Source: Ensifer adhaerens (GTDB taxonomy: Bacteria; Pseudomonadota; Alphaproteobacteria; Rhizobiales; Rhizobiaceae). Taken from it: 64,000 bases of DNA. A program made the position numbers and the translations under genes. Below are positions 1-64,000 of the stretch, piece by piece; positions within the stretch are counted from its first letter, which is position 1; the number at the start of each line of letters is the position of its first letter. The notes beneath the pieces are model-generated. The model was not told the DNA's origin, made no database searches, and saw only the letters and a list, made by a program, of their open reading frames with translations. The stretch spans positions 3,715,001 through 3,779,000 of the forward strand of contig NZ_CP118610.1 in NCBI RefSeq assembly GCF_028993555.1, given 5' to 3'.

Positions 1-41
1 GTACGGGCGGCGCTGGCGATCACGATGGAAGGGTTGCTCAT
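1..41 (-). CDS. phaA: Acetyl-CoA acetyltransferase, N-terminal fragment
   Basis: Only the first 13 codons are inside the window. Read on the minus strand they give MSNPSIVIASAAR, the typical opening of rhizobial beta-ketothiolase (PhaA/PhbA), which condenses two acetyl-CoA in the first step of polyhydroxybutyrate synthesis. An AGGAAAC ribosome-binding site precedes the ATG. The gene is divergent from phaR, the arrangement known for rhizobial PHB loci. The identification rests on a very short stretch plus the neighbour. Confidence 0.75.
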   Translation of the reverse strand, partial: MSNPSIVIASAAR

Positions 42-265
42 GGGACGTTTCCTCAGATCTTTCTTGCCTAATGGAAGCAGACTGGCAAAGCGCGCGGCGC
101 AAGTCAAACGCCTTGATGCACTGCCACAAAACCGTCACCCAAGACGCAACCGCAAGATTTCGCACTTGCGTCGCCGCAACGCACAAAGACATTGTCAGCG
201 GCGCTCTTTTGCGGATACTCTGAAAAACGCAATAAAGACGGGGCGATGGGTGAGAGGAGACCCTG
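42..265. promoter_or_regulatory. Divergent phaA/phaR promoter region
   Basis: This 224-base gap must hold both promoters. It contains a small inverted repeat TTGCG-tcgc-CGCAA at 166-179 and several TGC/GCA-rich patches. PhaR-type repressors are known to bind TGC/GCA-rich dyads, so autoregulation here is plausible, but no site is proven by the sequence. Confidence 0.35.
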
Positions 266-844
266 ATGGCGAAGCACGAAGGCCAGATCGTTATAAAAAA
301 ATATGCGAACCGGCGGCTCTACAACACCGGGACCAGCACCTATGTCACGCTCGACGACCTGGCTGTCATGGTGAAGAAGGGCGAGGATTTCATCGTCCAG
401 GACGCGAAATCCGGAGAGGATATCACCCATTCCGTGTTGACGCAGATCATCTTCGAGCAGGAATCCAAGACCGGCAATACGCTGTTGCCGATCTCCTTCC
501 TGCGCCAGCTCATCTCGTTCTACGGCGACCAGATGCAGATGGTGGTGCCGAGCTATCTCGAGCACTCGATGCAGGCGTTCACCGAGCAGCAGTCGCAGAT
601 GCGCGAGCAGATCAACAAGGCCTTCGGCGACACGCCGCTTGGCAAAAACCTGCAGGTTCCGCTGCAACTTGTCGAAGAGCAGGTCCGTCGCAATACTGAG
701 ATGTTCCATCAGGCAATGCAGATGTTCTCGCCCTTCATCACCGCCCCACCGGTGAAGGAAACCAAGAAGGCCGAAGCCAAGGATATCGACGAACTCAAGG
801 AGCAGCTTCGCGCGCTCCAGACCAAGCTCGACAATCTCGGCTGA
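266..844 (+). CDS. phaR: Polyhydroxyalkanoate synthesis repressor PhaR
   Basis: A 192-residue cytoplasmic regulator of carbon storage. The N-terminal PHB/PHA accumulation domain is clear: KKYANRRLYNTGTSTYVTLDDL at about residues 11-32, followed by the segment around FEQESKTGNTLLPISFLRQ (about residues 64-82). The C-terminal part is rich in charge and Gln and probably helical. PhaR (AniA in S. meliloti) represses phasin and PHB genes and controls carbon flux. The start is supported by GAGGAGA eight bases upstream of the ATG. It stands next to divergent phaA, as expected. Confidence 0.93.
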   Translation: MAKHEGQIVIKKYANRRLYNTGTSTYVTLDDLAVMVKKGEDFIVQDAKSGEDITHSVLTQIIFEQESKTGNTLLPISFLRQLISFYGDQMQMVVPSYLEHSMQAFTEQQSQMREQINKAFGDTPLGKNLQVPLQLVEEQVRRNTEMFHQAMQMFSPFITAPPVKETKKAEAKDIDELKEQLRALQTKLDNLG

Positions 845-861
845 GCGCCTTTCTTCGCAAA

Positions 862-882
862 GGCGGGTGCGAGCCACCCGCC
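862..882 (+). terminator. Hairpin downstream of phaR
   Basis: GGCGGGTG and CACCCGCC form an 8-bp stem with a 5-base loop, 18 bases after the phaR stop. A smaller GCCTTT/AAAGGC hairpin lies just before it. There is no clear T-run, so this may be a weak terminator for the convergent pair. Confidence 0.5.
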
Positions 883-944
883 CAATATCCGGCCAGCAGA
901 ACTATTGCTTTGAATTGGGCTAACGCCCCGGGATCGGTCGTGAC

Positions 945-1346
945 CTATAGGCCGATCGACACATCCCGGCCGGCAGAGCGCATCGAGACGGCGAAACCGG
1001 CGATGACGTCGATGAAGCTGATCGTCATCAGGATGAAGAAGAGCTGGGTTGCCGCCGGCGCCAGCAGCAGGAACTCAACGAGGAAGACGATGAACAGGAT
1101 CATCGACAACAGGTGATCCATCAGCGCACGCGTGCTCGTGCGGGTCGCCTTCAGCAATTCGACGAAAAGCAACAGCAGTGCGACGACGATCAAAAGGTCG
1201 CCGAAGCGCATGGTCCAGGTCGCACCCGACAGCATGGACAGCGACAGCATCTCGGCGTTCAACCCGGCAATGCCGCCGAACATCCCGATCATTGCGAGAT
1301 TGTAGATAACGAACGGCAGGATCAGCAGTGGAACGGCAGCAAGCAT
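945..1346 (-). CDS. Small integral membrane protein of unknown function
   Basis: A 133-residue hydrophobic protein. Four membrane segments can be seen, at about residues 5-25, 47-65, 80-98 and 100-120, with short charged loops (ELLKATRTSTRALMDH between the second and third). I recognise no named family or catalytic motif. It resembles conserved membrane proteins found beside rpmF in rhizobia, which is an impression only. AAAGGAG lies about ten bases before the ATG. It converges with phaR and is likely expressed alone. Confidence 0.7.
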   Translation of the reverse strand: MLAAVPLLILPFVIYNLAMIGMFGGIAGLNAEMLSLSMLSGATWTMRFGDLLIVVALLLLFVELLKATRTSTRALMDHLLSMILFIVFLVEFLLLAPAATQLFFILMTISFIDVIAGFAVSMRSAGRDVSIGL

Positions 1347-1390
1347 CGGGCACGAACTCCTTTGCCGCGTTCTGCGGCGTCTTCAGGCCC

Positions 1391-1458
1391 AGAGCGCTGT
1401 GCGTTCGCATGAACGCACCAAGGACGCTCTAGCACTTAAGGTCCAGAGCATCTCTCCG
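1391..1458. repeat. Dispersed intergenic repeat, copy 1
   Basis: A 68-base element matching 2608-2675 without gaps at about three quarters of positions. It can fold: GTGCGTTC pairs perfectly with GAACGCAC across GCAT, and the outer AGAGCG pairs with CGCTCT. Elements of this look (ACGCACAAAGGACGCTCTAGCAC-like) are widely scattered between genes of Sinorhizobium from my memory. A further related AGAGCATTTCCAG stretch occurs near 20971. Confidence 0.75.
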
Positions 1459-1537
1459 CTTCCAGCGACTTCGCTTTGGCGCGTGACGCTCTGGCTCCTG
1501 CGGATAACACAGGGTCCAAGCGAGAAAATGTCAGACG

Positions 1538-1568
1538 CAAAACAAAAGGGCCGGCAGAGCCAGCCCTT
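1538..1568 (-). terminator. rpmF terminator
   Basis: On the minus strand AAGGGCTGGC and GCCGGCCCTT form a 10-bp stem (one G-T wobble) with a 3-base loop. It is followed by TTGTTTT, about 25 bases after the rpmF stop. This is a standard intrinsic terminator. Confidence 0.8.
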
Positions 1569-1593
1569 TGAACCATTCCACGAACGGAAACGC

Positions 1594-1779
1594 TTATGCG
1601 TTTTCCTTCGGGGTCAGAACCTGACGGCCACGGTACATGCCGGTCTTCAGGTCGATGTGGTGCGGACGACGCAGTTCGCCGGAGTTCTTGTCTTCGACGT
1701 AGGTCGGGGTCTTCAGAGCGTCGGCGGAACGGCGCATGCCACGCTTGGACGGGCTCGTTTTTCTTTTAGGTACAGCCAT
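1594..1779 (-). CDS. rpmF: 50S ribosomal protein L32
   Basis: A 61-residue protein, [18 protein letters not shown] at the start, the signature of L32 in alphaproteobacteria, with a basic N-terminus and the later [19 protein letters not shown] segment. It is part of the large ribosomal subunit. An in-frame ATG four codons upstream exists, but the conserved MAVPK start is preferred. The Zn-binding cysteines of some L32 proteins are absent, as usual in this group. It has its own terminator. Confidence 0.97.
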
Positions 1780-1936
1780 TTCATTCTCCACTTATCGGGC
1801 AAACACTGTTCAGCAGCCGAAATGGCCGTGTTAAACAGATGTCAATCACGGAAATTTGGCGCGCTTATACATGGCCAACTGCTGCTTGACCAGTCCCCAG
1901 CCGCAATTTTTCGACTCAAGATCTGGCAGCGCCGAT

Positions 1937-2584
1937 TCAGACCTCGTCTTCAGGAACGACCCACGGCTCTGCACGGGCGGCGGCTTCCCACTTCCGGAAG
2001 GCTGGAAGCGCCTTCACGCGCTCCATGTAGCCGACCGATTCCGGATCCGCAACGAGATCATAGACGTCGAAGCGGTTGACCACAGGAGCGTACATTGCAT
2101 CGGCCGCACTGAAGGATCCGAAGAGGAACGGCCCGCCGGATTGGGCGAGCGCCTGCTTCCAGATCTGCTCGATACGGGCGATGTCGGCGCGAACGTCCGC
2201 AGCCACGTCAAGAGCCTGCTTCGGCCGGCGAACGTTCATCGGGCAAGCCCCACGCAGCGCCCGGAACCCGGAGAGCATCTCCATCGAATAGCTGCGTGCT
2301 CGGGCGCGGGCCTGACGATCGGCCGGCCAGAGGCCGGCGTCGGGATAAAGCTCGGCAACATATTCGATGATCGCAAGCGACTCCCAGACGATGAGATCGC
2401 CATGCCGCAGCAGCGGTACGCGTCCCGTCGGCGAGATCGCGCGAATCTCCGGATTTCCGGCGGCGAAATCGAACGGGATGACCACATCCTCGAAATCGAT
2501 GCCGGCGGTCGTCATCGCCATCCAGGGCCGCATCGACCAGGACGAATAGTTCTTGTTGCCGACGTAGAGGGTAAGTCCGGTCAT
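1937..2584 (-). CDS. Glutathione S-transferase family protein
   Basis: A 215-residue cytosolic GST-fold protein. The N-terminal thioredoxin-like domain shows NKNYSSWSMRPW (about residues 9-20), the putative Ser glutathione-activating region, and the cis-Pro segment SPTGRVPLLRHGDLIVWESLAI with the ES glutathione-binding pair. The helical C-terminal domain contains GSFSAADAMYAPVV. The substrate is unknown. The start is set at the ATG preceded by AAGGAAAAG; an upstream in-frame ATG would run into the intergenic repeat. Confidence 0.88.
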   Translation of the reverse strand: MTGLTLYVGNKNYSSWSMRPWMAMTTAGIDFEDVVIPFDFAAGNPEIRAISPTGRVPLLRHGDLIVWESLAIIEYVAELYPDAGLWPADRQARARARSYSMEMLSGFRALRGACPMNVRRPKQALDVAADVRADIARIEQIWKQALAQSGGPFLFGSFSAADAMYAPVVNRFDVYDLVADPESVGYMERVKALPAFRKWEAAARAEPWVVPEDEV

Positions 2585-2607
2585 CTCTTTTCCTTGGTTG
2601 CTGGCGT

Positions 2608-2675
2608 AGAGCGCCGTGCGCATAAACGAACGCACAACGGACACTCTAGCACTTTGATTCTAGGGCATCTTTCCG
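2608..2675. repeat. Dispersed intergenic repeat, copy 2
   Basis: The second copy of the 68-base element at 1391-1458. The outer stem is less perfect here, and GTGCG/CGCAC remains as the inner stem. Its right end overlaps the last codons of the neighbouring 2H-phosphoesterase-like gene on the minus strand. Confidence 0.75.
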
Positions 2676-3416
2676 TTCAAGCAATTCCGCCTGAAAGCGC
2701 GATGCCCCGTCCGAGAAAACGATCAGTTCCTCGAAATGGTTCATGTCCTCGAATGAGCAGAAAGCCGGGGGATCAAGCTCGATCACCGGTGCCTGCTCCC
2801 TGAGGAAAGACAGTTGTTCGCTCAACATCTCCTGCCAGCGCGGCAGTGCCGCGTCATCGAGCCAGTCGATGACATAGGCGAAGGTGATGTGGAATTCGTA
2901 GTCGTCATGGTCCGGATGGCGATAGCCGAAGTTTTCGGCGAAAGTATCGCGCCAGGCCTTCAGAGACGACCGATCGACAGAGCTGTCGCCTTCGAGCGCG
3001 AGGCCGGTCGGGGTGATGTCGGTCACCCGGGCACGAAAGGGCTCGAGCGGCGCAAACCCCTTGAGCACCGCGCGATAGTGCTCGGTCATCACCTCTATCG
3101 GCGTGTCGAGCGCCATGTCGGCGGGCCAATAGGGCAGCCGGCGGCGATACTCGATGATGCCCTGGAAGATCGTCATGTGCAGGCTGGATGGATGAGTGAA
3201 GGCAAACTGTCCAGCTTCGGGCATCGCCACCAGGCGATCGCGCACGGCAAGCACGGCGACCTCGGAAGGTGATCCGGCAGTGATATGGGATACCACGGTA
3301 TTGCCCGGTTCCCGGAGAAAGTGACCATCCGGGGTATAGCGCGTTCCGAGATGCTTGGGCGGCGCGCCGTTGGCGCTGCGGCCAAAGGCAAGAAGCGAGG
3401 GAGAAATCGAGGTCAT
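2646..3416 (-). CDS. DUF1868 protein, 2H phosphoesterase-like
   Basis: A 256-residue protein. Two HxT motifs, SLHMTIFQG (about residues 79-87) and EFHITFAYV (about 174-182), are the hallmark of the 2H phosphoesterase superfamily, whose members act on cyclic phosphodiesters or RNA ends. DUF1868 fits the length and motif spacing. No substrate can be named. The last ten codons (RKDALESKC and stop) are encoded by repeat copy 2, so the native C-terminus may have been replaced or extended. Confidence 0.75.
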   Translation of the reverse strand: MTSISPSLLAFGRSANGAPPKHLGTRYTPDGHFLREPGNTVVSHITAGSPSEVAVLAVRDRLVAMPEAGQFAFTHPSSLHMTIFQGIIEYRRRLPYWPADMALDTPIEVMTEHYRAVLKGFAPLEPFRARVTDITPTGLALEGDSSVDRSSLKAWRDTFAENFGYRHPDHDDYEFHITFAYVIDWLDDAALPRWQEMLSEQLSFLREQAPVIELDPPAFCSFEDMNHFEELIVFSDGASRFQAELLERKDALESKC

Positions 3417-3519
3417 GGAGCGATCGGGCCTTCTAGGTGGAGAGAGGGCCCAGATGGCAGAACTCTACGAAGCCAGAATGACATCGGCCGTCAACGGCTT
3501 CCAATGAAAAGGTCTGATC

Positions 3520-4293
3520 TCAATCATAAAGGCAGGTGATGTAACCGCCGGAGCGGCTGGCGCGACGCTCGATCAGGTTCGCCAGGCGCTTGAGCCCACG
3601 GCCGGGTTTGCCGGCGTTGCGCTCCTTCGGATTGGGCAGCGACACTGCCAACAACGCTGCTTGCCGGCGTGACAGCTTGGCGGCGGAGATGCCGAAATGA
3701 TGGCGTGCCGCCGCCTCGATGCCGTAGATCCCATCGCCCCACTCGGCTATGTTCAGGTAGATCTCCATCATCCGCCGCTTGCTCCAGACGAAATCGGCAG
3801 CGACCGCCAGCGGCAGCTCCATGCCCTTGCGCAAGAAAGACCGACCGTTCCAGAGATAGAGATTCTTGACCGTCTGCATGGGGATGGTGCTGGCACCGCG
3901 GGTGGATTCCCCTTCGAGCGCATCCTCGACGACGCCGCGCATCTGGCCCCAGTCGACGCCGTCATGGGCGCAGAATTGGCCGTCCTCAGACATCATCACG
4001 GACTGTACGAGAACCGGAGCGATATCGTCGAACTCGACCCACTGGCGGTCGTAGCCGCGCAGCAGGACGAGGTCGCGCAGCATCAGCGTCGAGACCGGAT
4101 GGATGAACTCCACGAGGTAAAGAACGATCAGCGCGTAAGGAAGGACGAGGAAGCCGAGGACGGCCAGGATGATCTGGCGGCGTCGCGTACGCAATGTCCG
4201 GCGGAGCGACGACAGGCGACTGGAAGGCACCTCGCCCTCCTCGCGCGCTTCCGGAACGACGTTCACGGCCTGACTGTCCACCTCACTGTCCAT
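3520..4293 (-). CDS. mtgA: Monofunctional peptidoglycan transglycosylase
   Basis: A 257-residue GT51 enzyme that polymerises lipid II glycan strands at the outer face of the inner membrane. A basic cytoplasmic N-terminus is followed by one membrane anchor at about residues 39-65. GT51 motifs follow in order: [13 protein letters not shown] with the catalytic Glu, [41 protein letters not shown] and the [17 protein letters not shown] segment. There is no transpeptidase domain, as expected for MtgA. It is divergent from ispA. Confidence 0.93.
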
Positions 4294-4438
4294 CCGCTTC
4301 TCTTAGTGCATGGGCTGGCAAAGTTGAACGGGCTTTCTGGCAAAAGGCAAGCCGCCCGCGCGGCTGTCCCAGAGAAAGCGCGCCGCTGCGACACGAATCC
4401 CCGTTGAAAGCCCTCTTCGCCCATGCCAAAGAGCGCGC

Positions 4439-5353
4439 ATGAGCCAGGATACATCGTCTTTCACCCGTCGCCTTGCCAACAACGCCCGCGCCGTCGAGGT
4501 TCTGCTCGAGCGTCTGCTCGGCGTGACGACGGAGGCGGACGAGATCACGCGACCGGCAAACCTGCTTGCCGCCATGCGCCACGGCGTGCTGAACGGTGGC
4601 AAGCGCCTGCGCCCGTTCCTGGTGATCGAATGCGCCGATCTTCTCGGCGGCAGCACTGATGCGGCCTCACGCGTCGGCGCGGCGCTTGAATGCGTGCACT
4701 GCTATTCACTTGTTCATGACGACCTGCCGGCGATGGACGACGATGACATGCGCCGGGGCCAGCCCACCGTACACAAGGCCTTCGACGAGGCGACCGCGAT
4801 CCTTGCCGGCGACAGCCTGCTGACCTTCGCTTTCGATGTCATCGCTGGCCCGGAAACGACGCTGACAGACACTCAGAAGGTGGAATTGATCCTGGCGCTC
4901 GGACGCGCCGCCGGTCACGGCGGCATGGCCGGTGGACAGGCGCTCGATCTGGCCGCCGAAAAATCCCCCCCCGACGAGGCCGGCATCGTCACGCTGCAGG
5001 CGATGAAGACCGGCGCCCTGATCCGCTTTGCCTGTGAGGCCGGTGCCATCGTCGCCGGCGCGTCCAGGGACGACCGCGCCCGGCTTCGCAGTTTCGGCGA
5101 AAAGATCGGCCTCGCGTTCCAGCTCGCCGACGACCTGCTCGACCTCACCGCCGATGCGGCGACCATGGGCAAGGCAACGGGCAAGGACGCCGCCCGCGGC
5201 AAGGGCACACTCGTCGCGCTGCATGGCCAGGCCTGGGCCGAGCAAAGGCTGGAGCAGCTTGTGACAGACGCCGAGGCGCTGCTTTCGCCCTATGGCCAGC
5301 GCTCGGCCATTCTCGTCGAAACCGCGCGCTTCATCGCCAACCGCAGGAGCTAA
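4439..5353 (+). CDS. ispA: Farnesyl diphosphate synthase
   Basis: A 304-residue trans-isoprenyl diphosphate synthase condensing IPP with DMAPP and GPP in the cytoplasm. The first aspartate-rich motif [14 protein letters not shown] and the second, FQLADDLLD, are intact, with GGKRLRP for IPP binding near residue 58. The short FARM spacing is typical of bacterial FPP synthases. hisC follows after four bases, so the two genes are translationally close although their pathways differ. Confidence 0.93.
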
Positions 5354-5357
5354 ACTC

Positions 5358-6413
5358 GTGAGCAAGTACTGGTCGCCGATCGTCTCCCAGCTGAAGCCCT
5401 ATGTGCCGGGCGAACAGCCGCGCATCGCAAACCTGGTGAAGCTCAACACCAACGAATGCCCCTACGGCCCCTCTGAGAAGGTGTTGGAAGCGGTCCGTGC
5501 AGCGGCAAGCGATGACTTGCGGCTCTATCCAGACCCATTGGCGTTGAAACTTCGCCAGACGATCGCGGCGCGCGTCGGCGTTTCGGCCGAGGAAGTCTTC
5601 GTCGGCAACGGTTCCGACGAGGTTCTGGCGCATATCTTCGCGGGCCTGTTGAAGCACGACGCACCGCTGCTCTACCCGGATATCTCCTACAGCTTCTACT
5701 CGACCTATGCGCGGCTCTTCGAGATCGACGCAGCCGAGGTGCCGCTCAACGATCGGTTCGAAATCGATCTCGCCGACTACGACCGGACCTGCGGCGCCAT
5801 CATCCTGCCGAACCCGAACGCTCCCACCGGCATCGGCTTGCCGCTCGCCGAGATCGAGCGGCTGGTCGCAAACCATCCGAACCAACCCGTCGTCATCGAC
5901 GAGGCCTATATCGATTTCGGCGGCCATTCGGCGGCAGAACTGGTTTCGAAGTACGAGAACCTGCTGGTCGTGCAGACCTTTTCCAAGTCGCGCGCGCTTG
6001 CGGGGCTTCGCGTCGGCTTCGCCATCGGCCAGCGACCACTGATCGAGGCGCTGGAACGGGTCAAGGATAGCTTCAACTCCTATCCGCTCGGCCGCCCAGC
6101 CCAGGCCGGCGCCATCGCGGCGATGGAAGACGAGGCGTGGTTCGAGGAAACGCGTGCCAAAATCATCGCGTCTCGCGAGCGCCTCACGGCGGATCTGACC
6201 ACGCGCGGCTTCGAGGTTCTGCCATCCGGAGCCAATTTCGTTTTCGCCCGCCACGCGGATCACGCGGGCGACCACCTGATGAAGGCGCTGCGCGAACGCG
6301 CCGTTCTGGTGCGCCACTTCGCCAAGCCCCGCATTGCCGATTTCCTGCGCATCACCATCGGTACCGATCAAGAGTGCGCTCGGCTAATCGAAGCGCTCGA
6401 CGAGATCCTCTGA
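5358..6413 (+). CDS. hisC: Histidinol-phosphate aminotransferase
   Basis: A 351-residue class I/II PLP aminotransferase of the HisC type, converting imidazole acetol phosphate and glutamate to histidinol phosphate. Features are [12 protein letters not shown] near the N-terminus, [16 protein letters not shown] and the PLP-lysine motif [17 protein letters not shown]. The start is taken as GTG at 5358 (VSKYWSPIV), preceded by AGGAGC inside the ispA stop region. Rhizobia often carry several HisC paralogues, so the physiological substrate could also be phenylalanine or tyrosine. Confidence 0.87.
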
Positions 6414-6497
6414 GATCTTGTCACGGGCACAATTCGCGGTTTCGAACAAGCGATGAACTGATCTAGCTTCCGGCGACAGAGCCGGAGCTTTTCTCGC

Positions 6498-7138
6498 ATG
6501 TTCGACCCGACGCCCTATCTGCCGCAGCTTCTCGTCGCCTGGACAGCCTATCTGATCGGAACCGCTTCACCGGGACCGGCAATCCTGGCGATCATCACCA
6601 CCTCCATCAGTGAGGGGCGAAAGGCGGGGCTGGCGCTCGCTTTCGGCGTTCTGACCGGCAGCTACACCTGGGCAATGCTGACGGCGTCCGGCCTTTCGGC
6701 GCTGATCCGCGCCTATGGCCACGCCATCATCGTCTTGAAGATTGCCGGCGCCTGCTATCTTTTCTGGCTCGCCTACAATGCTCTGCGCGCCGCCATGCGC
6801 AGCGGCAAAAGTGAGATCGTGCCGGTGCGAAGGCGCAAACGTCTTTGCAGCGGCTCTATCTCAAGGGGCTCGGCATCCACCTGACCAACCCCAAGGCGAT
6901 CTTTTCCTGGATCATGCTGGTCTCTCTCGGCATGCCGGAGGGGGCGCCCGTCGGCGTTACCGCCACCTTCATCGGTGGCTGCATGGTCTTGGGCTTGATG
7001 ACTTTCTGTGGCTTTGCGATCGCCTTTTCGCTGTCGCCAGTCCACCGCGCCTATCTAAAGTCCAGACGGCTGATCGAAAGCCTGATGGCCGGCTTCTTCG
7101 CCTTTGCCGGGCTGAAGCTGCTGACGTCGCGCCTATAG
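6498..7138 (+). pseudogene. LysE-family exporter broken by a frameshift
   Basis: The first part (from ATG 6498) encodes a normal LysE/RhtB N-terminus with the GTASPGPAILAI motif and three membrane segments. The remaining half, from about GLGIHLTNPKAIFSW to KLLTSRL, is in another frame. Joining requires a shift between about 6815 and 6845, consistent with loss of one base. Both halves together have the family's usual length of about 210 residues. This is either a true pseudogene or a sequencing error. Intact proteins of this family export amino acids. A separate intact paralogue lies at 20339-20971. Confidence 0.85.
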
Positions 7139-7161
7139 GTCCGGAATCAAACATTCCGGAC
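7139..7161. terminator. Hairpin between lysE pseudogene and ispG
   Basis: GTCCGGAAT and ATTCCGGAC form a perfect 9-bp stem with a 5-base loop between convergent genes. No T-run follows on either strand, so terminator strength is uncertain. Confidence 0.5.
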
Positions 7162-7208
7162 GAAGAACCCACTTCACGCATTTTGTGGAGCCGCGTTGGC
7201 GACTGACG

Positions 7209-8462
<1,254 letters not shown>

Positions 8463-8677
8463 GAAGGCCTCTTCGTGGTCACTAAGCCGGGCGGGGGTGC
8501 GGGCAGAACCCGCACTGACTTTCCTCAATTTGCCCAAGCTATTTGCCCATCAGGTGGATGAGGAAAGCCTGATTGTCAACGGCGACATCATGCCCTGACG
8601 GCGATTTGATGACGGCCTTGGGTGCGAAGGCCCCTCATCCCGCTGCAGCTCCATTGGCAACGCGCGCCCTCCGCGGC

Positions 8678-9862
8678 TCAGTGCCCCTTGGCGTGATCCG
8701 CATGGTGAGCGTGGTGCGACAGGAGAAGCACGACGATGAAGAGCACCGGCACCGAGGCAAAGACGATGGCAAAGCCCGTATGTTCTGCGACGAAGCCGAT
8801 GACAGACGGGGCGAACAGCATGCCCGAATAGCCCATGAAGGTCGCGACCGAGAGGCCGATGCCCGGCTGCAGGCCCGGCATGTTGCCGGCCGCCGAAAAT
8901 GCGATCGGCACCATGTTGGAGATGCCGACGCCGGCAATGGCGAAGCCGAGGATGGCGATATAGGCATTGGGTGCGGTACCCGCGATGACCATGCCGACAA
9001 GGGCTGTCACCGTGCAGATCCGCAAGGTCCGCTTGGCGCCGAAACGGTCACGCACGAGGTCGCCGGCAAAACGCATGGTCGCCATGGTGGCCGAGAAGGC
9101 GGCAAAGCCGAAGCCCGAGAGTTCTACCGAGGCGCCGAGTTCGTTGCGCAGATAGAGCGCACCCCAGTCGAGCACCGTGCCCTCGGGCACCATCGAAAAC
9201 AGCGCCATGATGCCGATCAGCCAGGGCAGTGGCGTCATCGGCAGACGAAGCTTTTCCTTGGCAGCGGCCGGATGCGGCTTGTCGGCAAGGATCATCGGCC
9301 AGGCGATCGCAATCAGCGACAGGCAGATCACGGTGACGACGAGGACATGCGGCAGCACGCCGAAGCGCGCCATCAGGAAGCCGCCGATACCGGCGCCGAT
9401 CAGGCCGCCGAGGCTCCAATAGGCGTGACAGGACGACATGATCGCCCGGCGCATCGACTTTTCGACCTCGACCGCATTGGCGTTCATGGCGACGTCCATG
9501 GCGCCGACGAAACCACCGAGCACGAACATCCCGATCGCCGCGGTCCAGACATTCGGCACCAGGGTCAACAGAAGCAGCAGCGGTGAGAGGATGATGGCCG
9601 TGGTCTTCACGACCTTCTGCGAGCCGATGCGGGCGATGTAGCCGCCGGCGATCGGCATCAGCACCAGAGAGCCGATGCCGAACATCAGGATCAGGAGCCC
9701 AAGCACGCTTTCGCTGATCCCGAGCCGGTCCTTGAACTCGGGGATCTTCGGCGCCCAGCTGCCGGTGACGAAGCCGTTCATCAGGAACAGCAGCGAAACG
9801 GCCAGCCGATTGCGGGTCATGTAGCCCTGGCGGACGGTCGCGGTGGGAGAACGTTGGTCCAT
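8678..9862 (-). CDS. MFS transporter
   Basis: A 394-residue, 12-helix major facilitator protein in the inner membrane, of the fucose-permease/YbjJ-like group. Helices start with LAVSLLFLMNGFVTGSWAPK, and the loop GYIARIGSQKVVK matches the MFS loop 2-3 signature. The start at the ATG preceded by GAGGCAATCCC gives a 14-residue cytoplasmic lead. The C-terminal tail is His-rich (HHAHHADHAKGH), which could bind metal or be accidental. The cargo is unknown. It lies 32 bases downstream of the VOC gene on the same strand. Confidence 0.85.
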   Translation of the reverse strand: MDQRSPTATVRQGYMTRNRLAVSLLFLMNGFVTGSWAPKIPEFKDRLGISESVLGLLILMFGIGSLVLMPIAGGYIARIGSQKVVKTTAIILSPLLLLLTLVPNVWTAAIGMFVLGGFVGAMDVAMNANAVEVEKSMRRAIMSSCHAYWSLGGLIGAGIGGFLMARFGVLPHVLVVTVICLSLIAIAWPMILADKPHPAAAKEKLRLPMTPLPWLIGIMALFSMVPEGTVLDWGALYLRNELGASVELSGFGFAAFSATMATMRFAGDLVRDRFGAKRTLRICTVTALVGMVIAGTAPNAYIAILGFAIAGVGISNMVPIAFSAAGNMPGLQPGIGLSVATFMGYSGMLFAPSVIGFVAEHTGFAIVFASVPVLFIVVLLLSHHAHHADHAKGH

Positions 9863-9893
9863 GGGATTGCCTCGTTACCGGGGGTCGACCGGC

Positions 9894-10277
9894 TCAAACA
9901 GTAATTTCGATCAGATTGCCATCGGGGTCGCGAAGAACCGCCTCGTAGAAGCCATCGCCGGTAAAGCGCGGCTTTGCGATAAGGATACCGTCAGCCTCGG
10001 CGCGCGCGGCCATGGCGTCGACCGCCTGCTCGCTACCGAGCGACAACGCGACATGCGCAAGGCCCGTACGCTCTTCTGCCGGATCGCCCGGAGCGACCCA
10101 GGGACCTTGCATGATCTCGATCGCCGGACCGTCGCCAAGCTTCAGGAAGCGCGATCGGAAGCCTGGTCGTCGCCGGCTTTCATAGACCTCGCCAACCTCT
10201 GCACCGAAGAAGGACGACCAAAAGCTGGCAATCGCTTCAAGGTCGCGGGTCCACAGCGCCACATGGGTAATCGTCAT
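9894..10277 (-). CDS. VOC (glyoxalase/dioxygenase superfamily) protein
   Basis: A 127-residue single-chain VOC protein with two beta-alpha-beta-beta-beta modules. The expected metal ligands are present: His in THVALWT, Glu in AIEIMQG, His in GLAHVAL and Glu in NLIEITV. It resembles glyoxalase I-like proteins, but the reaction cannot be named. It overlaps the upstream DeoR gene by four bases (ATGA) with GGAGGG as ribosome-binding site, so the two are translationally coupled. Confidence 0.85.
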   Translation of the reverse strand: MTITHVALWTRDLEAIASFWSSFFGAEVGEVYESRRRPGFRSRFLKLGDGPAIEIMQGPWVAPGDPAEERTGLAHVALSLGSEQAVDAMAARAEADGILIAKPRFTGDGFYEAVLRDPDGNLIEITV

Positions 10278-11059
10278 CGCTCAGGCCCTCCCGCCATCAG
10301 AATATCCGCGCCCGTCGCCTTGAGCGTCGCACGATGCTCAGCCGGTGCATCCGCTTCGAGCACCAGCGTCGCCTTGTCGTCGATACTGGCGATCGCGTGG
10401 GCAGCCGCGGTCCCGAGCTTGTCGCTCGTGATGGCGACGACGAGACGCCGGCTTCTCTGGGCAATCAGCCGCTTGAACTCTGCGTCCTCGAAATAGATCG
10501 CCGTCAGACCCGCAGCTGCATCGGCACCGCAGGTGCCGAGAAAGCAGAGGTCGGGCCTCAGCAGTTCCGCATCGCGCTGGGCCCGCGCGCTGATCGCTGC
10601 GCCGACCGCGCGGTTCAGCGGCCCGCCGAGCAAGATGAGGTCCACGCCCGGTTTCTCCATGAGGGCCGCGGCAATCAGCGGCGTATTGGTAACGACCGTG
10701 ACTGACAGGTCCGGCTCGATCAGCTGGGCGATGGCAAGGTTGGTGGAGCCGGCGTCGAGAAACACGGTCATGCCCGGCTTGATAAGCTCAGCCGCCGCGC
10801 GGGCGAGCGCTGCCTTACGCTCGGGTGCCATCGCCACCCGCTCGCTCAAACTGCTATGCGCCGCAGGAACGACCGGAAGCGCACCGCCATAGACGCGCTC
10901 GCAGAGCCCCGCGGCCGCCATTTCCCTGAGGTCTCGGCGGATCGTGTCTTCAGAGACATTGAGTTCGGCCGCCAGGTCGACAGCGAGCACCCGGCCATTG
11001 GCCTTCAACCGTTCCTGGATCAGCGCCTTTCGCTCACGGAGCAGGAGTTCACCCGACAT
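10274..11059 (-). CDS. DeoR-family transcriptional regulator
   Basis: A 261-residue repressor-type protein. The N-terminal winged helix-turn-helix has VDLAAELNVSEDTIRRDLRE and LCERVYGGA, the DeoR signature. The C-terminal sensor domain (ISOCOT fold) has FLDAGSTNLA and ILLGGPLN, which normally bind phosphorylated sugars. An in-frame ATG nine codons upstream is possible; MSGELLLRERK is preferred. The gene is divergent from an amino-acid ABC importer, which is unusual for DeoR. Direct GTGCAT repeats 20 bases apart (11081, 11101) lie in the promoter region. Confidence 0.9.
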   Translation of the reverse strand: MSGELLLRERKALIQERLKANGRVLAVDLAAELNVSEDTIRRDLREMAAAGLCERVYGGALPVVPAAHSSLSERVAMAPERKAALARAAAELIKPGMTVFLDAGSTNLAIAQLIEPDLSVTVVTNTPLIAAALMEKPGVDLILLGGPLNRAVGAAISARAQRDAELLRPDLCFLGTCGADAAAGLTAIYFEDAEFKRLIAQRSRRLVVAITSDKLGTAAAHAIASIDDKATLVLEADAPAEHRATLKATGADILMAGGPER

Positions 11060-11080
11060 TTTCACCAATCGTGTATAAAC

Positions 11081-11106
11081 GTGCATGAATCGCTACAAAT
11101 GTGCAT
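11081..11106. promoter_or_regulatory. Direct GTGCAT repeats, candidate DeoR site
   Basis: AAACGTGCAT and AAATGTGCAT occur exactly 20 bases apart, two helical turns, just upstream of the DeoR gene and in front of the divergent importer operon. Direct repeats with helical phasing suit a multimeric DeoR protein. The binding is inferred. Confidence 0.35.
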
Positions 11107-11332
11107 ATCCATTTTTGAAACCGATTTCAAGTCCCTGCGCCGGCCAATTCGGGCCGGAGCGGGAATTCGAGCAAACCGCGCCATTTGCGCGTGGTTGGCG
11201 CCATTTCGGGGAAAATTCTTCATCAAAACGCTCAGGAATTGGTGTTTTATACGCTCAGATCGCTGTTTTTTTATGCGATTGTCCGCTCAATCCGGACGAC
11301 GGGCCGGGCCAGAAAGAAGATGGAAAATCACG

Positions 11333-12106
11333 ATGAAACTCCTCCCCACGCTGTTCGCCGCTGCTCTGATGCAGGTTGCCGCGCTGTCCTCCGCCGAAGC
11401 CGGCGAGAACCTCAACGCGATCAAATCCGCCGGTGTGCTGAAGATCGGCACCGAAGGCACCTACGCCCCCTTCACCTATCATGATGCCTCCGGCGCCCTC
11501 GTCGGCTTCGACGTCGAGATCGGCCAGGCGGTTGCGGAAAAGCTCGGCGTCAAGGCTGAATTCCTCGAAGGCAAGTGGGACGGCCTGATCGCCGGTCTCG
11601 ACGCCAACCGCTACGACACGGTCATCAACCAGGTCGGCATCACCGAGGAGCGCAAGAAGAAGTACGACTTCTCCGAGCCCTATATCGCCTCCAAGGCCGT
11701 GCTGATCGTCAAGACCGACAACGAAGAGATCAAGGGCTTTGCCGATCTCAAGGGCAAGAATTCGGCCCAGTCGCTGACCAGCAACTTCGGCAAGCTCGCG
11801 ACCGCGTCCGGCGCCGAGCTCGTCGGCACCGACGGCTTCGACCAGTCGATCCAGCTCGTGCTCACCGGCCGCGCCGATGCGACGATCAACGACAGCCTCT
11901 CCTTCCTCGACTTCAAGAAGAAGAAGCCCGACGCACCGGTAAAGATCGCCGCCGAGCAGGCCGACGCCGACTTCTCCGGCATCATCATCCGCAAGGGCGA
12001 GCCGGAACTGCTCGAAGCCATCAACAAGGCGCTCGTCGACATCAAGGCTGACGGCACCTACGACAAGATCTCGCAGAAGTACTTCGGCGCCGACGTCTCG
12101 AAGTAA
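11333..12106 (+). CDS. Polar amino-acid ABC transporter, periplasmic binding protein
   Basis: A 257-residue family 3 solute-binding protein. A Sec signal peptide (MKLLPTLFAAALMQVAALSSAEA) is followed by the type II fold, with GVLKIGTEGTYAPFTYHDASG and VGFDVEIGQAVAEKLG, the SBP family 3 signature. It resembles cystine or polar amino-acid binders (TcyJ/FliY type). The ATG at 11333 gives a clean signal peptide. The permease and ATPase genes follow, separated by an attenuator-like hairpin. Confidence 0.9.
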   Translation: MKLLPTLFAAALMQVAALSSAEAGENLNAIKSAGVLKIGTEGTYAPFTYHDASGALVGFDVEIGQAVAEKLGVKAEFLEGKWDGLIAGLDANRYDTVINQVGITEERKKKYDFSEPYIASKAVLIVKTDNEEIKGFADLKGKNSAQSLTSNFGKLATASGAELVGTDGFDQSIQLVLTGRADATINDSLSFLDFKKKKPDAPVKIAAEQADADFSGIIIRKGEPELLEAINKALVDIKADGTYDKISQKYFGADVSK

Positions 12107-12160
12107 GTTCCAACCGACTTAGTGGCCAGTTTTACCACCGGCCATTCTCGGCTATGAAAA

Positions 12161-12198
12161 GCGATCCGTTCCGGTCCCCGGGGCGGATCGCGCTTTTT
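12161..12198 (+). terminator. Intercistronic terminator/attenuator
   Basis: GCGATCCG (12161-12168) and CGGATCGC (12184-12191) form an 8-bp stem followed by GCTTTTT. It lies between the binding-protein gene and the permease, so it probably lets the binding protein be made in excess. Confidence 0.7.
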
Positions 12199-12212
12199 GA
12201 AAGGCCCGCCCC

Positions 12213-12893
12213 TTGCCCACCTGGCTCCAACTGATGCTGGATTCGCTGCCGTCCCTGCTCTGGGCCGGTCTCACCTTCACCATCCCGCTGACGCTGCTTT
12301 CCTTCATCTTCGGCCTGATCCTCGGGCTCGCGACCGCCGTTGCCCGGCTGTTCGGTCCGGCGCCCGTCGTCGCGATCGCCAGGTTTTACGTCTGGGTGAT
12401 CCGCGGCACGCCGCTGCTCGTCCAGCTCTTCGTGATCTTCTACGGCCTGCCGAGCGCCGGCATCCTGCTCGATGCCTTCACCGCCGCCCTCATCGGCTTC
12501 TCGCTGAACGTCGGCGCCTATACCTCGGAGATCATCCGAGCGGTGATTTCCTCGGTCCCGCGCGGCCAATGGGAAGCCGCCTATTCCATCGGCATGAGCT
12601 GGAGCCAGGCGATGCGCCGCACCATCCTGCCGCAGGCAACCCGCGTCGCCGTGCCGCCGCTGTCCAACACGTTCATCTCGCTGGTGAAGGACACGTCGCT
12701 TGCCGCCGCGATCACCGTGCCGGAGATGTTCCAGACGGCACAGCGCATCGTCGCGACCACCTACGAACCATTGATCCTCTACATCCTGGCGGCGCTGATC
12801 TACCTTGCCATGAGCTCCGTGCTCTCGGCCCTGCAGGTCCGGCTGGAGCGACGCTTCGCCCGCTATGGCGGCTTCCTGGAGGCACGGGCATGA
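12213..12893 (+). CDS. Amino-acid ABC transporter permease
   Basis: A 226-residue HisM/YecS-type inner-membrane permease with about five helices. The conserved EAA loop is GQWEAAYSIGMSWSQAMRRTILPQA. The N-terminal TFTIPLTLLSFIFGLILGL and VIRGTPLLVQLFVIFYGLP are characteristic. The start is TTG at 12213 with GAAAGG upstream; an ATG at 12234 is the alternative. It overlaps the ATPase gene by four bases. Confidence 0.9.
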   Translation: MPTWLQLMLDSLPSLLWAGLTFTIPLTLLSFIFGLILGLATAVARLFGPAPVVAIARFYVWVIRGTPLLVQLFVIFYGLPSAGILLDAFTAALIGFSLNVGAYTSEIIRAVISSVPRGQWEAAYSIGMSWSQAMRRTILPQATRVAVPPLSNTFISLVKDTSLAAAITVPEMFQTAQRIVATTYEPLILYILAALIYLAMSSVLSALQVRLERRFARYGGFLEARA

Positions 12894-13651
12894 TCGAGCT
12901 CTCCCATATCGAAAAGCGCTTCGGCGACAATCTCGTGCTGAAAGATATCTCGGTCACGCTTGCCGAGGGCACCGTGACGGCGCTGGTCGGCCCCTCCGGA
13001 GGAGGCAAGAGCACCCTTCTGCGCTGTATCAACCTGCTTGAAATCCCCACATCCGGTTCGATCCGGCTTGGCGACGAAAAGCTCGACTTCGCACCCGGCC
13101 GCAAGGTCGGCTGGGCCTCGATCCAGCGCCTGCGTCGGCAGACCGGCATGGTGTTCCAGAACTTCCAGCTCTTTCCGCACCAGACCGCGCTCGGCAATGT
13201 CATGGAAGGCCTCGTCACGGTACTGAAGTGGCCAGCGGACAAGGCGAGGGCGCGCGCCATGGAACTCCTGGAAAAGGTCGGCATGGCGCACAAGGCCGAT
13301 GCCTGGCCGGCGACGCTTTCGGGCGGACAGCAGCAGCGCGTGGCCATCGCCCGGGCGCTTGCCCCCTCGCCGCGTGTGCTGCTCTGCGACGAGCCAACCT
13401 CGGCACTCGACCCGGAGCTGGCCGAGGAAGTGGTCGAGGTCCTGAGCCGGCTCGCCCGCGAAGGCACGACGATGGTGATGGCAACCCACGATCTCCGCCT
13501 CGCCTCGCGCGTCGCCGACAAGGTGATCTTCCTCGACGGTGGCCTCATCGTCGAAAGCGGCGCGCCGAAGGCGATCTTCTCGGCACCCGAGCGCGAGCGC
13601 ACCAAGAAGTTCATCGCCTCGCTGAGTGCTCCGCACGACTACGAGATCTGA
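12890..13651 (+). CDS. Amino-acid ABC transporter ATP-binding protein
   Basis: A 253-residue GlnQ-type ATPase. Walker A is GPSGGGKST, the Q-loop is VFQNFQLFPH, the signature is LSGGQQQR, Walker B is VLLCDEPTSALD and the H-loop is MATHDL. It energises the import system encoded just upstream, with which it shares an ATGA overlap. It ends before a strong hairpin at 13674. Confidence 0.94.
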   Translation: MIELSHIEKRFGDNLVLKDISVTLAEGTVTALVGPSGGGKSTLLRCINLLEIPTSGSIRLGDEKLDFAPGRKVGWASIQRLRRQTGMVFQNFQLFPHQTALGNVMEGLVTVLKWPADKARARAMELLEKVGMAHKADAWPATLSGGQQQRVAIARALAPSPRVLLCDEPTSALDPELAEEVVEVLSRLAREGTTMVMATHDLRLASRVADKVIFLDGGLIVESGAPKAIFSAPERERTKKFIASLSAPHDYEI

Positions 13652-13673
13652 AACACCGACTGAGAGAAAAGCA

Positions 13674-13706
13674 AAACGGCCGGATTCGCATCCGGCCGTT
13701 TCTGTT
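13674..13706. terminator. Bidirectional terminator of importer operon and pyc
   Basis: AAACGGCCGGAT and ATCCGGCCGTTT form a perfect 12-bp stem around TCGC, with CTGTTTG on the plus side and AAA/TTT symmetry on the other. It sits between the convergent ATPase gene and pyc. Confidence 0.85.
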
Positions 13707-13722
13707 TGTCTGGACGGAACCC

Positions 13723-16700
13723 TTAGGCTTCGTAAACGATCAGCAGATCCTTGGCGTCGATCTGGTCGCCAGCACGCACCAGCACTTCGGCGATCGTGCC
13801 GTCCTTCTCGGCGTGCAGCGCCGTTTCCATCTTCATCGCTTCGATCGAGAGCAGCACGTCGCCGGCCTTGACCGCCTGACCGGCATTGACGGCCACGGTC
13901 GAGATGACGCCCGGCATCGGCGCGCCGAGATGGGCGGCATTGCCCCCTTCGGCCTTGCGGCGCACGGCGCTCGAAGCGCTGCGGTTGCGGTCCGGAACCT
14001 TGATCAGGCGCGGCTGGCCGTTGAGTTCGAAGAACACCTTGACCATGCCCTTCTCGTCCGGCTCGCTCTTGGCCTGATGCAGGATGACGAGCGACTTGCC
14101 CCGCTCGATCTCCGGCTGCAGCTCTTCGCCAGGTCCAAGCCCGTAGAAATAGGCCGGCGTCGGCAGGACGCTGACCGGACCATAGGTATCGGCGGCGACC
14201 GCATAGTCGGTGAAGACCTTCGGATACATCAGGTAGGAGGCGAACTCGAAGTCATCGACCTTGCGCTCGAGCTTGTCCTCGATGCTCTTACGCTCCGCGT
14301 CGAGATCTGCCGGCGGCAACAGCGAGCCCGGAACGGCGGTATAGGCCTTCTCGCCCTTCAGCGCCTTCTTCTGCAGCGCTTCCGGCCAACCGCCCGGGGG
14401 CTGGCCGAGATCGCCCTTCAGCATCGAGACGACCGAATCCGGGAAAGCGATGTCCTTGGCCGGGTTCTCGACATCGGCGACGGTCAGGTCCTGGGAGACC
14501 ATCATCAGCGCCATGTCGCCGACAACCTTGGAGGACGGCGTCACCTTGACGATGTCGCCGAACATCTGGTTGGCGTCCGCATAGGCCTGGGCCACGCGGT
14601 GCCACTTGGTTTCAAGGCCGAGCGAACGCGCCTGTTCCTTGAGGTTGGTAAACTGGCCGCCCGGCATTTCGTGCAGGTAGACTTCGGAGGCCGGACCCTT
14701 GAGGTCGCTTTCGAAGGCCGCGTATTGGTAACGCACCGCTTCCCAGTAGAAGGAGATGCGGCGGATCCATTCGGGATCGAGACCCGGATCGCGGTCCGAT
14801 CCGCGCAGCGCCTCGACGATCGAACCAAGGCAGGGCTGCGAGGTGTTGCCGGACAGTGCATCCATTGCCGCATCGACCACGTCGACGCCCGACTCGACGG
14901 CGGCGAGCACCGTCGCAGCCGCAATGCCCGAGGTGTCGTGCGTGTGGAAGTGGATCGGCAGATCGGTCGCCTCACGCAGCGCCTTGAACAGAACGCGTGC
15001 GGCCGCCGGCTTCAGCAGGCCCGCCATGTCCTTGACGGCGATCATGTGCGCGCCGGCCTTTTCGAGCTCGGCAGCAAGGGCGGTATAATACTTGAGGTCG
15101 TATTTCGGGCGGGCCGAATTCAGGATGTCGCCGGTGTAGCAGATCGCCGCCTCGCAGATGCGGTTTTCCTCGGCGACCGCCTCCATCGACACCCGCATGT
15201 TGTCGACCCAGTTGAGGCAGTCGAAGACGCGGAAGACGTTGATGCCGCCCCTGGCCGCCTGGCGCACGAAGTACTTGACGACATTGTCCGGGTAGTTCTT
15301 GTAGCCGACGCCGTTCGCACCACGGAGCAGCATCTGCAGGAGCAGGTTCGGTGCATCCTCGCGAATGCGCGCGAGGCGATCCCAGGGGTCTTCGGTGAGG
15401 AAGCGCATGGAAACGTCGAAGGTCGCGCCACCCCAGCATTCGAGCGAGAACAGCTGCGGCAGGGCGCGGGCATAGGTGCCGGCGACGCGGGCGATGTCGT
15501 GCGTCCGCATGCGGGTCGCGAGCAGCGATTGATGGCCGTCGCGCATGGTCGTATCGGTCAGGAACACCTGGTTCTGGCCACGCACCCATTCGGCGAACTT
15601 CTTCGGGCCGAGTTCGTCGAGCTTCTGCTTGGTACCTGCAGGGATTTCGCCCTGGATGAACGGCACGACAGGCTTGGCCGCATCCGCCGGCGGCCGCGGA
15701 CGGCCCTTGGCTTCCGGATGGCCATTGACGGTGACGTCGGCGAGATAGGTGAGCAGCTTCGTCGCGCGATCCTGGCGCCGTACCTGCTGGAACAGTTCCG
15801 GCGTCGTGTCGATGAAACGCGTTGTGTATGTGTTGTTGCGGAACTGCTCGTGGCCGATGATCGCCTCGAGGAAGGTGAGGTTGGTGGCGACGCCACGGAT
15901 ACGGAATTCGCGCAGCGCCCGGTCCATGCGGCTGATCGCTTCCTGAGGCGTGCTGCCCGAAGCGGTGACCTTGACCAGCAATGGATCGTAGTAGCGGGTG
16001 ATGTAGGCACCGGTATAGGCCGTGCCGCCATCGAGACGGATGCCGAAACCGGCGGCCGACCGGTAGCCGGTGATGCGGCCGTAGTCGGGAATGAAGTTCT
16101 GCTCCGGATCCTCGGTGGTGATACGGCACTGCAGCGCATGGCCATTGAGGCGAATATCGGCCTGGTCAGGCACGCCTGACGCCGGTGTACCGATCGCCTC
16201 GCCGTCGAGGATGTGGATCTGCGCCTTGACGATGTCGATGCCGGTCACCACTTCGGTGACCGTGTGCTCGACCTGGATGCGCGGGTTCACCTCGATGAAG
16301 TAGAACTTGCCGGTGTTGGCATCCATCAGATACTCGACCGTGCCGGCGCCGATATAGTTGGTCGCCTTGGCAATCCTCAGCGAGTAGTCGGCAAGCTCCT
16401 GGCGCTGCGCCTCCGAAAGGTAGGGCGCAGGCGCGCGCTCGACGACCTTCTGGTTGCGGCGCTGGATCGAGCAGTCACGCTCGAAGAGATGCACGACATT
16501 GCCGTGGGTATCGCCGAGGATCTGGCTTTCGACGTGGCGGGCACGCTCGACGAGCTTTTCGAGATAAACTTCGTCCTTGCCGAAGGCGGCCTTGGCCTCG
16601 CGCTTGGCTTCCGTCACCTCACGGATCAGGTCCTTCTGGTCGCGGATGGCGCGCATGCCACGGCCGCCGCCGCCCCAGGAGGCCTTGAGCATGACCGGAT

Positions 16701-17181
16701 AGCCGATCTCGGCGGCCAGGCGATGGATTTCCTTTTCGTCGTCCGGCAGCGGATCGGTGGCTGGCACCACCGGCACGCCGACGGAAATGGCGAGGTTGCG
16801 CGCCGCCACCTTGTTGCCGAGCTGGCGCATGGTCGCCGGCCGCGGGCCGATGAAGATGATGCCGGCGGCGTCGCAGGCGTCGACGAATTCAGGGCTTTCA
16901 GAGAGCAGGCCGTAGCCCGGGTGGATGGCGTCGGCGCCGGAAAGCTTGGCGACCCGGATCACCTCTTCGATCGACAGATAGCTTTCGATCGGGCCGAGAT
17001 CGCGGGCAAGGTGCGGCCCGCGGCCGATCTGGTAACTTTCGTCCGCCTTGAAGCGGTGCAGCGCAAGTTTGTCCTCTTCCGCCCATATCGCGACCGTTTT
17101 CAGACCGAGTTCGTTTGCAGCGCGAAAAACGCGGATGGCAATTTCAGAACGGTTGGCAACAAGGATCTTCGAGATGGGCAA
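13723..17181 (-). CDS. pyc: Pyruvate carboxylase
   Basis: A 1152-residue biotin enzyme making oxaloacetate from pyruvate, HCO3- and ATP, the main anaplerotic enzyme of rhizobia. Domains in order are biotin carboxylase/ATP-grasp (about 1-460, with KASWGGGGRGMR), carboxyltransferase (about 540-850, with LTDTTMRDGHQSLLATRMRT and HFHTHDTSG) and the biotinyl domain with AMKMET near residue 1115, whose Lys carries biotin. Length and sequence closely match the R. etli enzyme. The start is TTG at 17181 (LPISKILVANRS) after GGAGA; upstream in-frame codons are not conserved. Confidence 0.96.
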   Translation of the reverse strand: MPISKILVANRSEIAIRVFRAANELGLKTVAIWAEEDKLALHRFKADESYQIGRGPHLARDLGPIESYLSIEEVIRVAKLSGADAIHPGYGLLSESPEFVDACDAAGIIFIGPRPATMRQLGNKVAARNLAISVGVPVVPATDPLPDDEKEIHRLAAEIGYPVMLKASWGGGGRGMRAIRDQKDLIREVTEAKREAKAAFGKDEVYLEKLVERARHVESQILGDTHGNVVHLFERDCSIQRRNQKVVERAPAPYLSEAQRQELADYSLRIAKATNYIGAGTVEYLMDANTGKFYFIEVNPRIQVEHTVTEVVTGIDIVKAQIHILDGEAIGTPASGVPDQADIRLNGHALQCRITTEDPEQNFIPDYGRITGYRSAAGFGIRLDGGTAYTGAYITRYYDPLLVKVTASGSTPQEAISRMDRALREFRIRGVATNLTFLEAIIGHEQFRNNTYTTRFIDTTPELFQQVRRQDRATKLLTYLADVTVNGHPEAKGRPRPPADAAKPVVPFIQGEIPAGTKQKLDELGPKKFAEWVRGQNQVFLTDTTMRDGHQSLLATRMRTHDIARVAGTYARALPQLFSLECWGGATFDVSMRFLTEDPWDRLARIREDAPNLLLQMLLRGANGVGYKNYPDNVVKYFVRQAARGGINVFRVFDCLNWVDNMRVSMEAVAEENRICEAAICYTGDILNSARPKYDLKYYTALAAELEKAGAHMIAVKDMAGLLKPAAARVLFKALREATDLPIHFHTHDTSGIAAATVLAAVESGVDVVDAAMDALSGNTSQPCLGSIVEALRGSDRDPGLDPEWIRRISFYWEAVRYQYAAFESDLKGPASEVYLHEMPGGQFTNLKEQARSLGLETKWHRVAQAYADANQMFGDIVKVTPSSKVVGDMALMMVSQDLTVADVENPAKDIAFPDSVVSMLKGDLGQPPGGWPEALQKKALKGEKAYTAVPGSLLPPADLDAERKSIEDKLERKVDDFEFASYLMYPKVFTDYAVAADTYGPVSVLPTPAYFYGLGPGEELQPEIERGKSLVILHQAKSEPDEKGMVKVFFELNGQPRLIKVPDRNRSASSAVRRKAEGGNAAHLGAPMPGVISTVAVNAGQAVKAGDVLLSIEAMKMETALHAEKDGTIAEVLVRAGDQIDAKDLLIVYEA

Positions 17182-17299
17182 GTCGGTCTCCTCAATGACT
17201 TGAAATTGCGGGAAATGCTGCACCCGCGAAATAAAGTATTAGCGGGTCGCAAAGCAGAGCGCAATTTCAGATGCGACAGGAAACCGAAAGCCTTTGACT

Positions 17300-18040
17300 T
17301 TAGGAGATCAACCCGAGCCGGAAGGCGATCGCCACGACGTGATGGCGGTTCTTGCCCTTCAGTTTCTCCTGGATGCCGTTCATGTACCAGTCGACCGTAT
17401 GGCTCGAAATATCGAGCACCTTGCCGATGTCGTTCGAGGTCATGCCGTCGGCGAGATAGTTGAGCGCTTCCATTTCGCGCCGCGTCATCTGCACCTCGAC
17501 GCGCGAACCGAGTTCGGCCGAAACTTCCGGGTCGGTCAGTTCCAGCAGCTTCCAGAACAGCCGCTTGGCGATGGCGTCGAAGAGGCTGATCTCCACCGGG
17601 CTCAAATCGACGACGCGGCCGCCGACCGTCAGGTTACCGAGCAGACCGCGCCGGCCGTGCACCGGGAAGATGTAGCCGTCGTAGAGACCGTGGTTGCGGG
17701 CCTCGATCATCATGCTTTCCATGCGCTTGCGATGCGGGTCGGAGCGGAAGGCAAACAGTGTGTCGCGCCAGCGGAAGCCGCGCTGCGCGTGGCCGAGATA
17801 GCGGATGGTCGGGTCGATCACCACGAACTTCTTGCGGATGTAGATCTGCGGCCAGCCTTCCGGCCAGCGACCGGCAAGCAGCAGTCGCAACGGATTGTCA
17901 TGCGGCTTCGGTTGCCGGACGACGCCGTAGAAGTCGAAGCCGCAGCGGTCGAGCAGGCGCTCGAACTCCGGGATGATTTCCTCGCGTGTCTTCATCTCCT
18001 CCAGAAGCGCAAGAAACTGTACGAGCAGCGTAATGTTCAT
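17300..18040 (-). CDS. LuxR-family regulator (LuxR solo) with AHL-binding domain
   Basis: A 246-residue protein. The N-terminal autoinducer-binding domain keeps the six residues invariant in TraR/LuxR: W and Y in GWPQIYI, D and P in IDPTIRY, W in FRWRD and G in NHGLYDG, with matching spacing. The C-terminal GerE helix-turn-helix has TRREMEALNYLADGMTSNDIG and SSHTVDWYMNGIQEKL. No luxI-type synthase is in the window, so it is a solo here. It may sense AHLs from elsewhere in the genome or from neighbours. The target is unknown; ndvA lies divergently next door. Confidence 0.88.
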   Translation of the reverse strand: MNITLLVQFLALLEEMKTREEIIPEFERLLDRCGFDFYGVVRQPKPHDNPLRLLLAGRWPEGWPQIYIRKKFVVIDPTIRYLGHAQRGFRWRDTLFAFRSDPHRKRMESMMIEARNHGLYDGYIFPVHGRRGLLGNLTVGGRVVDLSPVEISLFDAIAKRLFWKLLELTDPEVSAELGSRVEVQMTRREMEALNYLADGMTSNDIGKVLDISSHTVDWYMNGIQEKLKGKNRHHVVAIAFRLGLIS

Positions 18041-18424
18041 GGATCACCTTCCAGGTAGATGCATATGGTCGCATTTCCGAATCCGGACATAAAGGCACCG
18101 TTCAGCGACCATTCATGTTGCACCCGCGATAATCCGTCATACCACGCCCGGTCTTATGCGAAATATGCAAGAAATCGGAGTTGGCACGACAGATAGCAGA
18201 CTATGAATATTCTCGCCAAGCTCGCATGCGAGCGAAACGGGAATATGAGTGGCTGTCCATGCGTCCGGCTACGGCTTCCCTTTGCCGCAAAAGACCGTCT
18301 CAGCGCGGCCCCGAGTGTTGAAGTGCGGAGCGCAAAGCTCGCCCAATAGACCTCGAGGACGCGGGTGCATCCGCCGCAGAAGGACTGCGGCGCGTCAAAT
18401 CCGGTACCCGGAAGGGGTGAGACA
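18041..18424. promoter_or_regulatory. Divergent luxR solo / ndvA intergenic region
   Basis: 384 bases without a credible gene. It holds the promoters of both neighbours. A perfect 14-base palindrome GCTCGCATGCGAGC sits at 18220-18233, framed by AATATTC and GAATAT, so the ndvA leader could form a stem. A TGCACCCGCGA stretch at about 18119 also occurs at about 17219, upstream of pyc. I find no convincing lux box. Confidence 0.4.
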
Positions 18425-20182
18425 GTGTCATTGTTCCAGGTGTATGCAAGAGCGCTCCAGTATCTTGCGGTTCACAAATTTCGCGTCTCGGCGATCGTGC
18501 TTGCCAACGTCGTTCTGGCCGCCATAACGATCGCCGAGCCGATCCTGTTCGGGCGCATCATCGACGCCATCTCGTCGAAGGGCGAAGTCACGCCGATCCT
18601 GCTCATGTGGGCGGGTCTCGGTGTGTTCAACACCGTCGCCTTCGTGCTCGTCGCCCGCGAGGCGGACCGGCTGGCTCATGGCCGCCGCGCCACGCTCTTG
18701 ACGGAAGCCTTCGGCCGTATCGTTTCCATGCCGCTCGCCTGGCATAGCCAGCGCGGCACGTCCAACGCGCTGCATACGCTTCTGCGCGCTTGCGAAACCC
18801 TCTTCGGTCTCTGGCTCGAATTCATGCGCCAGCACCTGGCGACTGCCGTGGCGCTTGTGCTGCTCGTTCCGACCGCCTTTGCGATGGACGTGCGCCTCTC
18901 GCTCGTGCTTGTCGTGCTCGGTGCACTCTATGTGCTGATCAGCAAAGTCGTCATGAGCCGCACCAAGGAGGGCCAGGCCTCGGTCGAGAACCACTATCAC
19001 ACGGTCTTTTCCCACGTGTCCGACGCCATCAGCAACGTTTCGGTGGTGCACAGCTACAACCGCATCGAGGCTGAAACCCGCGAGCTGAAGAAGTTCACGG
19101 AGCGGCTGATCTCCGCCCAGTTCCCTGTGCTCGACTGGTGGGCGCTCGCAAGCGGCCTGAACCGTGTCGCCTCGACCATCTCGATGATGGCGATCCTCGT
19201 CATCGGCACCGTGCTCGTGCAGCGCGGCGAACTCGGCGTCGGCGAAGTCATCGCATTCATCGGCTTTGCCAACCTGCTGATCGGTCGTCTCGACCAGATG
19301 AAGGCTTTCGTGACGCAGATCTTCGAAGCCCGCGCCAAGCTTGAAGACTTCTTCAACCTCGAAGACGCCGTGCGTGAACGCGACGAACCTGCCGGTGCGA
19401 CCGAACTGCCAGCGGTTACCGGCGAAGTCGAATTCCGCGATGTCTCCTTCGACTTTGCCAACACGAACCAGGGCGTGCACAACGTCTCGTTCACCGCCAA
19501 GGCCGGCCAGACGATCGCCATCGTCGGCCCGACCGGCGCCGGCAAGACGACGCTCGTCAACCTTTTGCAGCGCGTCCACGAGCCGCGCGAGGGCCAGATC
19601 CTGATCGACGGCAACGATATCTCGAAGGTGACGCGCAAGTCGCTGCGCCGTTCGATCGCCACCGTCTTCCAGGATGCGGGCCTGATGAACCGTTCGATCT
19701 CGGACAACATCCGGCTTGGCCGCGACGATGCGACGATCGAGGAGGTCATGGCCGCCGCCGAGGCAGCTGCCGCCTGCGACTTCATCGAAGGCCGGACGAC
19801 CGGCTACGACACGGTGGTCGGCGAGCGCGGCAACCGCCTGTCGGGCGGCGAACGCCAGCGTGTGGCGATCGCCCGCGCCATCCTCAAGAACGCGCCGATC
19901 CTGGTGCTCGACGAGGCGACCAGCGCGCTCGACGTCGAAACCGAGGCCCGCGTCAAGGATGCGATCGATGCGCTGCGCAAGAACCGCACGACCTTCATCA
20001 TCGCACACCGCCTGTCGACGGTGCGCGAGGCCGACCTGGTGATCTTCATGGATCAGGGCCGTGTCGTCGAAATGGGCGGCTTCAACGAGCTCAGCCAGAG
20101 CAACGGCCGCTTCGCAGCTCTCCTGCGCGCCAGCGGCATCCTGACGGACGAAGACGTCCGCATGAGCCACACGGCAGCATAA
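18425..20182 (+). CDS. ndvA: Cyclic beta-1,2-glucan ABC exporter
   Basis: A 585-residue half-size ABC exporter with fused membrane (about 1-310) and ATPase domains. It moves cyclic beta-1,2-glucan made by NdvB from cytoplasm to periplasm, needed for osmoadaptation and nodule invasion. The sequence follows S. meliloti NdvA closely (MSLFQVYARAL, GRRATLLTEAFGRI, QRGTSNALHTLLRACETLFG). ATPase motifs are GPTGAGKTT, LSGGERQR, VLDEATSALD and IAHRLSTV. The start is GTG at 18425 behind GGAAGGGG. Confidence 0.96.
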   Translation: MSLFQVYARALQYLAVHKFRVSAIVLANVVLAAITIAEPILFGRIIDAISSKGEVTPILLMWAGLGVFNTVAFVLVAREADRLAHGRRATLLTEAFGRIVSMPLAWHSQRGTSNALHTLLRACETLFGLWLEFMRQHLATAVALVLLVPTAFAMDVRLSLVLVVLGALYVLISKVVMSRTKEGQASVENHYHTVFSHVSDAISNVSVVHSYNRIEAETRELKKFTERLISAQFPVLDWWALASGLNRVASTISMMAILVIGTVLVQRGELGVGEVIAFIGFANLLIGRLDQMKAFVTQIFEARAKLEDFFNLEDAVRERDEPAGATELPAVTGEVEFRDVSFDFANTNQGVHNVSFTAKAGQTIAIVGPTGAGKTTLVNLLQRVHEPREGQILIDGNDISKVTRKSLRRSIATVFQDAGLMNRSISDNIRLGRDDATIEEVMAAAEAAAACDFIEGRTTGYDTVVGERGNRLSGGERQRVAIARAILKNAPILVLDEATSALDVETEARVKDAIDALRKNRTTFIIAHRLSTVREADLVIFMDQGRVVEMGGFNELSQSNGRFAALLRASGILTDEDVRMSHTAA

Positions 20183-20215
20183 GACAGGCGCTTCAAGTCA
20201 AGCGAACCAACTTCA

Positions 20216-20245
20216 GACCACCCGCCGACGCGGGTGGTCTTTTCA
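20216..20245 (+). terminator. ndvA terminator
   Basis: GACCACCCGC and GCGGGTGGTC form a perfect 10-bp stem with a CGAC loop followed by TTTTCATTT, 34 bases after the ndvA stop. Confidence 0.88.
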
Positions 20246-20338
20246 TTTGGCTGTCTGACAAAGCCACGTCGACCAGCCTTGCCATTCTCAAGATAGCTGG
20301 TAGACCGGAATTCCGGCTTCAATTCCAAGGGAATCACC

Positions 20339-20971
20339 ATGCCGGATATCTCCACTATCGCAGTTTTCGCCGCCGCAAGCCTCGTGCTCACCGCCACGCC
20401 TGGCCCTGACATGCTGCTCATCGCTTCTCGCAGCGTAAGCCAGGGGCGCGCAGCCGGGTTCCTCACCTATGCCGGCATAGCAGCCGGCACCTATTGCCAC
20501 GCGCTTGCCGCAGCACTCGGTCTTTCCCAGCTTTTCGTCGCCGTGCCTGTGGCCTATGAGATCGTGCGGTGGGCGGGCTGCGCCTATCTGCTCTACCTTG
20601 CCTACAAGACGGTCCGCTCGAACGCATCGAGCACGTCGCCGGTGTCGACGCCCAAGCGACTTTCGAACAGACGGATCTTCGGGGAGGGGCTGATGACGAA
20701 CCTGCTCAATCCGAAGATGGCTCTCTTCGTATTGGCACTGTTCCCGCAGTTCGTGCGGCCTGACAGCGGGTCGATGGTCGCGCAGATGCTTCTGCTCGCG
20801 ACCGTGTTGAACGGGGTTGGCTTCCTTGTGAACGGTTCGGTCATCCTGGCTGGCAGCCATCTGCGCGCGCGGCTCGCCGGCATCAGACGTTTCCCGAAAC
20901 TGCCGCAATACCTTCTCGCCAGCGTGTTCACGGGGCTGGCGTGCCGCCTAGCGCTCAGCGCCAGAAGCTAG
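20339..20971 (+). CDS. LysE/RhtB-family amino-acid exporter
   Basis: A 210-residue inner-membrane exporter with six predicted helices. The family motif is LTATPGPDMLLIASRSVSQGRAAG and the second signature is GLMTNLLNPKMALFVLALFPQF. The substrate is unknown. AAGGGAATCACC precedes the ATG, and a perfect CCGGAATTCCGG palindrome lies just upstream (20305-20316). It sits between ndvA and opgC but has its own promoter space after the ndvA terminator. Confidence 0.88.
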   Translation: MPDISTIAVFAAASLVLTATPGPDMLLIASRSVSQGRAAGFLTYAGIAAGTYCHALAAALGLSQLFVAVPVAYEIVRWAGCAYLLYLAYKTVRSNASSTSPVSTPKRLSNRRIFGEGLMTNLLNPKMALFVLALFPQFVRPDSGSMVAQMLLLATVLNGVGFLVNGSVILAGSHLRARLAGIRRFPKLPQYLLASVFTGLACRLALSARS

Positions 20972-20993
20972 AGCATTTCCAGCAAACGCGTTG

Positions 20994-21018
20994 CCGGCGG
21001 CGTTGTTCACGCCGCCGG
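20994..21018. terminator. Hairpin at the opgC stop codon
   Basis: CCGGCGGCGT and ACGCCGCCGG form a 10-bp stem whose loop region contains the opgC stop. It separates convergent lysE and opgC. No T-run is visible. Confidence 0.5.
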
Positions 21019-22161
21019 TAGCGGTTTCGCCGAGGCGATGCCGCGCAACCATTCGAGATAATAGGCATAGGCGAAATGCAGCCCGATGCCGACAAGTACG
21101 AAGAGGCTGCCGAAGATCGGGTTTCGCCCGGTGACGAACAACAGCACCTGGCCGGACATCGCCAGGATCGTGCCGAAGATGAAGATCGGCAGCGAATGTC
21201 GCCCGACAACCGCGAGCGGATGATCGCGGTCGAGTTTGGCAAGGCTACTGATGCGTGGCGTCACGGCGATGATATAGGCCAGCGCCAGCACGTGAAGCAG
21301 CCTGGGGCCCGACAGGAAGGTCTTGTCGAAGCCGGTCAGGACCGCTGGAAGGCCGAAGGAAAGGTCGATGCTCCAGAAGGAGAACAGCACCCAGACAGCG
21401 GAAACCGCGAGATAGGTACAGGACAGCACGATCAGCCAGGGCCACCGCGGGAGCGATCCACCATTGCGCACGAAGGTCATCATGACGATGCCGATGACGA
21501 ACAGGAACTGCCAGGACCAGGGATTGAGGAACCAATAGCCTTCGTCGAGGAAGTTCGACGGCACGAATTTGAAGATGCCTGCGACGAGCCAAAGCGCGGC
21601 CGACAATAGTAACAGCAGCTTCTTGCTGACGCCGTTGAGCCAGAGAATACCCGGCAACATCAGGAACAACGCCGCATACATCGACAGAATGTTGTTGTAG
21701 CCGAGCTGATGCCCCAGAAGCACCATGGCGACGATGCCCTGCTCCGTCTGCTCCACCATCGGGCGAATGTTGATCTCGCCGATCAGGTCCTGCCGGCCGA
21801 AATAGATCGCACCAGCGGCAAAAATCGCCAGCGTTACGATGCTGGTCATAATGTGGGCGATGTAGAGTGCCAGCGCCCGGCGCCAGATCTTCAGCGTCAC
21901 CGCCAGCCGTCCGCCGACGGCGAACCTGCCACCATAGGCGATACCGACCGACAGGCCGGAGATCAGCACGAAGGCTTCGGCGGAATCGGAAAAGCCGACG
22001 TTCTTGTGCGTCAGATATTCGAGATATTGTCCCGGAACGTGGTTGACGAAGATCGTCAACAGGCACAGCGCCCTAAACACGTCGAGGCGTGTGTCACGCT
22101 CCTTGGGAACCATTCGGGCAGACGCGTGCTTCGCGCTCCCCTGAAATGTCTTTTGCAGCAT
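21007..22161 (-). CDS. opgC: OpgC-type glucan succinyl-modifying membrane protein
   Basis: A 384-residue polytopic membrane protein of the OpgC/acyltransferase-3-like family, about ten helices. The N-terminal RDTRLDVFRALCLLTIFVNHVPG is the family hallmark, with the His presumed catalytic. In Rhodobacter sphaeroides OpgC succinylates osmoregulated periplasmic glucans, and in Brucella a comparable membrane protein does so for cyclic beta-glucan. Lying between ndvA and ndvB, it very likely adds the anionic groups to the NdvB product. The start is ATG at 22161 (GGAAAA upstream); 22113 is an alternative. Confidence 0.85.
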   Translation of the reverse strand: MLQKTFQGSAKHASARMVPKERDTRLDVFRALCLLTIFVNHVPGQYLEYLTHKNVGFSDSAEAFVLISGLSVGIAYGGRFAVGGRLAVTLKIWRRALALYIAHIMTSIVTLAIFAAGAIYFGRQDLIGEINIRPMVEQTEQGIVAMVLLGHQLGYNNILSMYAALFLMLPGILWLNGVSKKLLLLLSAALWLVAGIFKFVPSNFLDEGYWFLNPWSWQFLFVIGIVMMTFVRNGGSLPRWPWLIVLSCTYLAVSAVWVLFSFWSIDLSFGLPAVLTGFDKTFLSGPRLLHVLALAYIIAVTPRISSLAKLDRDHPLAVVGRHSLPIFIFGTILAMSGQVLLFVTGRNPIFGSLFVLVGIGLHFAYAYYLEWLRGIASAKPLPAA

Positions 22162-22368
22162 GCGGTCCGTTTTCCAGGATTTGGCGCCCCTGCCCCATCC
22201 CTGTTGAAACGGGCACCGACAGCTCGCACCGTCATTCAAACGCGCGAGGTGCCCGGCACCATGAACTGGAGTGGGATGAGGAGTTGCGGTTCTCCGCCCG
22301 CATCCCGCTCCGGTGATTTAGGACATGACGCCCGGCCGTCGAGGTCATGCCGCCCGCATTTCCGCAAA

Positions 22369-22405
22369 GAAAAACCGGCCTTGCCCTTGCGGGAACAAAG
22401 CCGGT
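22369..22405 (-). terminator. ndvB terminator
   Basis: On the minus strand ACCGGCTTTG and CAAGGCCGGT form a 10-bp stem (one wobble) with a 12-base loop, followed by TTTTTC, about 26 bases after the ndvB stop. Confidence 0.85.
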
Positions 22406-22430
22406 CTCACCCTGTCTTCAATGCCGGCAG

Positions 22431-25400
22431 TTACAGCAAAATGCCTTCATGCGCGTTTTTTGTGACACTATTGTTTACACTGACGATCGGTTCGCCACTT
22501 TTCTGGTCGCGCTGCACCGAAATCTTGTGCCGTGCACCGTTGAGCGTCACTTCCGCAGAGTAGCCGTCCCATGCCGCCGGCAGCACCGGCCGGATCACCA
22601 GCTTGTCGCCCTGCCTGCGGATTCCGAGAATGCCCTCGACACCGACGCGATAGAGCCAGCCGGCCGACCCGGTGTACCAGGTCCAGCCGCCGCGGCCCGC
22701 GAGATCGCCTTCGCCGTAGATATCGGCGGCAACGACATAGGGCTCGACGCGGTAGTGCTCCGCCGCCTCGCGGTTTTCCGCATGCGAGATCGGGTTCAGC
22801 ATCTGGAAGACGCGCCAGGCCTCTTCCGCCCTGCCCTGTTCGGCAAAGGCCAGCGCCACCCATGTGGCTGCATGGGTATATTGCCCGCCATTCTCGCGCA
22901 CGCCGGGCGGATAGGCCTTGATGTAGCCCGGATCCTGCGACGTCCGTTCGAGCGGCGGCGTGAACAGCCGCACGATGCGCTGGTCGGGATCGACCAGTTC
23001 AGCCATCACAGCATCCATCGCCTTGAGCGAACGCTGCGCGTCGCCTTCGCCCGAGAGCACGCTCCAGGACTGGCCGATCGAATCGATCCGGCATTCCAGC
23101 GCCTCGCTGGTGCCGAGCGGCGTGCCGTCGTCGTAATAGCCGCGACGATAGTAGTCTCCATCCCAGCCGGCCGTGGCCAGTGCCTTCTTCAAGGCCTCGA
23201 GATGGGCCTCCCAGCGGCTGACGCGTGTCTGGTCCTTGCGCTCGCGAGCGTAGGGCAGGAAACCGCGGAGCGTGCCTGCGAGGAACCAGCCAAGCCAGGT
23301 GCTGGTGCCCTTGCCGGCCTCGCCGACCCGGTTCATGCCGTCGTTCCAGTCTCCGGCGAGGAACAGCGGCAAGCCGTTCTCGCCGGTGCGCCTGATCGCA
23401 AGATCGAGGGCCCGGGCGCAATGCTCGTAGACGTCTCCGACCTCTTCGGAAATCTCCGGCTTGTAGAAGGCATCATGCTGCCCCGCTTCCAGTGCCGGCC
23501 CCTTGATGAAGGCAAGCCGTTCGGCAAGGAGGTCGGACGTGCCGGTCACCGTGTTATAGCGGGTCACGGCGTGGGCAAGCCAGACGACATCGTCGGAGAT
23601 CATCGTACGCACCCCGGCGCCGGTTCCCGGCAGCCACCAGTGCTGCACGTCGCCTTCGGTAAACTGCCGGGAGGCGGCGTTCAGGATCTGCGCACGGGCA
23701 AGCTCCGGACGATGGATCAGGAAGGCCAGCGTATCCTGCAACTGGTCGCGGAAGCCGAAGGCGCCGCTTGCCTGATAGAAGGCCGAGCGCGCCATGATGC
23801 GGCAGCCGAGGCTCTGGTAGGGCAGCCAGTTGTTGATCATGGCGTTGAAGGCCGGATCCGGCGTTTCCACCTTCACGATGTCGGTGAAATCGCGCCAGAA
23901 CGCTTTGTTCGCCTCAAGCACCGTGTCGAACGCGGTCTCACGCAGTTCGCCGATGATGGCCCGAAGCTGATCCTCCGTGTCGGTATCGCCGAGGATGAAC
24001 GTGACCTGCCGTTCGGCACCGGGCTCGATCGTAATGTCCGTTGCGACCACGGCGCAAGGATCGCCATCGACATCGACGGAACCCGAAAGCTCCGCACCGG
24101 AAATGACCGCCTGCGGTACCAGGATGCCGCCGATCGCGCCCAAGAACTCGCGACGGCTCGCGGTGAAGCCGGCGGCCTCGCCACCATCCACCGCAAAGAA
24201 GGCGGAACGGCCGGCAAAGTCGATGCTGTAGGGGTTGGTCGCCACCAGCGCCTCGGCCGTCTCGTCCCATTTGGAAAGGACGAAAGGTGCCGAACGGGCT
24301 CGGTTGTTGCCGAGCACCCACTCATTGTAGCCATAGAGCCGCAATTGTCGCGCCGTCGCCGCACGGTTGCGGATCGAGACGCGCACGAGTTTGGCCGGCA
24401 GGCTGCGGTGCACCGTCTGCGTGGCCTCTATCTCGAGGTCGTCCTGGGCGCTGCGGAAGGTCGAGTAGCCGAGCCCGTGCGCCGTCTCGAAGACGACGGA
24501 ACGGCGGCGCGAGAGCGCCGCATAGGGCGTAGAGACCGTGCCGCTTGACATGTCGCGGATGAAGATCGCCTCGCCGGGCCGGTTGACGACCGTGTCGTTG
24601 GTCCAGGGTGTCAGCTGGTAGTCGCGCGAATTGCGGCTCCACGAATAGGCAGCACCTTCCGCCGAAATGTGGAAGCCGAAAGCATCATTGGAGATCACGT
24701 TGATCCAGGGCTGTGGCGTCGCTTCGCCACCCCGCAGACGCACGACGTATTCGCGACCGCCATCGGCGAAACCGCCGAAGCCGTTCCAGAAGGAAAGGCC
24801 ATCACCCTTGATTTCCGCCGGAGCGGCGTCCGTGTTTTCCTGCGGTGCGGCCAATAGCGGACCAACGAACTCGCTGCTCTTCTCACCTTTCGCCGGTGCC
24901 GGCGAATAGAGCGAGTTGGCGCGGGCGATCTGGTCCGAGATCGTGCCGTTGCGGGCGTGGAATACCGCACGCGACGCCGACAAGAGGGTCGACCAGGTCT
25001 CCGGTTCCATCAGGTCGCGCCGCACCGAGAAAATGTGCTGACGCGGACCGTCCGAGAGACCGCGAAGCCTCAGGTTTTCGCACATGGAATCCAGCGCATG
25101 CTGCATGTCCTGGGCGTAGGACGAGGCCCGCTCGTTGATGATGACGAGGTCGGCGGTGATGCCACGGGCACGCAGGTACTCCTGGGCGCGCAGCGCTTCA
25201 CGGGCGATGCCGAGGTCGCCATCGTCGTTGATGCGGAGGCAGAAGATCGGGTAGTCGCCCGAGATCGCCAGCGGCCAGAGCTTCGACTGCGAGTCGAGAC
25301 CGGCCTGTACCGTCGCGGTATCAGCGCGCAGGTGCATGTCCGGATAGACGAGATAGCGCCCGAGCATCTGGAAGCTCGCGGCCTCCTGCGAGGTCACGCC

Positions 25401-28400
25401 GACATGGCGCATCTGCACCTGGCTGCGGGTCCAGGCGTGGATGAGTTCCTGGTTGAAGGTTTCCGGATGGCGATAGCGATCGATCGCGCGATCGACCTCC
25501 TCGCGGCTTGGTGCCGCGATCGTCCAAAAGACGACGCTGACCTTCTTGCCGGCAGGCACGCGCACGACGCGGCGCAGCGACATGATCGGATCAAGCGTGA
25601 AGCCGTCCGTTCCCGACAGCACCGCATCGGTGTCAAACGCGGCAGCTTCCGCAAGCGTGCGGCCCGCGCCGATGAAGCGGCGACGGTCGGTCTCCGCTTC
25701 GGTGTGGCGGTCGCTACCGGCATTGTCGGTGACGAGATGCGCCACCTCCATATCCGGGTCGCTGGAGCTGCGCTTGTTGCGGCTGACGCGGATGACGTCG
25801 CCACGACGGCTGATTTCCGTGCGCACGAACATCTTCGAGAAGGCTGGGTGTGCGCTGTCGGCCTCGTCGGTCGAAAGTACCGGCTCGGCATAGGAGGTCA
25901 CTTCGATGAAGCGATCCTGGGTGCCGGTGTTGAGCAGGATGACCCGGCGCCCTTCGGCGTCGTGCTCAGTGGCAACGATGCACTCGACCTCGCTGGTGAG
26001 ATCGCCGACCGTCTTGACGAATTCCGCCTTGTCATCGCCGAAACGGGTCAGCACTTTCTCGCCGGCTGCACGCCGTGGCTCTGAGGTCGCCGACCACCAG
26101 TCGCCTGTCGTCGTGTCGCGCAGGAAGATGAAGGTGCCGGTGCGGTCTTCGACCGGGTCCGGCTTCCAGCGGGTGACGGACTGGCCGTTCCAGCGGGCAT
26201 AGCCGGCGCCGTTGGCGGTCAGCATCACCGAGTAGTGACCGTTGGAAAGAAACACGGTCTCCCGGTCCTGCGCCAGCGGGTTCTCGATGATGCGGACTTC
26301 CGGACGCAGGAGGTCGTCCTGGCCCTTGCCGACTGATTCCGGTTCGCGCTTGGCATTCATGATCGGGATATCGCGCGGCGCCTTTTCCTGCAGCAGGAGT
26401 TCCGCGGCCTCGATCACCGGATCGGCATGGAACCATTCGCGCAAGCGGCCATTGAAGACGACGTTGGCGACAGCCGCGATCGACATGCCATGGTGATGCG
26501 CATAGTAGTTGCGCACGACCGCGCATTTCTGGCCCTCGGGCACGCGCGTCGGCGTGAAGTCGACCGCATCATGGAAGCCGTAGACGCCGAGCGCACCGGC
26601 CTCGCGCAGACGTCCGAGGTTGGCGAGCGCCGATTTCGGATCGTACATGCACGCAAGGATCGAGGCGTAGGGGGCGATGACCGCGTTCTGGCCGAGGCCA
26701 CGCTTGAGGCCCAGCGTCGGCACGCCGAAGTTGGTGTACTGGTAGGTCAGCTCGTGGTCGCGCGCGTTGAAGGCGGCTTCCGAAATGCCCCAGGGCGTGC
26801 CGAGGCGGCGGCCGTGGTTGATCTGCTCCTTCACGACCAGATTGTTGGTCTGGTTGAGAATGCCACCCTGTCGCTCCTGCATGACCAGCGGCGGCATCAG
26901 ATATTCGAACATCGAGCCCGACCAGGAGATCAGCGCACCGCGTGCGCCGATCGGCACGATCGGACGGCCGAGCTTGTACCAGTGCTCGGTCGGAAGATCC
27001 CCCTTGGCGATGGCAAACAGGCTGGTGAGGCGCGCTTCCGAAGCAAGAAGGTCGTAGCAGGCCTCGTCGAGTTCGTTGGCGTTGACGCGGAAACCGATCG
27101 ACAGCAGGCGGCGCTCCGGCCGGAACAGGAAGCCGAAATCCATCGAGAAGGCGATGTCGCGCGCCCGGTCCTTCAGCACCAGCAGGCGCTGGCGCAGCGA
27201 TTCGATGGCACCGAGGTCGAAGACACCGTCGGCAATGTGGGCTTCGCAGGTGCTGACGAGCGCATTTGCCCATTTCGTCACTTCGGTGCTTTGCGGCGTG
27301 CGCACCTCGTGGTCGAGGTTGACGGTGAGCTTGTGCATGTCGCGCGCCAGGACCGCGAGGTTGATCACGCGGATCGACGCGAACTCGCGCTCGCGCTTGA
27401 CCGCGGCAAGCGCGTTCTGGAAGCCGACGATGCGTTCTTCGATCAGGCGACGCAGCGGCCGGACCGTCTTGCGGTCGTCGGGCAACTCGCGCAGCACCTC
27501 CTGAAGGATCGCCACCACGTCACCGATGCCGTCCAGGCTACCCTGGACATGCGCCGACGGCGCCTCGGCCCAGTCGCGGCACATCGACGATACGGCGATC
27601 AGGTGACCGGCGAGGTTGCCGCTGTCGACCGACGAGATGTAGCGCGGCTCCATGGTGTCGAGCGTATTCGTCCGATACCAGTTGAACAGGTGGCCGCGAT
27701 ACTTCGGCATCCGGTCGATGGTGGCGATCGTCTGCTCCAGCCGGTTGATCGTCTCCTCGAAGCCGATCCAGCCGAAATCGCGCGCCGACATCACCGACAG
27801 CAGGTAGACGCCGATATTGGTCGGCGAAGTCCGCTCGGCGAGAACCGGCTGCGGCGTTTCCTGGAAGTTGTCCGGCGGCAGGAAGTGCTGCTCGGCGGTG
27901 ACGAAGGTTTCGAAGTAGCGCCAGGTGCGACGGGCAATCAGGCGCATCTCGTCGATCGCCTCATCGGAAACGACGAGCTGGTCCTCGGTTTCGGCCGACT
28001 GGCTGACGAACCAGGCAACGGCAGGCGAGAGTGCCCAGAGCAGCGCGAAAGGAATGCCGATGAACGGCAGGCCGGTGTCGGAGATCGCGGCAAGCGCCAG
28101 CGAGATCGCCGACAGCGCCGGCGCGATCCACATGGCGCGATAGTAGTCGCCAATCGTGCCGTGGCCGGCGCTCTGCACCTGCGCAGCCGTGCGCCATTCG
28201 AGCATCAGCTTGCCGCTGACAAAGGTGCGGTAGAGCGAGCGCACGATCGCATCGCCCATCATCGCCGCATTATGGGCGATGAAGACGATACGGAGCGCCA
28301 CTTGCGCATTGGCGGCGCGCACTTCGGTGAGCACCGCATGAAGATGGGCGCGGGCGACGATGTCGTTTCGGCGCGGCAGGAGACCGTTGATCAGCGACAG

Positions 28401-31055
28401 GGTCGGAGCCACGAACAAGCTGAAGATCAGCACGATCTGCCAGATCAGAGCTTCCGTCGGCTCCATGTAGTACCAGCCCATCACCGAGGCGACGAGCCAG
28501 GCAAGCGGGATCAGCGAGCGACGCAGGTTGTCGTACATCTTCCAGCGCCCGAGCATCGACAGCCCGTTGGAGAAATTGAAGATGTAAGGCAGCAGCTGCC
28601 AGTCGCCGCGCGCCCAGCGATGCTGGCGCGACATCTCGACCTCGTAGCGGGTCGGGAAGTCCTCGACGAGCTCGACGTCGGTGACGAGTGCGCAGCGCAC
28701 ATAAGAACCTTCGAGCAGGTCATGGCTGAGAACGGCGTTTTCCTGGATGCGGCCCTTCAGCGCCGCCTCGAAGGCGTCGACATGGTAGAGGCCTTTGCCG
28801 GTGAAGCTGCCTTCGCCGGCGATGTCCTGATAAACGTCAGAGACGGTGAAGACGTAGGGGTCGATGCCGCGGTTGGCCGAGAAGATGCGCTGGAAGGCCG
28901 AGGCGTCACTGCCCGTGGTCAGCGACGGTGTCACCCGCGGCTGCAGCAGGCTGTAGCCGGCGATCACGTCCTGAGTCTCGGGGTCGACGACCGGGCGATT
29001 GATCGGATGGTACATCTTGCCGACGAGCTTCGTCACCGCATCGCGCATCAGGCGCGTGTCGGAATCGAGCGTCATCACATACTGCACGTTGTCCGGCACC
29101 GTGTTGGCGCCCTGCAGGAACGAGGTGTCGCGGTCACCGCGAAGTAGCATGTTCAGTTCGTGCAGCTTGCCGCGCTTGCGCTCCCAGCCCATCCACACGC
29201 CTTCCTGCTCGTTGTAGAGGCGGCGGCGATGAAGGAGATAGAAGCGCGTCTTGCCGTCATAGGCATAGCGCGCCGAGAGCTGGGCAATCTCGCGCTTGGC
29301 GTAGTCGAGGACGTCGGAATCGGCGCTCGACTCCTCGACCTTGCTGTCGGCCCAGTCGCTGACGAGCGCAAAGTAGATCTCGCCGCGCGGATTGGCCAGG
29401 TAGTGGACCTCAAGATTGCGCACGAGTTCGTCGACATGGTCGCGCTTGGAAATCAGGCATGGTACGGCAACGAGCGTGCGGGCGTGCTCGGGAATGCCGT
29501 CGATGAACTCGTAGCCGACAAGACGGGACGGTTTGACGAACAGAGTCACCAGCGTGTTGAACAGCCCCATCGCGCCTTCGGACGCCGGCAGCGCGAAGAG
29601 CAGCAGCATGATCAACTTCGCGCCGCTTGGGATATCCATCGGGCTGACGAAGGAGTAGACGGCGATCATCGCCAGGACGGTCAGAAGAATGTTCGGTCCG
29701 GCGATCGCGAACCAGTCGAGCTTGCGGCTGAAGCGGATGATCGTCTGCAGCAGCGACGGTCGGTAACCGATCTTTTTCTCGAGCACCTTGCGCTGCTTGC
29801 CGACGAGGAAGGAGCCAACGTTCGGCTCCTGCAGCGGCACTTCGGTCTCGGCCGCAGTCTCCGCCTCGCGCACCATCTCGATGGCGATCTGGGTCACCTC
29901 GTATTCGCTGTGGCCGGAACGACGCGCGAGCTTCTCGATCGTGTCGCGATACTTGTTGCGCGAGCCGAAATCGAGGGCCGCATAGTCGGACCCCTCACGC
30001 AGCGCCGCGTCGATCTTGCTGACGCTTTCGAACCAGACGGCCCAGTCGGTATCGTCGATCTCACGCAGGCTGCGGATGATGTTGCTCATCGTCGCATTGC
30101 CGGACGACAGGCGGTTCTGCTCGGCGACCAGCGCGTTTTCAACGTCGCTGCCGCGTTTCTCAAGCTGTTCCTCGATCCAGCCGATGACGGCACCGGAGGT
30201 CTGCGAGCCGTCACGCGTGCGGTACAGCAGCTGCGCGACGAAGGTGTTGTCGGCAGCCAGCGCTTCCGATTCCGCCAGCAGTGCCCGACATTTCTCCGGA
30301 TCGTTCAGGCGGATGATCTGGTCGGCGATGTCGTTCGCCTTGCGGCGCATGCCGCGCGAGCGTTCGACACGGATGGCGATCCGGCGAAGGTTCTCGATCA
30401 GCACGAAGCGCAGGATCGACGGCAGCGCCCAGAGTTCGCCGATCTTGAAGGTCTCGTGCTTCTGGAAGCCCTCGACCATCGACGTGATGCTTTCGCGCGT
30501 CACCGTGCTGTGGGTGTGGGCCACATAGAGCCAGGCGAGCGCCATGGTGCGCGGGATCACCGTGCCGGAAACCGAAAGCGTCGGCAGCTGGCGATAGAAC
30601 CGGCGCGGGAAATCGCGTCGGACTTCCTGGATCGCCTCTTCGACGACGTGGTGGTTGTCGAGCAGCCATTCGGCGGCCGGCGTGATCGTCGCCCCGGCCT
30701 CCACGTCCGCAGCCGTCGCCCGGTAGACGCGCAGGATCTCGTTCTCGTTCTCGCGATGCCGTGGCCGGAACTCGAACGGGAAGAATCCCGGCAGCGAGGA
30801 GGCACCCTTCACTGCGAGATCCTCACCGCATTGCCGGAGGTCCTCCATCGAGAAGAAGGTGGCGCGGATCGAATCGTTGTAATCGATCTGCTTTGCTTCC
30901 GGTTCGCGCGGAGAGGTGGGCGGCGTAGTTTGAAGCTGCATGGGTACGGGTTCTGAATCCAACCGGGGTTGATCGGCCCGGTCCTCGTTGGGTTGCCGGG
31001 TTGGCTGCGGACCTGAGAATTCAGGCTTAGCCGGCGCATTGCTAGACACGGTCAT
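22431..31055 (-). CDS. ndvB: Cyclic beta-1,2-glucan synthase
   Basis: A 2874-residue inner-membrane giant, slightly longer than S. meliloti NdvB (about 2830). It primes, elongates and cyclises UDP-glucose-derived beta-1,2-glucan. The hydrophilic N-terminus is Pro-rich. Membrane segments occur at about residues 440-510, 850-890 and 970-1020. The GT84 glycosyltransferase domain between them has the DSD metal motif near residue 662 and QHRWARGDWQ near 810. The C-terminal GH94-like phosphorylase domain, which trims chain length, has FRDQLQDTLAF and GDWNDGMN near 2568 with the acid Asp. The start MTVSSNAPAK is set by GGGAGG located inside an upstream in-frame MGGH. NdvA exports the product and OpgC probably decorates it. 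Confidence 0.97.
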   Translation of the reverse strand: MTVSSNAPAKPEFSGPQPTRQPNEDRADQPRLDSEPVPMQLQTTPPTSPREPEAKQIDYNDSIRATFFSMEDLRQCGEDLAVKGASSLPGFFPFEFRPRHRENENEILRVYRATAADVEAGATITPAAEWLLDNHHVVEEAIQEVRRDFPRRFYRQLPTLSVSGTVIPRTMALAWLYVAHTHSTVTRESITSMVEGFQKHETFKIGELWALPSILRFVLIENLRRIAIRVERSRGMRRKANDIADQIIRLNDPEKCRALLAESEALAADNTFVAQLLYRTRDGSQTSGAVIGWIEEQLEKRGSDVENALVAEQNRLSSGNATMSNIIRSLREIDDTDWAVWFESVSKIDAALREGSDYAALDFGSRNKYRDTIEKLARRSGHSEYEVTQIAIEMVREAETAAETEVPLQEPNVGSFLVGKQRKVLEKKIGYRPSLLQTIIRFSRKLDWFAIAGPNILLTVLAMIAVYSFVSPMDIPSGAKLIMLLLFALPASEGAMGLFNTLVTLFVKPSRLVGYEFIDGIPEHARTLVAVPCLISKRDHVDELVRNLEVHYLANPRGEIYFALVSDWADSKVEESSADSDVLDYAKREIAQLSARYAYDGKTRFYLLHRRRLYNEQEGVWMGWERKRGKLHELNMLLRGDRDTSFLQGANTVPDNVQYVMTLDSDTRLMRDAVTKLVGKMYHPINRPVVDPETQDVIAGYSLLQPRVTPSLTTGSDASAFQRIFSANRGIDPYVFTVSDVYQDIAGEGSFTGKGLYHVDAFEAALKGRIQENAVLSHDLLEGSYVRCALVTDVELVEDFPTRYEVEMSRQHRWARGDWQLLPYIFNFSNGLSMLGRWKMYDNLRRSLIPLAWLVASVMGWYYMEPTEALIWQIVLIFSLFVAPTLSLINGLLPRRNDIVARAHLHAVLTEVRAANAQVALRIVFIAHNAAMMGDAIVRSLYRTFVSGKLMLEWRTAAQVQSAGHGTIGDYYRAMWIAPALSAISLALAAISDTGLPFIGIPFALLWALSPAVAWFVSQSAETEDQLVVSDEAIDEMRLIARRTWRYFETFVTAEQHFLPPDNFQETPQPVLAERTSPTNIGVYLLSVMSARDFGWIGFEETINRLEQTIATIDRMPKYRGHLFNWYRTNTLDTMEPRYISSVDSGNLAGHLIAVSSMCRDWAEAPSAHVQGSLDGIGDVVAILQEVLRELPDDRKTVRPLRRLIEERIVGFQNALAAVKREREFASIRVINLAVLARDMHKLTVNLDHEVRTPQSTEVTKWANALVSTCEAHIADGVFDLGAIESLRQRLLVLKDRARDIAFSMDFGFLFRPERRLLSIGFRVNANELDEACYDLLASEARLTSLFAIAKGDLPTEHWYKLGRPIVPIGARGALISWSGSMFEYLMPPLVMQERQGGILNQTNNLVVKEQINHGRRLGTPWGISEAAFNARDHELTYQYTNFGVPTLGLKRGLGQNAVIAPYASILACMYDPKSALANLGRLREAGALGVYGFHDAVDFTPTRVPEGQKCAVVRNYYAHHHGMSIAAVANVVFNGRLREWFHADPVIEAAELLLQEKAPRDIPIMNAKREPESVGKGQDDLLRPEVRIIENPLAQDRETVFLSNGHYSVMLTANGAGYARWNGQSVTRWKPDPVEDRTGTFIFLRDTTTGDWWSATSEPRRAAGEKVLTRFGDDKAEFVKTVGDLTSEVECIVATEHDAEGRRVILLNTGTQDRFIEVTSYAEPVLSTDEADSAHPAFSKMFVRTEISRRGDVIRVSRNKRSSSDPDMEVAHLVTDNAGSDRHTEAETDRRRFIGAGRTLAEAAAFDTDAVLSGTDGFTLDPIMSLRRVVRVPAGKKVSVVFWTIAAPSREEVDRAIDRYRHPETFNQELIHAWTRSQVQMRHVGVTSQEAASFQMLGRYLVYPDMHLRADTATVQAGLDSQSKLWPLAISGDYPIFCLRINDDGDLGIAREALRAQEYLRARGITADLVIINERASSYAQDMQHALDSMCENLRLRGLSDGPRQHIFSVRRDLMEPETWSTLLSASRAVFHARNGTISDQIARANSLYSPAPAKGEKSSEFVGPLLAAPQENTDAAPAEIKGDGLSFWNGFGGFADGGREYVVRLRGGEATPQPWINVISNDAFGFHISAEGAAYSWSRNSRDYQLTPWTNDTVVNRPGEAIFIRDMSSGTVSTPYAALSRRRSVVFETAHGLGYSTFRSAQDDLEIEATQTVHRSLPAKLVRVSIRNRAATARQLRLYGYNEWVLGNNRARSAPFVLSKWDETAEALVATNPYSIDFAGRSAFFAVDGGEAAGFTASRREFLGAIGGILVPQAVISGAELSGSVDVDGDPCAVVATDITIEPGAERQVTFILGDTDTEDQLRAIIGELRETAFDTVLEANKAFWRDFTDIVKVETPDPAFNAMINNWLPYQSLGCRIMARSAFYQASGAFGFRDQLQDTLAFLIHRPELARAQILNAASRQFTEGDVQHWWLPGTGAGVRTMISDDVVWLAHAVTRYNTVTGTSDLLAERLAFIKGPALEAGQHDAFYKPEISEEVGDVYEHCARALDLAIRRTGENGLPLFLAGDWNDGMNRVGEAGKGTSTWLGWFLAGTLRGFLPYARERKDQTRVSRWEAHLEALKKALATAGWDGDYYRRGYYDDGTPLGTSEALECRIDSIGQSWSVLSGEGDAQRSLKAMDAVMAELVDPDQRIVRLFTPPLERTSQDPGYIKAYPPGVRENGGQYTHAATWVALAFAEQGRAEEAWRVFQMLNPISHAENREAAEHYRVEPYVVAADIYGEGDLAGRGGWTWYTGSAGWLYRVGVEGILGIRRQGDKLVIRPVLPAAWDGYSAEVTLNGARHKISVQRDQKSGEPIVSVNNSVTKNAHEGILL

Positions 31056-31193
31056 GTGTCCTCCCATTCACCGTCAATTCCCGCAAGCGGGGAACTGGCG
31101 GTAACAGGCACCGCCCTCGACTGGGCATCCGAGATCGCAAAGCCGGCGGCGCATTGGTTTTCAAGGCCGCGGTGATGCATGAAAATGGCATTT

Positions 31194-31222
31194 TTTAGCC
31201 GTGGTGCCAACAGCTTGCAAGG
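31194..31222 (-). promoter_or_regulatory. Candidate ndvB promoter
   Basis: On the minus strand CTTGCA, a 17-base spacer and CTAAAA match the alphaproteobacterial housekeeping pattern (CTTGAC-N17-CTATAT) in part, about 140 bases before the ndvB start. The rest of the 360-base gap (31056-31415) shows only a short CCCGC/GCGGG hairpin near the ribosome-binding site and no gene. Confidence 0.4.
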
Positions 31223-31415
31223 ATTGCTCATACAAGTATGGACGATTTGCGCACAGACGAATTAAGCCGAAACCAGCCGCGCGCGCGCCCCCAATGGCAC
31301 TTCGATACAGCTCTCTCAATTGCCCTCTTCTCAAGCTTCACCGCGGATGGCAGACGAGGCGAAACGTGAAGCGGCGAGGAAGGTTCCCTCGATTTTCAGA
31401 AAAGGGTGGGTCCGG

Positions 31416-32309
31416 TCAGCCCACTTGTTCGGTGATCCACTCCCGAAAGGCCAGGCTGATGGGGTTTTCGAGCTTGCCTTCGGGCACGGCGAGATAATAG
31501 CTGTTTTCGGTCTGCATCGGCCGGTCGAGCACGATACTGAGCGTGCCGGCAGCTATTTCCTGCTCGATCAGATAGCGTGGCAGCAACGCGAAGCCGAGCC
31601 CGGCTGTTGCCGCCTCGATCACCATGGAGAACTGGTCGAAACGGTTTCCGCGATAGGCCCCTCGGCCATCCATGTCATTCGCCTCGAACCATTGCGCCCA
31701 GAGCTTCGGCCGCGTGGCGAGATGCAGCAATGGGCCGGCGACGAGATCCTCGGGGGTCTCGATAGGATGGTTCACCAACAGGGCAGGGCTTGCAGCCGGA
31801 ACGATGATCTCGCTGCAGAGATAGCTGCAGGTGGCGCGCGCCCAGACCGGCTGGCCATAGTGAATGGCCAGATCGAAGTTCTGCTCGTCGAAATCGAAGG
31901 GCGCGGAACGGGAAGCAATGTTCAGCACCGTGTCGGGATGGCGCTTGAGGAAATCGGGAAGCCGCGGCACCAGCCAGCGGCTACCGAAGGTCGGCAGCGA
32001 CGCGATCGAGAGCGTCGAGTCCGCCCGGGCCGAGGCCATGGCCCGCACCATCAGCTCCTCGGTCTGATTGAGGAGACGGCGAACCTCGGGCAGGAACTTC
32101 TGGCCGGCATCCGAGAGGATCACCCGCTGGCGCACACGCTCGAACAGGAGCACGCCGAGCTGGTTTTCGAGATCCTTGATCTGACGGCTGACGGCGCTTT
32201 GGGTGAGATTCAGTTCGGCAGCAGCCTGCGTGAAGCTGCCATGTCGCGCCGCGCATTCGAACGCCTGCAGCGTCGTCACGTCGGGAACCAGCCTGCGGCT
32301 TAACTTCAT
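31416..32309 (-). CDS. LysR-family regulator, GcvA-like
   Basis: A 297-residue LysR protein. The N-terminal helix-turn-helix is TTLQAFECAARHGSFTQAAAELNLTQSAVSRQIKDLE and the effector domain runs from about residue 95 to the end. It is divergent from the hglS operon with 113 bases between starts, the classic arrangement for a LysR controlling its neighbour. The inducer could be 2-aminoadipate, 2-oxoadipate or another lysine breakdown product (inference). Confidence 0.9.
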   Translation of the reverse strand: MKLSRRLVPDVTTLQAFECAARHGSFTQAAAELNLTQSAVSRQIKDLENQLGVLLFERVRQRVILSDAGQKFLPEVRRLLNQTEELMVRAMASARADSTLSIASLPTFGSRWLVPRLPDFLKRHPDTVLNIASRSAPFDFDEQNFDLAIHYGQPVWARATCSYLCSEIIVPAASPALLVNHPIETPEDLVAGPLLHLATRPKLWAQWFEANDMDGRGAYRGNRFDQFSMVIEAATAGLGFALLPRYLIEQEIAAGTLSIVLDRPMQTENSYYLAVPEGKLENPISLAFREWITEQVG

Positions 32310-32422
32310 TCCAGCCTCGCATCAACATAGTCAGAAGCAGCGCGATCAATGGCCAGTTCGATCGGATATGATCCGAAATGAGAATGACCTTGTCCTTCAC
32401 CCATAGCGCGAGGCGAGCCCCA

Positions 32423-33823
32423 GTGAAAGAGAATAGTTTCGTATCGGCCGACGACATCCGTTCGGCCTTTTCCGCAGCCATGTCGGTCATGTACCGCGAA
32501 GAGGTGCCGGCCTACGGCACGCTGATGGAGCTGGTCGCCAAGGTGAACGCCGATACGCTCGCCGCCGACCCGGTCCTGAAGGAGCGCCTGGACGCCACGG
32601 ACACGCTCGACCGCATCTCCGAAGAACGGCACGGCGCGATCCGGCTCGGCACGCCCGCCGAACTTGCAATGATGCGTCGCGTCTTCGCCGTCATGGGCAT
32701 GTACCCGGTCGGCTACTACGACCTCTCCACCGCCGGCGTCCCGGTTCACTCGACCGCCTTCCGCCCGGTCGGCGAGACCGCGCTGAAGCGCAACCCGTTC
32801 CGCGTCTTCACCTCGCTGCTCCGCCTCGATCTCATCGCCGACGAATCGCTGCGCGCCGAAGCGGAAGTGATCCTCGCCGAGCGCCAGATCTTCACGGATG
32901 GCGCCGTGGAACTGGCGCAGAAGGCCGAGCGCGACGGTGGCCTCGACAAGGCGGATGCCGAGCGTTTCGTCTCGGAGGTACTCGAAACCTTCCGCTGGCA
33001 CGACAAGGCCAATGTCAGCACCGATATGTACAAGCGCCTGCATGACGCCCATCGCCTGATCGCCGACGTCGTCTCGTTCAAGGGCCCGCACATCAACCAC
33101 CTGACGCCGCGCACGCTCGACATCGATCAGGTGCAGGCGCTGATGCCGGAATACGAGATTGCGCCGAAGGCCGTCGTCGAGGGCCCGCCGACCCGCAAGT
33201 GCCCGATCCTGCTGCGCCAGACCTCGTTCAAGGCGCTGGAAGAGCCGGTGTCGTTCAAGGACGGCAGCGGCGCGTGGAAGGAAGGCTCGCACACCGCCCG
33301 TTTCGGCGAGATTGAACAGCGCGGCATAGCGCTGACGCCGAAGGGCCGCGCGCTCTACGACGACCTGCTTGACGCCTCGCGCAAGATCGTCCGCCCGGCC
33401 GCTGACGGCTCGAATGCCCGCGAATATGAAGCTGCCCTTGCCAAGGCCTTCGAGCCCTTCCCGGACACCTGGGCAGGCATCCGCGAAGCCGGCCTCGGCT
33501 ATTTCAGCTACTCGCTGACGGAAAAGGGTCGCAAGGCCGGCATCTCCGCCAAGCGCGACATCCAAGCGCTGATCGCCGATGGTCTCGTCCAGTTCGACGC
33601 CATCGTCTACGAAGACTTCCTTCCGGTTAGCGCCGCAGGTATCTTCCAGTCGAACCTCGGCGACGGCGCCCAGCAGGACTTTGTCGCCAGCCCGAACCAG
33701 AAGCGCTTCGAGGCCGATCTCGGTGCCACCGTGCTCAACGAGTTCGACCACTATGCCGGCATCGAGCAGGCTTCGATCGAAAGCTGCATCCAGGCCTTGA
33801 CCGGCGCGATCGCTGCGGAATGA
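32423..33823 (+). CDS. hglS: 2-oxoadipate dioxygenase/decarboxylase
   Basis: A 466-residue DUF1338/YdcJ-family non-haem iron enzyme. The Pseudomonas putida member HglS turns 2-oxoadipate and O2 into D-2-hydroxyglutarate and CO2 in lysine catabolism. With the GTG start at 32423 the active-site residues fall at His70, Arg74 (HGAIR) and His226 (HINH), the same numbers I recall for HglS, and a Glu follows in GEIEQRG (296-298). This supports the start; an upstream ATG at 32378 is possible. It is first gene of the operon with the D-2-hydroxyglutarate dehydrogenase ten bases downstream. Confidence 0.88.
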   Translation: MKENSFVSADDIRSAFSAAMSVMYREEVPAYGTLMELVAKVNADTLAADPVLKERLDATDTLDRISEERHGAIRLGTPAELAMMRRVFAVMGMYPVGYYDLSTAGVPVHSTAFRPVGETALKRNPFRVFTSLLRLDLIADESLRAEAEVILAERQIFTDGAVELAQKAERDGGLDKADAERFVSEVLETFRWHDKANVSTDMYKRLHDAHRLIADVVSFKGPHINHLTPRTLDIDQVQALMPEYEIAPKAVVEGPPTRKCPILLRQTSFKALEEPVSFKDGSGAWKEGSHTARFGEIEQRGIALTPKGRALYDDLLDASRKIVRPAADGSNAREYEAALAKAFEPFPDTWAGIREAGLGYFSYSLTEKGRKAGISAKRDIQALIADGLVQFDAIVYEDFLPVSAAGIFQSNLGDGAQQDFVASPNQKRFEADLGATVLNEFDHYAGIEQASIESCIQALTGAIAAE

Positions 33824-33833
33824 TGCTTCTCTA

Positions 33834-35255
33834 ATGATCGATCAACTGCACATCGACGCGCTCGCCGGCATCCTTGGAGACAGGGGTGTCGTCACGCGTC
33901 CTGAAGACCTGGAAGCCTACGAGACCGGCGCGCGCTACGATCGCGGCCGGACCTCGCTCGTGCTGCGGCCGGCGACGACGGAGGAAGTTTCCGCCGCTGT
34001 CGCCTATTGTGTGGCGCACGGCATCGCGCTGATCCCGCAGTCCGGCAATACGGGCCTCGTCTCCGGCTCGACCCCGGATCAATCGGGCGACGAAGCCGTC
34101 CTCAGCCTCGACCGGTTGACCAAGTGCTTCGAGCTCGACCTCGACAACCGCTCGGTGCGGCTCGATGCCGGCTTCCGCCTGTCCGATCTCAACCGGCGGC
34201 TGGAAGAGCACGGCCTGTTCTTCCCGATCGACCTTGGCGCCGACCCGCGCATCGGCGGCATGATCGCCACCAATACCGGCGGCTCGCGCTTTCTGAAATA
34301 CGGCGACGTGCGGCGCAATACGCTCGGCCTCAAGGTGGTGCTCGCGGACGCGGACGGCACCGTGCTCGACCTGCAATGCGACCTGCGCAAGAACAACACC
34401 GGCGTCGACTGGAAGCAGCTCTTCGTCGGCACTTCGGGCGCCTTCGGCATCGTCACCGAATGTGTGCTGAACCTCGAGCGCTTGCCGCAGCAGACGGCAA
34501 CAGCGCTTCTCGTTCCGGCCAGCGGCGCGCATGTGCTGCCGCTGCTTCGGGCCATGGAAGAGCGGCTTGGCGCATATCTCTCGGCTTTCGAGGGTATGTC
34601 GAGCAACGCCGTCAAGGCGGCCTTTGCCCATGTGCCGTCTCTCAAGAACCCGTTCCAGGGCGGCAACGTTCCTGATTACGTCATCCTCGCCGAGATCAGC
34701 CGCACCTGGGCCCCACGCGAAGGCGAACAGTCGCTCGACGCCGTTCTCGAAACGGCACTCGCCGAGATCTGGGAAATGGAAACGGCGCCGCTCGCCGATG
34801 CTTTCGTCGGCCCGCCGCACGAGATCTGGGCACTGCGCCACGCCTTGTCCGAGGGCGTCAAGCACCTCGGCAAGCTGATCGCCTTCGACGTCTCCTTCCG
34901 CAGGGGTGACATCATGGCCTTCTGCGACCATATGAAGGCGGAAATGCCCTCGAAATTCCCTGACGTGACCGTCTGCGATTTCGGCCATATCGGCGACGGC
35001 GGCGTGCACTTCAACCTCGTCGTGCCGAAGGACAGCGACCTTCTCAAGGACGAGACTTTCGAACCCCGGCTTCGCGAATGGGTTTTCGCGGTCGCCGTTG
35101 AGGAGTATCACGGCAGCTTCAGCGCGGAACATGCGATCGGCCGCCGTAACCAGGCCTATTACGACTTTTATACACCAGACAAACTCAAGGACATGGCCGC
35201 AGGCCTGAAGATGCTCACCTCGCCGGCAAAGCTCGGCAGCGTGCGCTTCGGATAG
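33834..35255 (+). CDS. FAD-linked D-2-hydroxyglutarate dehydrogenase
   Basis: A 473-residue PCMH-type FAD oxidoreductase. The FAD domain (about 35-215) has PQSGNTGLVSGSTPDQSGDE and IGGMIATNTGG. The C-terminal substrate domain has HIGDGGVHFNLV and the GSFSAEHAIG motif, both diagnostic of D-2-hydroxyglutarate/D-lactate dehydrogenases. Given hglS next door, oxidation of D-2-hydroxyglutarate to 2-oxoglutarate is the most likely reaction. Electrons probably go to an electron-transfer flavoprotein. There is no strong ribosome-binding site; coupling to hglS is likely. Confidence 0.87.
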   Translation: MIDQLHIDALAGILGDRGVVTRPEDLEAYETGARYDRGRTSLVLRPATTEEVSAAVAYCVAHGIALIPQSGNTGLVSGSTPDQSGDEAVLSLDRLTKCFELDLDNRSVRLDAGFRLSDLNRRLEEHGLFFPIDLGADPRIGGMIATNTGGSRFLKYGDVRRNTLGLKVVLADADGTVLDLQCDLRKNNTGVDWKQLFVGTSGAFGIVTECVLNLERLPQQTATALLVPASGAHVLPLLRAMEERLGAYLSAFEGMSSNAVKAAFAHVPSLKNPFQGGNVPDYVILAEISRTWAPREGEQSLDAVLETALAEIWEMETAPLADAFVGPPHEIWALRHALSEGVKHLGKLIAFDVSFRRGDIMAFCDHMKAEMPSKFPDVTVCDFGHIGDGGVHFNLVVPKDSDLLKDETFEPRLREWVFAVAVEEYHGSFSAEHAIGRRNQAYYDFYTPDKLKDMAAGLKMLTSPAKLGSVRFG

Positions 35256-35283
35256 GCAAAGCCAGGAAAACGGGAGTCAGACC

Positions 35284-36816
35284 ATGAACATCGCAACCAA
35301 GAAAGTCGACGTGACCAAGGAAGCCGCAGCGCTTCTCGAAAAGATGGGCGTCGCCAAAGAACTCTACACCGGCGGCGACATGCCGTCCTATAGCCCGGTC
35401 ACCGGCGAGAAGATCGGCAACCTAAAGACGGTTTCTGCCGCAGAAGCTGCCGCCAAGATCGAAAAGGCCCATGAAGCCTTCAAGGCCTGGCGCCTGGTTC
35501 CGGCCCCGAAGCGCGGCGAGCTGATCCGCCTGCTCGGCGAAGAACTGCGCGCCTTCAAGGCCGACCTCGGCCGCCTGGTTTCGATCGAAGCCGGCAAGAT
35601 CACCTCGGAAGGCCTGGGCGAAGTCCAGGAAATGATCGACATCTGCGATTTCGCCGTCGGTCTCTCCCGCCAGCTCTATGGTCTGACGATCGCCACCGAG
35701 CGCCCCGGCCACCGCATGATGGAAACCTGGCATCCGCTGGGCGTCGTCGGCGTCATCTCCGCCTTCAACTTCCCGGTCGCCGTCTGGTCGTGGAACACGG
35801 CGCTGGCGCTCGTCTGCGGCAACTCCGTCGTCTGGAAGCCGTCGGAAAAGACCCCGCTTACCGCCCTTGCCTCGCAGGCGATCTTCGAACGCGCGGTCGC
35901 CCGCTTCGGCGACGCACCGGAAGGCCTGTCGCAGGTGTTGATTGGCGATCGTGCCATCGGTGAAGTCCTCGTCGACAACCCGAAGGTTCCGCTGGTTTCG
36001 GCCACTGGCTCCACCCGCATGGGTCGCGACGTCGGCCCGCGCCTTGCCAAGCGTTTCGCCCGCGCCATCCTCGAACTCGGCGGCAACAATGCCGGCATCG
36101 TCTGCCCCTCGGCCGATCTCGACATGGCGCTTCGCGCCATCGCCTTCGGCGCCATGGGCACCGCCGGCCAGCGTTGCACCACCATGCGCCGCCTGTTCGT
36201 GCATGAGAGCGTCTACGACCAGCTCGTTCCGCGCCTGAAGAAGGCCTATGGCTCGGTTTCGGTCGGCAACCCGCTGGAATCGACCGCGCTCGTCGGCCCA
36301 CTGGTCGACAAGGCTGCCTTCGACGGCATGCAGAAGGCGATCGCTGAAGCCAAGTCGCACGGCGGCAGCGTCACCGGCGGCGAACGCGTCGAACTCGGCT
36401 ACGACAACGGCTACTATGCCAAGCCCGCTCTGGTCGAAATGCCTGTCCAAGCCGGCCCGGTCTTCGAAGAAACCTTCGCGCCGATCCTCTACGTCATGAA
36501 GTACAGCGACTTCGACGCCGTTCTCGATGACCACAATGCGGTCGCAGCCGGCCTGTCGTCCTCGATCTTCACCCGCGACATGCAGGAATCCGAACGCTTC
36601 CTCGCCGTCGACGGCTCGGATTGCGGTATCGCCAACGTCAACATCGGCACCTCGGGCGCTGAAATCGGCGGCGCCTTCGGCGGTGAAAAGGAAACCGGCG
36701 GCGGTCGCGAATCCGGTTCGGACTCGTGGAAGGCCTACATGCGCCGCGCCACCAACACGGTGAACTATTCGAAGGCTCTGCCGCTGGCGCAGGGCGTGTC
36801 GTTCGACATCGAATAA
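35284..36816 (+). CDS. amaB: L-piperidine-6-carboxylate / 2-aminoadipate semialdehyde dehydrogenase
   Basis: A 510-residue ALDH7 (antiquitin-like) enzyme oxidising 2-aminoadipate 6-semialdehyde to 2-aminoadipate with NAD+. The NAD site is SAFNFPVAVWSWN, the catalytic Glu is in LELGGNNAG and the nucleophile Cys298 is in GTAGQRCTTMRRLF, the ALDH7 signature. The C-terminal GGAFGGEKETGGGRESGSD also matches ALDH7. The start has CGGGAG upstream. It supplies the 2-aminoadipate used by the next gene. Confidence 0.9.
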   Translation: MNIATKKVDVTKEAAALLEKMGVAKELYTGGDMPSYSPVTGEKIGNLKTVSAAEAAAKIEKAHEAFKAWRLVPAPKRGELIRLLGEELRAFKADLGRLVSIEAGKITSEGLGEVQEMIDICDFAVGLSRQLYGLTIATERPGHRMMETWHPLGVVGVISAFNFPVAVWSWNTALALVCGNSVVWKPSEKTPLTALASQAIFERAVARFGDAPEGLSQVLIGDRAIGEVLVDNPKVPLVSATGSTRMGRDVGPRLAKRFARAILELGGNNAGIVCPSADLDMALRAIAFGAMGTAGQRCTTMRRLFVHESVYDQLVPRLKKAYGSVSVGNPLESTALVGPLVDKAAFDGMQKAIAEAKSHGGSVTGGERVELGYDNGYYAKPALVEMPVQAGPVFEETFAPILYVMKYSDFDAVLDDHNAVAAGLSSSIFTRDMQESERFLAVDGSDCGIANVNIGTSGAEIGGAFGGEKETGGGRESGSDSWKAYMRRATNTVNYSKALPLAQGVSFDIE

Positions 36817-36842
36817 CCGGCGCACCCAGGTAGGCAACGACC

Positions 36843-38075
36843 ATGACCATCAACCAAACGGTCAAGGAGGCGGGCTTTAGGCCCGCCTCGCGGATCTCCT
36901 CGATCGGAGTCTCCGAAATCCTGAAGATCGGCGCCCGCGCGCAGGCGATGAAGCGTGAAGGCAAGCCGGTGATCATTCTGGGCGCGGGCGAGCCGGACTT
37001 CGACACGCCCGACTACGTCAAGGACGCCGCCTGCGAGGCAATCAAGCGCGGCGACACCAAATACACGGCACTCGACGGCACGCCGGACCTGAAGAAGGCG
37101 ATCCGCGAGAAGTTCCAGCGTGAAAACGGCCTCGCTTACGAGCAGGACGAGATCACGGTGGCGACAGGCGCCAAGCAGATCCTGTTCAACGCCATGATGG
37201 CGTCGATCAATCCTGGCGACGAAGTCGTCATCCCGACGCCCTACTGGACCTCCTATTCGGATATCGTCCAGATCTGCGAAGGTAAGCCGGTTCTGATCCC
37301 CTGCGACGCTTCCTCCGGCTTCCGCCTGACCGCCGAAACGCTCGAAGCGGCGATCACGCCGAAGACGCGCTGGGTGCTGCTCAATTCGCCGTCGAACCCT
37401 TCGGGTGCCGCCTACAGCGCAGCTGACTACCGGCCGCTGCTGGATGTGCTCCTGAGGCACCCACATGTGTGGCTGCTGGTCGACGACATGTATGAGCACA
37501 TCGTCTATGACGGCTTCCGTTTCGTCACCCCGGCCCAACTCGAGCCCCGGCTCAAGGACCGTACCTTGACGGTCAACGGCGTCTCCAAGGCCTATGCCAT
37601 GACCGGCTGGCGCATCGGTTATGCCGGTGGCCCGCGTGACCTGATCAAGGCCATGGCCGTGGTTCAGAGCCAGGCGACCTCCTGCCCGTCTTCCGTCAGC
37701 CAGGCCGCTTCGGTGGCAGCACTGACCGGGCCGCAGGAATTCCTGAAGGAACGCACGGCAAGCTTCCAGCACCGCCGCGATCTCGTCGTCAGTGGCCTCA
37801 ACGCCATCGACGGTCTCGATTGCCGCGTCCCGGAAGGTGCCTTCTACACCTTCTCCGGCTGCGCCGGCATGCTCGGCAAGGTCACGCCCTCGGGCAAGAG
37901 GATCGAGACGGATACAGACTTCTGCGCCTACCTGCTCGACGATGCCCATGTGGCCGTCGTCCCGGGCTCGGCCTTCGGTCTCTCGCCGTTCTTCCGCATC
38001 TCCTATGCAACCTCGGAAGCGGAATTGAAGGAAGCGCTGACGCGCATCGCCGACGCCTGCGCGCGGCTTTCGTAA
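36843..38075 (+). CDS. aatB: Class I aminotransferase, AatB type; probable 2-aminoadipate aminotransferase
   Basis: A 410-residue fold-type I PLP aminotransferase of the aspartate aminotransferase I-gamma group. The PLP lysine is in NGVSKAYAMTGWRIGYAGGP, and the carboxylate-binding Arg is in FFRISYATS. S. meliloti AatB is known as an aspartate aminotransferase. Here the gene is last in the hglS operon, 26 bases after amaB, so conversion of 2-aminoadipate to 2-oxoadipate, the one missing step, is the natural role (inference). Both activities are possible. Confidence 0.85.
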   Translation: MTINQTVKEAGFRPASRISSIGVSEILKIGARAQAMKREGKPVIILGAGEPDFDTPDYVKDAACEAIKRGDTKYTALDGTPDLKKAIREKFQRENGLAYEQDEITVATGAKQILFNAMMASINPGDEVVIPTPYWTSYSDIVQICEGKPVLIPCDASSGFRLTAETLEAAITPKTRWVLLNSPSNPSGAAYSAADYRPLLDVLLRHPHVWLLVDDMYEHIVYDGFRFVTPAQLEPRLKDRTLTVNGVSKAYAMTGWRIGYAGGPRDLIKAMAVVQSQATSCPSSVSQAASVAALTGPQEFLKERTASFQHRRDLVVSGLNAIDGLDCRVPEGAFYTFSGCAGMLGKVTPSGKRIETDTDFCAYLLDDAHVAVVPGSAFGLSPFFRISYATSEAELKEALTRIADACARLS

Positions 38076-38109
38076 GCCACTTCGGACGGCGCCTCGGTGC
38101 CGTCCGCTC

Positions 38110-38658
38110 TCAAAATGTTGGCGGCGTACAGGCGCTGATCACCTCGCACGGCACTGGCCCGACGCAACGGAACCGGTGCGGCCGGCGACTTTCGAAGTAA
38201 TAGGCATCTCCCGGCCCCAGGATCCGCCGCTCGTCATCGACGGTGACCTCGATACGGCCCGAAAGCACGATCCCCCCCTCCTCGCCATCATGCACCAGCG
38301 GTACCTTCCCGGTATCCGCGCCCGGCTGATAAACCTCCTTCAGAATCTGCAGGCTGCGGCCGAAGAGGTTTTCGCCGATCTGCCGATAGGAAATCGGTCC
38401 CTTGCCGATCTCGACCAGTTCCTCGGCCGCGTAGAATGCCTTGCGCGGCTTCTCCGGTTCGAAGGAGAAGAACTCAGCAAGCCCGATCGGGATCCCGTCG
38501 AGAATGCGCTTCAGCGCGCCGACTGACGGGTTGGAGGCGTTCGATTCAATCAGTGAGATCGTAGAGTTGGTGACACCGGCACGTTTGGCGAGTTCACGCT
38601 GCGACAGATTGTGCATCAGCCTCAGATGACGAAGCCGGTTTCCGATATCGACGCTCAT
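38110..38658 (-). CDS. XRE-cupin transcriptional regulator
   Basis: A 182-residue PuuR-like regulator with an N-terminal XRE helix-turn-helix (about 8-62, LSQRELAKRAGVTNSTISLIES) and a C-terminal cupin sensor (about 105-180, PLVHDGEEGGIVLSGRIEVTV and GDAYYFESRRPHRFRC). PuuR relatives respond to small amines such as putrescine. It is divergent from the omega-aminotransferase, its probable target. Confidence 0.9.
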   Translation of the reverse strand: MSVDIGNRLRHLRLMHNLSQRELAKRAGVTNSTISLIESNASNPSVGALKRILDGIPIGLAEFFSFEPEKPRKAFYAAEELVEIGKGPISYRQIGENLFGRSLQILKEVYQPGADTGKVPLVHDGEEGGIVLSGRIEVTVDDERRILGPGDAYYFESRRPHRFRCVGPVPCEVISACTPPTF

Positions 38659-38805
38659 GGGCGCACATTTCCCTGTTCAGGTTGTTCGGAATAGCGAAAA
38701 CTCGCCACTCAACGATGTTATAAATCAATGCTTTAACTGACAGCAGAAAAGGACTTGTTTGGCAAATCAAATCATGGCGTCAATCGCCGACCTCAGGAGG
38801 ATTCC

Positions 38806-40143
38806 ATGAACCAACACACCAAGCCCAACGCCCCCGTACTCGACAGCTATTGGATGCCGTTTACCGCCAACCGGCAGTTCAAGCAGGCCCCGCGTTTGCT
38901 CGCGTCCGCCGAGGGCATGCACTACACCAGCACCGATGGCCGCACGATCCTCGACGGCACTGCCGGTCTCTGGTGCGTCAACGCCGGCCACGGTCGCCGC
39001 CAGATCGCAGCCGCCGTCGAGCGCCAGCTGTCGACCATGGATTTTGCCCCCTCCTTCCAGATGGGCCACCCGATCGCCTTCGACTTTGCCGAACGCCTCG
39101 CCGAGATCGCGCCCGGCCCCGAGGGCCAGAAGCTCGACCGCGTGTTCTTCACCGGCTCCGGCTCGGAATCGGTCGATACCGCGCTGAAGATTGCGATCGC
39201 CTACCAGCGCGCGATCGGCCAGGGCACCCGCACACGCCTCATCGGCCGCGAACGCGGCTACCACGGCGTCGGCTTCGGCGGCATTTCGGTCGGCGGCATC
39301 CTCAACAACCGCCGCGTCTTCCCGCAGCTTCCGGGTTCGGATCACCTGCGCCACACCCACGACCTCGGCAAGAACGCCTTCGTCAAGGGCCAGCCGGAAC
39401 ACTGCGCCGAGCTTGCCGACGATCTCGAGCGTCTGGTGGCGCTGCACGGCGCCGAGACCATCGCCGCCTGCATCGTCGAGCCCGTCGCCGGCTCGACCGG
39501 CGTGCTCATTCCGCCGAAGGGCTATCTCGAACGCCTGCGTGCGATCTGCGACAAGCACGGCATCCTCCTGATCTTCGACGAAGTGATCACCGGCTTCGGC
39601 CGCCTCGGTGCCGCCTTCGCCACCGACTTCTTTGGGGTAACCCCTGATATGGTGACGGCGGCCAAGGGTCTCACCAACGGCGCGATCCCGATGGGCGCTG
39701 TCTTTGCCAGCCGCAAGGTGCACGACGCGCTGATGCATGGGCCGGAAAACGCCATCGAGCTCTTCCACGGCTACACCTATTCCGGCCACCCGGCCGCCTG
39801 CGCCGCCGGTATCGCCACGCTCGACATCTACCGCGACGAGGGCCTGATGACCCGCGCCGTCGAGCTGCAGGATGCCTGGCATGACGCCATGCATTCGCTG
39901 AAGGGGCTGCCCAACGTCATCGACATCCGCACGATCGGCCTCATTGCCGGCATCGAGCTGCAATCGCGCGACGGCGCTGTCGGCGCCCGCGCCTACGACG
40001 TCTTCGTCGATTGCTTCGAAAAGGGCCTGCTCATCCGCGTCACCGGCGATATCATCGCCTTCTCGCCGCCGCTGATCGCCGAAGAGAAGCATTTCGGCGA
40101 GATCGTCTCGATCCTCGGCGATGCGCTGAAGCGCGCCAAGTAA
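38806..40143 (+). CDS. Omega-amino acid:pyruvate aminotransferase
   Basis: A 445-residue class III aminotransferase. The start has a perfect AGGAGG. DGTAGLWCVNAGHGR, GSGSESVDTALKIA, IFDEVITGFGRLG and the PLP-lysine motif TAAKGLTNGAIPMG match beta-alanine/omega-amino acid:pyruvate transaminases. The likely substrates are beta-alanine, 4-aminobutyrate or a polyamine-derived amine. It is paired with the divergent XRE-cupin regulator and ends at a GC-rich hairpin. Confidence 0.88.
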   Translation: MNQHTKPNAPVLDSYWMPFTANRQFKQAPRLLASAEGMHYTSTDGRTILDGTAGLWCVNAGHGRRQIAAAVERQLSTMDFAPSFQMGHPIAFDFAERLAEIAPGPEGQKLDRVFFTGSGSESVDTALKIAIAYQRAIGQGTRTRLIGRERGYHGVGFGGISVGGILNNRRVFPQLPGSDHLRHTHDLGKNAFVKGQPEHCAELADDLERLVALHGAETIAACIVEPVAGSTGVLIPPKGYLERLRAICDKHGILLIFDEVITGFGRLGAAFATDFFGVTPDMVTAAKGLTNGAIPMGAVFASRKVHDALMHGPENAIELFHGYTYSGHPAACAAGIATLDIYRDEGLMTRAVELQDAWHDAMHSLKGLPNVIDIRTIGLIAGIELQSRDGAVGARAYDVFVDCFEKGLLIRVTGDIIAFSPPLIAEEKHFGEIVSILGDALKRAK

Positions 40144-40163
40144 GCCAAGGCCAGTCAAGACAA

Positions 40164-40192
40164 CGCCGCCGCCGAAGATCCCGGCGGCGGCG
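40164..40192 (+). terminator. Hairpin after the omega-aminotransferase
   Basis: CGCCGCCGCCG and CGGCGGCGGCG form an 11-bp stem with a 7-base loop followed by CTTGCATTTGG. It separates two convergent transcription units. The T content is modest. Confidence 0.65.
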
Positions 40193-40250
40193 CTTGCATT
40201 TGGAGGGTCGAGCAGAATCCGGCTAACGTCTCTGAGGTAGCGCCGTGCTC

Positions 40251-41516
40251 CTATCGGATCAGCAGCGCTCGGAAATCGTTGACATTGGTTCCGGTCGGCC
40301 CAGGGACAAAAAGATCTCCGCTCGCCGAAAATGCAGACCAGGCGTCGTGGCGGGCGAGATGCAGACGCGGGTCGATGCCAGCTGCCCGCATGCGGGCGAT
40401 GCTCGCGCCATCGGCAAAGGCGCCCGCATTGTCTTCAGAACCGTCGATGCCGTCCGTGTCAGCCGCGAGCGCATCGATCCCCGAGACACCGTCGATATCG
40501 AGCGCCAGCGACAACAGGAACTCACTGTTGCGTCCGCCCTTGCCATAGTCCTTGCCCGAGATCGTCACCGTCGTCTCGCCGCCGGAAAACAGCACCACCG
40601 GCTTGCCGAAGGGGCGGTTCCTTAGCACCACTTCGCGGGCCAGTGCGGCATGCATGCGGCCGATGTCGCGCGCTTCACCCTCGATCGCATCGGAAAGGAT
40701 GTGGGCCTCGATGCCGAGTTCGCCTGCCTTGGCGGCAGCCGCTTCGAGCGAAACGGCGGCAGAGGCGATGACGTGGCATTCATGACCGGCAAACCGCGGA
40801 TCGTCCGGATCGGGCGCCTTTGCCGCCTCCGAACGCAGATGCCTCATCACCGGGTCGGGAAGCTCCATGCGGTAGCGGGCGACAATTTCAAGCGCTTCAG
40901 CCGCCCTGCTGCGGTCCGGAACGGTCGGCCCGGACGCGACGAAGGCCGGGTTGTCGCCGGGAACGTCGGACACCACCAGACTGACGACACGGGCCGGGAA
41001 GGCGGCTGCAGCAAGCCGCCCGCCCTTGATCCGCGAGACGTGCTTGCGCACGACGTTCATCGCCGAAATCGGAGCCCCCGAGGCAAGCAGCGCCTTGTTG
41101 ACCGCGATCTCGTCGGTGAGTTCCAGGCCCTCCGGGGGAGCCGGCAACAGGGCCGAGCCGCCGCCGGAGATCAGGGCGATAACCAGATCGTCCGATGTCA
41201 GCCCCTCAACTGCCTTTAGCAATGCCTCCGATGCGGCAAGCCCTGCCTCATCAGGCACCGGATGGGCCGATTGAAGCACTGTGATTGTCTCGCACTTCTC
41301 CACCGGTCCGTGCCGCGCCACCACCGTGCCGCTGAAGGGGTGCGGCCAGAGCTTTTCGAAAGCGGCCGCCATCTGGCTTGCCGCCTTGCCCGCGCCGACG
41401 ACCACCGTCCGCCCTTTCGGCGGGTCCGGCAGATGCGCCTTGATCGCCTCGTAAGGGTCGGCGGCTCGAACGGCTTCCTCGAACAGCCGGGTCAGGAAGG
41501 GGCGTGCTTCAATCAT
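40251..41516 (-). CDS. Glycerate 2-kinase (TtuD/GckA, MOFRL family)
   Basis: A 421-residue DUF4147/MOFRL protein. The N-terminal domain shows VVGAGKAASQMAAAFE and ALISGGGSALLPAPP, and the C-terminal MOFRL domain has GGRNSEFLLSLALDI and DTDGIDGSEDNAGAF. Such enzymes phosphorylate D-glycerate to 2-phosphoglycerate; older annotations say hydroxypyruvate reductase. The start is ATG 41516 or GTG 41525, the latter touching the Dabb stop. It is third in the GMC-Dabb-kinase operon, feeding a three-carbon acid into glycolysis. Confidence 0.88.
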   Translation of the reverse strand: MIEARPFLTRLFEEAVRAADPYEAIKAHLPDPPKGRTVVVGAGKAASQMAAAFEKLWPHPFSGTVVARHGPVEKCETITVLQSAHPVPDEAGLAASEALLKAVEGLTSDDLVIALISGGGSALLPAPPEGLELTDEIAVNKALLASGAPISAMNVVRKHVSRIKGGRLAAAAFPARVVSLVVSDVPGDNPAFVASGPTVPDRSRAAEALEIVARYRMELPDPVMRHLRSEAAKAPDPDDPRFAGHECHVIASAAVSLEAAAAKAGELGIEAHILSDAIEGEARDIGRMHAALAREVVLRNRPFGKPVVLFSGGETTVTISGKDYGKGGRNSEFLLSLALDIDGVSGIDALAADTDGIDGSEDNAGAFADGASIARMRAAGIDPRLHLARHDAWSAFSASGDLFVPGPTGTNVNDFRALLIR

Positions 41517-41525
41517 CGCCGCCAC

Positions 41526-41843
41526 TCAGCCGGCAATTTCGAGATCATAGACGAAGATGCCGGCAACACCACCCTCGGCCGCCGCCACGATCTTGGCGCC
41601 GGTCTTGCGATGCTCCTCGTCTTCCAGATAGGCGTCGCGCGCGGTGGCATCGGTGAAATCGACGATGAAGCCCAGACCATGGCCCTTGTCCATGCCCACT
41701 TCCGGGCTGACATTGCCGCCGATATGGGCCGCCATGAAACCGGGCAGCCGTGATTTCAGCGCGACGATCTCGTCGAAGATCGCCGCCTTTTCCTCCTTGG
41801 TGATTTCGGGGCGGAAGCGGATGAAGACGCAATGGCGGATCAT
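41526..41843 (-). CDS. Dabb-family stress-responsive alpha/beta barrel protein
   Basis: A 105-residue ferredoxin-like Dabb domain covering the whole protein: MIRHCVFIRFRPEITKEEK at the start, GGNVSPEVGMDKGHGLGFIVDFTD in the middle. Dabb proteins dimerise, and some catalyse cyclase-type or decarboxylation reactions, but the role here is unknown. It begins seven bases after the GMC stop with GAGG as ribosome-binding site, so it is part of that operon. Confidence 0.85.
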   Translation of the reverse strand: MIRHCVFIRFRPEITKEEKAAIFDEIVALKSRLPGFMAAHIGGNVSPEVGMDKGHGLGFIVDFTDATARDAYLEDEEHRKTGAKIVAAAEGGVAGIFVYDLEIAG

Positions 41844-41850
41844 GGGGACC

Positions 41851-43506
41851 TCAACGGATATCGGCGCGGGCGCGCGGGCGGCTGTCGTTGCGTTCGTGGG
41901 CGAAGATCGCCGGCGGCAGGGGCTGGCGCTCGCGGATGATGTCGGCGCCCTTCTCGCCCATCATGATCGTCGGCCCGTTGGTGTTGCAAGAGGGAACGCG
42001 CGGCATCACCGAGCTGTCGCAGACCCGCAGGCCTTCGAGCCCGCGCACCTTGAGATCGAGGCCGACCACGGCCATCGCGTCCGTGCCCATCTTGCAGGTG
42101 CCGACGGGGTGATGATCGGTCTTGGCATTGGCGCAGCCGTAATCGAAGAATTGCTCGTCGCTCATGACCGAATTGCCCGGCAGGCGCTCCGCCAGCACGA
42201 AAGGCTTCAGCGCTGCCTGCTGCATGATCTCGCGGGCAATCTTCAGACCCTCGATCGACATCCTGCGGTCATGCGGATCCTCCCAGTAGTTGGGATCGAT
42301 CAGCGGCGCCGCCGCCGGATCGGAGGATTTGAGCCGCACCGTGCCGCGCGAGCGCGGATGCAAATAGGCCGAATTCAGCGTCACACCGGCATTCTTCAGC
42401 TTTTCGACGCCGGCCTCGATACCCGAGCCGAGACCGAGATGGAACTGGATGTCCGGCGACCGGGCGTTCGGATCGGCATACCAGAAGCCGCCGGTTTCAA
42501 ACAGGCTTGAAGCCACGGGGCCCGAGCGGAACAGCACGTATTGCAGGCCAGCCCATAGCGTACGATGGAGTTTCGCGACACCGTCATAGGTGTGGTCGCC
42601 GGTGCATTCGGAAATCACGAAAAGGTCGAGGTGATCCTGCAGGTTGCCGCCGACACCCGGCAGATCGTGTTTCACCGAAACGCCGACCGATTTCAGATGA
42701 TCGGCCGGGCCGATGCCAGATTGCAGCAGCAGCTTCGGCGACCCGATGGCACCGGAGGAAACCAGCACTTCCCGCTCCGCCCGGATGATCTCGCTGCCCT
42801 TGCCCGTGACAACCTCAACGCCGACGGCGCGGGTGCCCTCAAGCACGATCCGCGCCACACGCGCGCCGGTGCGAACCGTCAGGTTGCGGCGGTCCTTGAT
42901 CGGCGAGAGATAGGCAAGCGACGCGCTCGAGCGGCGGCGGTTGCGCTGGGTGAGCTGGTAGAAACCTACGCCCGCCTGCTGGCGGCCATTGAAATCGTGG
43001 TTGTAGGGAATGCCGAGTTCCTGGCCGGCGCGGATATACGCGTCGCAGATCGGCAGCGCCGAGACCGGCATCGAGACACCGAGCGGCCCGCCATAGTCGT
43101 GGTAGTCGTCGGCAAAGCGCTGGTTGTCTTCTGAGCGCTTGAAATAGGGAAGCACACTGCGATAGTCCCAACCGGTGCAGCCGTCCTCGGAGGCCCAGAG
43201 ATCGTAGTCGGCGGCATTGCCACGCGTATAGAGCTGGGCGTTGATCGAGGAGCCGCCGCCAATGACCTTGGCCTGGGTATAGCGCAGCGCCCTGCCCTTC
43301 ATGTGCTTCTGCGGCACGGTCTCCCAGCCCCAGCTTGCGACGCCCTTGGTCATCTTGGCAAAACCAGCCGGCATGTGGAACAGCGGGTTCCAGTCGCCGC
43401 CACCGGCTTCCAGCAGCAGGACGCGAACCGACGGGTCTTCGGAGAGCCGGTTGGCAAGAACGCAGCCGGCCGGGCCGGCACCGGTGATGATGTAGTCGTA
43501 GCTCAT
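41851..43506 (-). CDS. GMC-family FAD oxidoreductase (choline/alcohol dehydrogenase type)
   Basis: A 551-residue GMC enzyme oxidising a primary or secondary alcohol. The FAD-binding start is DYIITGAGPAGCVLANRLSE, GMC signature 1 lies around YTQAKVIGGGSSINAQLYTRG, signature 2 at SSGAIGSPKLLLQSGIGP, and the C-terminal His region is DHHPVGTCKMGTDAM. The alcohol is not identifiable; annotation as choline dehydrogenase would be over-specific. It is first gene of an operon with the Dabb protein and glycerate kinase, with a palindromic LacI-type operator 25 bases upstream. Confidence 0.88.
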   Translation of the reverse strand: MSYDYIITGAGPAGCVLANRLSEDPSVRVLLLEAGGGDWNPLFHMPAGFAKMTKGVASWGWETVPQKHMKGRALRYTQAKVIGGGSSINAQLYTRGNAADYDLWASEDGCTGWDYRSVLPYFKRSEDNQRFADDYHDYGGPLGVSMPVSALPICDAYIRAGQELGIPYNHDFNGRQQAGVGFYQLTQRNRRRSSASLAYLSPIKDRRNLTVRTGARVARIVLEGTRAVGVEVVTGKGSEIIRAEREVLVSSGAIGSPKLLLQSGIGPADHLKSVGVSVKHDLPGVGGNLQDHLDLFVISECTGDHTYDGVAKLHRTLWAGLQYVLFRSGPVASSLFETGGFWYADPNARSPDIQFHLGLGSGIEAGVEKLKNAGVTLNSAYLHPRSRGTVRLKSSDPAAAPLIDPNYWEDPHDRRMSIEGLKIAREIMQQAALKPFVLAERLPGNSVMSDEQFFDYGCANAKTDHHPVGTCKMGTDAMAVVGLDLKVRGLEGLRVCDSSVMPRVPSCNTNGPTIMMGEKGADIIRERQPLPPAIFAHERNDSRPRARADIR

Positions 43507-43530
43507 TCCCTGTTTCCCTCCGACGCCGCC

Positions 43531-43548
43531 ATTTGGAACGTTCCAAAT
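43531..43548. promoter_or_regulatory. LacI-type operator upstream of GMC operon
   Basis: ATTTGGAACGTTCCAAAT is a perfect 18-base palindrome with the central CG typical of LacI/PurR-family sites. Its core is the same as the palindrome in front of the LacI gene at 57.6 kb and nearly the same as the one before the DUF993 gene. The position just before the start suggests repression. Confidence 0.75.
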
Positions 43549-43607
43549 TTTCGGCGTGAAAATTTCAAACCCGCTCGCTGACGAGCCGCTATGCATCCTG
43601 GCTGTTT

Positions 43608-44387
43608 CTAGAGTCGGCCGATCGACAGGCCACCATCCGCCTGGATCACGGAGCCGGTGGCAAAGGCGAATTTTCCACCGGCAAGCCCTGCCGCGATATT
43701 GCCGATATCATCCGGTTCGCCCCAGCGACGCATCGGCACCAGTCCACCGTCGATCAGCGCGTCGTATTTTCCCGAGACGCCGGCCGTCATGTCGGAACGA
43801 ATGATGCCGGGTCGAATTTCGAAAACCGAGATGCCGGTATTGGCGAGCCGAAGTGCCAGCCCCTGGCTGAAGGCGGCTAGCCCAGCCTTGGTCATGCAGT
43901 AGTCGAGGCGCTCGGGCGAGGTCATCGTCGCCGAAACCGAGGTGATATTGATGATCGACCGTGGTGTCGTACCGGTCGGATCTGTCAGCATCGACACCAG
44001 CACCGCCTGGGTGAAAAACACCGTGCCGCGCAGGTTGGTGGCCACGATCGTGTCGAAATTCTCCGGCAGCAGGTCGAGGAAATCACCACGGACCACCGAG
44101 GCGATGCCGGCATTGTTGACGAGGCAGCGTATAGGACCGAGCTCGGCGCGAATGCGCTCGACGGTCGCCGCATGCCCGCCGACATCGGCAAGGTTTGCCT
44201 CGATGTAGATCGCCCTACCGCTATCGCCCGCAAGTTCGGACAGCGTCTGAGCGGTCGTGGCGTCGGCGACGCCGAGGCCGGTGATGGCGATATCGAATCC
44301 CTCACGGGCAAGCGCGCGGGCAACGCCGAGACCGATGCCGCGGCGGCCGCCGGTGACGATGGCGACGGGACGCGTCGATGCCGTCAT
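43608..44387 (-). CDS. SDR-family oxidoreductase
   Basis: A 259-residue short-chain dehydrogenase similar to FabG-type 3-ketoacyl reductases. TGGRRGIGLG binds NAD(P), NNAG is present, and the active site is Ser in TSVSA with Tyr and Lys in YCMTKAG. It acts on an unknown hydroxyl or keto substrate. It overlaps the upstream GMC gene by four bases, so the two are coupled and probably act in series. GGGAG precedes the ATG at 44387. Confidence 0.9.
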   Translation of the reverse strand: MTASTRPVAIVTGGRRGIGLGVARALAREGFDIAITGLGVADATTAQTLSELAGDSGRAIYIEANLADVGGHAATVERIRAELGPIRCLVNNAGIASVVRGDFLDLLPENFDTIVATNLRGTVFFTQAVLVSMLTDPTGTTPRSIINITSVSATMTSPERLDYCMTKAGLAAFSQGLALRLANTGISVFEIRPGIIRSDMTAGVSGKYDALIDGGLVPMRRWGEPDDIGNIAAGLAGGKFAFATGSVIQADGGLSIGRL

Positions 44388-45895
44388 GTTCGGAACTCCC
44401 TGGTGGCGATATGGTCGGCGACCCTCAGCGCCTGGGCGGCAATTGTCAGCGCCGGATTGACGGCAGCTGAGGTCGGCAGGCAGCCGGCATCGACGACAAA
44501 GAGATTGGGATGATCGAAAGCACGGCAGTAGGTGTCGAGCGGCGCGTCCTTCGGGTCGGTGCCCATCCGCACCGTGCCGCACTGGTGCGACGGCGTGCGC
44601 TTGTCGAACGCTTGGGAAAGCACGATCGGATAGCCCGCAGCCTTGAAGTGCTCGCGCATCTTCGCCTCGAGACTGGAGAGCGCTTCCATGTTGGAGCGTC
44701 GCCACTGCATGATGATGCCCTTGCCATCGACCATGATGCGGCTTTCCGGGTTCGGCAGGTCTTCCGTCATCATGTACCAATCGACCGCATGGCCCGCCAT
44801 GAGGTCGAAGGCGAAGCGCGGTGCCCAGGAGCCAAATCCCCTCGGCGCATTGGCCTTGAGGATATCGGCGTTGATCTTGCCGAGCAGCTGGACATTACCG
44901 AGGGGCAGGCCGTTCCTGCCGCCAGTCAGATAATAATCGTTCAGCATCAGCGTCTTTTGGTAGACGCTGTCATTGCGCTTGAACGGATTGATCGCCAGCA
45001 TGGCGCTGCAATTGTGGTTCATGAAGTTGCGGCCGACCTGGTCGGACGCGTTGGCGAGCCCCTTGCCGTCGCCGGAGCGCAAGAGGATCGCAGCCGAGTT
45101 GATCGCGCCCGCCGACAGGATCACCAGCTTCGGCGACAGCTTCTTCTTCTCGCCTCGATGGGTGTAATGGATCGCCTCGATCCGCCCCCCCGGACCGGCC
45201 TCCAGCGTATCGACATGCGCCGACGTGATCAGCTCGATGTTGGGGTCATTCAGTGCAGCAGCGAGCGATGCGGTCTCGGCATCCTTCTTGCCCTTGCCCG
45301 TATTCGGAAATCCGTCCCAGGGCGTGCGCCCACCGGCAAGCCACGTGTCGATATCGACGCCGAGCGGCAAGGTCGCCGGATGCAAGCCCTGTGCCTTCAA
45401 TTCGGCGCGGGCGCGGGCAATGGCCGGCTCGTCCGGCACCGGGCCGAAAGCGTAGGGCGAGCTATGGAACGGTTCCGTCGGATCGTCGCCCAGTTCGCCG
45501 CGCACCTCGAACAGTTGTTCCGCCTTGCCATACCACGGCTCCAGTTCCTCATAGGGAAAGGGCCAGGCTGGCGAAATGCCGCCGAGATGCTGCATCTCTG
45601 TGAAATCTTCGGCGCGGTAGCGCAACAGCACCGCGCCGAAGAGCTTGGAGTTGCCGCCGACGAAGTAGAAGTTTCCCGGATTGAACTCGGTACCATCAGG
45701 CTCGCGCCACATCTCCCTCGGCCGGAAATGGCCCTTGACGAAGATCGAGCTGTAGCTGCGCGCCTCCGGCGTGTCGGGCAGACGCTCGCCACGCTCGAGG
45801 ATGGTGATACGGGCACCGGAGCCGGCAAGCCCCGCCGCAACGGTGGAGCCGCCGATCCCCGATCCGATGATGACGATGTCCGGCTGCTCCTGCAT
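44384..45895 (-). CDS. GMC-family FAD oxidoreductase
   Basis: A 503-residue GMC oxidoreductase, divergent from the one at 41851-43506. The FAD site is DIVIIGSGIGGSTVAAGLAG, GGNSKLFGAVLLRYRAEDF follows, and the C-terminal His region is SHQCGTVRMGTDP. It belongs to the group that includes sugar dehydrogenases, such as glucoside 3-dehydrogenase-like enzymes. It starts six bases after the importer ATPase gene, so its substrate is probably what the importer brings in. No signal peptide is visible, so it is probably cytoplasmic. Confidence 0.87.
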   Translation of the reverse strand: MQEQPDIVIIGSGIGGSTVAAGLAGSGARITILERGERLPDTPEARSYSSIFVKGHFRPREMWREPDGTEFNPGNFYFVGGNSKLFGAVLLRYRAEDFTEMQHLGGISPAWPFPYEELEPWYGKAEQLFEVRGELGDDPTEPFHSSPYAFGPVPDEPAIARARAELKAQGLHPATLPLGVDIDTWLAGGRTPWDGFPNTGKGKKDAETASLAAALNDPNIELITSAHVDTLEAGPGGRIEAIHYTHRGEKKKLSPKLVILSAGAINSAAILLRSGDGKGLANASDQVGRNFMNHNCSAMLAINPFKRNDSVYQKTLMLNDYYLTGGRNGLPLGNVQLLGKINADILKANAPRGFGSWAPRFAFDLMAGHAVDWYMMTEDLPNPESRIMVDGKGIIMQWRRSNMEALSSLEAKMREHFKAAGYPIVLSQAFDKRTPSHQCGTVRMGTDPKDAPLDTYCRAFDHPNLFVVDAGCLPTSAAVNPALTIAAQALRVADHIATREFRT

Positions 45896-45901
45896 TGTTC
45901 G

Positions 45902-47017
45902 TTACGCGATCCGCTGCTGGCTTTGCGGGTCGAAGAACACCGCCTTGTCGAGATTGAACGCAAGCCGCGAAGTCTGGCCGGCCGCAATGCGGGCATCGGC
46001 CCTGAGCCGGGCAACGATTTCCTTGCCACCGAGGCGGGTGACCGCGAACGTATCGGAGCCTGCGGGCTCGACCACCTCGATCAGGCATTCGCCCTCGGCG
46101 ACCACCTTGGCATTACGGTCGGCGCCGTCAGGGTCGGTGAGCGCTTCCGGACGGATGCCGAAGATTACGTCCTTGCCGGCATAGGCCGAGAGTGCGCCGT
46201 TGGCATGCGGTACCGCCAGCTTCAGCGGCTCGGCATTCGGCCGCGCCAGGGTGACGGCAACATCGGAGCCGCTCTTTTCGATCCGCGCGGTCAGAAGGTT
46301 CATTGCCGGCGAGCCCATGAAGTCGGCGACGAACATGTTGGCCGGGTTGTTATAGATCTCAGCCGGCGTCCCGAACTGCTGCAAAACGCCGTCCTTCAGC
46401 ACTGCAATCTTGGTTGCCAGCGTCATCGCCTCGATCTGGTCGTGGGTGACGTAGACGATCGTCGTCTTCATACGGTTGTGCAGCCGCTTGATCTCGGTGC
46501 GCATGTCGACGCGCAGCTTGGCGTCGAGGTTGGAGAGCGGCTCGTCGAACAGGAAGACCTGCGGATTGCGCACCAGCGCACGGCCCATGGCGACACGCTG
46601 GCGCTGGCCGCCGGAAAGCTGGCTTGGCTTGCGGTCGAGCAGATGGCCGATCTGCAGCATGTCGGCGACCTGCTTGATCGCCTTCTCGCGCTCTTCCTTC
46701 GGTACGCCACGGATTTCCATGCCGAAGGCGATGTTTCCGGCGACCGTCATGTTCGGATAGAGCGCGTAGGATTGGAACACCATGGCGATGTCGCGCTTCG
46801 AGGGATGCAGGTCGGCAACCGAGCGGCCATTGATGGCGATCTCGCCCGAGGTGATCGGCTCCAGACCGGCGATTGTGTTGAGAAGCGTGGACTTGCCGCA
46901 GCCGGACGGGCCGACAAGCACAAGGAAACCACCCTTTTCGATCTCCAGGTTGATGTCCTTCAGGATCTCGAGCGAGCCATAGGATTTGCGCAGGTTGCTG
47001 ATTTTCAAGAAAGACAT
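45902..47017 (-). CDS. Carbohydrate ABC transporter ATP-binding protein (UgpC/MsmK type)
   Basis: A 371-residue ATPase. Walker A is GPSGCGKST, the Q-loop VFQSYALYPNMTV, the signature LSGGQRQR, Walker B VFLFDEPLSNLDAKLR and the H-loop YVTHDQIEAMTLA. A C-terminal TOBE regulatory domain (about 240-370) marks the CUT1 sugar importer class. It starts four bases after the second permease gene. Confidence 0.93.
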   Translation of the reverse strand: MSFLKISNLRKSYGSLEILKDINLEIEKGGFLVLVGPSGCGKSTLLNTIAGLEPITSGEIAINGRSVADLHPSKRDIAMVFQSYALYPNMTVAGNIAFGMEIRGVPKEEREKAIKQVADMLQIGHLLDRKPSQLSGGQRQRVAMGRALVRNPQVFLFDEPLSNLDAKLRVDMRTEIKRLHNRMKTTIVYVTHDQIEAMTLATKIAVLKDGVLQQFGTPAEIYNNPANMFVADFMGSPAMNLLTARIEKSGSDVAVTLARPNAEPLKLAVPHANGALSAYAGKDVIFGIRPEALTDPDGADRNAKVVAEGECLIEVVEPAGSDTFAVTRLGGKEIVARLRADARIAAGQTSRLAFNLDKAVFFDPQSQQRIA

Positions 47018-47021
47018 GAGC

Positions 47022-47903
47022 TTATCCTTTCACGGCGCCCGACATCAGCCCGCGAACGAAGTAGCGGCCGGACACGATGTAGACGATGAGCGTTGGCAGG
47101 GCGGCGAGGATCGCGCCCGCGAAGTGAACGTTGTATTCCTTGACCCCTGTCGAGGACGAAACGAGGTTGTTGAGCGCGACCGTCATCGGCGTCGAATAGG
47201 GGCCGGAGAAGGAAGCACCGAACAGGAAGTCGTTCCAGATGTTGGTGAACTGCCAGATGACCGAGACGACGACGATCGGACCGGAGGACGGCAGCAGGAT
47301 GCGCCAGAAGATCTGGAAGAAGCTGGCGCCGTCGATCTGCGCCGCACGCACCAACTCGGTCGGAAACGCCTCGTAGTAGTTGCGGAAGTAAAGTGTCGTG
47401 AAGCCGATGCCGTAGATCACATGAACGAAGATCAGGCCCCAGATCGAACCGGCGAGCCCGAGGATGCCGAGGATGCGCGCCATCGGGATCAGGACGATCT
47501 GGAACGGGATGAAGCAGGACAGAAGCAGCATACCGAAGAAGATGTTGGCACCGGGAAAGCGCCATTTCGTCAGCACGTAACCGTTGAGCGCGCCGACGAT
47601 CGTCGAGATCGCCACGGCCGGAACGACCATCAGGATCGAATTGATGAAGAAGGGTTTCAGGCCCGTCGGCTGCACGCCGATCTGCGCCGTCGACCAGGCC
47701 TGAAGCCAGGGCTCGATCGTAAAGGTCTGCGGCAGGTTGAGCATGCCGCCCTGGCGGATCTCGTCGAGCGGCTTCACCGAATTCACCAGCATCACGTAGA
47801 GCGGCAGCAGCGAATAGAGCGCAAAGAGGATCAGCGCGGTGTAGATCAACGCCCGGGTGAGGCGGTTGTGCGAAATGATGTTGTCTGGGCTCGGAGCGCT
47901 CAT
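47022..47903 (-). CDS. Carbohydrate ABC transporter permease, MalG type
   Basis: A 293-residue inner-membrane permease with six predicted helices. The EAA loop is YYEAFPTELVRAAQIDGASFFQIFWRILLPSSGP. The long N-terminal periplasmic segment after helix 1 (VNSVKPLDEIRQGG) is typical of MalG. It overlaps the MalF-type gene by one base of the ATGA junction. Confidence 0.92.
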   Translation of the reverse strand: MSAPSPDNIISHNRLTRALIYTALILFALYSLLPLYVMLVNSVKPLDEIRQGGMLNLPQTFTIEPWLQAWSTAQIGVQPTGLKPFFINSILMVVPAVAISTIVGALNGYVLTKWRFPGANIFFGMLLLSCFIPFQIVLIPMARILGILGLAGSIWGLIFVHVIYGIGFTTLYFRNYYEAFPTELVRAAQIDGASFFQIFWRILLPSSGPIVVVSVIWQFTNIWNDFLFGASFSGPYSTPMTVALNNLVSSSTGVKEYNVHFAGAILAALPTLIVYIVSGRYFVRGLMSGAVKG

Positions 47904-48781
47904 CAGCGTTTTGCTCCCCGGATTTCGGAATAGAGATACGGAACGATGATCGAGAAGATCATCACCAGCATGATGATCGCCGAGGACGCGCCGATGCCCA
48001 TCTGGTTGCGGGTAAAGGTGTAGGAATACATGAAGGTCGCCGGCAGTTCGGTCGCCTGGCCCGGGCCGCCGCCCGTCAAGGCGATGATCAGGTCGTAGGC
48101 CTTGATCGCCAGATGCGCGAGCACCACGAAGGCCGAGAGAAACACCGGCCGCATCAGCGGAATGATGATCCGGCGATAGATCGTCGATGTCTTGGCGCCG
48201 TCGATCTGCGCCGCCTTGATGATCTCGTTGTCGACGCCGCGCAGACCCGCCAGGAACATCGCCATGATGAAGCCGGTCGACTGCCAGACCGCAGCGATGA
48301 CGACGCAGTAGATGGCGTAGTTGCGGTCCTTGATCCAGTTGAAGGAGAAGCTCTCCCAGCCCCAGAGATGCATGGTGTTTTCAAGACCGATGCCGGGATC
48401 GAGGAACCACTTCCACGCCGTTCCGGTCACGATGAAGGAAAGCGCCATCGGATAAAGGTAGATTGGCCGCAGGAATCCTTCGGCGCGGATCTTCTGGTCG
48501 AGCAGGATCGCCAGCCCAAGGCCAAGCACCGAGCAGATGGCGATATAGAGCGCGGCGAAGATCGCCAGGTTGCTTACCGCCCGCCACCAGTGCGGCAGCG
48601 CCCACAGCTTCGCATAGTTGCTCAGGCCGACGAAATTGTAGGACGGCAGCATCTTGCTGTCCGTCATCGACAGGAAGCCGGTATAGGCAATGAAACCATA
48701 GACAAAGATCAGGACGATGAGGAAGCTCGGGGCAAGGACCAGCTTCGGTATCAGGTCCTGCAGGCGACTGCGGCTATCCAT
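47903..48781 (-). CDS. Carbohydrate ABC transporter permease, MalF type
   Basis: A 292-residue permease, six helices, EAA loop LRGVDNEIIKAAQIDGAKTSTIYRRIIIPLMRP. The conserved LTGGGPGQATE segment follows. It forms the membrane channel with the MalG-type partner. It is separated from the binding-protein gene by 172 bases holding a strong hairpin. Confidence 0.92.
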   Translation of the reverse strand: MDSRSRLQDLIPKLVLAPSFLIVLIFVYGFIAYTGFLSMTDSKMLPSYNFVGLSNYAKLWALPHWWRAVSNLAIFAALYIAICSVLGLGLAILLDQKIRAEGFLRPIYLYPMALSFIVTGTAWKWFLDPGIGLENTMHLWGWESFSFNWIKDRNYAIYCVVIAAVWQSTGFIMAMFLAGLRGVDNEIIKAAQIDGAKTSTIYRRIIIPLMRPVFLSAFVVLAHLAIKAYDLIIALTGGGPGQATELPATFMYSYTFTRNQMGIGASSAIIMLVMIFSIIVPYLYSEIRGAKR

Positions 48782-48920
48782 GAACGTTCACCACTTCTGG
48801 CGCGGCCGACGGGAAGTCCCTGATATCGGCATCCGCGCGAGGTTCTGGGTATCAAAGCGCCCTTCCCCGCGTCCCATTGGCCACGGCGGTACGACGGCGC
48901 TTGCATGTCGGAGTGGGTGT

Positions 48921-48943
48921 CCGGGGCGCTTTAAGCGCCCCGG
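48921..48943 (-). other. Intercistronic hairpin after binding-protein gene
   Basis: CCGGGGCGCTT and AAGCGCCCCGG form a perfect 11-bp stem with a single central base, 11 bases after the binding-protein stop. There is no T-run, so it is more likely an mRNA-stabilising or decay-stopping structure that keeps the binding protein more abundant than the permeases. Confidence 0.65.
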
Positions 48944-48953
48944 AACGAGCCCA

Positions 48954-50198
48954 TTACTTCGCAGCCTCGACGGCAGCGACCAGTTCCTTGACGGCCTCTT
49001 CGGACGTCAGTTCGCCGTTGAACTCACGCGTCACGACGTCGTAGATCGCGTTCTTGACGGCAGCCGGGTTGGCATGGCCATGCGCCATGGAACCGAAGAG
49101 CTTGCCATTGGTGTTGGCTTCGGCAAGGTCCTTGATGCCCTTCTTGCCGCACGCGTCGAAATCCGTGTCCGGAACGTCGGTGCGGGCCGGAACCGAGCCC
49201 TTGACCACGTTGAAGGCCGACTGGAAGGTCGGGCTTTCGATGGCCGAAGCCATGGCGAGCTGTGCCGGAACCTTGTCGTCGGCAACCTTGAACATCGCGA
49301 ACTGGTCGGAGTTGAAGGTGACGGCGCCTTGGGTGCCCGGGAAGCGCATGCAGACGAAGTCGGTGCCCGGCACCTTCTTGGCCTTCAAGAATTCGCCCTT
49401 CGCCCAGTCGCCCATGAACTGCAGACCGGCCTTGTTCTCGATGACCATGGCGGAAGCGAGGTTCCAGTCACGACCCGAGAAGTTGTCGTCGACATAGGAG
49501 CGCAGCTTCGTCATGCGATCGAAGGCTTCCTTCATCTTGTCGCCGCCGAGCGCTGCCGGGTCGAGGTCGATGAAGGCCTGCTTGTAGAAGTCCGTACCTA
49601 GCGAGAGCACGACGGCGTCGAAGATCGTCGCATCCTGCCAAGGCTGACCACCATGGGCGATCGGGGTGATGCCCTGAGCCTTGAAGTTGTCGAGGAGGGC
49701 GATCAGCTCGTCCCAGTTGGCCGGCTCCTTGCCGCCAGCCTTGTCGAGTGCCGCCTTGTTGATCCAGACCCAGTTGGTCGAATGGACGTTCACCGGCGCT
49801 GCGATCCAGTGGCCGTCATATTTCGAGAACTGCTGCAGGGCGGTCGGGATCACCTTGTCCCAGCCTTCCTTGGAAGCGGTCTCGTCGAGGTTGCCGAGTG
49901 CGCCTTCCTTGGCCCAGTCGAGAATGTCGAAGCCGAGCATCTGCACGGCGGTGGGGGCGTTACCCGCGGTGACGCGAGCGCGCAGAACCGTCATGGCTTC
50001 CGTACCGCCACCGCCGGCAACCGGCATGTCGGTCCAGGAAATGCCCTTGCTTTCCAGATCCTTCTTCAGAACGTCGAGTGCGGCAGCTTCGCCACCGGAT
50101 GTCCACCAGTGCAGAACTTCCACGTTCTCGGCTGCGCGCGCGGCGGTGGCCGCCATCATCAGCGCCACAACGGCCGTCGTCGTCATCAACTTGCGCAT
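48954..50198 (-). CDS. Carbohydrate ABC transporter substrate-binding protein
   Basis: A 414-residue family 1 solute-binding protein. The signal peptide is [22 protein letters not shown], then [24 protein letters not shown], typical of glucose/oligosaccharide binders. [37 protein letters not shown] is also characteristic. The sugar is unknown. GGGAGGATAACG precedes the ATG. It is first gene of the importer operon and divergent from a LacI regulator, with AAAACGTT sites between them. Confidence 0.93.
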
Positions 50199-50280
50199 CG
50201 TTATCCTCCCGTTTGCAAGTTTTCGAGATGGAACCTCCTTCCACCCCGGAATTCGCGCCGCTTGAGCCAGCGGCTGGCCA

Positions 50281-50296
50281 TTTAAAACGTTATAAA
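50281..50296. promoter_or_regulatory. LacI operator candidate, importer side
   Basis: TTTAAAACGTTATAAA is a palindrome with one mismatched pair and central CG, 83 bases upstream of the binding-protein start. It shares the AAAACGTT core with 50420-50429. The LacI regulator encoded at 50502 is the likely binder. Confidence 0.6.
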
Positions 50297-50419
50297 TTCA
50301 GCAAGTCAAGCATTCCGCCATTTTGTATTTTAGCACCTTCGGAACCGTTTGAATTTACTGACTTATATAGCACACATTAGCTTTTGCAGTGCAGCAAACC
50401 ATGCCGCAATGCGAGATTT

Positions 50420-50429
50420 AAAACGTTTT
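50420..50429. promoter_or_regulatory. LacI operator candidate, regulator side
   Basis: AAAACGTTTT, a perfect 10-base palindrome inside TTTAAAACGTTTTCAT, 73 bases before the LacI start. Together with the site at 50281 it could support looping and autoregulation. The rest of the 303-base gap (50199-50501) is AT-rich promoter sequence without a gene. Confidence 0.55.
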
Positions 50430-50501
50430 CATGATTCGATTGCCTAAGCGTTCGCACCACGTTACAAAACCCGCTCTCGCCCGCTTTCAGGATGACTAGC
50501 A

Positions 50502-51566
50502 TTGGCCGATCCCTCCAAGCCCGCCCACCACGAAGACAGTGGCGCCGCCGCCAAACGCGGCAAGCCGACCCTTCGCACGATCGCGGAAATCACCGGCCTT
50601 GCGGTCACCACCGTTTCGCGCGCGCTCTCCGATGCGCCGCAGATTTCCATCGAGACCCGCAAACGGGTGCGCGAGGTCGCTGACGAGATCGGCTACTCGC
50701 CCGACCGCGCCGCCCAGCGCCTGAAGACCGGCCGCACCAACGTCATCGGCGTGCTGCTCGACCCGCATGAGGAAATCCTCGGCTACGGCACCTCGATCAT
50801 GAGCGGTATCGCCAAGGCGCTGCAGGGCACGGCGTTTCACCTGATCGTCATGCCGAACTTCCTGAACTCGACCAATGTCGAAGCGGTCAACTACATCACC
50901 CGCAACGGCATGGCCGACGGCCTGATCTTCTCGCGCACCGAACCGCTCGATCCGCGCGTGCGGCTGCTCTCCGATCTGGGCTTTCCCTTCGTCACCCATG
51001 GGCGCACGGAGCTTTCGACCCCGCACCCTTACGTCGACTACGACAACTTCACCTTTTCCTATCAGGCAACGAAGCGCCTGATCGCCAAGGGCAGGCGCAA
51101 ACCGGCGCTGATCAGCGGTCCGGCCGACTTCACCTTCGCCGGCCACCTGCAGCACGGCTTCATGACCGCCGTGCGCGAGGCTGGCTGCGCCTACGAGATC
51201 CTCTCGGGCATCGACCTCGACAGCCCCGCCGGCGCGATCCGCGACCGCATCCGCCAGCGCTACGCCGAGCCCGATCCGCCTGACAGCTTCATGTGCGGCG
51301 GCGAGGTCTGTGCGCTTGCGACCATCACCGGCATGAGCGATTGCGGGCTGACGCTCGGCCGCGAATACGACATCGTTGCCAAGCAGACCTCGCACCTCTT
51401 GAGCGCCATCCAGCCGCAGGTCGAGACGATCTACGAGGACCTGACCGCAACCGGCGAGGACATGGGCCGGGTGCTGCTGCAGAAGATCGGCGGCGAAAGC
51501 GACGTCAGCAAGCTGCAATTGCTGCTCTGTCCGCAGATCCCATCGAGCTTCGACGCGGCCGGCTAG
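50502..51566 (+). CDS. LacI-family regulator of the sugar importer
   Basis: A 354-residue LacI/GalR repressor. The helix-turn-helix is PTLRTIAEITGLAVTTVSRALSDAPQIS, followed by a hinge helix (YSPDRAAQRLKTGRTNVIGVLL) and a periplasmic-binding-protein-like sugar domain. The start is TTG at 50502 behind CAGGATG, giving a 20-residue lead before the DNA-binding domain. It is divergent from the importer operon and probably represses it. Confidence 0.92.
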   Translation: MADPSKPAHHEDSGAAAKRGKPTLRTIAEITGLAVTTVSRALSDAPQISIETRKRVREVADEIGYSPDRAAQRLKTGRTNVIGVLLDPHEEILGYGTSIMSGIAKALQGTAFHLIVMPNFLNSTNVEAVNYITRNGMADGLIFSRTEPLDPRVRLLSDLGFPFVTHGRTELSTPHPYVDYDNFTFSYQATKRLIAKGRRKPALISGPADFTFAGHLQHGFMTAVREAGCAYEILSGIDLDSPAGAIRDRIRQRYAEPDPPDSFMCGGEVCALATITGMSDCGLTLGREYDIVAKQTSHLLSAIQPQVETIYEDLTATGEDMGRVLLQKIGGESDVSKLQLLLCPQIPSSFDAAG

Positions 51567-51665
51567 GCGGGCGGAACGAGCGCAAAGGACGGCGCCGCGT
51601 GGCGCTGCCTTCTGCGTCTGGTTCCCGCCCTCGATCCGCATGGTCTCTCCTCCCGAGCTCCAGTC

Positions 51666-53174
51666 TTAACGCGGCATCCACCAGCCGGTGCGCGCGCCCA
51701 TATGCATGTTGAGTGTCTTCGTCTCGGTGTAGTCTTCCACCGCGTGCCGGCCGAGCTCGCGACCAAGACCGGATTGCCGGTAGCCGCCAAAGGGAAGCTC
51801 CGACGCACCATCCATGAAGGTGTTCATCCAGATGGTGCCGGCGCGCACGCGGCGGCCGATCGCCAGGCAGGTGTCGAAATCGCGGCTCCACACACCGGCC
51901 GAAAGGCCATAGTCGATCGCATTGGCGATGCGGATCGCCTCTTCCGTCGTCTCGAAAGTCAAGACGGAAAGAACCGGGCCGAACACTTCTTCACGCGCCA
52001 CTGCCATGTCGGGCCGGACGGAAGAAAGGATCGTCGGCGCCATGAACTGGCCCATGCCGAGATCGAGCGCCGTGCCGCCATGGGCAACCGCTGCCCCTTC
52101 CTTCGACGCGGCAGAAACATAGCCGGCAATCTTTTCCAGGTGCTGTGGCGTAACGATCGCGCCGACCTGGGTTTCCGGGTCGAGCGGATCGCCGACCTTG
52201 ACCTTGGCCGAAAGCTCGGCGATGCGGCGCGTCACCTCGTCGGCGATGTCGCGGTGCAGAATCAGACGCGAGCCGGCATTGCAGCATTCGCCGGCGTTGA
52301 AATAGGCGCCGAATACGGCGGCATCGATGAACTCGTCGAGATTGGCGTCCGGGAAGACGATCTGCGGGTTCTTGCCGCCGAGCTCCAGCGACACCTTCTT
52401 GAGGGTCTGTGCGGCATTGGCCATGGTGAGGCGACCGACACCGGTCGAGCCAGTGAAGGATACCATGTCGACATCCGGATGTGTCGTCATCGGCGCACCG
52501 ACCTCGGGACCCGTGCCGGTGATGATGTTGACGACTCCAGCGGGAACGCCGGCGGCTTCCAGGATTTCGCCGAGCAGCAGCGTCGAGGCGGAGGTCAGCT
52601 CCGACGGCTTGACGACCGTGGTGCAGCCGGCAGCAAGCGCAAACGGCAGCTTCTGGCTGACGATCAGGAAGGGGAAGTTCCAGGGCGTGATGATCGAGAC
52701 GACACCAATCGCCTCGCGCAGCACGACGCCGAGCGTGCCATCGCCAAGCGTGTTATAGCTTTCGCCGTGCAGATCGCGGGCGAGAGCGGCGGCGTAGCGC
52801 CAGATATCGGCAGCACCGCCGAGTTCACCCTTGGCCTGGCTGATCGGCTTGCCGGATTCGATCGCGTCGAGATAGGCAAGCTCGTCGGCGCGCTCGGCGA
52901 TGATGTCAGCGGCACGCAGCAGCACCAGCGAGCGCTGCGATGCGGTCATGCGCGGCCAGGCGCCCTCGTCGAAGGCACGGCGGGCGGCGGCGATCGCCTT
53001 TTCGGCGTCGACTTTCGTGCCCGCCTGATAGCGGCTGACGACGACGCCATGGCCCGGCGCCACGCGCTCGATCGTGCGCCCTTCGGCACTGTCCACCCAT
53101 TTGCCGTCGATCAGCATCTGGAAGGCACGGACCTTGTGGCCTTCGATCGGCTTGGGTTTCACGAGCACGGTCAT
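51666..53174 (-). CDS. NAD(P)-dependent aldehyde dehydrogenase
   Basis: A 502-residue ALDH superfamily enzyme of the betaine-aldehyde/2-hydroxymuconic type. The NAD site is ITPWNFPFLIVSQKLPFALAAGCTTVVKPSE, the catalytic Glu is in LELGGKNPQ, and the nucleophile Cys is in NAGECCNAGSR. The substrate aldehyde is unknown. It starts at the ATG sharing one base with the crotonase stop (TAATG). It is the last gene of the LacI-led operon. Confidence 0.9.
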   Translation of the reverse strand: MTVLVKPKPIEGHKVRAFQMLIDGKWVDSAEGRTIERVAPGHGVVVSRYQAGTKVDAEKAIAAARRAFDEGAWPRMTASQRSLVLLRAADIIAERADELAYLDAIESGKPISQAKGELGGAADIWRYAAALARDLHGESYNTLGDGTLGVVLREAIGVVSIITPWNFPFLIVSQKLPFALAAGCTTVVKPSELTSASTLLLGEILEAAGVPAGVVNIITGTGPEVGAPMTTHPDVDMVSFTGSTGVGRLTMANAAQTLKKVSLELGGKNPQIVFPDANLDEFIDAAVFGAYFNAGECCNAGSRLILHRDIADEVTRRIAELSAKVKVGDPLDPETQVGAIVTPQHLEKIAGYVSAASKEGAAVAHGGTALDLGMGQFMAPTILSSVRPDMAVAREEVFGPVLSVLTFETTEEAIRIANAIDYGLSAGVWSRDFDTCLAIGRRVRAGTIWMNTFMDGASELPFGGYRQSGLGRELGRHAVEDYTETKTLNMHMGARTGWWMPR

Positions 53175-53953
53175 TACCATTCTCCCTTGAATTGGGCTTC
53201 ACGCTTCTCGGTGAAGGCGGCGACGCCTTCCTTGAGGTCTCCGGTCTTGGCGACAAGGATCGAGCCGAGCGCTTCGACCGCCGCGCCATTGTCTTCGCCA
53301 TTTGCCGAAGCGATCATCAGTTTCGAAATTTCAAGCGCCGCGGGACCACGTTTGGCGACACGCGCGGCGTAGTCGCGAGCAGCCGCGAGAACCGTTCCGG
53401 TCTCGACGACGGCATCGACCAGACCTTCCTTCAGGGCAGCCTCGGCCGTAAACATCTCGCCGCCGAGCACCATACGCCTGACGATCTGCGCGCCGAAGCG
53501 GGAGACCAGCCGCTGTGTGCCCGACCAACCGGGCACCATGCCGAGGCTCGTCTCCGGCAGGCCGATCTTGATTTGGGCCTCGGCCAGGCGGATATCGGCA
53601 GCGGCGGCAAGTTCTAGCCCGCCGCCGAGCGCGTGGCCATTGAGGGCGGCGATGACAGGCATGCGCAAGGTCGCCAGCCGCTCGAACACGCGGTGGCCGA
53701 AACGCACCCAGTCATGACCGAACTCGGGCGCGTCCATGCCGCCCCAGGCCTTGATGTCGCCGCCGGCGGAAAATGCCTTGCCTTCGCCGGTGAGAATGAC
53801 GACGCGCACGTTGCGATCGCCCTCGACCGTGTCACAGGCAGAGGCCAATGCCTTCAGCATGTCGATGTCGAAGGCATTGAGCTTTTCCGGACGGGCGACC
53901 GTCATGGTCGCGATCGGCCCATCCACCTCGATGCGGATGCGTCCCTCAGCCAC
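53174..53953 (-). CDS. Crotonase-superfamily protein (enoyl-CoA hydratase/isomerase)
   Basis: A 259-residue crotonase fold protein acting on acyl-CoA. The oxyanion-hole segments are AFSAGGDIKAWGG and NGHALGGGLELAAAADIRLA. The first catalytic Glu is kept in LPETSLGMVPGWSGTQRL. The second Glu of classical hydratases (in the position of rat Glu164) is Arg in FGAQIVRRMVLGG, so a plain hydratase is doubtful and an isomerase, decarboxylase or hydrolase is possible. The start is GTG at 53953 with GGGGGAGG five bases upstream. It overlaps the CoA-transferase stop. Confidence 0.87.
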   Translation of the reverse strand: MAEGRIRIEVDGPIATMTVARPEKLNAFDIDMLKALASACDTVEGDRNVRVVILTGEGKAFSAGGDIKAWGGMDAPEFGHDWVRFGHRVFERLATLRMPVIAALNGHALGGGLELAAAADIRLAEAQIKIGLPETSLGMVPGWSGTQRLVSRFGAQIVRRMVLGGEMFTAEAALKEGLVDAVVETGTVLAAARDYAARVAKRGPAALEISKLMIASANGEDNGAAVEALGSILVAKTGDLKEGVAAFTEKREAQFKGEW

Positions 53954-55565
53954 GATCGCCTCCCCCAATCTTGCGCATCGGCTTCTTCGGCAATTCGAGA
54001 CCGATCAGGGCGTCCTGGAACAGCGCGGCGTCCATGGTCTTGAGTTTGTCGGAAACGATCAGCGGGAACTCGGACTGGTCGAGAATATGCGCCTGCAGAT
54101 CGACGCCCGGCGCGATCTCCGTCAGCATCACGCCCTCAGGCGTCAGCTTCATCACGCAGCGCTCGGTCACATAGGTGATGTCCTGGCCCTGCTCGATGCC
54201 GCGACGGCCGGAGAAGGTGACGTGTTCGACCTCGTTGACCAGCTTCTTCAGCTTGCCTTCCTTTTCGATCATCAGCTTGCCGTCGGCGATCGCGAGCTTG
54301 GCGCCGGCATTGAACATGCCGGAAAAGACGATCTTCTTCGCCCGTGCAGTGATGTCGACGAAGCCACCGGCACCGGCCGTCACATGCGGGCGGAAGGAGA
54401 GCTTCGAGACGTTGACCGAACCATGACGGTCGATCTCGAGGAACGAGAGCAGCGAGGCATCGAAGCCGGCACCCTGGAAGTAGGTGAACTGATAGGGCGA
54501 AGGCATGAAGGCATCGGCATTCGAGGCGCAGCCGAAGGCGAAGTCCAAGAGCGGCACGCCGCCGACGGCGCCCTGCTCGATCACCCAGGTGACGGCACCA
54601 TGCAGCCCCTCTTCGAGCAGGATGCGCGGCACGTTGGCCGAGATGCCGAAGCCGAGATTGACGGCGCTGCCGGCCTGCAGTTCCTGCGCCACGCGACGGG
54701 CAATCACCTTCTGGATGTTGAACTCCGGCACACGGAAACTGTCGAGCGGCCGGAAGATCTCGCCCGAGATCGCCGGATCGTAAAGCGTCTGGGTCGTCTG
54801 CTTCTGGTCGGGATCGACGATGACGTAGTCCACCAGCACGCCCGGCACGCGCACGTCATGGGGCTTCAGCGACCCTTCCTTGGTGATGCGCTTGACCTGG
54901 GCAATGACGATGCCGCCATTGTTGCGGGCGGCGAGCGCCTGGTCGAGACCGCCGAGATAGGCGCCCTCATGCTCATAGGTAAGGTTGCCGCGTTCGTCCG
55001 CCGTCGTCGCACGGATGATCGCCACCTGAGGCGCGATCGCCTTGAAATACAGCCAGTCCTCGCCCTCGAAGGAGACTTTCTTCACGACAGGCTCGGCCGC
55101 AGCCGAGGCGTTCATCGCGCAGCCTTCGCGCGCCGGGTCGACGAAGGTGTCGAGACCGACCTTGGTCATCACACCCGGTCGCTTGGCCGCGGCTTCGCGA
55201 TGCATGTCGAAGAGAATGCCCGAGGGGATGTTGTAGGCGGCCACTTCGTCTGAACCGATCATCTGCCAGATCAGCGGTGGTTCCGCGCTCGACGGACCGG
55301 AAGGATAGGAGCCGCCGATGATCCTTTTCAGCAGGCCCTTCTTGGCGATGTAGTCGACACCCTTGATGCCGCTCATGTCGCCGGCGGCGATCGGGTGCAG
55401 CGTGGTGAGATCGCGTGGGTGGCCGGTCGTCTCGAAGCGCTCGCCGATCGCCTTCAGCATCAGGTCCGGGCAACCGAGGCCGCTGGACGACGAGACGGAG
55501 ACCACTGCGCCATCCGGGATCAGGGCAGCCGCTTCGGCCGGCGAGATATGCTTGTTCATCGACAT
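53946..55565 (-). CDS. Acyl-CoA:carboxylate CoA-transferase (family I)
   Basis: A 539-residue single-chain family I CoA-transferase (fused alpha and beta subunits, YdiF/propionate CoA-transferase type). The N-terminal half has GAVVSVSSSSGLGCPDLMLKAI, and the catalytic Glu is expected in VTWVIEQGAVGGVPL. It activates an organic acid to its CoA ester using acetyl-CoA or succinyl-CoA. It is four bases after the dehydrogenase gene and overlaps the crotonase, so the pathway product is handled as a CoA ester. Confidence 0.9.
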   Translation of the reverse strand: MSMNKHISPAEAAALIPDGAVVSVSSSSGLGCPDLMLKAIGERFETTGHPRDLTTLHPIAAGDMSGIKGVDYIAKKGLLKRIIGGSYPSGPSSAEPPLIWQMIGSDEVAAYNIPSGILFDMHREAAAKRPGVMTKVGLDTFVDPAREGCAMNASAAAEPVVKKVSFEGEDWLYFKAIAPQVAIIRATTADERGNLTYEHEGAYLGGLDQALAARNNGGIVIAQVKRITKEGSLKPHDVRVPGVLVDYVIVDPDQKQTTQTLYDPAISGEIFRPLDSFRVPEFNIQKVIARRVAQELQAGSAVNLGFGISANVPRILLEEGLHGAVTWVIEQGAVGGVPLLDFAFGCASNADAFMPSPYQFTYFQGAGFDASLLSFLEIDRHGSVNVSKLSFRPHVTAGAGGFVDITARAKKIVFSGMFNAGAKLAIADGKLMIEKEGKLKKLVNEVEHVTFSGRRGIEQGQDITYVTERCVMKLTPEGVMLTEIAPGVDLQAHILDQSEFPLIVSDKLKTMDAALFQDALIGLELPKKPMRKIGGGDRG

Positions 55566-55569
55566 CAGT

Positions 55570-57608
<2,039 letters not shown>

Positions 57609-57647
57609 AGCATCCTCCCAATTCTCTCAGCCGCTTTCCTCCTTCAT

Positions 57648-57665
57648 AATTGGAACGTTCCAATT
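57648..57665. promoter_or_regulatory. Autoregulatory LacI operator
   Basis: AATTGGAACGTTCCAATT is a perfect 18-base palindrome with central CG, 40 bases upstream of the LacI start. It shares the TTGGAACGTTCCAA core with 43531-43548. Confidence 0.8.
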
Positions 57666-57850
57666 TCGTCAAGAGATGGCTGATCACTTTTTTCACGTCG
57701 CCTGGCTTTGAGCAGGAACATCTGGCGTCTTCTGGTCGCGCTTTCCCATATCATATTCCATATTAATGCGCTGAAAAATAAAGATATTAACCAGAATCCG
57801 CGATTGTCGGAGGGAAGCGCGTCGTCATCCAAAATAGAATGCCGCTTGCC

Positions 57851-57868
57851 ATTTGGAACGATCCAAAG
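57851..57868. promoter_or_regulatory. LacI operator upstream of the DUF993 gene
   Basis: ATTTGGAACGATCCAAAG matches the same palindrome with one mismatched pair next to the centre (A instead of T), 39 bases before the DUF993 start. It lies in the divergent region shared with the LacI gene. Confidence 0.7.
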
Positions 57869-57906
57869 TATTCCAAGACAAACTTCCGCGGAGGAGACCA
57901 ACCCCC

Positions 57907-59079
57907 ATGACTAGCCTGACGCTGCCGCGCCAAGACGGTTCGCTAGAAGAATACCGCCTGACGGGAACGCCGATCGCGCGGCCGCAGACGCCGCCGATCT
58001 TCAATCGCATTGCCTATGCCGCCGCCCATGTGGTCTCGGATCCGCTGCGCGATCTCGATCCCTGGGGCAAGCCGGCCATCGACTGGGATGCGACGATGGC
58101 CTTCCGTCACCACCTCTGGCGGCTCGGCTTCAAGATCGCCGAGGCGATGGATACCGCTCAGCGCGGCATGGGGCTTGCCTGGCCGGGCGCGCAGCAACTG
58201 ATCCGCCGCTCGCTCGCCGAAGCGCGACAGGTCCCGGGTGCCGACCTCGCCTGTGGCGCCGGCACCGACCATCTGGCGCCGGCCGATACGCGATCGCTGG
58301 ATGACGTGATTGCGGCCTATGAGGAACAGGTGGGCTTCGTCGAGGGTGAGGGGGGCAGGGCAATCATGATGGCCAGCCGGGCGCTTGCGCGCGTCGCCCG
58401 TTCCGCCGACGACTATCGCCACGTCTATGGACGCATTCTCGGCCAGATCAGGCACAAGGTGGTGCTGCACTGGCTCGGCGACATGTTCGACCCGCAACTC
58501 AAGGGCTACTGGGGCTCCGAAGACTTCGACCAGGCACTCGATACGGTGCTATCGATCATCGAAGCCAACCGCGACAAGGTGGAAGGCATCAAGATCTCGC
58601 TGCTCGACAACGCCAAGGAAGTGGCGCTCCGCAATCGCCTGCCGGACGGCGTTCTCTGCTTCACCGGCGACGACTTCAACTATGCGGAACTGATCGAGGG
58701 CGACGGCAACAGGTACAGCCATGCGCTTCTCGGTATCTTCGATGCGGTGGCACCCTCGGCCTCCACGGCGCTCGCAGCACTCGCGAGGAGCGATCTCGCC
58801 ACTTTCCGCGGCGTGATCGAGCCGACCGTGCCCTTGTCGCGCAAGATCTTCGAGGCGCCGACGCAATATTACAAAGCCGGCGTCGTTTTCCTTGCCTGGC
58901 TAAACGGGCATCAGCGCCACTTCACCATGCCCGCCGGCATGCAATCCGCCCGCGGGGTGCTGCACTACGCCGACATCTTCCGCCTTGCCGACCGCGCCAA
59001 TGTGCTCGACCGGCCGGACCTGGCGGCGCAGAGAATGAAAAGCCTGCTATCGACCCTCGGCGTGGACCAGGGCGCGTAA
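57907..59079 (+). CDS. DUF993 protein, dihydrodipicolinate synthase-like TIM barrel
   Basis: A 390-residue cytoplasmic protein of the DUF993 family, related to class I aldolases of the DHDPS type. A candidate Schiff-base Lys is K229 in VEGIKISLLD, placed like the lysine of the VGIKE motif in DHDPS. The reaction is unknown; an aldolase or dehydratase step on a keto acid or sugar is the best guess. The ribosome-binding site is GGAGGAGA. It is divergent from the LacI operon and preceded by the shared palindrome. Confidence 0.8.
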   Translation: MTSLTLPRQDGSLEEYRLTGTPIARPQTPPIFNRIAYAAAHVVSDPLRDLDPWGKPAIDWDATMAFRHHLWRLGFKIAEAMDTAQRGMGLAWPGAQQLIRRSLAEARQVPGADLACGAGTDHLAPADTRSLDDVIAAYEEQVGFVEGEGGRAIMMASRALARVARSADDYRHVYGRILGQIRHKVVLHWLGDMFDPQLKGYWGSEDFDQALDTVLSIIEANRDKVEGIKISLLDNAKEVALRNRLPDGVLCFTGDDFNYAELIEGDGNRYSHALLGIFDAVAPSASTALAALARSDLATFRGVIEPTVPLSRKIFEAPTQYYKAGVVFLAWLNGHQRHFTMPAGMQSARGVLHYADIFRLADRANVLDRPDLAAQRMKSLLSTLGVDQGA

Positions 59080-59087
59080 AAGAAACG

Positions 59088-59112
59088 GACGGCGCCCGGA
59101 GAGGGCGCCGTC
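59088..59112. terminator. Hairpin between DUF993 gene and TonB receptor
   Basis: GACGGCGCCC and GGGCGCCGTC form a perfect 10-bp stem with a 5-base loop between convergent genes. The downstream sequence GTCCTTG is only weakly T-rich. Confidence 0.6.
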
Positions 59113-59151
59113 GTCCTTGAAGCTGAAGCCGGGCAGGGACCGGTCGCGTGG

Positions 59152-61314
59152 TCAGAACGTAGCCGTCAGGCTCATCCAGAAGCGGCGGCCCTCCATCACG
59201 GTGTTGAAGTCCGTCTGCTCGACCTCCTTGTCGAAGAGATTATAGACGGCGGCATTCAGCGTCAGCCCCTCGCCGACATCGTATTTCGTGCCGATATCGA
59301 CGGTCGTGTAGGCGTCGTACTTGCGCCCCTGCTGGCCGTTGATCGTCACCGGCTTGCCGTTGGTGCCGATGCGCGGGCCGGCGCCGATCTCTTCGCCATG
59401 ATAGTTGACGGAGGCCCAGGCTTCGAGCCCTTCGACCGGCGTGTACCAGTCGGCCCTGAGATTGGCCATGTGCTCCGGCGTGCGCGCCAGCGCGAAGCCG
59501 GCGTAAGCTCCGGTCTTCTGCTCGGACTGGGTATAGGTGTAGCTGGCGCGCAGCGTCAGGTCGGCAGTCGCATTCCACGTCGCCGTCAGCTCGACGCCCT
59601 GAATGATCGCATCGTCGATATTGTAGTTATACCAGAGGCGGTAGTTCGGATCCTCGCTCCAGCGCATCGGATTGCCGGCCGAATCCAGCACCATGGAGTT
59701 GGAAATCTTGTCCCTGAAATCCGTGTAGAAATAGGTGCCGCCGAGAATGATGTCGCCATTGTCCCAGACGGCGCCGATTTCATAGCTGGTGCTCGATTCG
59801 GCCTTCAGGTTCGGATCGGCAATGATGACGCCGCAGGTGCCGGTCGGGCCGTAGGAGCAACCGCCGCCGCCGGTCGTATAGGCATAGCCCGGCGCGATGC
59901 TGCGGATATCGGGCGCGCGGAAGCCGGTGGAAATGCCGCCCTTCACCGTGACCATGTCGGTCGCGTTCCACACACCATAGATACGTGGGCTCACGTGGTA
60001 GCCGTACTCCTGGTGGTGATCGAGGCGCAGGGCGGTGGTCAGCGCGACGTCATCGAGCACGCGCCACTCGTCCTCGGCAAACAGCGCCCATTGCGTCGCC
60101 GAGAAGGTCTCGTTCAAGCCGGTACGTCGGCCCGGATTCTGGTCGGAAAGCCGCGCTTCGAAATACTGCCCGCCGGTCACCAGCGTGTGGCTGCCGCCGA
60201 GGTCAAACGGCGTGGTGAACTTGCCGTCGGTGACCGTGTTGCGCACCTCGGGCGCGCGTGGCTGCTTGTTGAAGCGACCGTCCGCCTGGCTGTAGTTGTA
60301 GTTCCGCCGCTCGGCCCACTCCTGCAGGATGGAGAAATCCGAAGTGGTCGGTCCCCAGCGCCCCGTATGGGAGAATGACCAATGATCGCGGTCATTGTCG
60401 TTGTAGGTGCTGACCGCGCGCGGCCCCGGCTCGATCGTCTTGCCGACATTGGCGTCACGGCGAAGCCGCGCGGTACCGCCTTCGAGGAAGAAGTCGTGAT
60501 CCTCGTTCGGCGTATAGGAAAGCCGCGCCGTCAGGTCGTGCTCTTTCGAACCGGTGATGCCGGAGAGGAACCTGTCTTCGCTGCGCTTGAGGCCGCGACC
60601 CCAGATCTGGACGCCGAGGGTGTCCTTGAGGATCGGCCCGCTGGTGTAGAACGACAGTTGCCCTGAATTGCCGAAGCGCTTGTGTTGCTGCATCGTGCCG
60701 TCGGTCGTGACCGAGCCAGTCCAGGTGTCGGCGACCTTGCGGGTAATCACGTTGATGACGCCGCCCATGGCATCCGAACCATAAAGCGACGACATCGGAC
60801 CGCGCACGATCTCGATGCGCTCGATCGCCGCTGCCGGTGGGATGAAGCTCTGCTCGAAACCGGAATTGCCGTTGGTACGCGCGTCGCGCGTGCTCTGGCG
60901 TTTGCCGTCGACGAGGATCAGGGTGTAGGAGCCGGGCAGACCGCGGATGAAGATGTCGCGCTCATTGGCGACGCCTGTGACCGCCACCCCTTGCGCGTCG
61001 CGCAATGCATCAGTCAGATCGCGAAACGAGCGCTTCTGCAGGTCTTCGCCCGAGATCACGGTCATGCTCGCCGGCGCTTCCTTGACATTCTGCTCGAAAC
61101 CCGTCGCGGTCACCACGATCTGCTCGAGCTCGGTCACCTTGTCCTTCTCCTTAGCCTGCTGCGCCCCGGCCTCCGCGGGCACCGCCAGCGCCGTGCCGGC
61201 GAGGCAGGCGGAAACGAAACGACGTGACCATCCGGTCGAGCCGCGCTGTTTCCGCTGACCGGTCCGTTGCCGCCGATCATCGGTTTCCGTTGCCAGCCCC
61301 ATCCGCTTCATCAT
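59152..61314 (-). CDS. TonB-dependent outer-membrane receptor, siderophore type
   Basis: A roughly 720-residue receptor of the FepA/IrgA-like class. An N-terminal signal region (RRFVSACLAGTALAVPAEAGA) precedes a plug domain with LEQIVVTATGFEQNVKEAPASMTVI and a beta-barrel ending in RRFWMSLTATF, with the terminal Phe required for BAM assembly. RGLPGSYTLILVDGKRQ and EIVRGPMSSLYGSDAMGGVINVITRK are typical. The ligand could be a catecholate siderophore, haem or another iron chelate. The start is ambiguous: two ATG codons at 61314 and 61311, or ATG at 61350. Confidence 0.88.
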   Translation of the reverse strand: MMKRMGLATETDDRRQRTGQRKQRGSTGWSRRFVSACLAGTALAVPAEAGAQQAKEKDKVTELEQIVVTATGFEQNVKEAPASMTVISGEDLQKRSFRDLTDALRDAQGVAVTGVANERDIFIRGLPGSYTLILVDGKRQSTRDARTNGNSGFEQSFIPPAAAIERIEIVRGPMSSLYGSDAMGGVINVITRKVADTWTGSVTTDGTMQQHKRFGNSGQLSFYTSGPILKDTLGVQIWGRGLKRSEDRFLSGITGSKEHDLTARLSYTPNEDHDFFLEGGTARLRRDANVGKTIEPGPRAVSTYNDNDRDHWSFSHTGRWGPTTSDFSILQEWAERRNYNYSQADGRFNKQPRAPEVRNTVTDGKFTTPFDLGGSHTLVTGGQYFEARLSDQNPGRRTGLNETFSATQWALFAEDEWRVLDDVALTTALRLDHHQEYGYHVSPRIYGVWNATDMVTVKGGISTGFRAPDIRSIAPGYAYTTGGGGCSYGPTGTCGVIIADPNLKAESSTSYEIGAVWDNGDIILGGTYFYTDFRDKISNSMVLDSAGNPMRWSEDPNYRLWYNYNIDDAIIQGVELTATWNATADLTLRASYTYTQSEQKTGAYAGFALARTPEHMANLRADWYTPVEGLEAWASVNYHGEEIGAGPRIGTNGKPVTINGQQGRKYDAYTTVDIGTKYDVGEGLTLNAAVYNLFDKEVEQTDFNTVMEGRRFWMSLTATF

Positions 61315-61386
61315 CTTCGCCCCACATATATCTTGAGTAATGTACTCCACTTAGTTATTGGCGAAGGAGGCGGTCAACGACCCTGT

Positions 61387-61403
61387 TTTGGAATCGTTCT
61401 AAA
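61387..61403. promoter_or_regulatory. Irr-box-like palindrome in receptor/regulator gap
   Basis: TTTGGAA-TCG-TTCTAAA differs by one base from the iron control element TTTAGAA-N3-TTCTAAA bound by Irr in rhizobia (consensus from memory). It stands about 75 bases upstream of the receptor start. The half-sites also resemble the LacI operator of this window but with a three-base spacer. Confidence 0.5.
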
Positions 61404-61465
61404 TTTGAATGGGCGCAAAACACGGCCTGCGAATATGCCGAACGAGACATGAGGGCGGCACTGGC

Positions 61466-62941
61466 ATGGGCAAAGGAGCGGCGAACGAGACAGTCGAGGG
61501 GTCGGCCTCGAACGAACGCCAGACGGATCTGGGCAGGCTGCGTCTGCTCTTGGCGCTCGATGCGCTGCTCCGGGAAAACAGCGTCAGCCGCGCCGCAGCG
61601 AGCGTCGGACTGCAGCCCTCGGCGATGAGCCGCCTGCTCGGCCAATTGCGCGACGACTATGCTGATCCGCTGTTTCTGCGCACCGGTCATGGCCTGCGGC
61701 CGACACCGCTTGCCGAGTCGCTGCGACTGCGCGTGCGCGCTCTTGCCGCAGAGACCGAAGCCCTGCTTGGCGCAAAACCAAATGACGGCGGATCGACCGC
61801 TGCACAGACCGGGCACGCGGGCTGGGAAGGACGCCCCCTGACCGATGCGCCACCGCTGGCGGTCAGGCCGTGCCGCCTGCTCGAAGGCGAACCGGCACCG
61901 GAACAATTTGCTGCAAAACTCGCCGAGATCGGCGAAGACGCCGCCCCCGAACGGAGACTTGCGCGCTGCATCGCCACCGTCGGTACCGGCGCGGGCCGCA
62001 GCCGCCCCTTGAACGAAGGCGAGGCGGAGGACGCTTTGGCGATCATCCTTGCCGGCGAAGCGGACCCGGTGCAGATCGGCGCGCCGATGACAGTGCTGCA
62101 CTATCGCGGGCCGACTGCGGTCGAGGTCGCCGGTTTCGTGCGCGCCATGCGCCGCCATGTCGGCGCTATCGAACCGGCAAGCGGCATCGCCGACCTCGAC
62201 TGGCCCTGCTACCTTTCGCCGAAGTTGAAGACTGCCCCCTGGTTCCTGCATGCCGCGCGCCTCGTCGCAGAAGCCGGGCATCGCGTCGTGCTGCATGGGA
62301 ACTTCGGTCAGGACAGCGAAGAGCGGCACAAGCTGGAGACCGCCGCTTCCGCAGCCGGCATCCCGATCTGCACGTCGATCACAGCGGCAAAGGCAACACT
62401 TGGAACCGCAGGGATCGCCTACCTGCCGCTGTCGGCGTTTGCGCCGCAGATCTATCGCTTGCTCGGACTCTATCGACTGATGGAGATGCGCATGCCGCTG
62501 AACGCCGCCATTCACCTCATCAATCCGATGGGCGGGCGGGCAAGCCTGCTCGGCGTTGCGAACCCTTCAAGCCGGACGCTCAGCCGAGACATCGCCATGC
62601 TGCTGGGGACCAAAGAGCTGACCATCCTCGGCAACACGCGCGACCACGCCGAGTTCACGCCCTATCGCCAAACGCCGGTGTTCCGCCTTGTCGGCGGTGA
62701 AGCCTGCGACCTCATCGTTCCCGCGACGATGGCACCACCGGCCGAACCGCGCACAGGCCTCAGCAGCCGCGAATACTGGCAGGCGGTCTGGACTGGGGCT
62801 GCCCGCGACGAGCGCGCCGAAACGATCATCATCACGACGACGGCATCCGCTCTCATCAGTCTGCGCAATCACGATGATTTCGATGCCGCCTGCGAAACGG
62901 CGAGGGCACTCTGGGGTAACCGGTCACGCCGGATGGCGTGA
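61466..62941 (+). CDS. LysR-type DNA-binding domain fused to TrpD2/YbiB-like domain
   Basis: A 491-residue two-domain protein. Residues about 20-95 form a LysR-like winged helix (RLRLLLALDALLRENSVSRAAASVGLQPSAMSRLLGQLRDDY, then DPLFLRTGHGLRPT). From about 180 on it resembles class III phosphoribosyltransferases related to TrpD: MTVLHYRGPTAVEVAGFVRAMR, FLHAARLVAEAGHRVVLHGN, YLPLSAFAPQIYRLLGLYR, INPMGGRASLLGVANPS. The LysR effector domain is absent. YbiB/TrpD2 proteins bind nucleic acid. The start is placed at 61466; ATG 61409 is possible. Its position facing a TonB receptor hints at iron-linked regulation. Confidence 0.8.
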   Translation: MGKGAANETVEGSASNERQTDLGRLRLLLALDALLRENSVSRAAASVGLQPSAMSRLLGQLRDDYADPLFLRTGHGLRPTPLAESLRLRVRALAAETEALLGAKPNDGGSTAAQTGHAGWEGRPLTDAPPLAVRPCRLLEGEPAPEQFAAKLAEIGEDAAPERRLARCIATVGTGAGRSRPLNEGEAEDALAIILAGEADPVQIGAPMTVLHYRGPTAVEVAGFVRAMRRHVGAIEPASGIADLDWPCYLSPKLKTAPWFLHAARLVAEAGHRVVLHGNFGQDSEERHKLETAASAAGIPICTSITAAKATLGTAGIAYLPLSAFAPQIYRLLGLYRLMEMRMPLNAAIHLINPMGGRASLLGVANPSSRTLSRDIAMLLGTKELTILGNTRDHAEFTPYRQTPVFRLVGGEACDLIVPATMAPPAEPRTGLSSREYWQAVWTGAARDERAETIIITTTASALISLRNHDDFDAACETARALWGNRSRRMA

Positions 62942-62945
62942 CCGG
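62920..62945. terminator. Hairpin at the fusion-gene stop
   Basis: CCGGTCACGCC and GGCGTGACCGG form a perfect 11-bp stem with a GGAT loop. The stop codon lies in the right arm. It separates the fusion gene from the convergent peptidase gene. Confidence 0.6.
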
Positions 62946-62958
62946 AGGTTGGAGAAAC

Positions 62959-64000
62959 TCAGGCTGCCAGGCCCTTCTTCGCCAGCATCGCATCCGGGCT
63001 CGGGAGCTTGCCACGGAAGGCCTTGTAGGCATCTTCCGGGTCGATCGAGCCGCCGACCGAATAGATGTTGTCCTTGAGACGGGCGGCCATGGCCGGATCG
63101 AAGGCATTACCGGTTTCCTCGAAGGCGGCGAAGGCGTCGGCATCGAGCACTTCCGACCACATGTAGGAATAGTAGCCGGCCGAGTAGCCGTCGCCCGAGA
63201 AAACGTGGAGGAAATGCGGGCTGCGGTGGCGCATGACGATGGATTTCGGCATGCCGATTTCATCGAGCTTCTTCGCCTCGAGCGCCATCGGCTCCGCCGT
63301 CACCTCGGCCGTGTGGTAGGCCATGTCGACCAGGGCGGAAGACGTGAACTCCACCGTGGCGAAGCCGGAGTTGAAGGTCCGGGCGGCGAGCACCTTGTCG
63401 AGCAGCGCCTGCGGCATCGGTTCTCCGGTCTGGTAGTGCACCGCGTAACGCTTGAGGATCTCTGGCACGGTCAGCCAATGCTCGTAGAGCTGCGACGGCA
63501 ATTCGACGAAGTCGCGCGAGACGCCCGTGCCGGAAACCGAAGGATAGGTGACGTTGGATAGCATGCCATGCAACGCGTGGCCGAACTCGTGGAAGAGCGT
63601 GCGGGCATCGTCGAGCGAGAGCAGTGCCGGTTTACCCTCGGCGGGCTTGGCGAAATTGCAGACGTTGTAGATGATCGGCAGTTCGCCCTCGGCCCCGTTC
63701 TTCAGTTTCAGCTTGTGCTGCGACTGGAACGAGCTCATCCACGCGCCGGAGCGCTTCGACGGCCGAGCGAAATAGTCGCCGAGGAAGAGCGCCACCAGCT
63801 TGCCGGATGCGTCCTTGATCTCGAAGACACGCACATCGGGATGGTAGGCGGCAATACCCTTCTTCTCCGTGGCTGTAATGCCGAACAGGCGCGTGGCAAC
63901 GTCGAAACAGGCCTCGATGATCTTTTCCAGCTGCAGATAGGGCTTGAGTTCGCCTTCGGAGAAATTGAACTTCTCGGCCCGGAGCTTCTCGGCGTAGTGG
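62959..64000 (-). CDS. M3-family zinc oligopeptidase, C-terminal part
   Basis: The open frame continues without a stop to the window edge, so the N-terminus is missing; 346 residues are visible. The zinc motif HEFGHALH, with the third-ligand region downstream around FVELPSQLYEHW, identifies an M3 peptidase (oligopeptidase A or dipeptidyl carboxypeptidase Dcp). GYSAGYYSYMWSEVLDADAF near the C-terminus is the conserved substrate-binding Tyr region. It degrades short peptides in the cytoplasm. I cannot separate PrlC from Dcp without the N-terminus. Confidence 0.92.
   Translation of the reverse strand, partial: HYAEKLRAEKFNFSEGELKPYLQLEKIIEACFDVATRLFGITATEKKGIAAYHPDVRVFEIKDASGKLVALFLGDYFARPSKRSGAWMSSFQSQHKLKLKNGAEGELPIIYNVCNFAKPAEGKPALLSLDDARTLFHEFGHALHGMLSNVTYPSVSGTGVSRDFVELPSQLYEHWLTVPEILKRYAVHYQTGEPMPQALLDKVLAARTFNSGFATVEFTSSALVDMAYHTAEVTAEPMALEAKKLDEIGMPKSIVMRHRSPHFLHVFSGDGYSAGYYSYMWSEVLDADAFAAFEETGNAFDPAMAARLKDNIYSVGGSIDPEDAYKAFRGKLPSPDAMLAKKGLAA

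Follow-up and report, generated by a model that had tools for sequence, protein, structure and literature searches.

A conserved palindrome and a proposed local LacI-family regulon in Ensifer adhaerens, probably for catabolism of 1,5-anhydro-D-fructose or a relative

Introduction

Which genes are governed by a palindrome that recurs around a LacI-family gene, and on what substrate would their products act? We analyzed a window of 64,000 nucleotides from Ensifer adhaerens (NZ_CP118610.1, positions 3,715,001 to 3,779,000); all coordinates below are window coordinates. An earlier note had proposed that two perfect 18-base palindromes, at 43531 and 57648, and a one-mismatch copy at 57851 tie three transcription units into one uncharacterised LacI regulon. 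The palindromes are present at all three places, and Pfam upheld the identities of the genes that had been named, the NCBIfam matches of these genes (glycerate kinase included) being mostly under curated cut-offs. The proposed regulon is of the ordinary local LacI-family kind. We believe, with a probability of roughly 60%, that the regulator, LacI1, is a local, self-regulating repressor and that the regulon is for breaking down 1,5-anhydro-D-fructose or a 1,5-anhydrohexitol akin to it.

Results

LacI1 (56568..57608, minus strand) was assigned from profile matches and helix conservation. PF00356, PF13377 and other models match it above cut-off, giving it the DNA-binding and sugar-binding domains of the LacI type, and the 12 residues of its recognition region are unchanged in 162 of 165 loci, a set that includes overlapping stretches from one genome. 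Putative operator 1 (AATTGGAACGTTCCAATT, 57648..57665), a perfect palindrome before LacI1 whose CTTGAC and TTAT flanks are kept in relatives, spans the spacer between a -35 box TTGACG (57672-57667) and a -10 box TTATGA (57649-57644) on the minus strand. Operator 2 (57851..57868), found by site scan and conservation, precedes DUF993, has one core mismatch, and lies in the spacer between TTGCCA (57846-57851) and TATTCC (57869-57874). The hexamers at both sites were read by eye and are not listed by a consensus promoter scan. The position of the palindrome between the -35 and -10 boxes at two sites suggests that a LacI1 dimer bound to TTGGAACGTTCCAA would block both divergent promoters, the one for lacI1-afr-CoA transferase-crotonase-ALDH and the one for DUF993. 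A sugar metabolite would release LacI1. We also considered DNA looping between the divergent sites. Their spacing (47 distinct values at 74 loci) has no helical phasing, and looping is thus unsupported.

The palindrome is confined to this locus. In the whole 7.77-Mb genome, TTGGAACGTTCCAA has two exact copies and one copy with one mismatch, with no other place at 0 or 1 mismatch and hence no scatter at random positions. Six further places have two mismatches, and five of the six sit within stop-to-stop open frames of at least 255 codons. The total at up to two mismatches is 9, against 7 for a reversed control pattern, and we do not count these extra places as operators. In 199 genomes of the family, E. 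adhaerens included, the exact palindrome occurs at 30 places in 25 genomes (the reversed control at 2 places), and all 30 are at this locus, adjoining LacI1, CoA-transferase, Gfo/Idh or GMC1. On the genome and family searches we reject a chance origin, even though a search of the window alone at up to three mismatches is not significant (three places, a number also reached by 21 of 100 shuffles). The divergent units are kept in many related genera, and in 77 of 80 named relatives each side of the LacI/DUF993 gap has a site. For this count, the 700 bases before DUF993 were divided into two distance bins and sites with up to three mismatches were accepted. Two loci count as one-sided, L051, where the contig ends, and L118, whose two sites share the nearer bin; L100 has no site. 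Thus, a CG-centred palindrome precedes the regulator and its proposed targets and is kept in relatives.

The gene next to lacI1 suggests a substrate. Its Gfo/Idh/MocA product (55570..56571, minus strand) is identical over the whole protein at 285 of 333 residues (86%) to 4koa, which we take to be an S. meliloti protein, and at 292 of 331 (88%) to 2glx, the 1,5-anhydro-D-fructose reductase of Sinorhizobium morelense. Such high identity to a characterised enzyme over its full length marks it as a likely orthologue, which would use NADPH to reduce anhydrofructose to anhydromannitol. The S. meliloti gene for this reductase is presumably SMc04400, and since the regulator gene neighbours the reductase gene here, SMc04401 is probably the S. 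meliloti counterpart of LacI1. Galardini et al. (2015) used a SMc04401 binding motif and give a mean regulon of 4.04 genes (PMC4560400). With a motif for the probable orthologue of LacI1 already in print and a reductase this close to a studied enzyme, the regulon can no longer be called wholly uncharacterised. In the summary of the published S. morelense pathway, neither the operon nor the regulator of the reductase is given a part (PMC12441222).

Three genes on the same strand would act on CoA esters and aldehydes. Profile matches identify a FadX-like family I CoA-transferase (53946..55565), which starts at 55565 or 55559 (the longest ORF reaches 55769, inside the reductase gene) and contains EQG, presumably the glutamate motif of that family. 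A crotonase or enoyl-CoA hydratase (53174..53968), assigned by profile and motif, carries GGGLELA and GLPETSLG, which we take to be the motifs of both catalytic glutamates. An NAD(P) aldehyde dehydrogenase (ALDH; 51666..53180) was recognized by profile matches. The ALDH homologue, like the glycerate 2-kinase-like protein of the third unit, scores under the NCBIfam equivalog cut-offs.

We surveyed 70 stretches (69 loci, L174-L242, plus the window), picked via DUF993 or GMC1 matches or the palindrome and thus biased to conserved cases, with gene identity called by tblastn similarity. CoA-transferase, crotonase, ALDH, GMC2 and GMC1 are all in view in 44 of them. DUF993, the reductase and the SDR are all present in 37 of these clusters and all absent from 7, counts that are not independent events as the genomes are related. 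Glycerate kinase is in view in 17 of the 37 and in none of the 7; wherever it is missing, this may reflect stretch ends. The 7 clusters retain the palindrome, which makes the regulon core independent of the reductase, and they have another Gfo/Idh gene downstream of GMC1. The single such protein run against NCBIfam, from L194, has levoglucosan dehydrogenase as its best match, below cut-off. In L180, also one of the 7, palindromes lie between CoA-transferase and malonyl-CoA synthase.

These clusters are what one would expect if the reductase were promiscuous, the true substrate were another glucose-like sugar or sugar acid, and the CoA-transferase-crotonase-ALDH core were the real pathway with reductase, SDR and DUF993 as an add-on. 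The transporter gene SMc04396, which we have taken as encoding the binding protein of the ABC system described below, is induced by dextrin (PMC4960864), as would also fit. Against this, 37 of 44 clusters have the reductase alongside the core, mostly directly after LacI1, and the S. morelense enzyme came from a strain isolated on anhydrofructose (PMC12441222). We regard another substrate as a substantial possibility, the less probable of the two. This and the other alternatives below are not mutually exclusive.

The third proposed unit comprises GMC1, a choline-dehydrogenase-like GMC oxidoreductase (41851..43506; profile matches), a Dabb dimeric alpha/beta-barrel protein (41526..41843; Pfam) and a glycerate 2-kinase-like protein (DUF4147/MOFRL, 40251..41525; NCBIfam glycerate 2-kinase models below cut-offs), all on the minus strand. 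Operator 3 (ATTTGGAACGTTCCAAAT, 43531..43548) is a perfect palindrome in the SDR-GMC1 gap, with the GMC1 start 25 bases downstream. Among the best 30 GMC1 places scanned, this site is kept in 3 of 3 loci of the same genus and in 0 of 27 others, where GMC1 lies downstream of GMC2, mostly with SDR in between, and its own site is absent. The third-unit site is therefore almost exclusive to this genus, a difference also from the SMc04401 system of S. meliloti. One LacI, one operator, the divergent LacI and DUF993 units and the lack of stray genome copies uphold the single regulon claimed earlier, and the membership of GMC-Dabb-glycerate kinase has to be qualified.

LacI1 might control only the two divergent promoters, with the GMC1 site a recent, weak or non-functional copy. 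Besides its absence from 27 of the 30 loci, neither clear promoter hexamers nor a terminator was found in 43480-43660, so read-through from SDR into GMC1 could occur. However, all three same-genus genomes scanned retain the perfect 18-base palindrome although more distal bases of the gap vary, the short stretch immediately before it is also kept, and L180 likewise has a site near GMC1. On balance we think this reading of the site rather improbable. We suspect instead that, in this genus, the third site, downstream of ABC-GMC2-SDR, lets LacI1 gate GMC1-Dabb-glycerate kinase, either as a promoter operator or as a road-block.

The genes between these units, at 43608-50198, were absent from the earlier note. 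On the minus strand, they encode an ABC sugar-binding protein (48954..50198) near 4r2b and proteins annotated as glucose- or sugar-binding, permeases 1 (47903..48781) and 2 (47022..47903) and a MalK-like ATPase (45902..47017), all three from profile matches, the FAD sugar-dehydrogenase-like GMC2 (44384..45895), closest to bacterial glucose and fructose dehydrogenases, and an SDR reductase (43608..44390; PRK12745, above the curated cut-off). A second LacI-family regulator, LacI2 (50502..51566, plus strand; profile match), is divergent from them and probably controls this ABC-GMC2-SDR operon. Site comparison gives a proposed LacI2 operator, ATTTAAAACGTTATAAAT (50280..50297), before the binding protein, and a site search a second LacI2-type site, ATTTAAAACGTTTTCAT (50416..50432). 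These sites are A/T-rich and precede the intervening operon; ATTTAAAACGTTR recurs at every named locus with a LacI2 gene (24 of 24).

DUF993 (PF06187; 57907..59079, plus strand) was examined by Pfam, fold prediction and alignment. The predicted fold is a TIM barrel of the dihydrodipicolinate synthase (DHDPS) type. In the DHDPS/NAL superfamily, a lysine on strand beta-6 forms the Schiff base and a tyrosine on beta-5 has a catalytic role. Lys229 of DUF993 lies on beta-6 (225-231), does not vary in two alignments, of 31 and of 10 sequences, and aligns with the DHDPS GVK/GIK motif in a weak profile match (E 0.0035, probability 9%). Like its fold neighbours DHDPS, MosA and YagE, the modelled protein combines the barrel with a strand-6 lysine in a GIK-type motif and GDD on strand 7. 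In contrast, its chain is longer, it is 11-15% identical to them among the rows listed, and strand 5 (185-190; VVLHWL) has His/Trp and no tyrosine where the weak profile alignment pairs the strand with the YN motif. Absence of a fold from the structure-neighbour lists was not counted as evidence. Thus, in the model DUF993 shares the DHDPS/NAL fold and lysine, and we assign it to no known enzyme type. SMc04132 (4dnh) has 56-57% identity and the same fold. It appears to belong to a group of DUF993 proteins with 58-62% identity, at whose loci (L176-L178, L184, L185, L188) Gfo/Idh genes adjoin DUF993, with neither CoA genes nor a palindrome at up to two mismatches. The other DUF993 clusters examined also have no palindrome at up to two mismatches, except for one place in L288; two sites in L294 are part of a main cluster.

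Discussion

We postulate the following sequence of events for the preferred reading, catabolism of 1,5-anhydro-D-fructose or a relative. The substrate would enter via the ABC system, GMC2 and the reductase would adjust the redox state at C2, and GMC1 and ALDH would convert the primary alcohol to an acid. The acid could then be activated with CoA and undergo crotonase chemistry, followed by Schiff-base cleavage by DUF993 and conversion of glyceraldehyde to glycerate and 2-phosphoglycerate. The earlier note had likewise suggested oxidation of a polyol or sugar acid and cleavage by DUF993, with which the predicted fold agrees. It placed the CoA ester on one branch after cleavage and glycerate on the other; the CoA step may instead come before cleavage. 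The scheme gives the SDR and Dabb proteins no step.

A more specific version, in our view unlikely, is a new aerobic route in which 1,5-anhydrohexitols undergo CoA-dependent ring opening to 2-keto-3-deoxy-D-gluconate before aldol cleavage by DUF993. The ether ring of these compounds is chemically inert. 1,5-Anhydro-D-mannitol would be oxidised to an acid at C6 and receive CoA from the CoA-transferase; the crotonase would dehydrate C4-C5, and hydration of the enol ether would open the ring. As a 2-keto-3-deoxygluconate aldolase, DUF993 would then yield pyruvate and D-glyceraldehyde, with ALDH and glycerate kinase finishing the pathway. This ending would correspond to the lower branch of the non-phosphorylative Entner-Doudoroff pathway, which uses a KDG aldolase, a glyceraldehyde dehydrogenase and a glycerate 2-kinase; the ALDH and glycerate 2-kinase-like homologues are candidates for the last two. 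By a Fischer-projection argument worked by hand, the D-erythro product arises only from the manno configuration, the one that the reductase makes. This would account for the reduction of anhydrofructose to the mannitol rather than the glucitol form.

Mannose can be catabolised without a CoA-transferase, a crotonase or a glycerate kinase. This bears on the published route, in which a P450-like enzyme hydroxylates anhydromannitol, formed from anhydrofructose, at C1 to give mannose (Kuhn 2006, as reviewed in PMC12441222). If that route is right, the CoA genes are not needed for it, which counts against a CoA pathway, and the other genes would act on additional substrates while sharing the repressor. 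However, profile searches of the 16 genes gave no P450 or other clear oxygenase family, unless the Dabb protein conceals one, and three of them would have no role in mannose use. We doubt that this route accounts for the locus. That the palindromes belong to another regulator or to chance is very improbable: the genome has 34 LacI-domain matches, one of them a LacI with a partly similar helix (VSKSTVARVL) and AACGTTCC-containing sites nearby, but exact copies are restricted to this locus in 25 genomes, and the LacI1 helix and site are conserved jointly.

The regulon resembles those of AglR and ThuR in Rhizobiales, which, as described by Ravcheev et al. 2014 (PMC4052901), also have a self-regulated LacI protein, a CG-centred palindrome, a divergent operon and few local genes. 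It differs from them in its operator, TTGGAACGTTCCAA, which is not among the motifs printed for those regulators, and in having three units with CoA-transferase, crotonase and DUF993 enzymes.

Our analysis places anhydrofructose reductase among about 16 genes that are conserved as a set and would mostly answer to one shared operator. It offers a testable function for the DUF993 family, for which a structure exists (4dnh) and we found no assigned function. The locus also supplies candidates for the genes by which sugars of the 1,5-anhydroglucitol type are broken down aerobically. According to a 2025 review, no analogous oxidative route has been described for 1,5-anhydroglucitol (PMC12441222). 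Our own literature searches, one on DUF993 and one on the enzyme set, matched no paper, a statement that extends only to those searches.

Two neighbouring reading frames were also considered. A TonB receptor (59152-61350) was set aside as a regulon member, being of the siderophore type. The ORF list pairs the LacI2 gene, which is missing from the earlier note, with a shadow ORF on the opposite strand (50496-51641, minus); the latter has no family match, and we read LacI2 as the gene.

A palindrome confined to one proposed regulon

The earlier note had tied three transcription units together by a shared palindrome, and the copies were confirmed. One copy lies 25 to 40 bases upstream of each of three start codons, those of GMC1 (palindrome at 43531-43548), of the proposed repressor gene LacI1 (57648-57665) and of the divergent DUF993 gene (57851-57868, with one core mismatch). 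These are the only places with 0-1 mismatch in a search of the whole 7.77-Mb genome. Allowing two mismatches adds six more, for a total of nine versus seven for a reversed control pattern, and long stop-to-stop frames enclose five of the six. Among 199 family genomes (including this one), the exact 14-mer was found at 30 places in 25 genomes, compared to 2 for the reversed control. All 30 have LacI1, the CoA-transferase gene, the Gfo/Idh gene or GMC1 as a neighbour.

The 12-residue recognition region of LacI1 is kept in 162 of 165 loci, in homologues down to 37% identity, and is one residue off in the remaining three (L079, L241, L186). Two low-identity loci, L175 and L186, are on stretches cut off short of the operon's first gene, with no promoter site in view; the sites for L175 were found in the neighbouring stretch L201. 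SKSTVSL is exclusive to LacI1 among the 30 proteins fetched of the 34 LacI-domain matches in the genome. Another LacI (L259), with the helix VSKSTVARVL, has AACGTTCC-containing sequences close by, upstream of its own coding sequence and where the next permease gene begins (L007, 332-349 and 1501-1514), hinting at a recognition code common with LacI1.

Predicted promoters in the LacI1-DUF993 gap

In 77 of 80 named loci (the best 80 of 593 by DUF993 similarity), each of the two distance bins of the gap contains a site with at most three mismatches. Two loci have sites in one bin (L051, where the contig ends, and L118, whose two sites both fall in the nearer bin), and only L100 has none in either. 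The consensus, CTTGAC..ATTTGGAACGTTCCAATTAT, places the palindrome inside the spacer of a sigma-70-type promoter. The lacI1-side flank differs in some loci, e.g., the Mesorhizobium group. Judged by eye, the hexamers in the window are TTGACG-17-TTATGA for lacI1 and TTGCCA-17-TATTCC for DUF993; neither pair is listed by a consensus promoter scan at its own thresholds. Repressor bound in the spacer would block RNA polymerase. Looping between the two gap sites is unsupported because their spacings, which range from 84 to 405 bases, show no helical phasing.

A regulon core with a replaceable module

DUF993, the reductase and SDR are all present in 37 of the 44 clusters that show the five core genes, all absent in seven, and mixed in none. 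In the seven, a different Gfo/Idh protein follows GMC1; the one tested, from L194, is levoglucosan-dehydrogenase-like, below the NCBIfam cut-off. Palindromes with two or fewer mismatches persist in 43 of the 44, the lone exception being L237, a stretch that breaks off within the reductase gene and does not reach the promoter. Therefore, the regulon has a core of CoA-transferase, crotonase, ALDH, transporter (43 of 44) and two GMC enzymes, and its redox-and-cleavage module is replaceable.

Two clusters without DUF993 adjoin a gene for a 700-residue FAD_binding_2 protein that is fumarate-reductase-like (L179, 2270-4372; L197, 3564-5675). In another (L180, 13362-16744), two palindromes lie between the CoA-transferase gene and a divergent gene for malonyl-CoA synthase, again a step of CoA activation.

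LacI2 and the site near GMC1

A second regulator, LacI2 (50502-51566, +), was not mentioned in the earlier note. It is divergent from an operon (50198-43608, -) encoding a sugar-binding protein, two permeases, an ATPase, GMC2 and SDR. The gap upstream of this operon is in view in 69 of the 80 named loci; LacI2 is present there in 24, and in all 24 a ATTTAAAACGTTR site lies ahead of the binding-protein gene. Of the remaining 45, L118 has a gap of 1386 bases and all others one of 66-276 bases; in these 45 the ABC genes are therefore probably part of the LacI1 operon.

Among the 30 best GMC1 loci, GMC1-Dabb-glycerate kinase (43506-40251, -) has its own palindrome in 3 of 3 from the same genus and 0 of 27 others. 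Four of the 44 complete clusters have a site near GMC1: the window, two other genomes of the genus, and L180, which is of the other cluster type. It is plausible that insertion of LacI2 split one operon and that LacI1 later regained the operon tail. The GMC1 site is missing in 12 of the 15 complete clusters with LacI2.

A possible pathway

An enzyme closely related to the Gfo/Idh reductase (55570-56571, -) is reported by others to reduce anhydrofructose to anhydromannitol, according to an excerpt of a review (PMC12441222). Hydrolysis at an anomeric carbon is not available for opening a 1,5-anhydro ring, which lacks such a carbon. C6 oxidation, CoA activation and elimination by the crotonase could produce an enol ether that would open upon hydration, as unsaturated uronates do. 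The manno configuration would make the product 2-keto-3-deoxy-D-gluconate, which DUF993 might cleave, with ALDH and glycerate 2-kinase performing the final steps. This CoA-dependent route accounts for most of the genes, leaving SDR and Dabb outside its steps, and we give it a probability of roughly 0.2. The published account, in the same excerpt (PMC12441222), names C1 hydroxylation to mannose in its place.

Further DUF993 loci contain Gfo/Idh genes and no CoA genes; therefore, DUF993 as such has no fixed link with CoA chemistry. A second DUF993 cluster in the same genome (L174, 6473-19901, and L200) contains genes for CoA-transferase, crotonase, GMC, ALDH, glycerate kinase, SDR, DUF993, an AP-endonuclease-2-type protein and ETF. 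It has no palindrome within two mismatches and appears to encode a paralogous pathway. We take SMc04401 to be the S. meliloti counterpart of LacI1. The set of 41 motifs employed by Galardini et al. (PMC4560400) includes the one for SMc04401, in an excerpt that gives no function alongside, and SMc04132 and SMc04390 occur in one gene table in an excerpt of a PhaR study (PMC12542648). LacI regulons of this local type are well known (excerpt of PMC4052901); the present regulon belongs with them, and its pathway is tentative.

Neighbouring genes

A TonB-dependent siderophore-type receptor gene (59152-61350, -) is convergent with DUF993, and such a receptor also adjoins DUF993 in L026 (same genus) and L040. 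Beyond it, a single open frame (61409-62941, +) combines a LysR-type HTH domain (residues 44-103) with a protein of the glycosyl transferase family that exceeds the cut-off of NF006564. If real, this fusion would be unusual; the NF006564-matching part is presumably TrpD2/YbiB-like. Beside the glycerate kinase gene is a class III aminotransferase gene (38755-40143, +), above cut-off for the omega-aminotransferase AptA, with homologues at the cluster edge in L204, L219 and L225.
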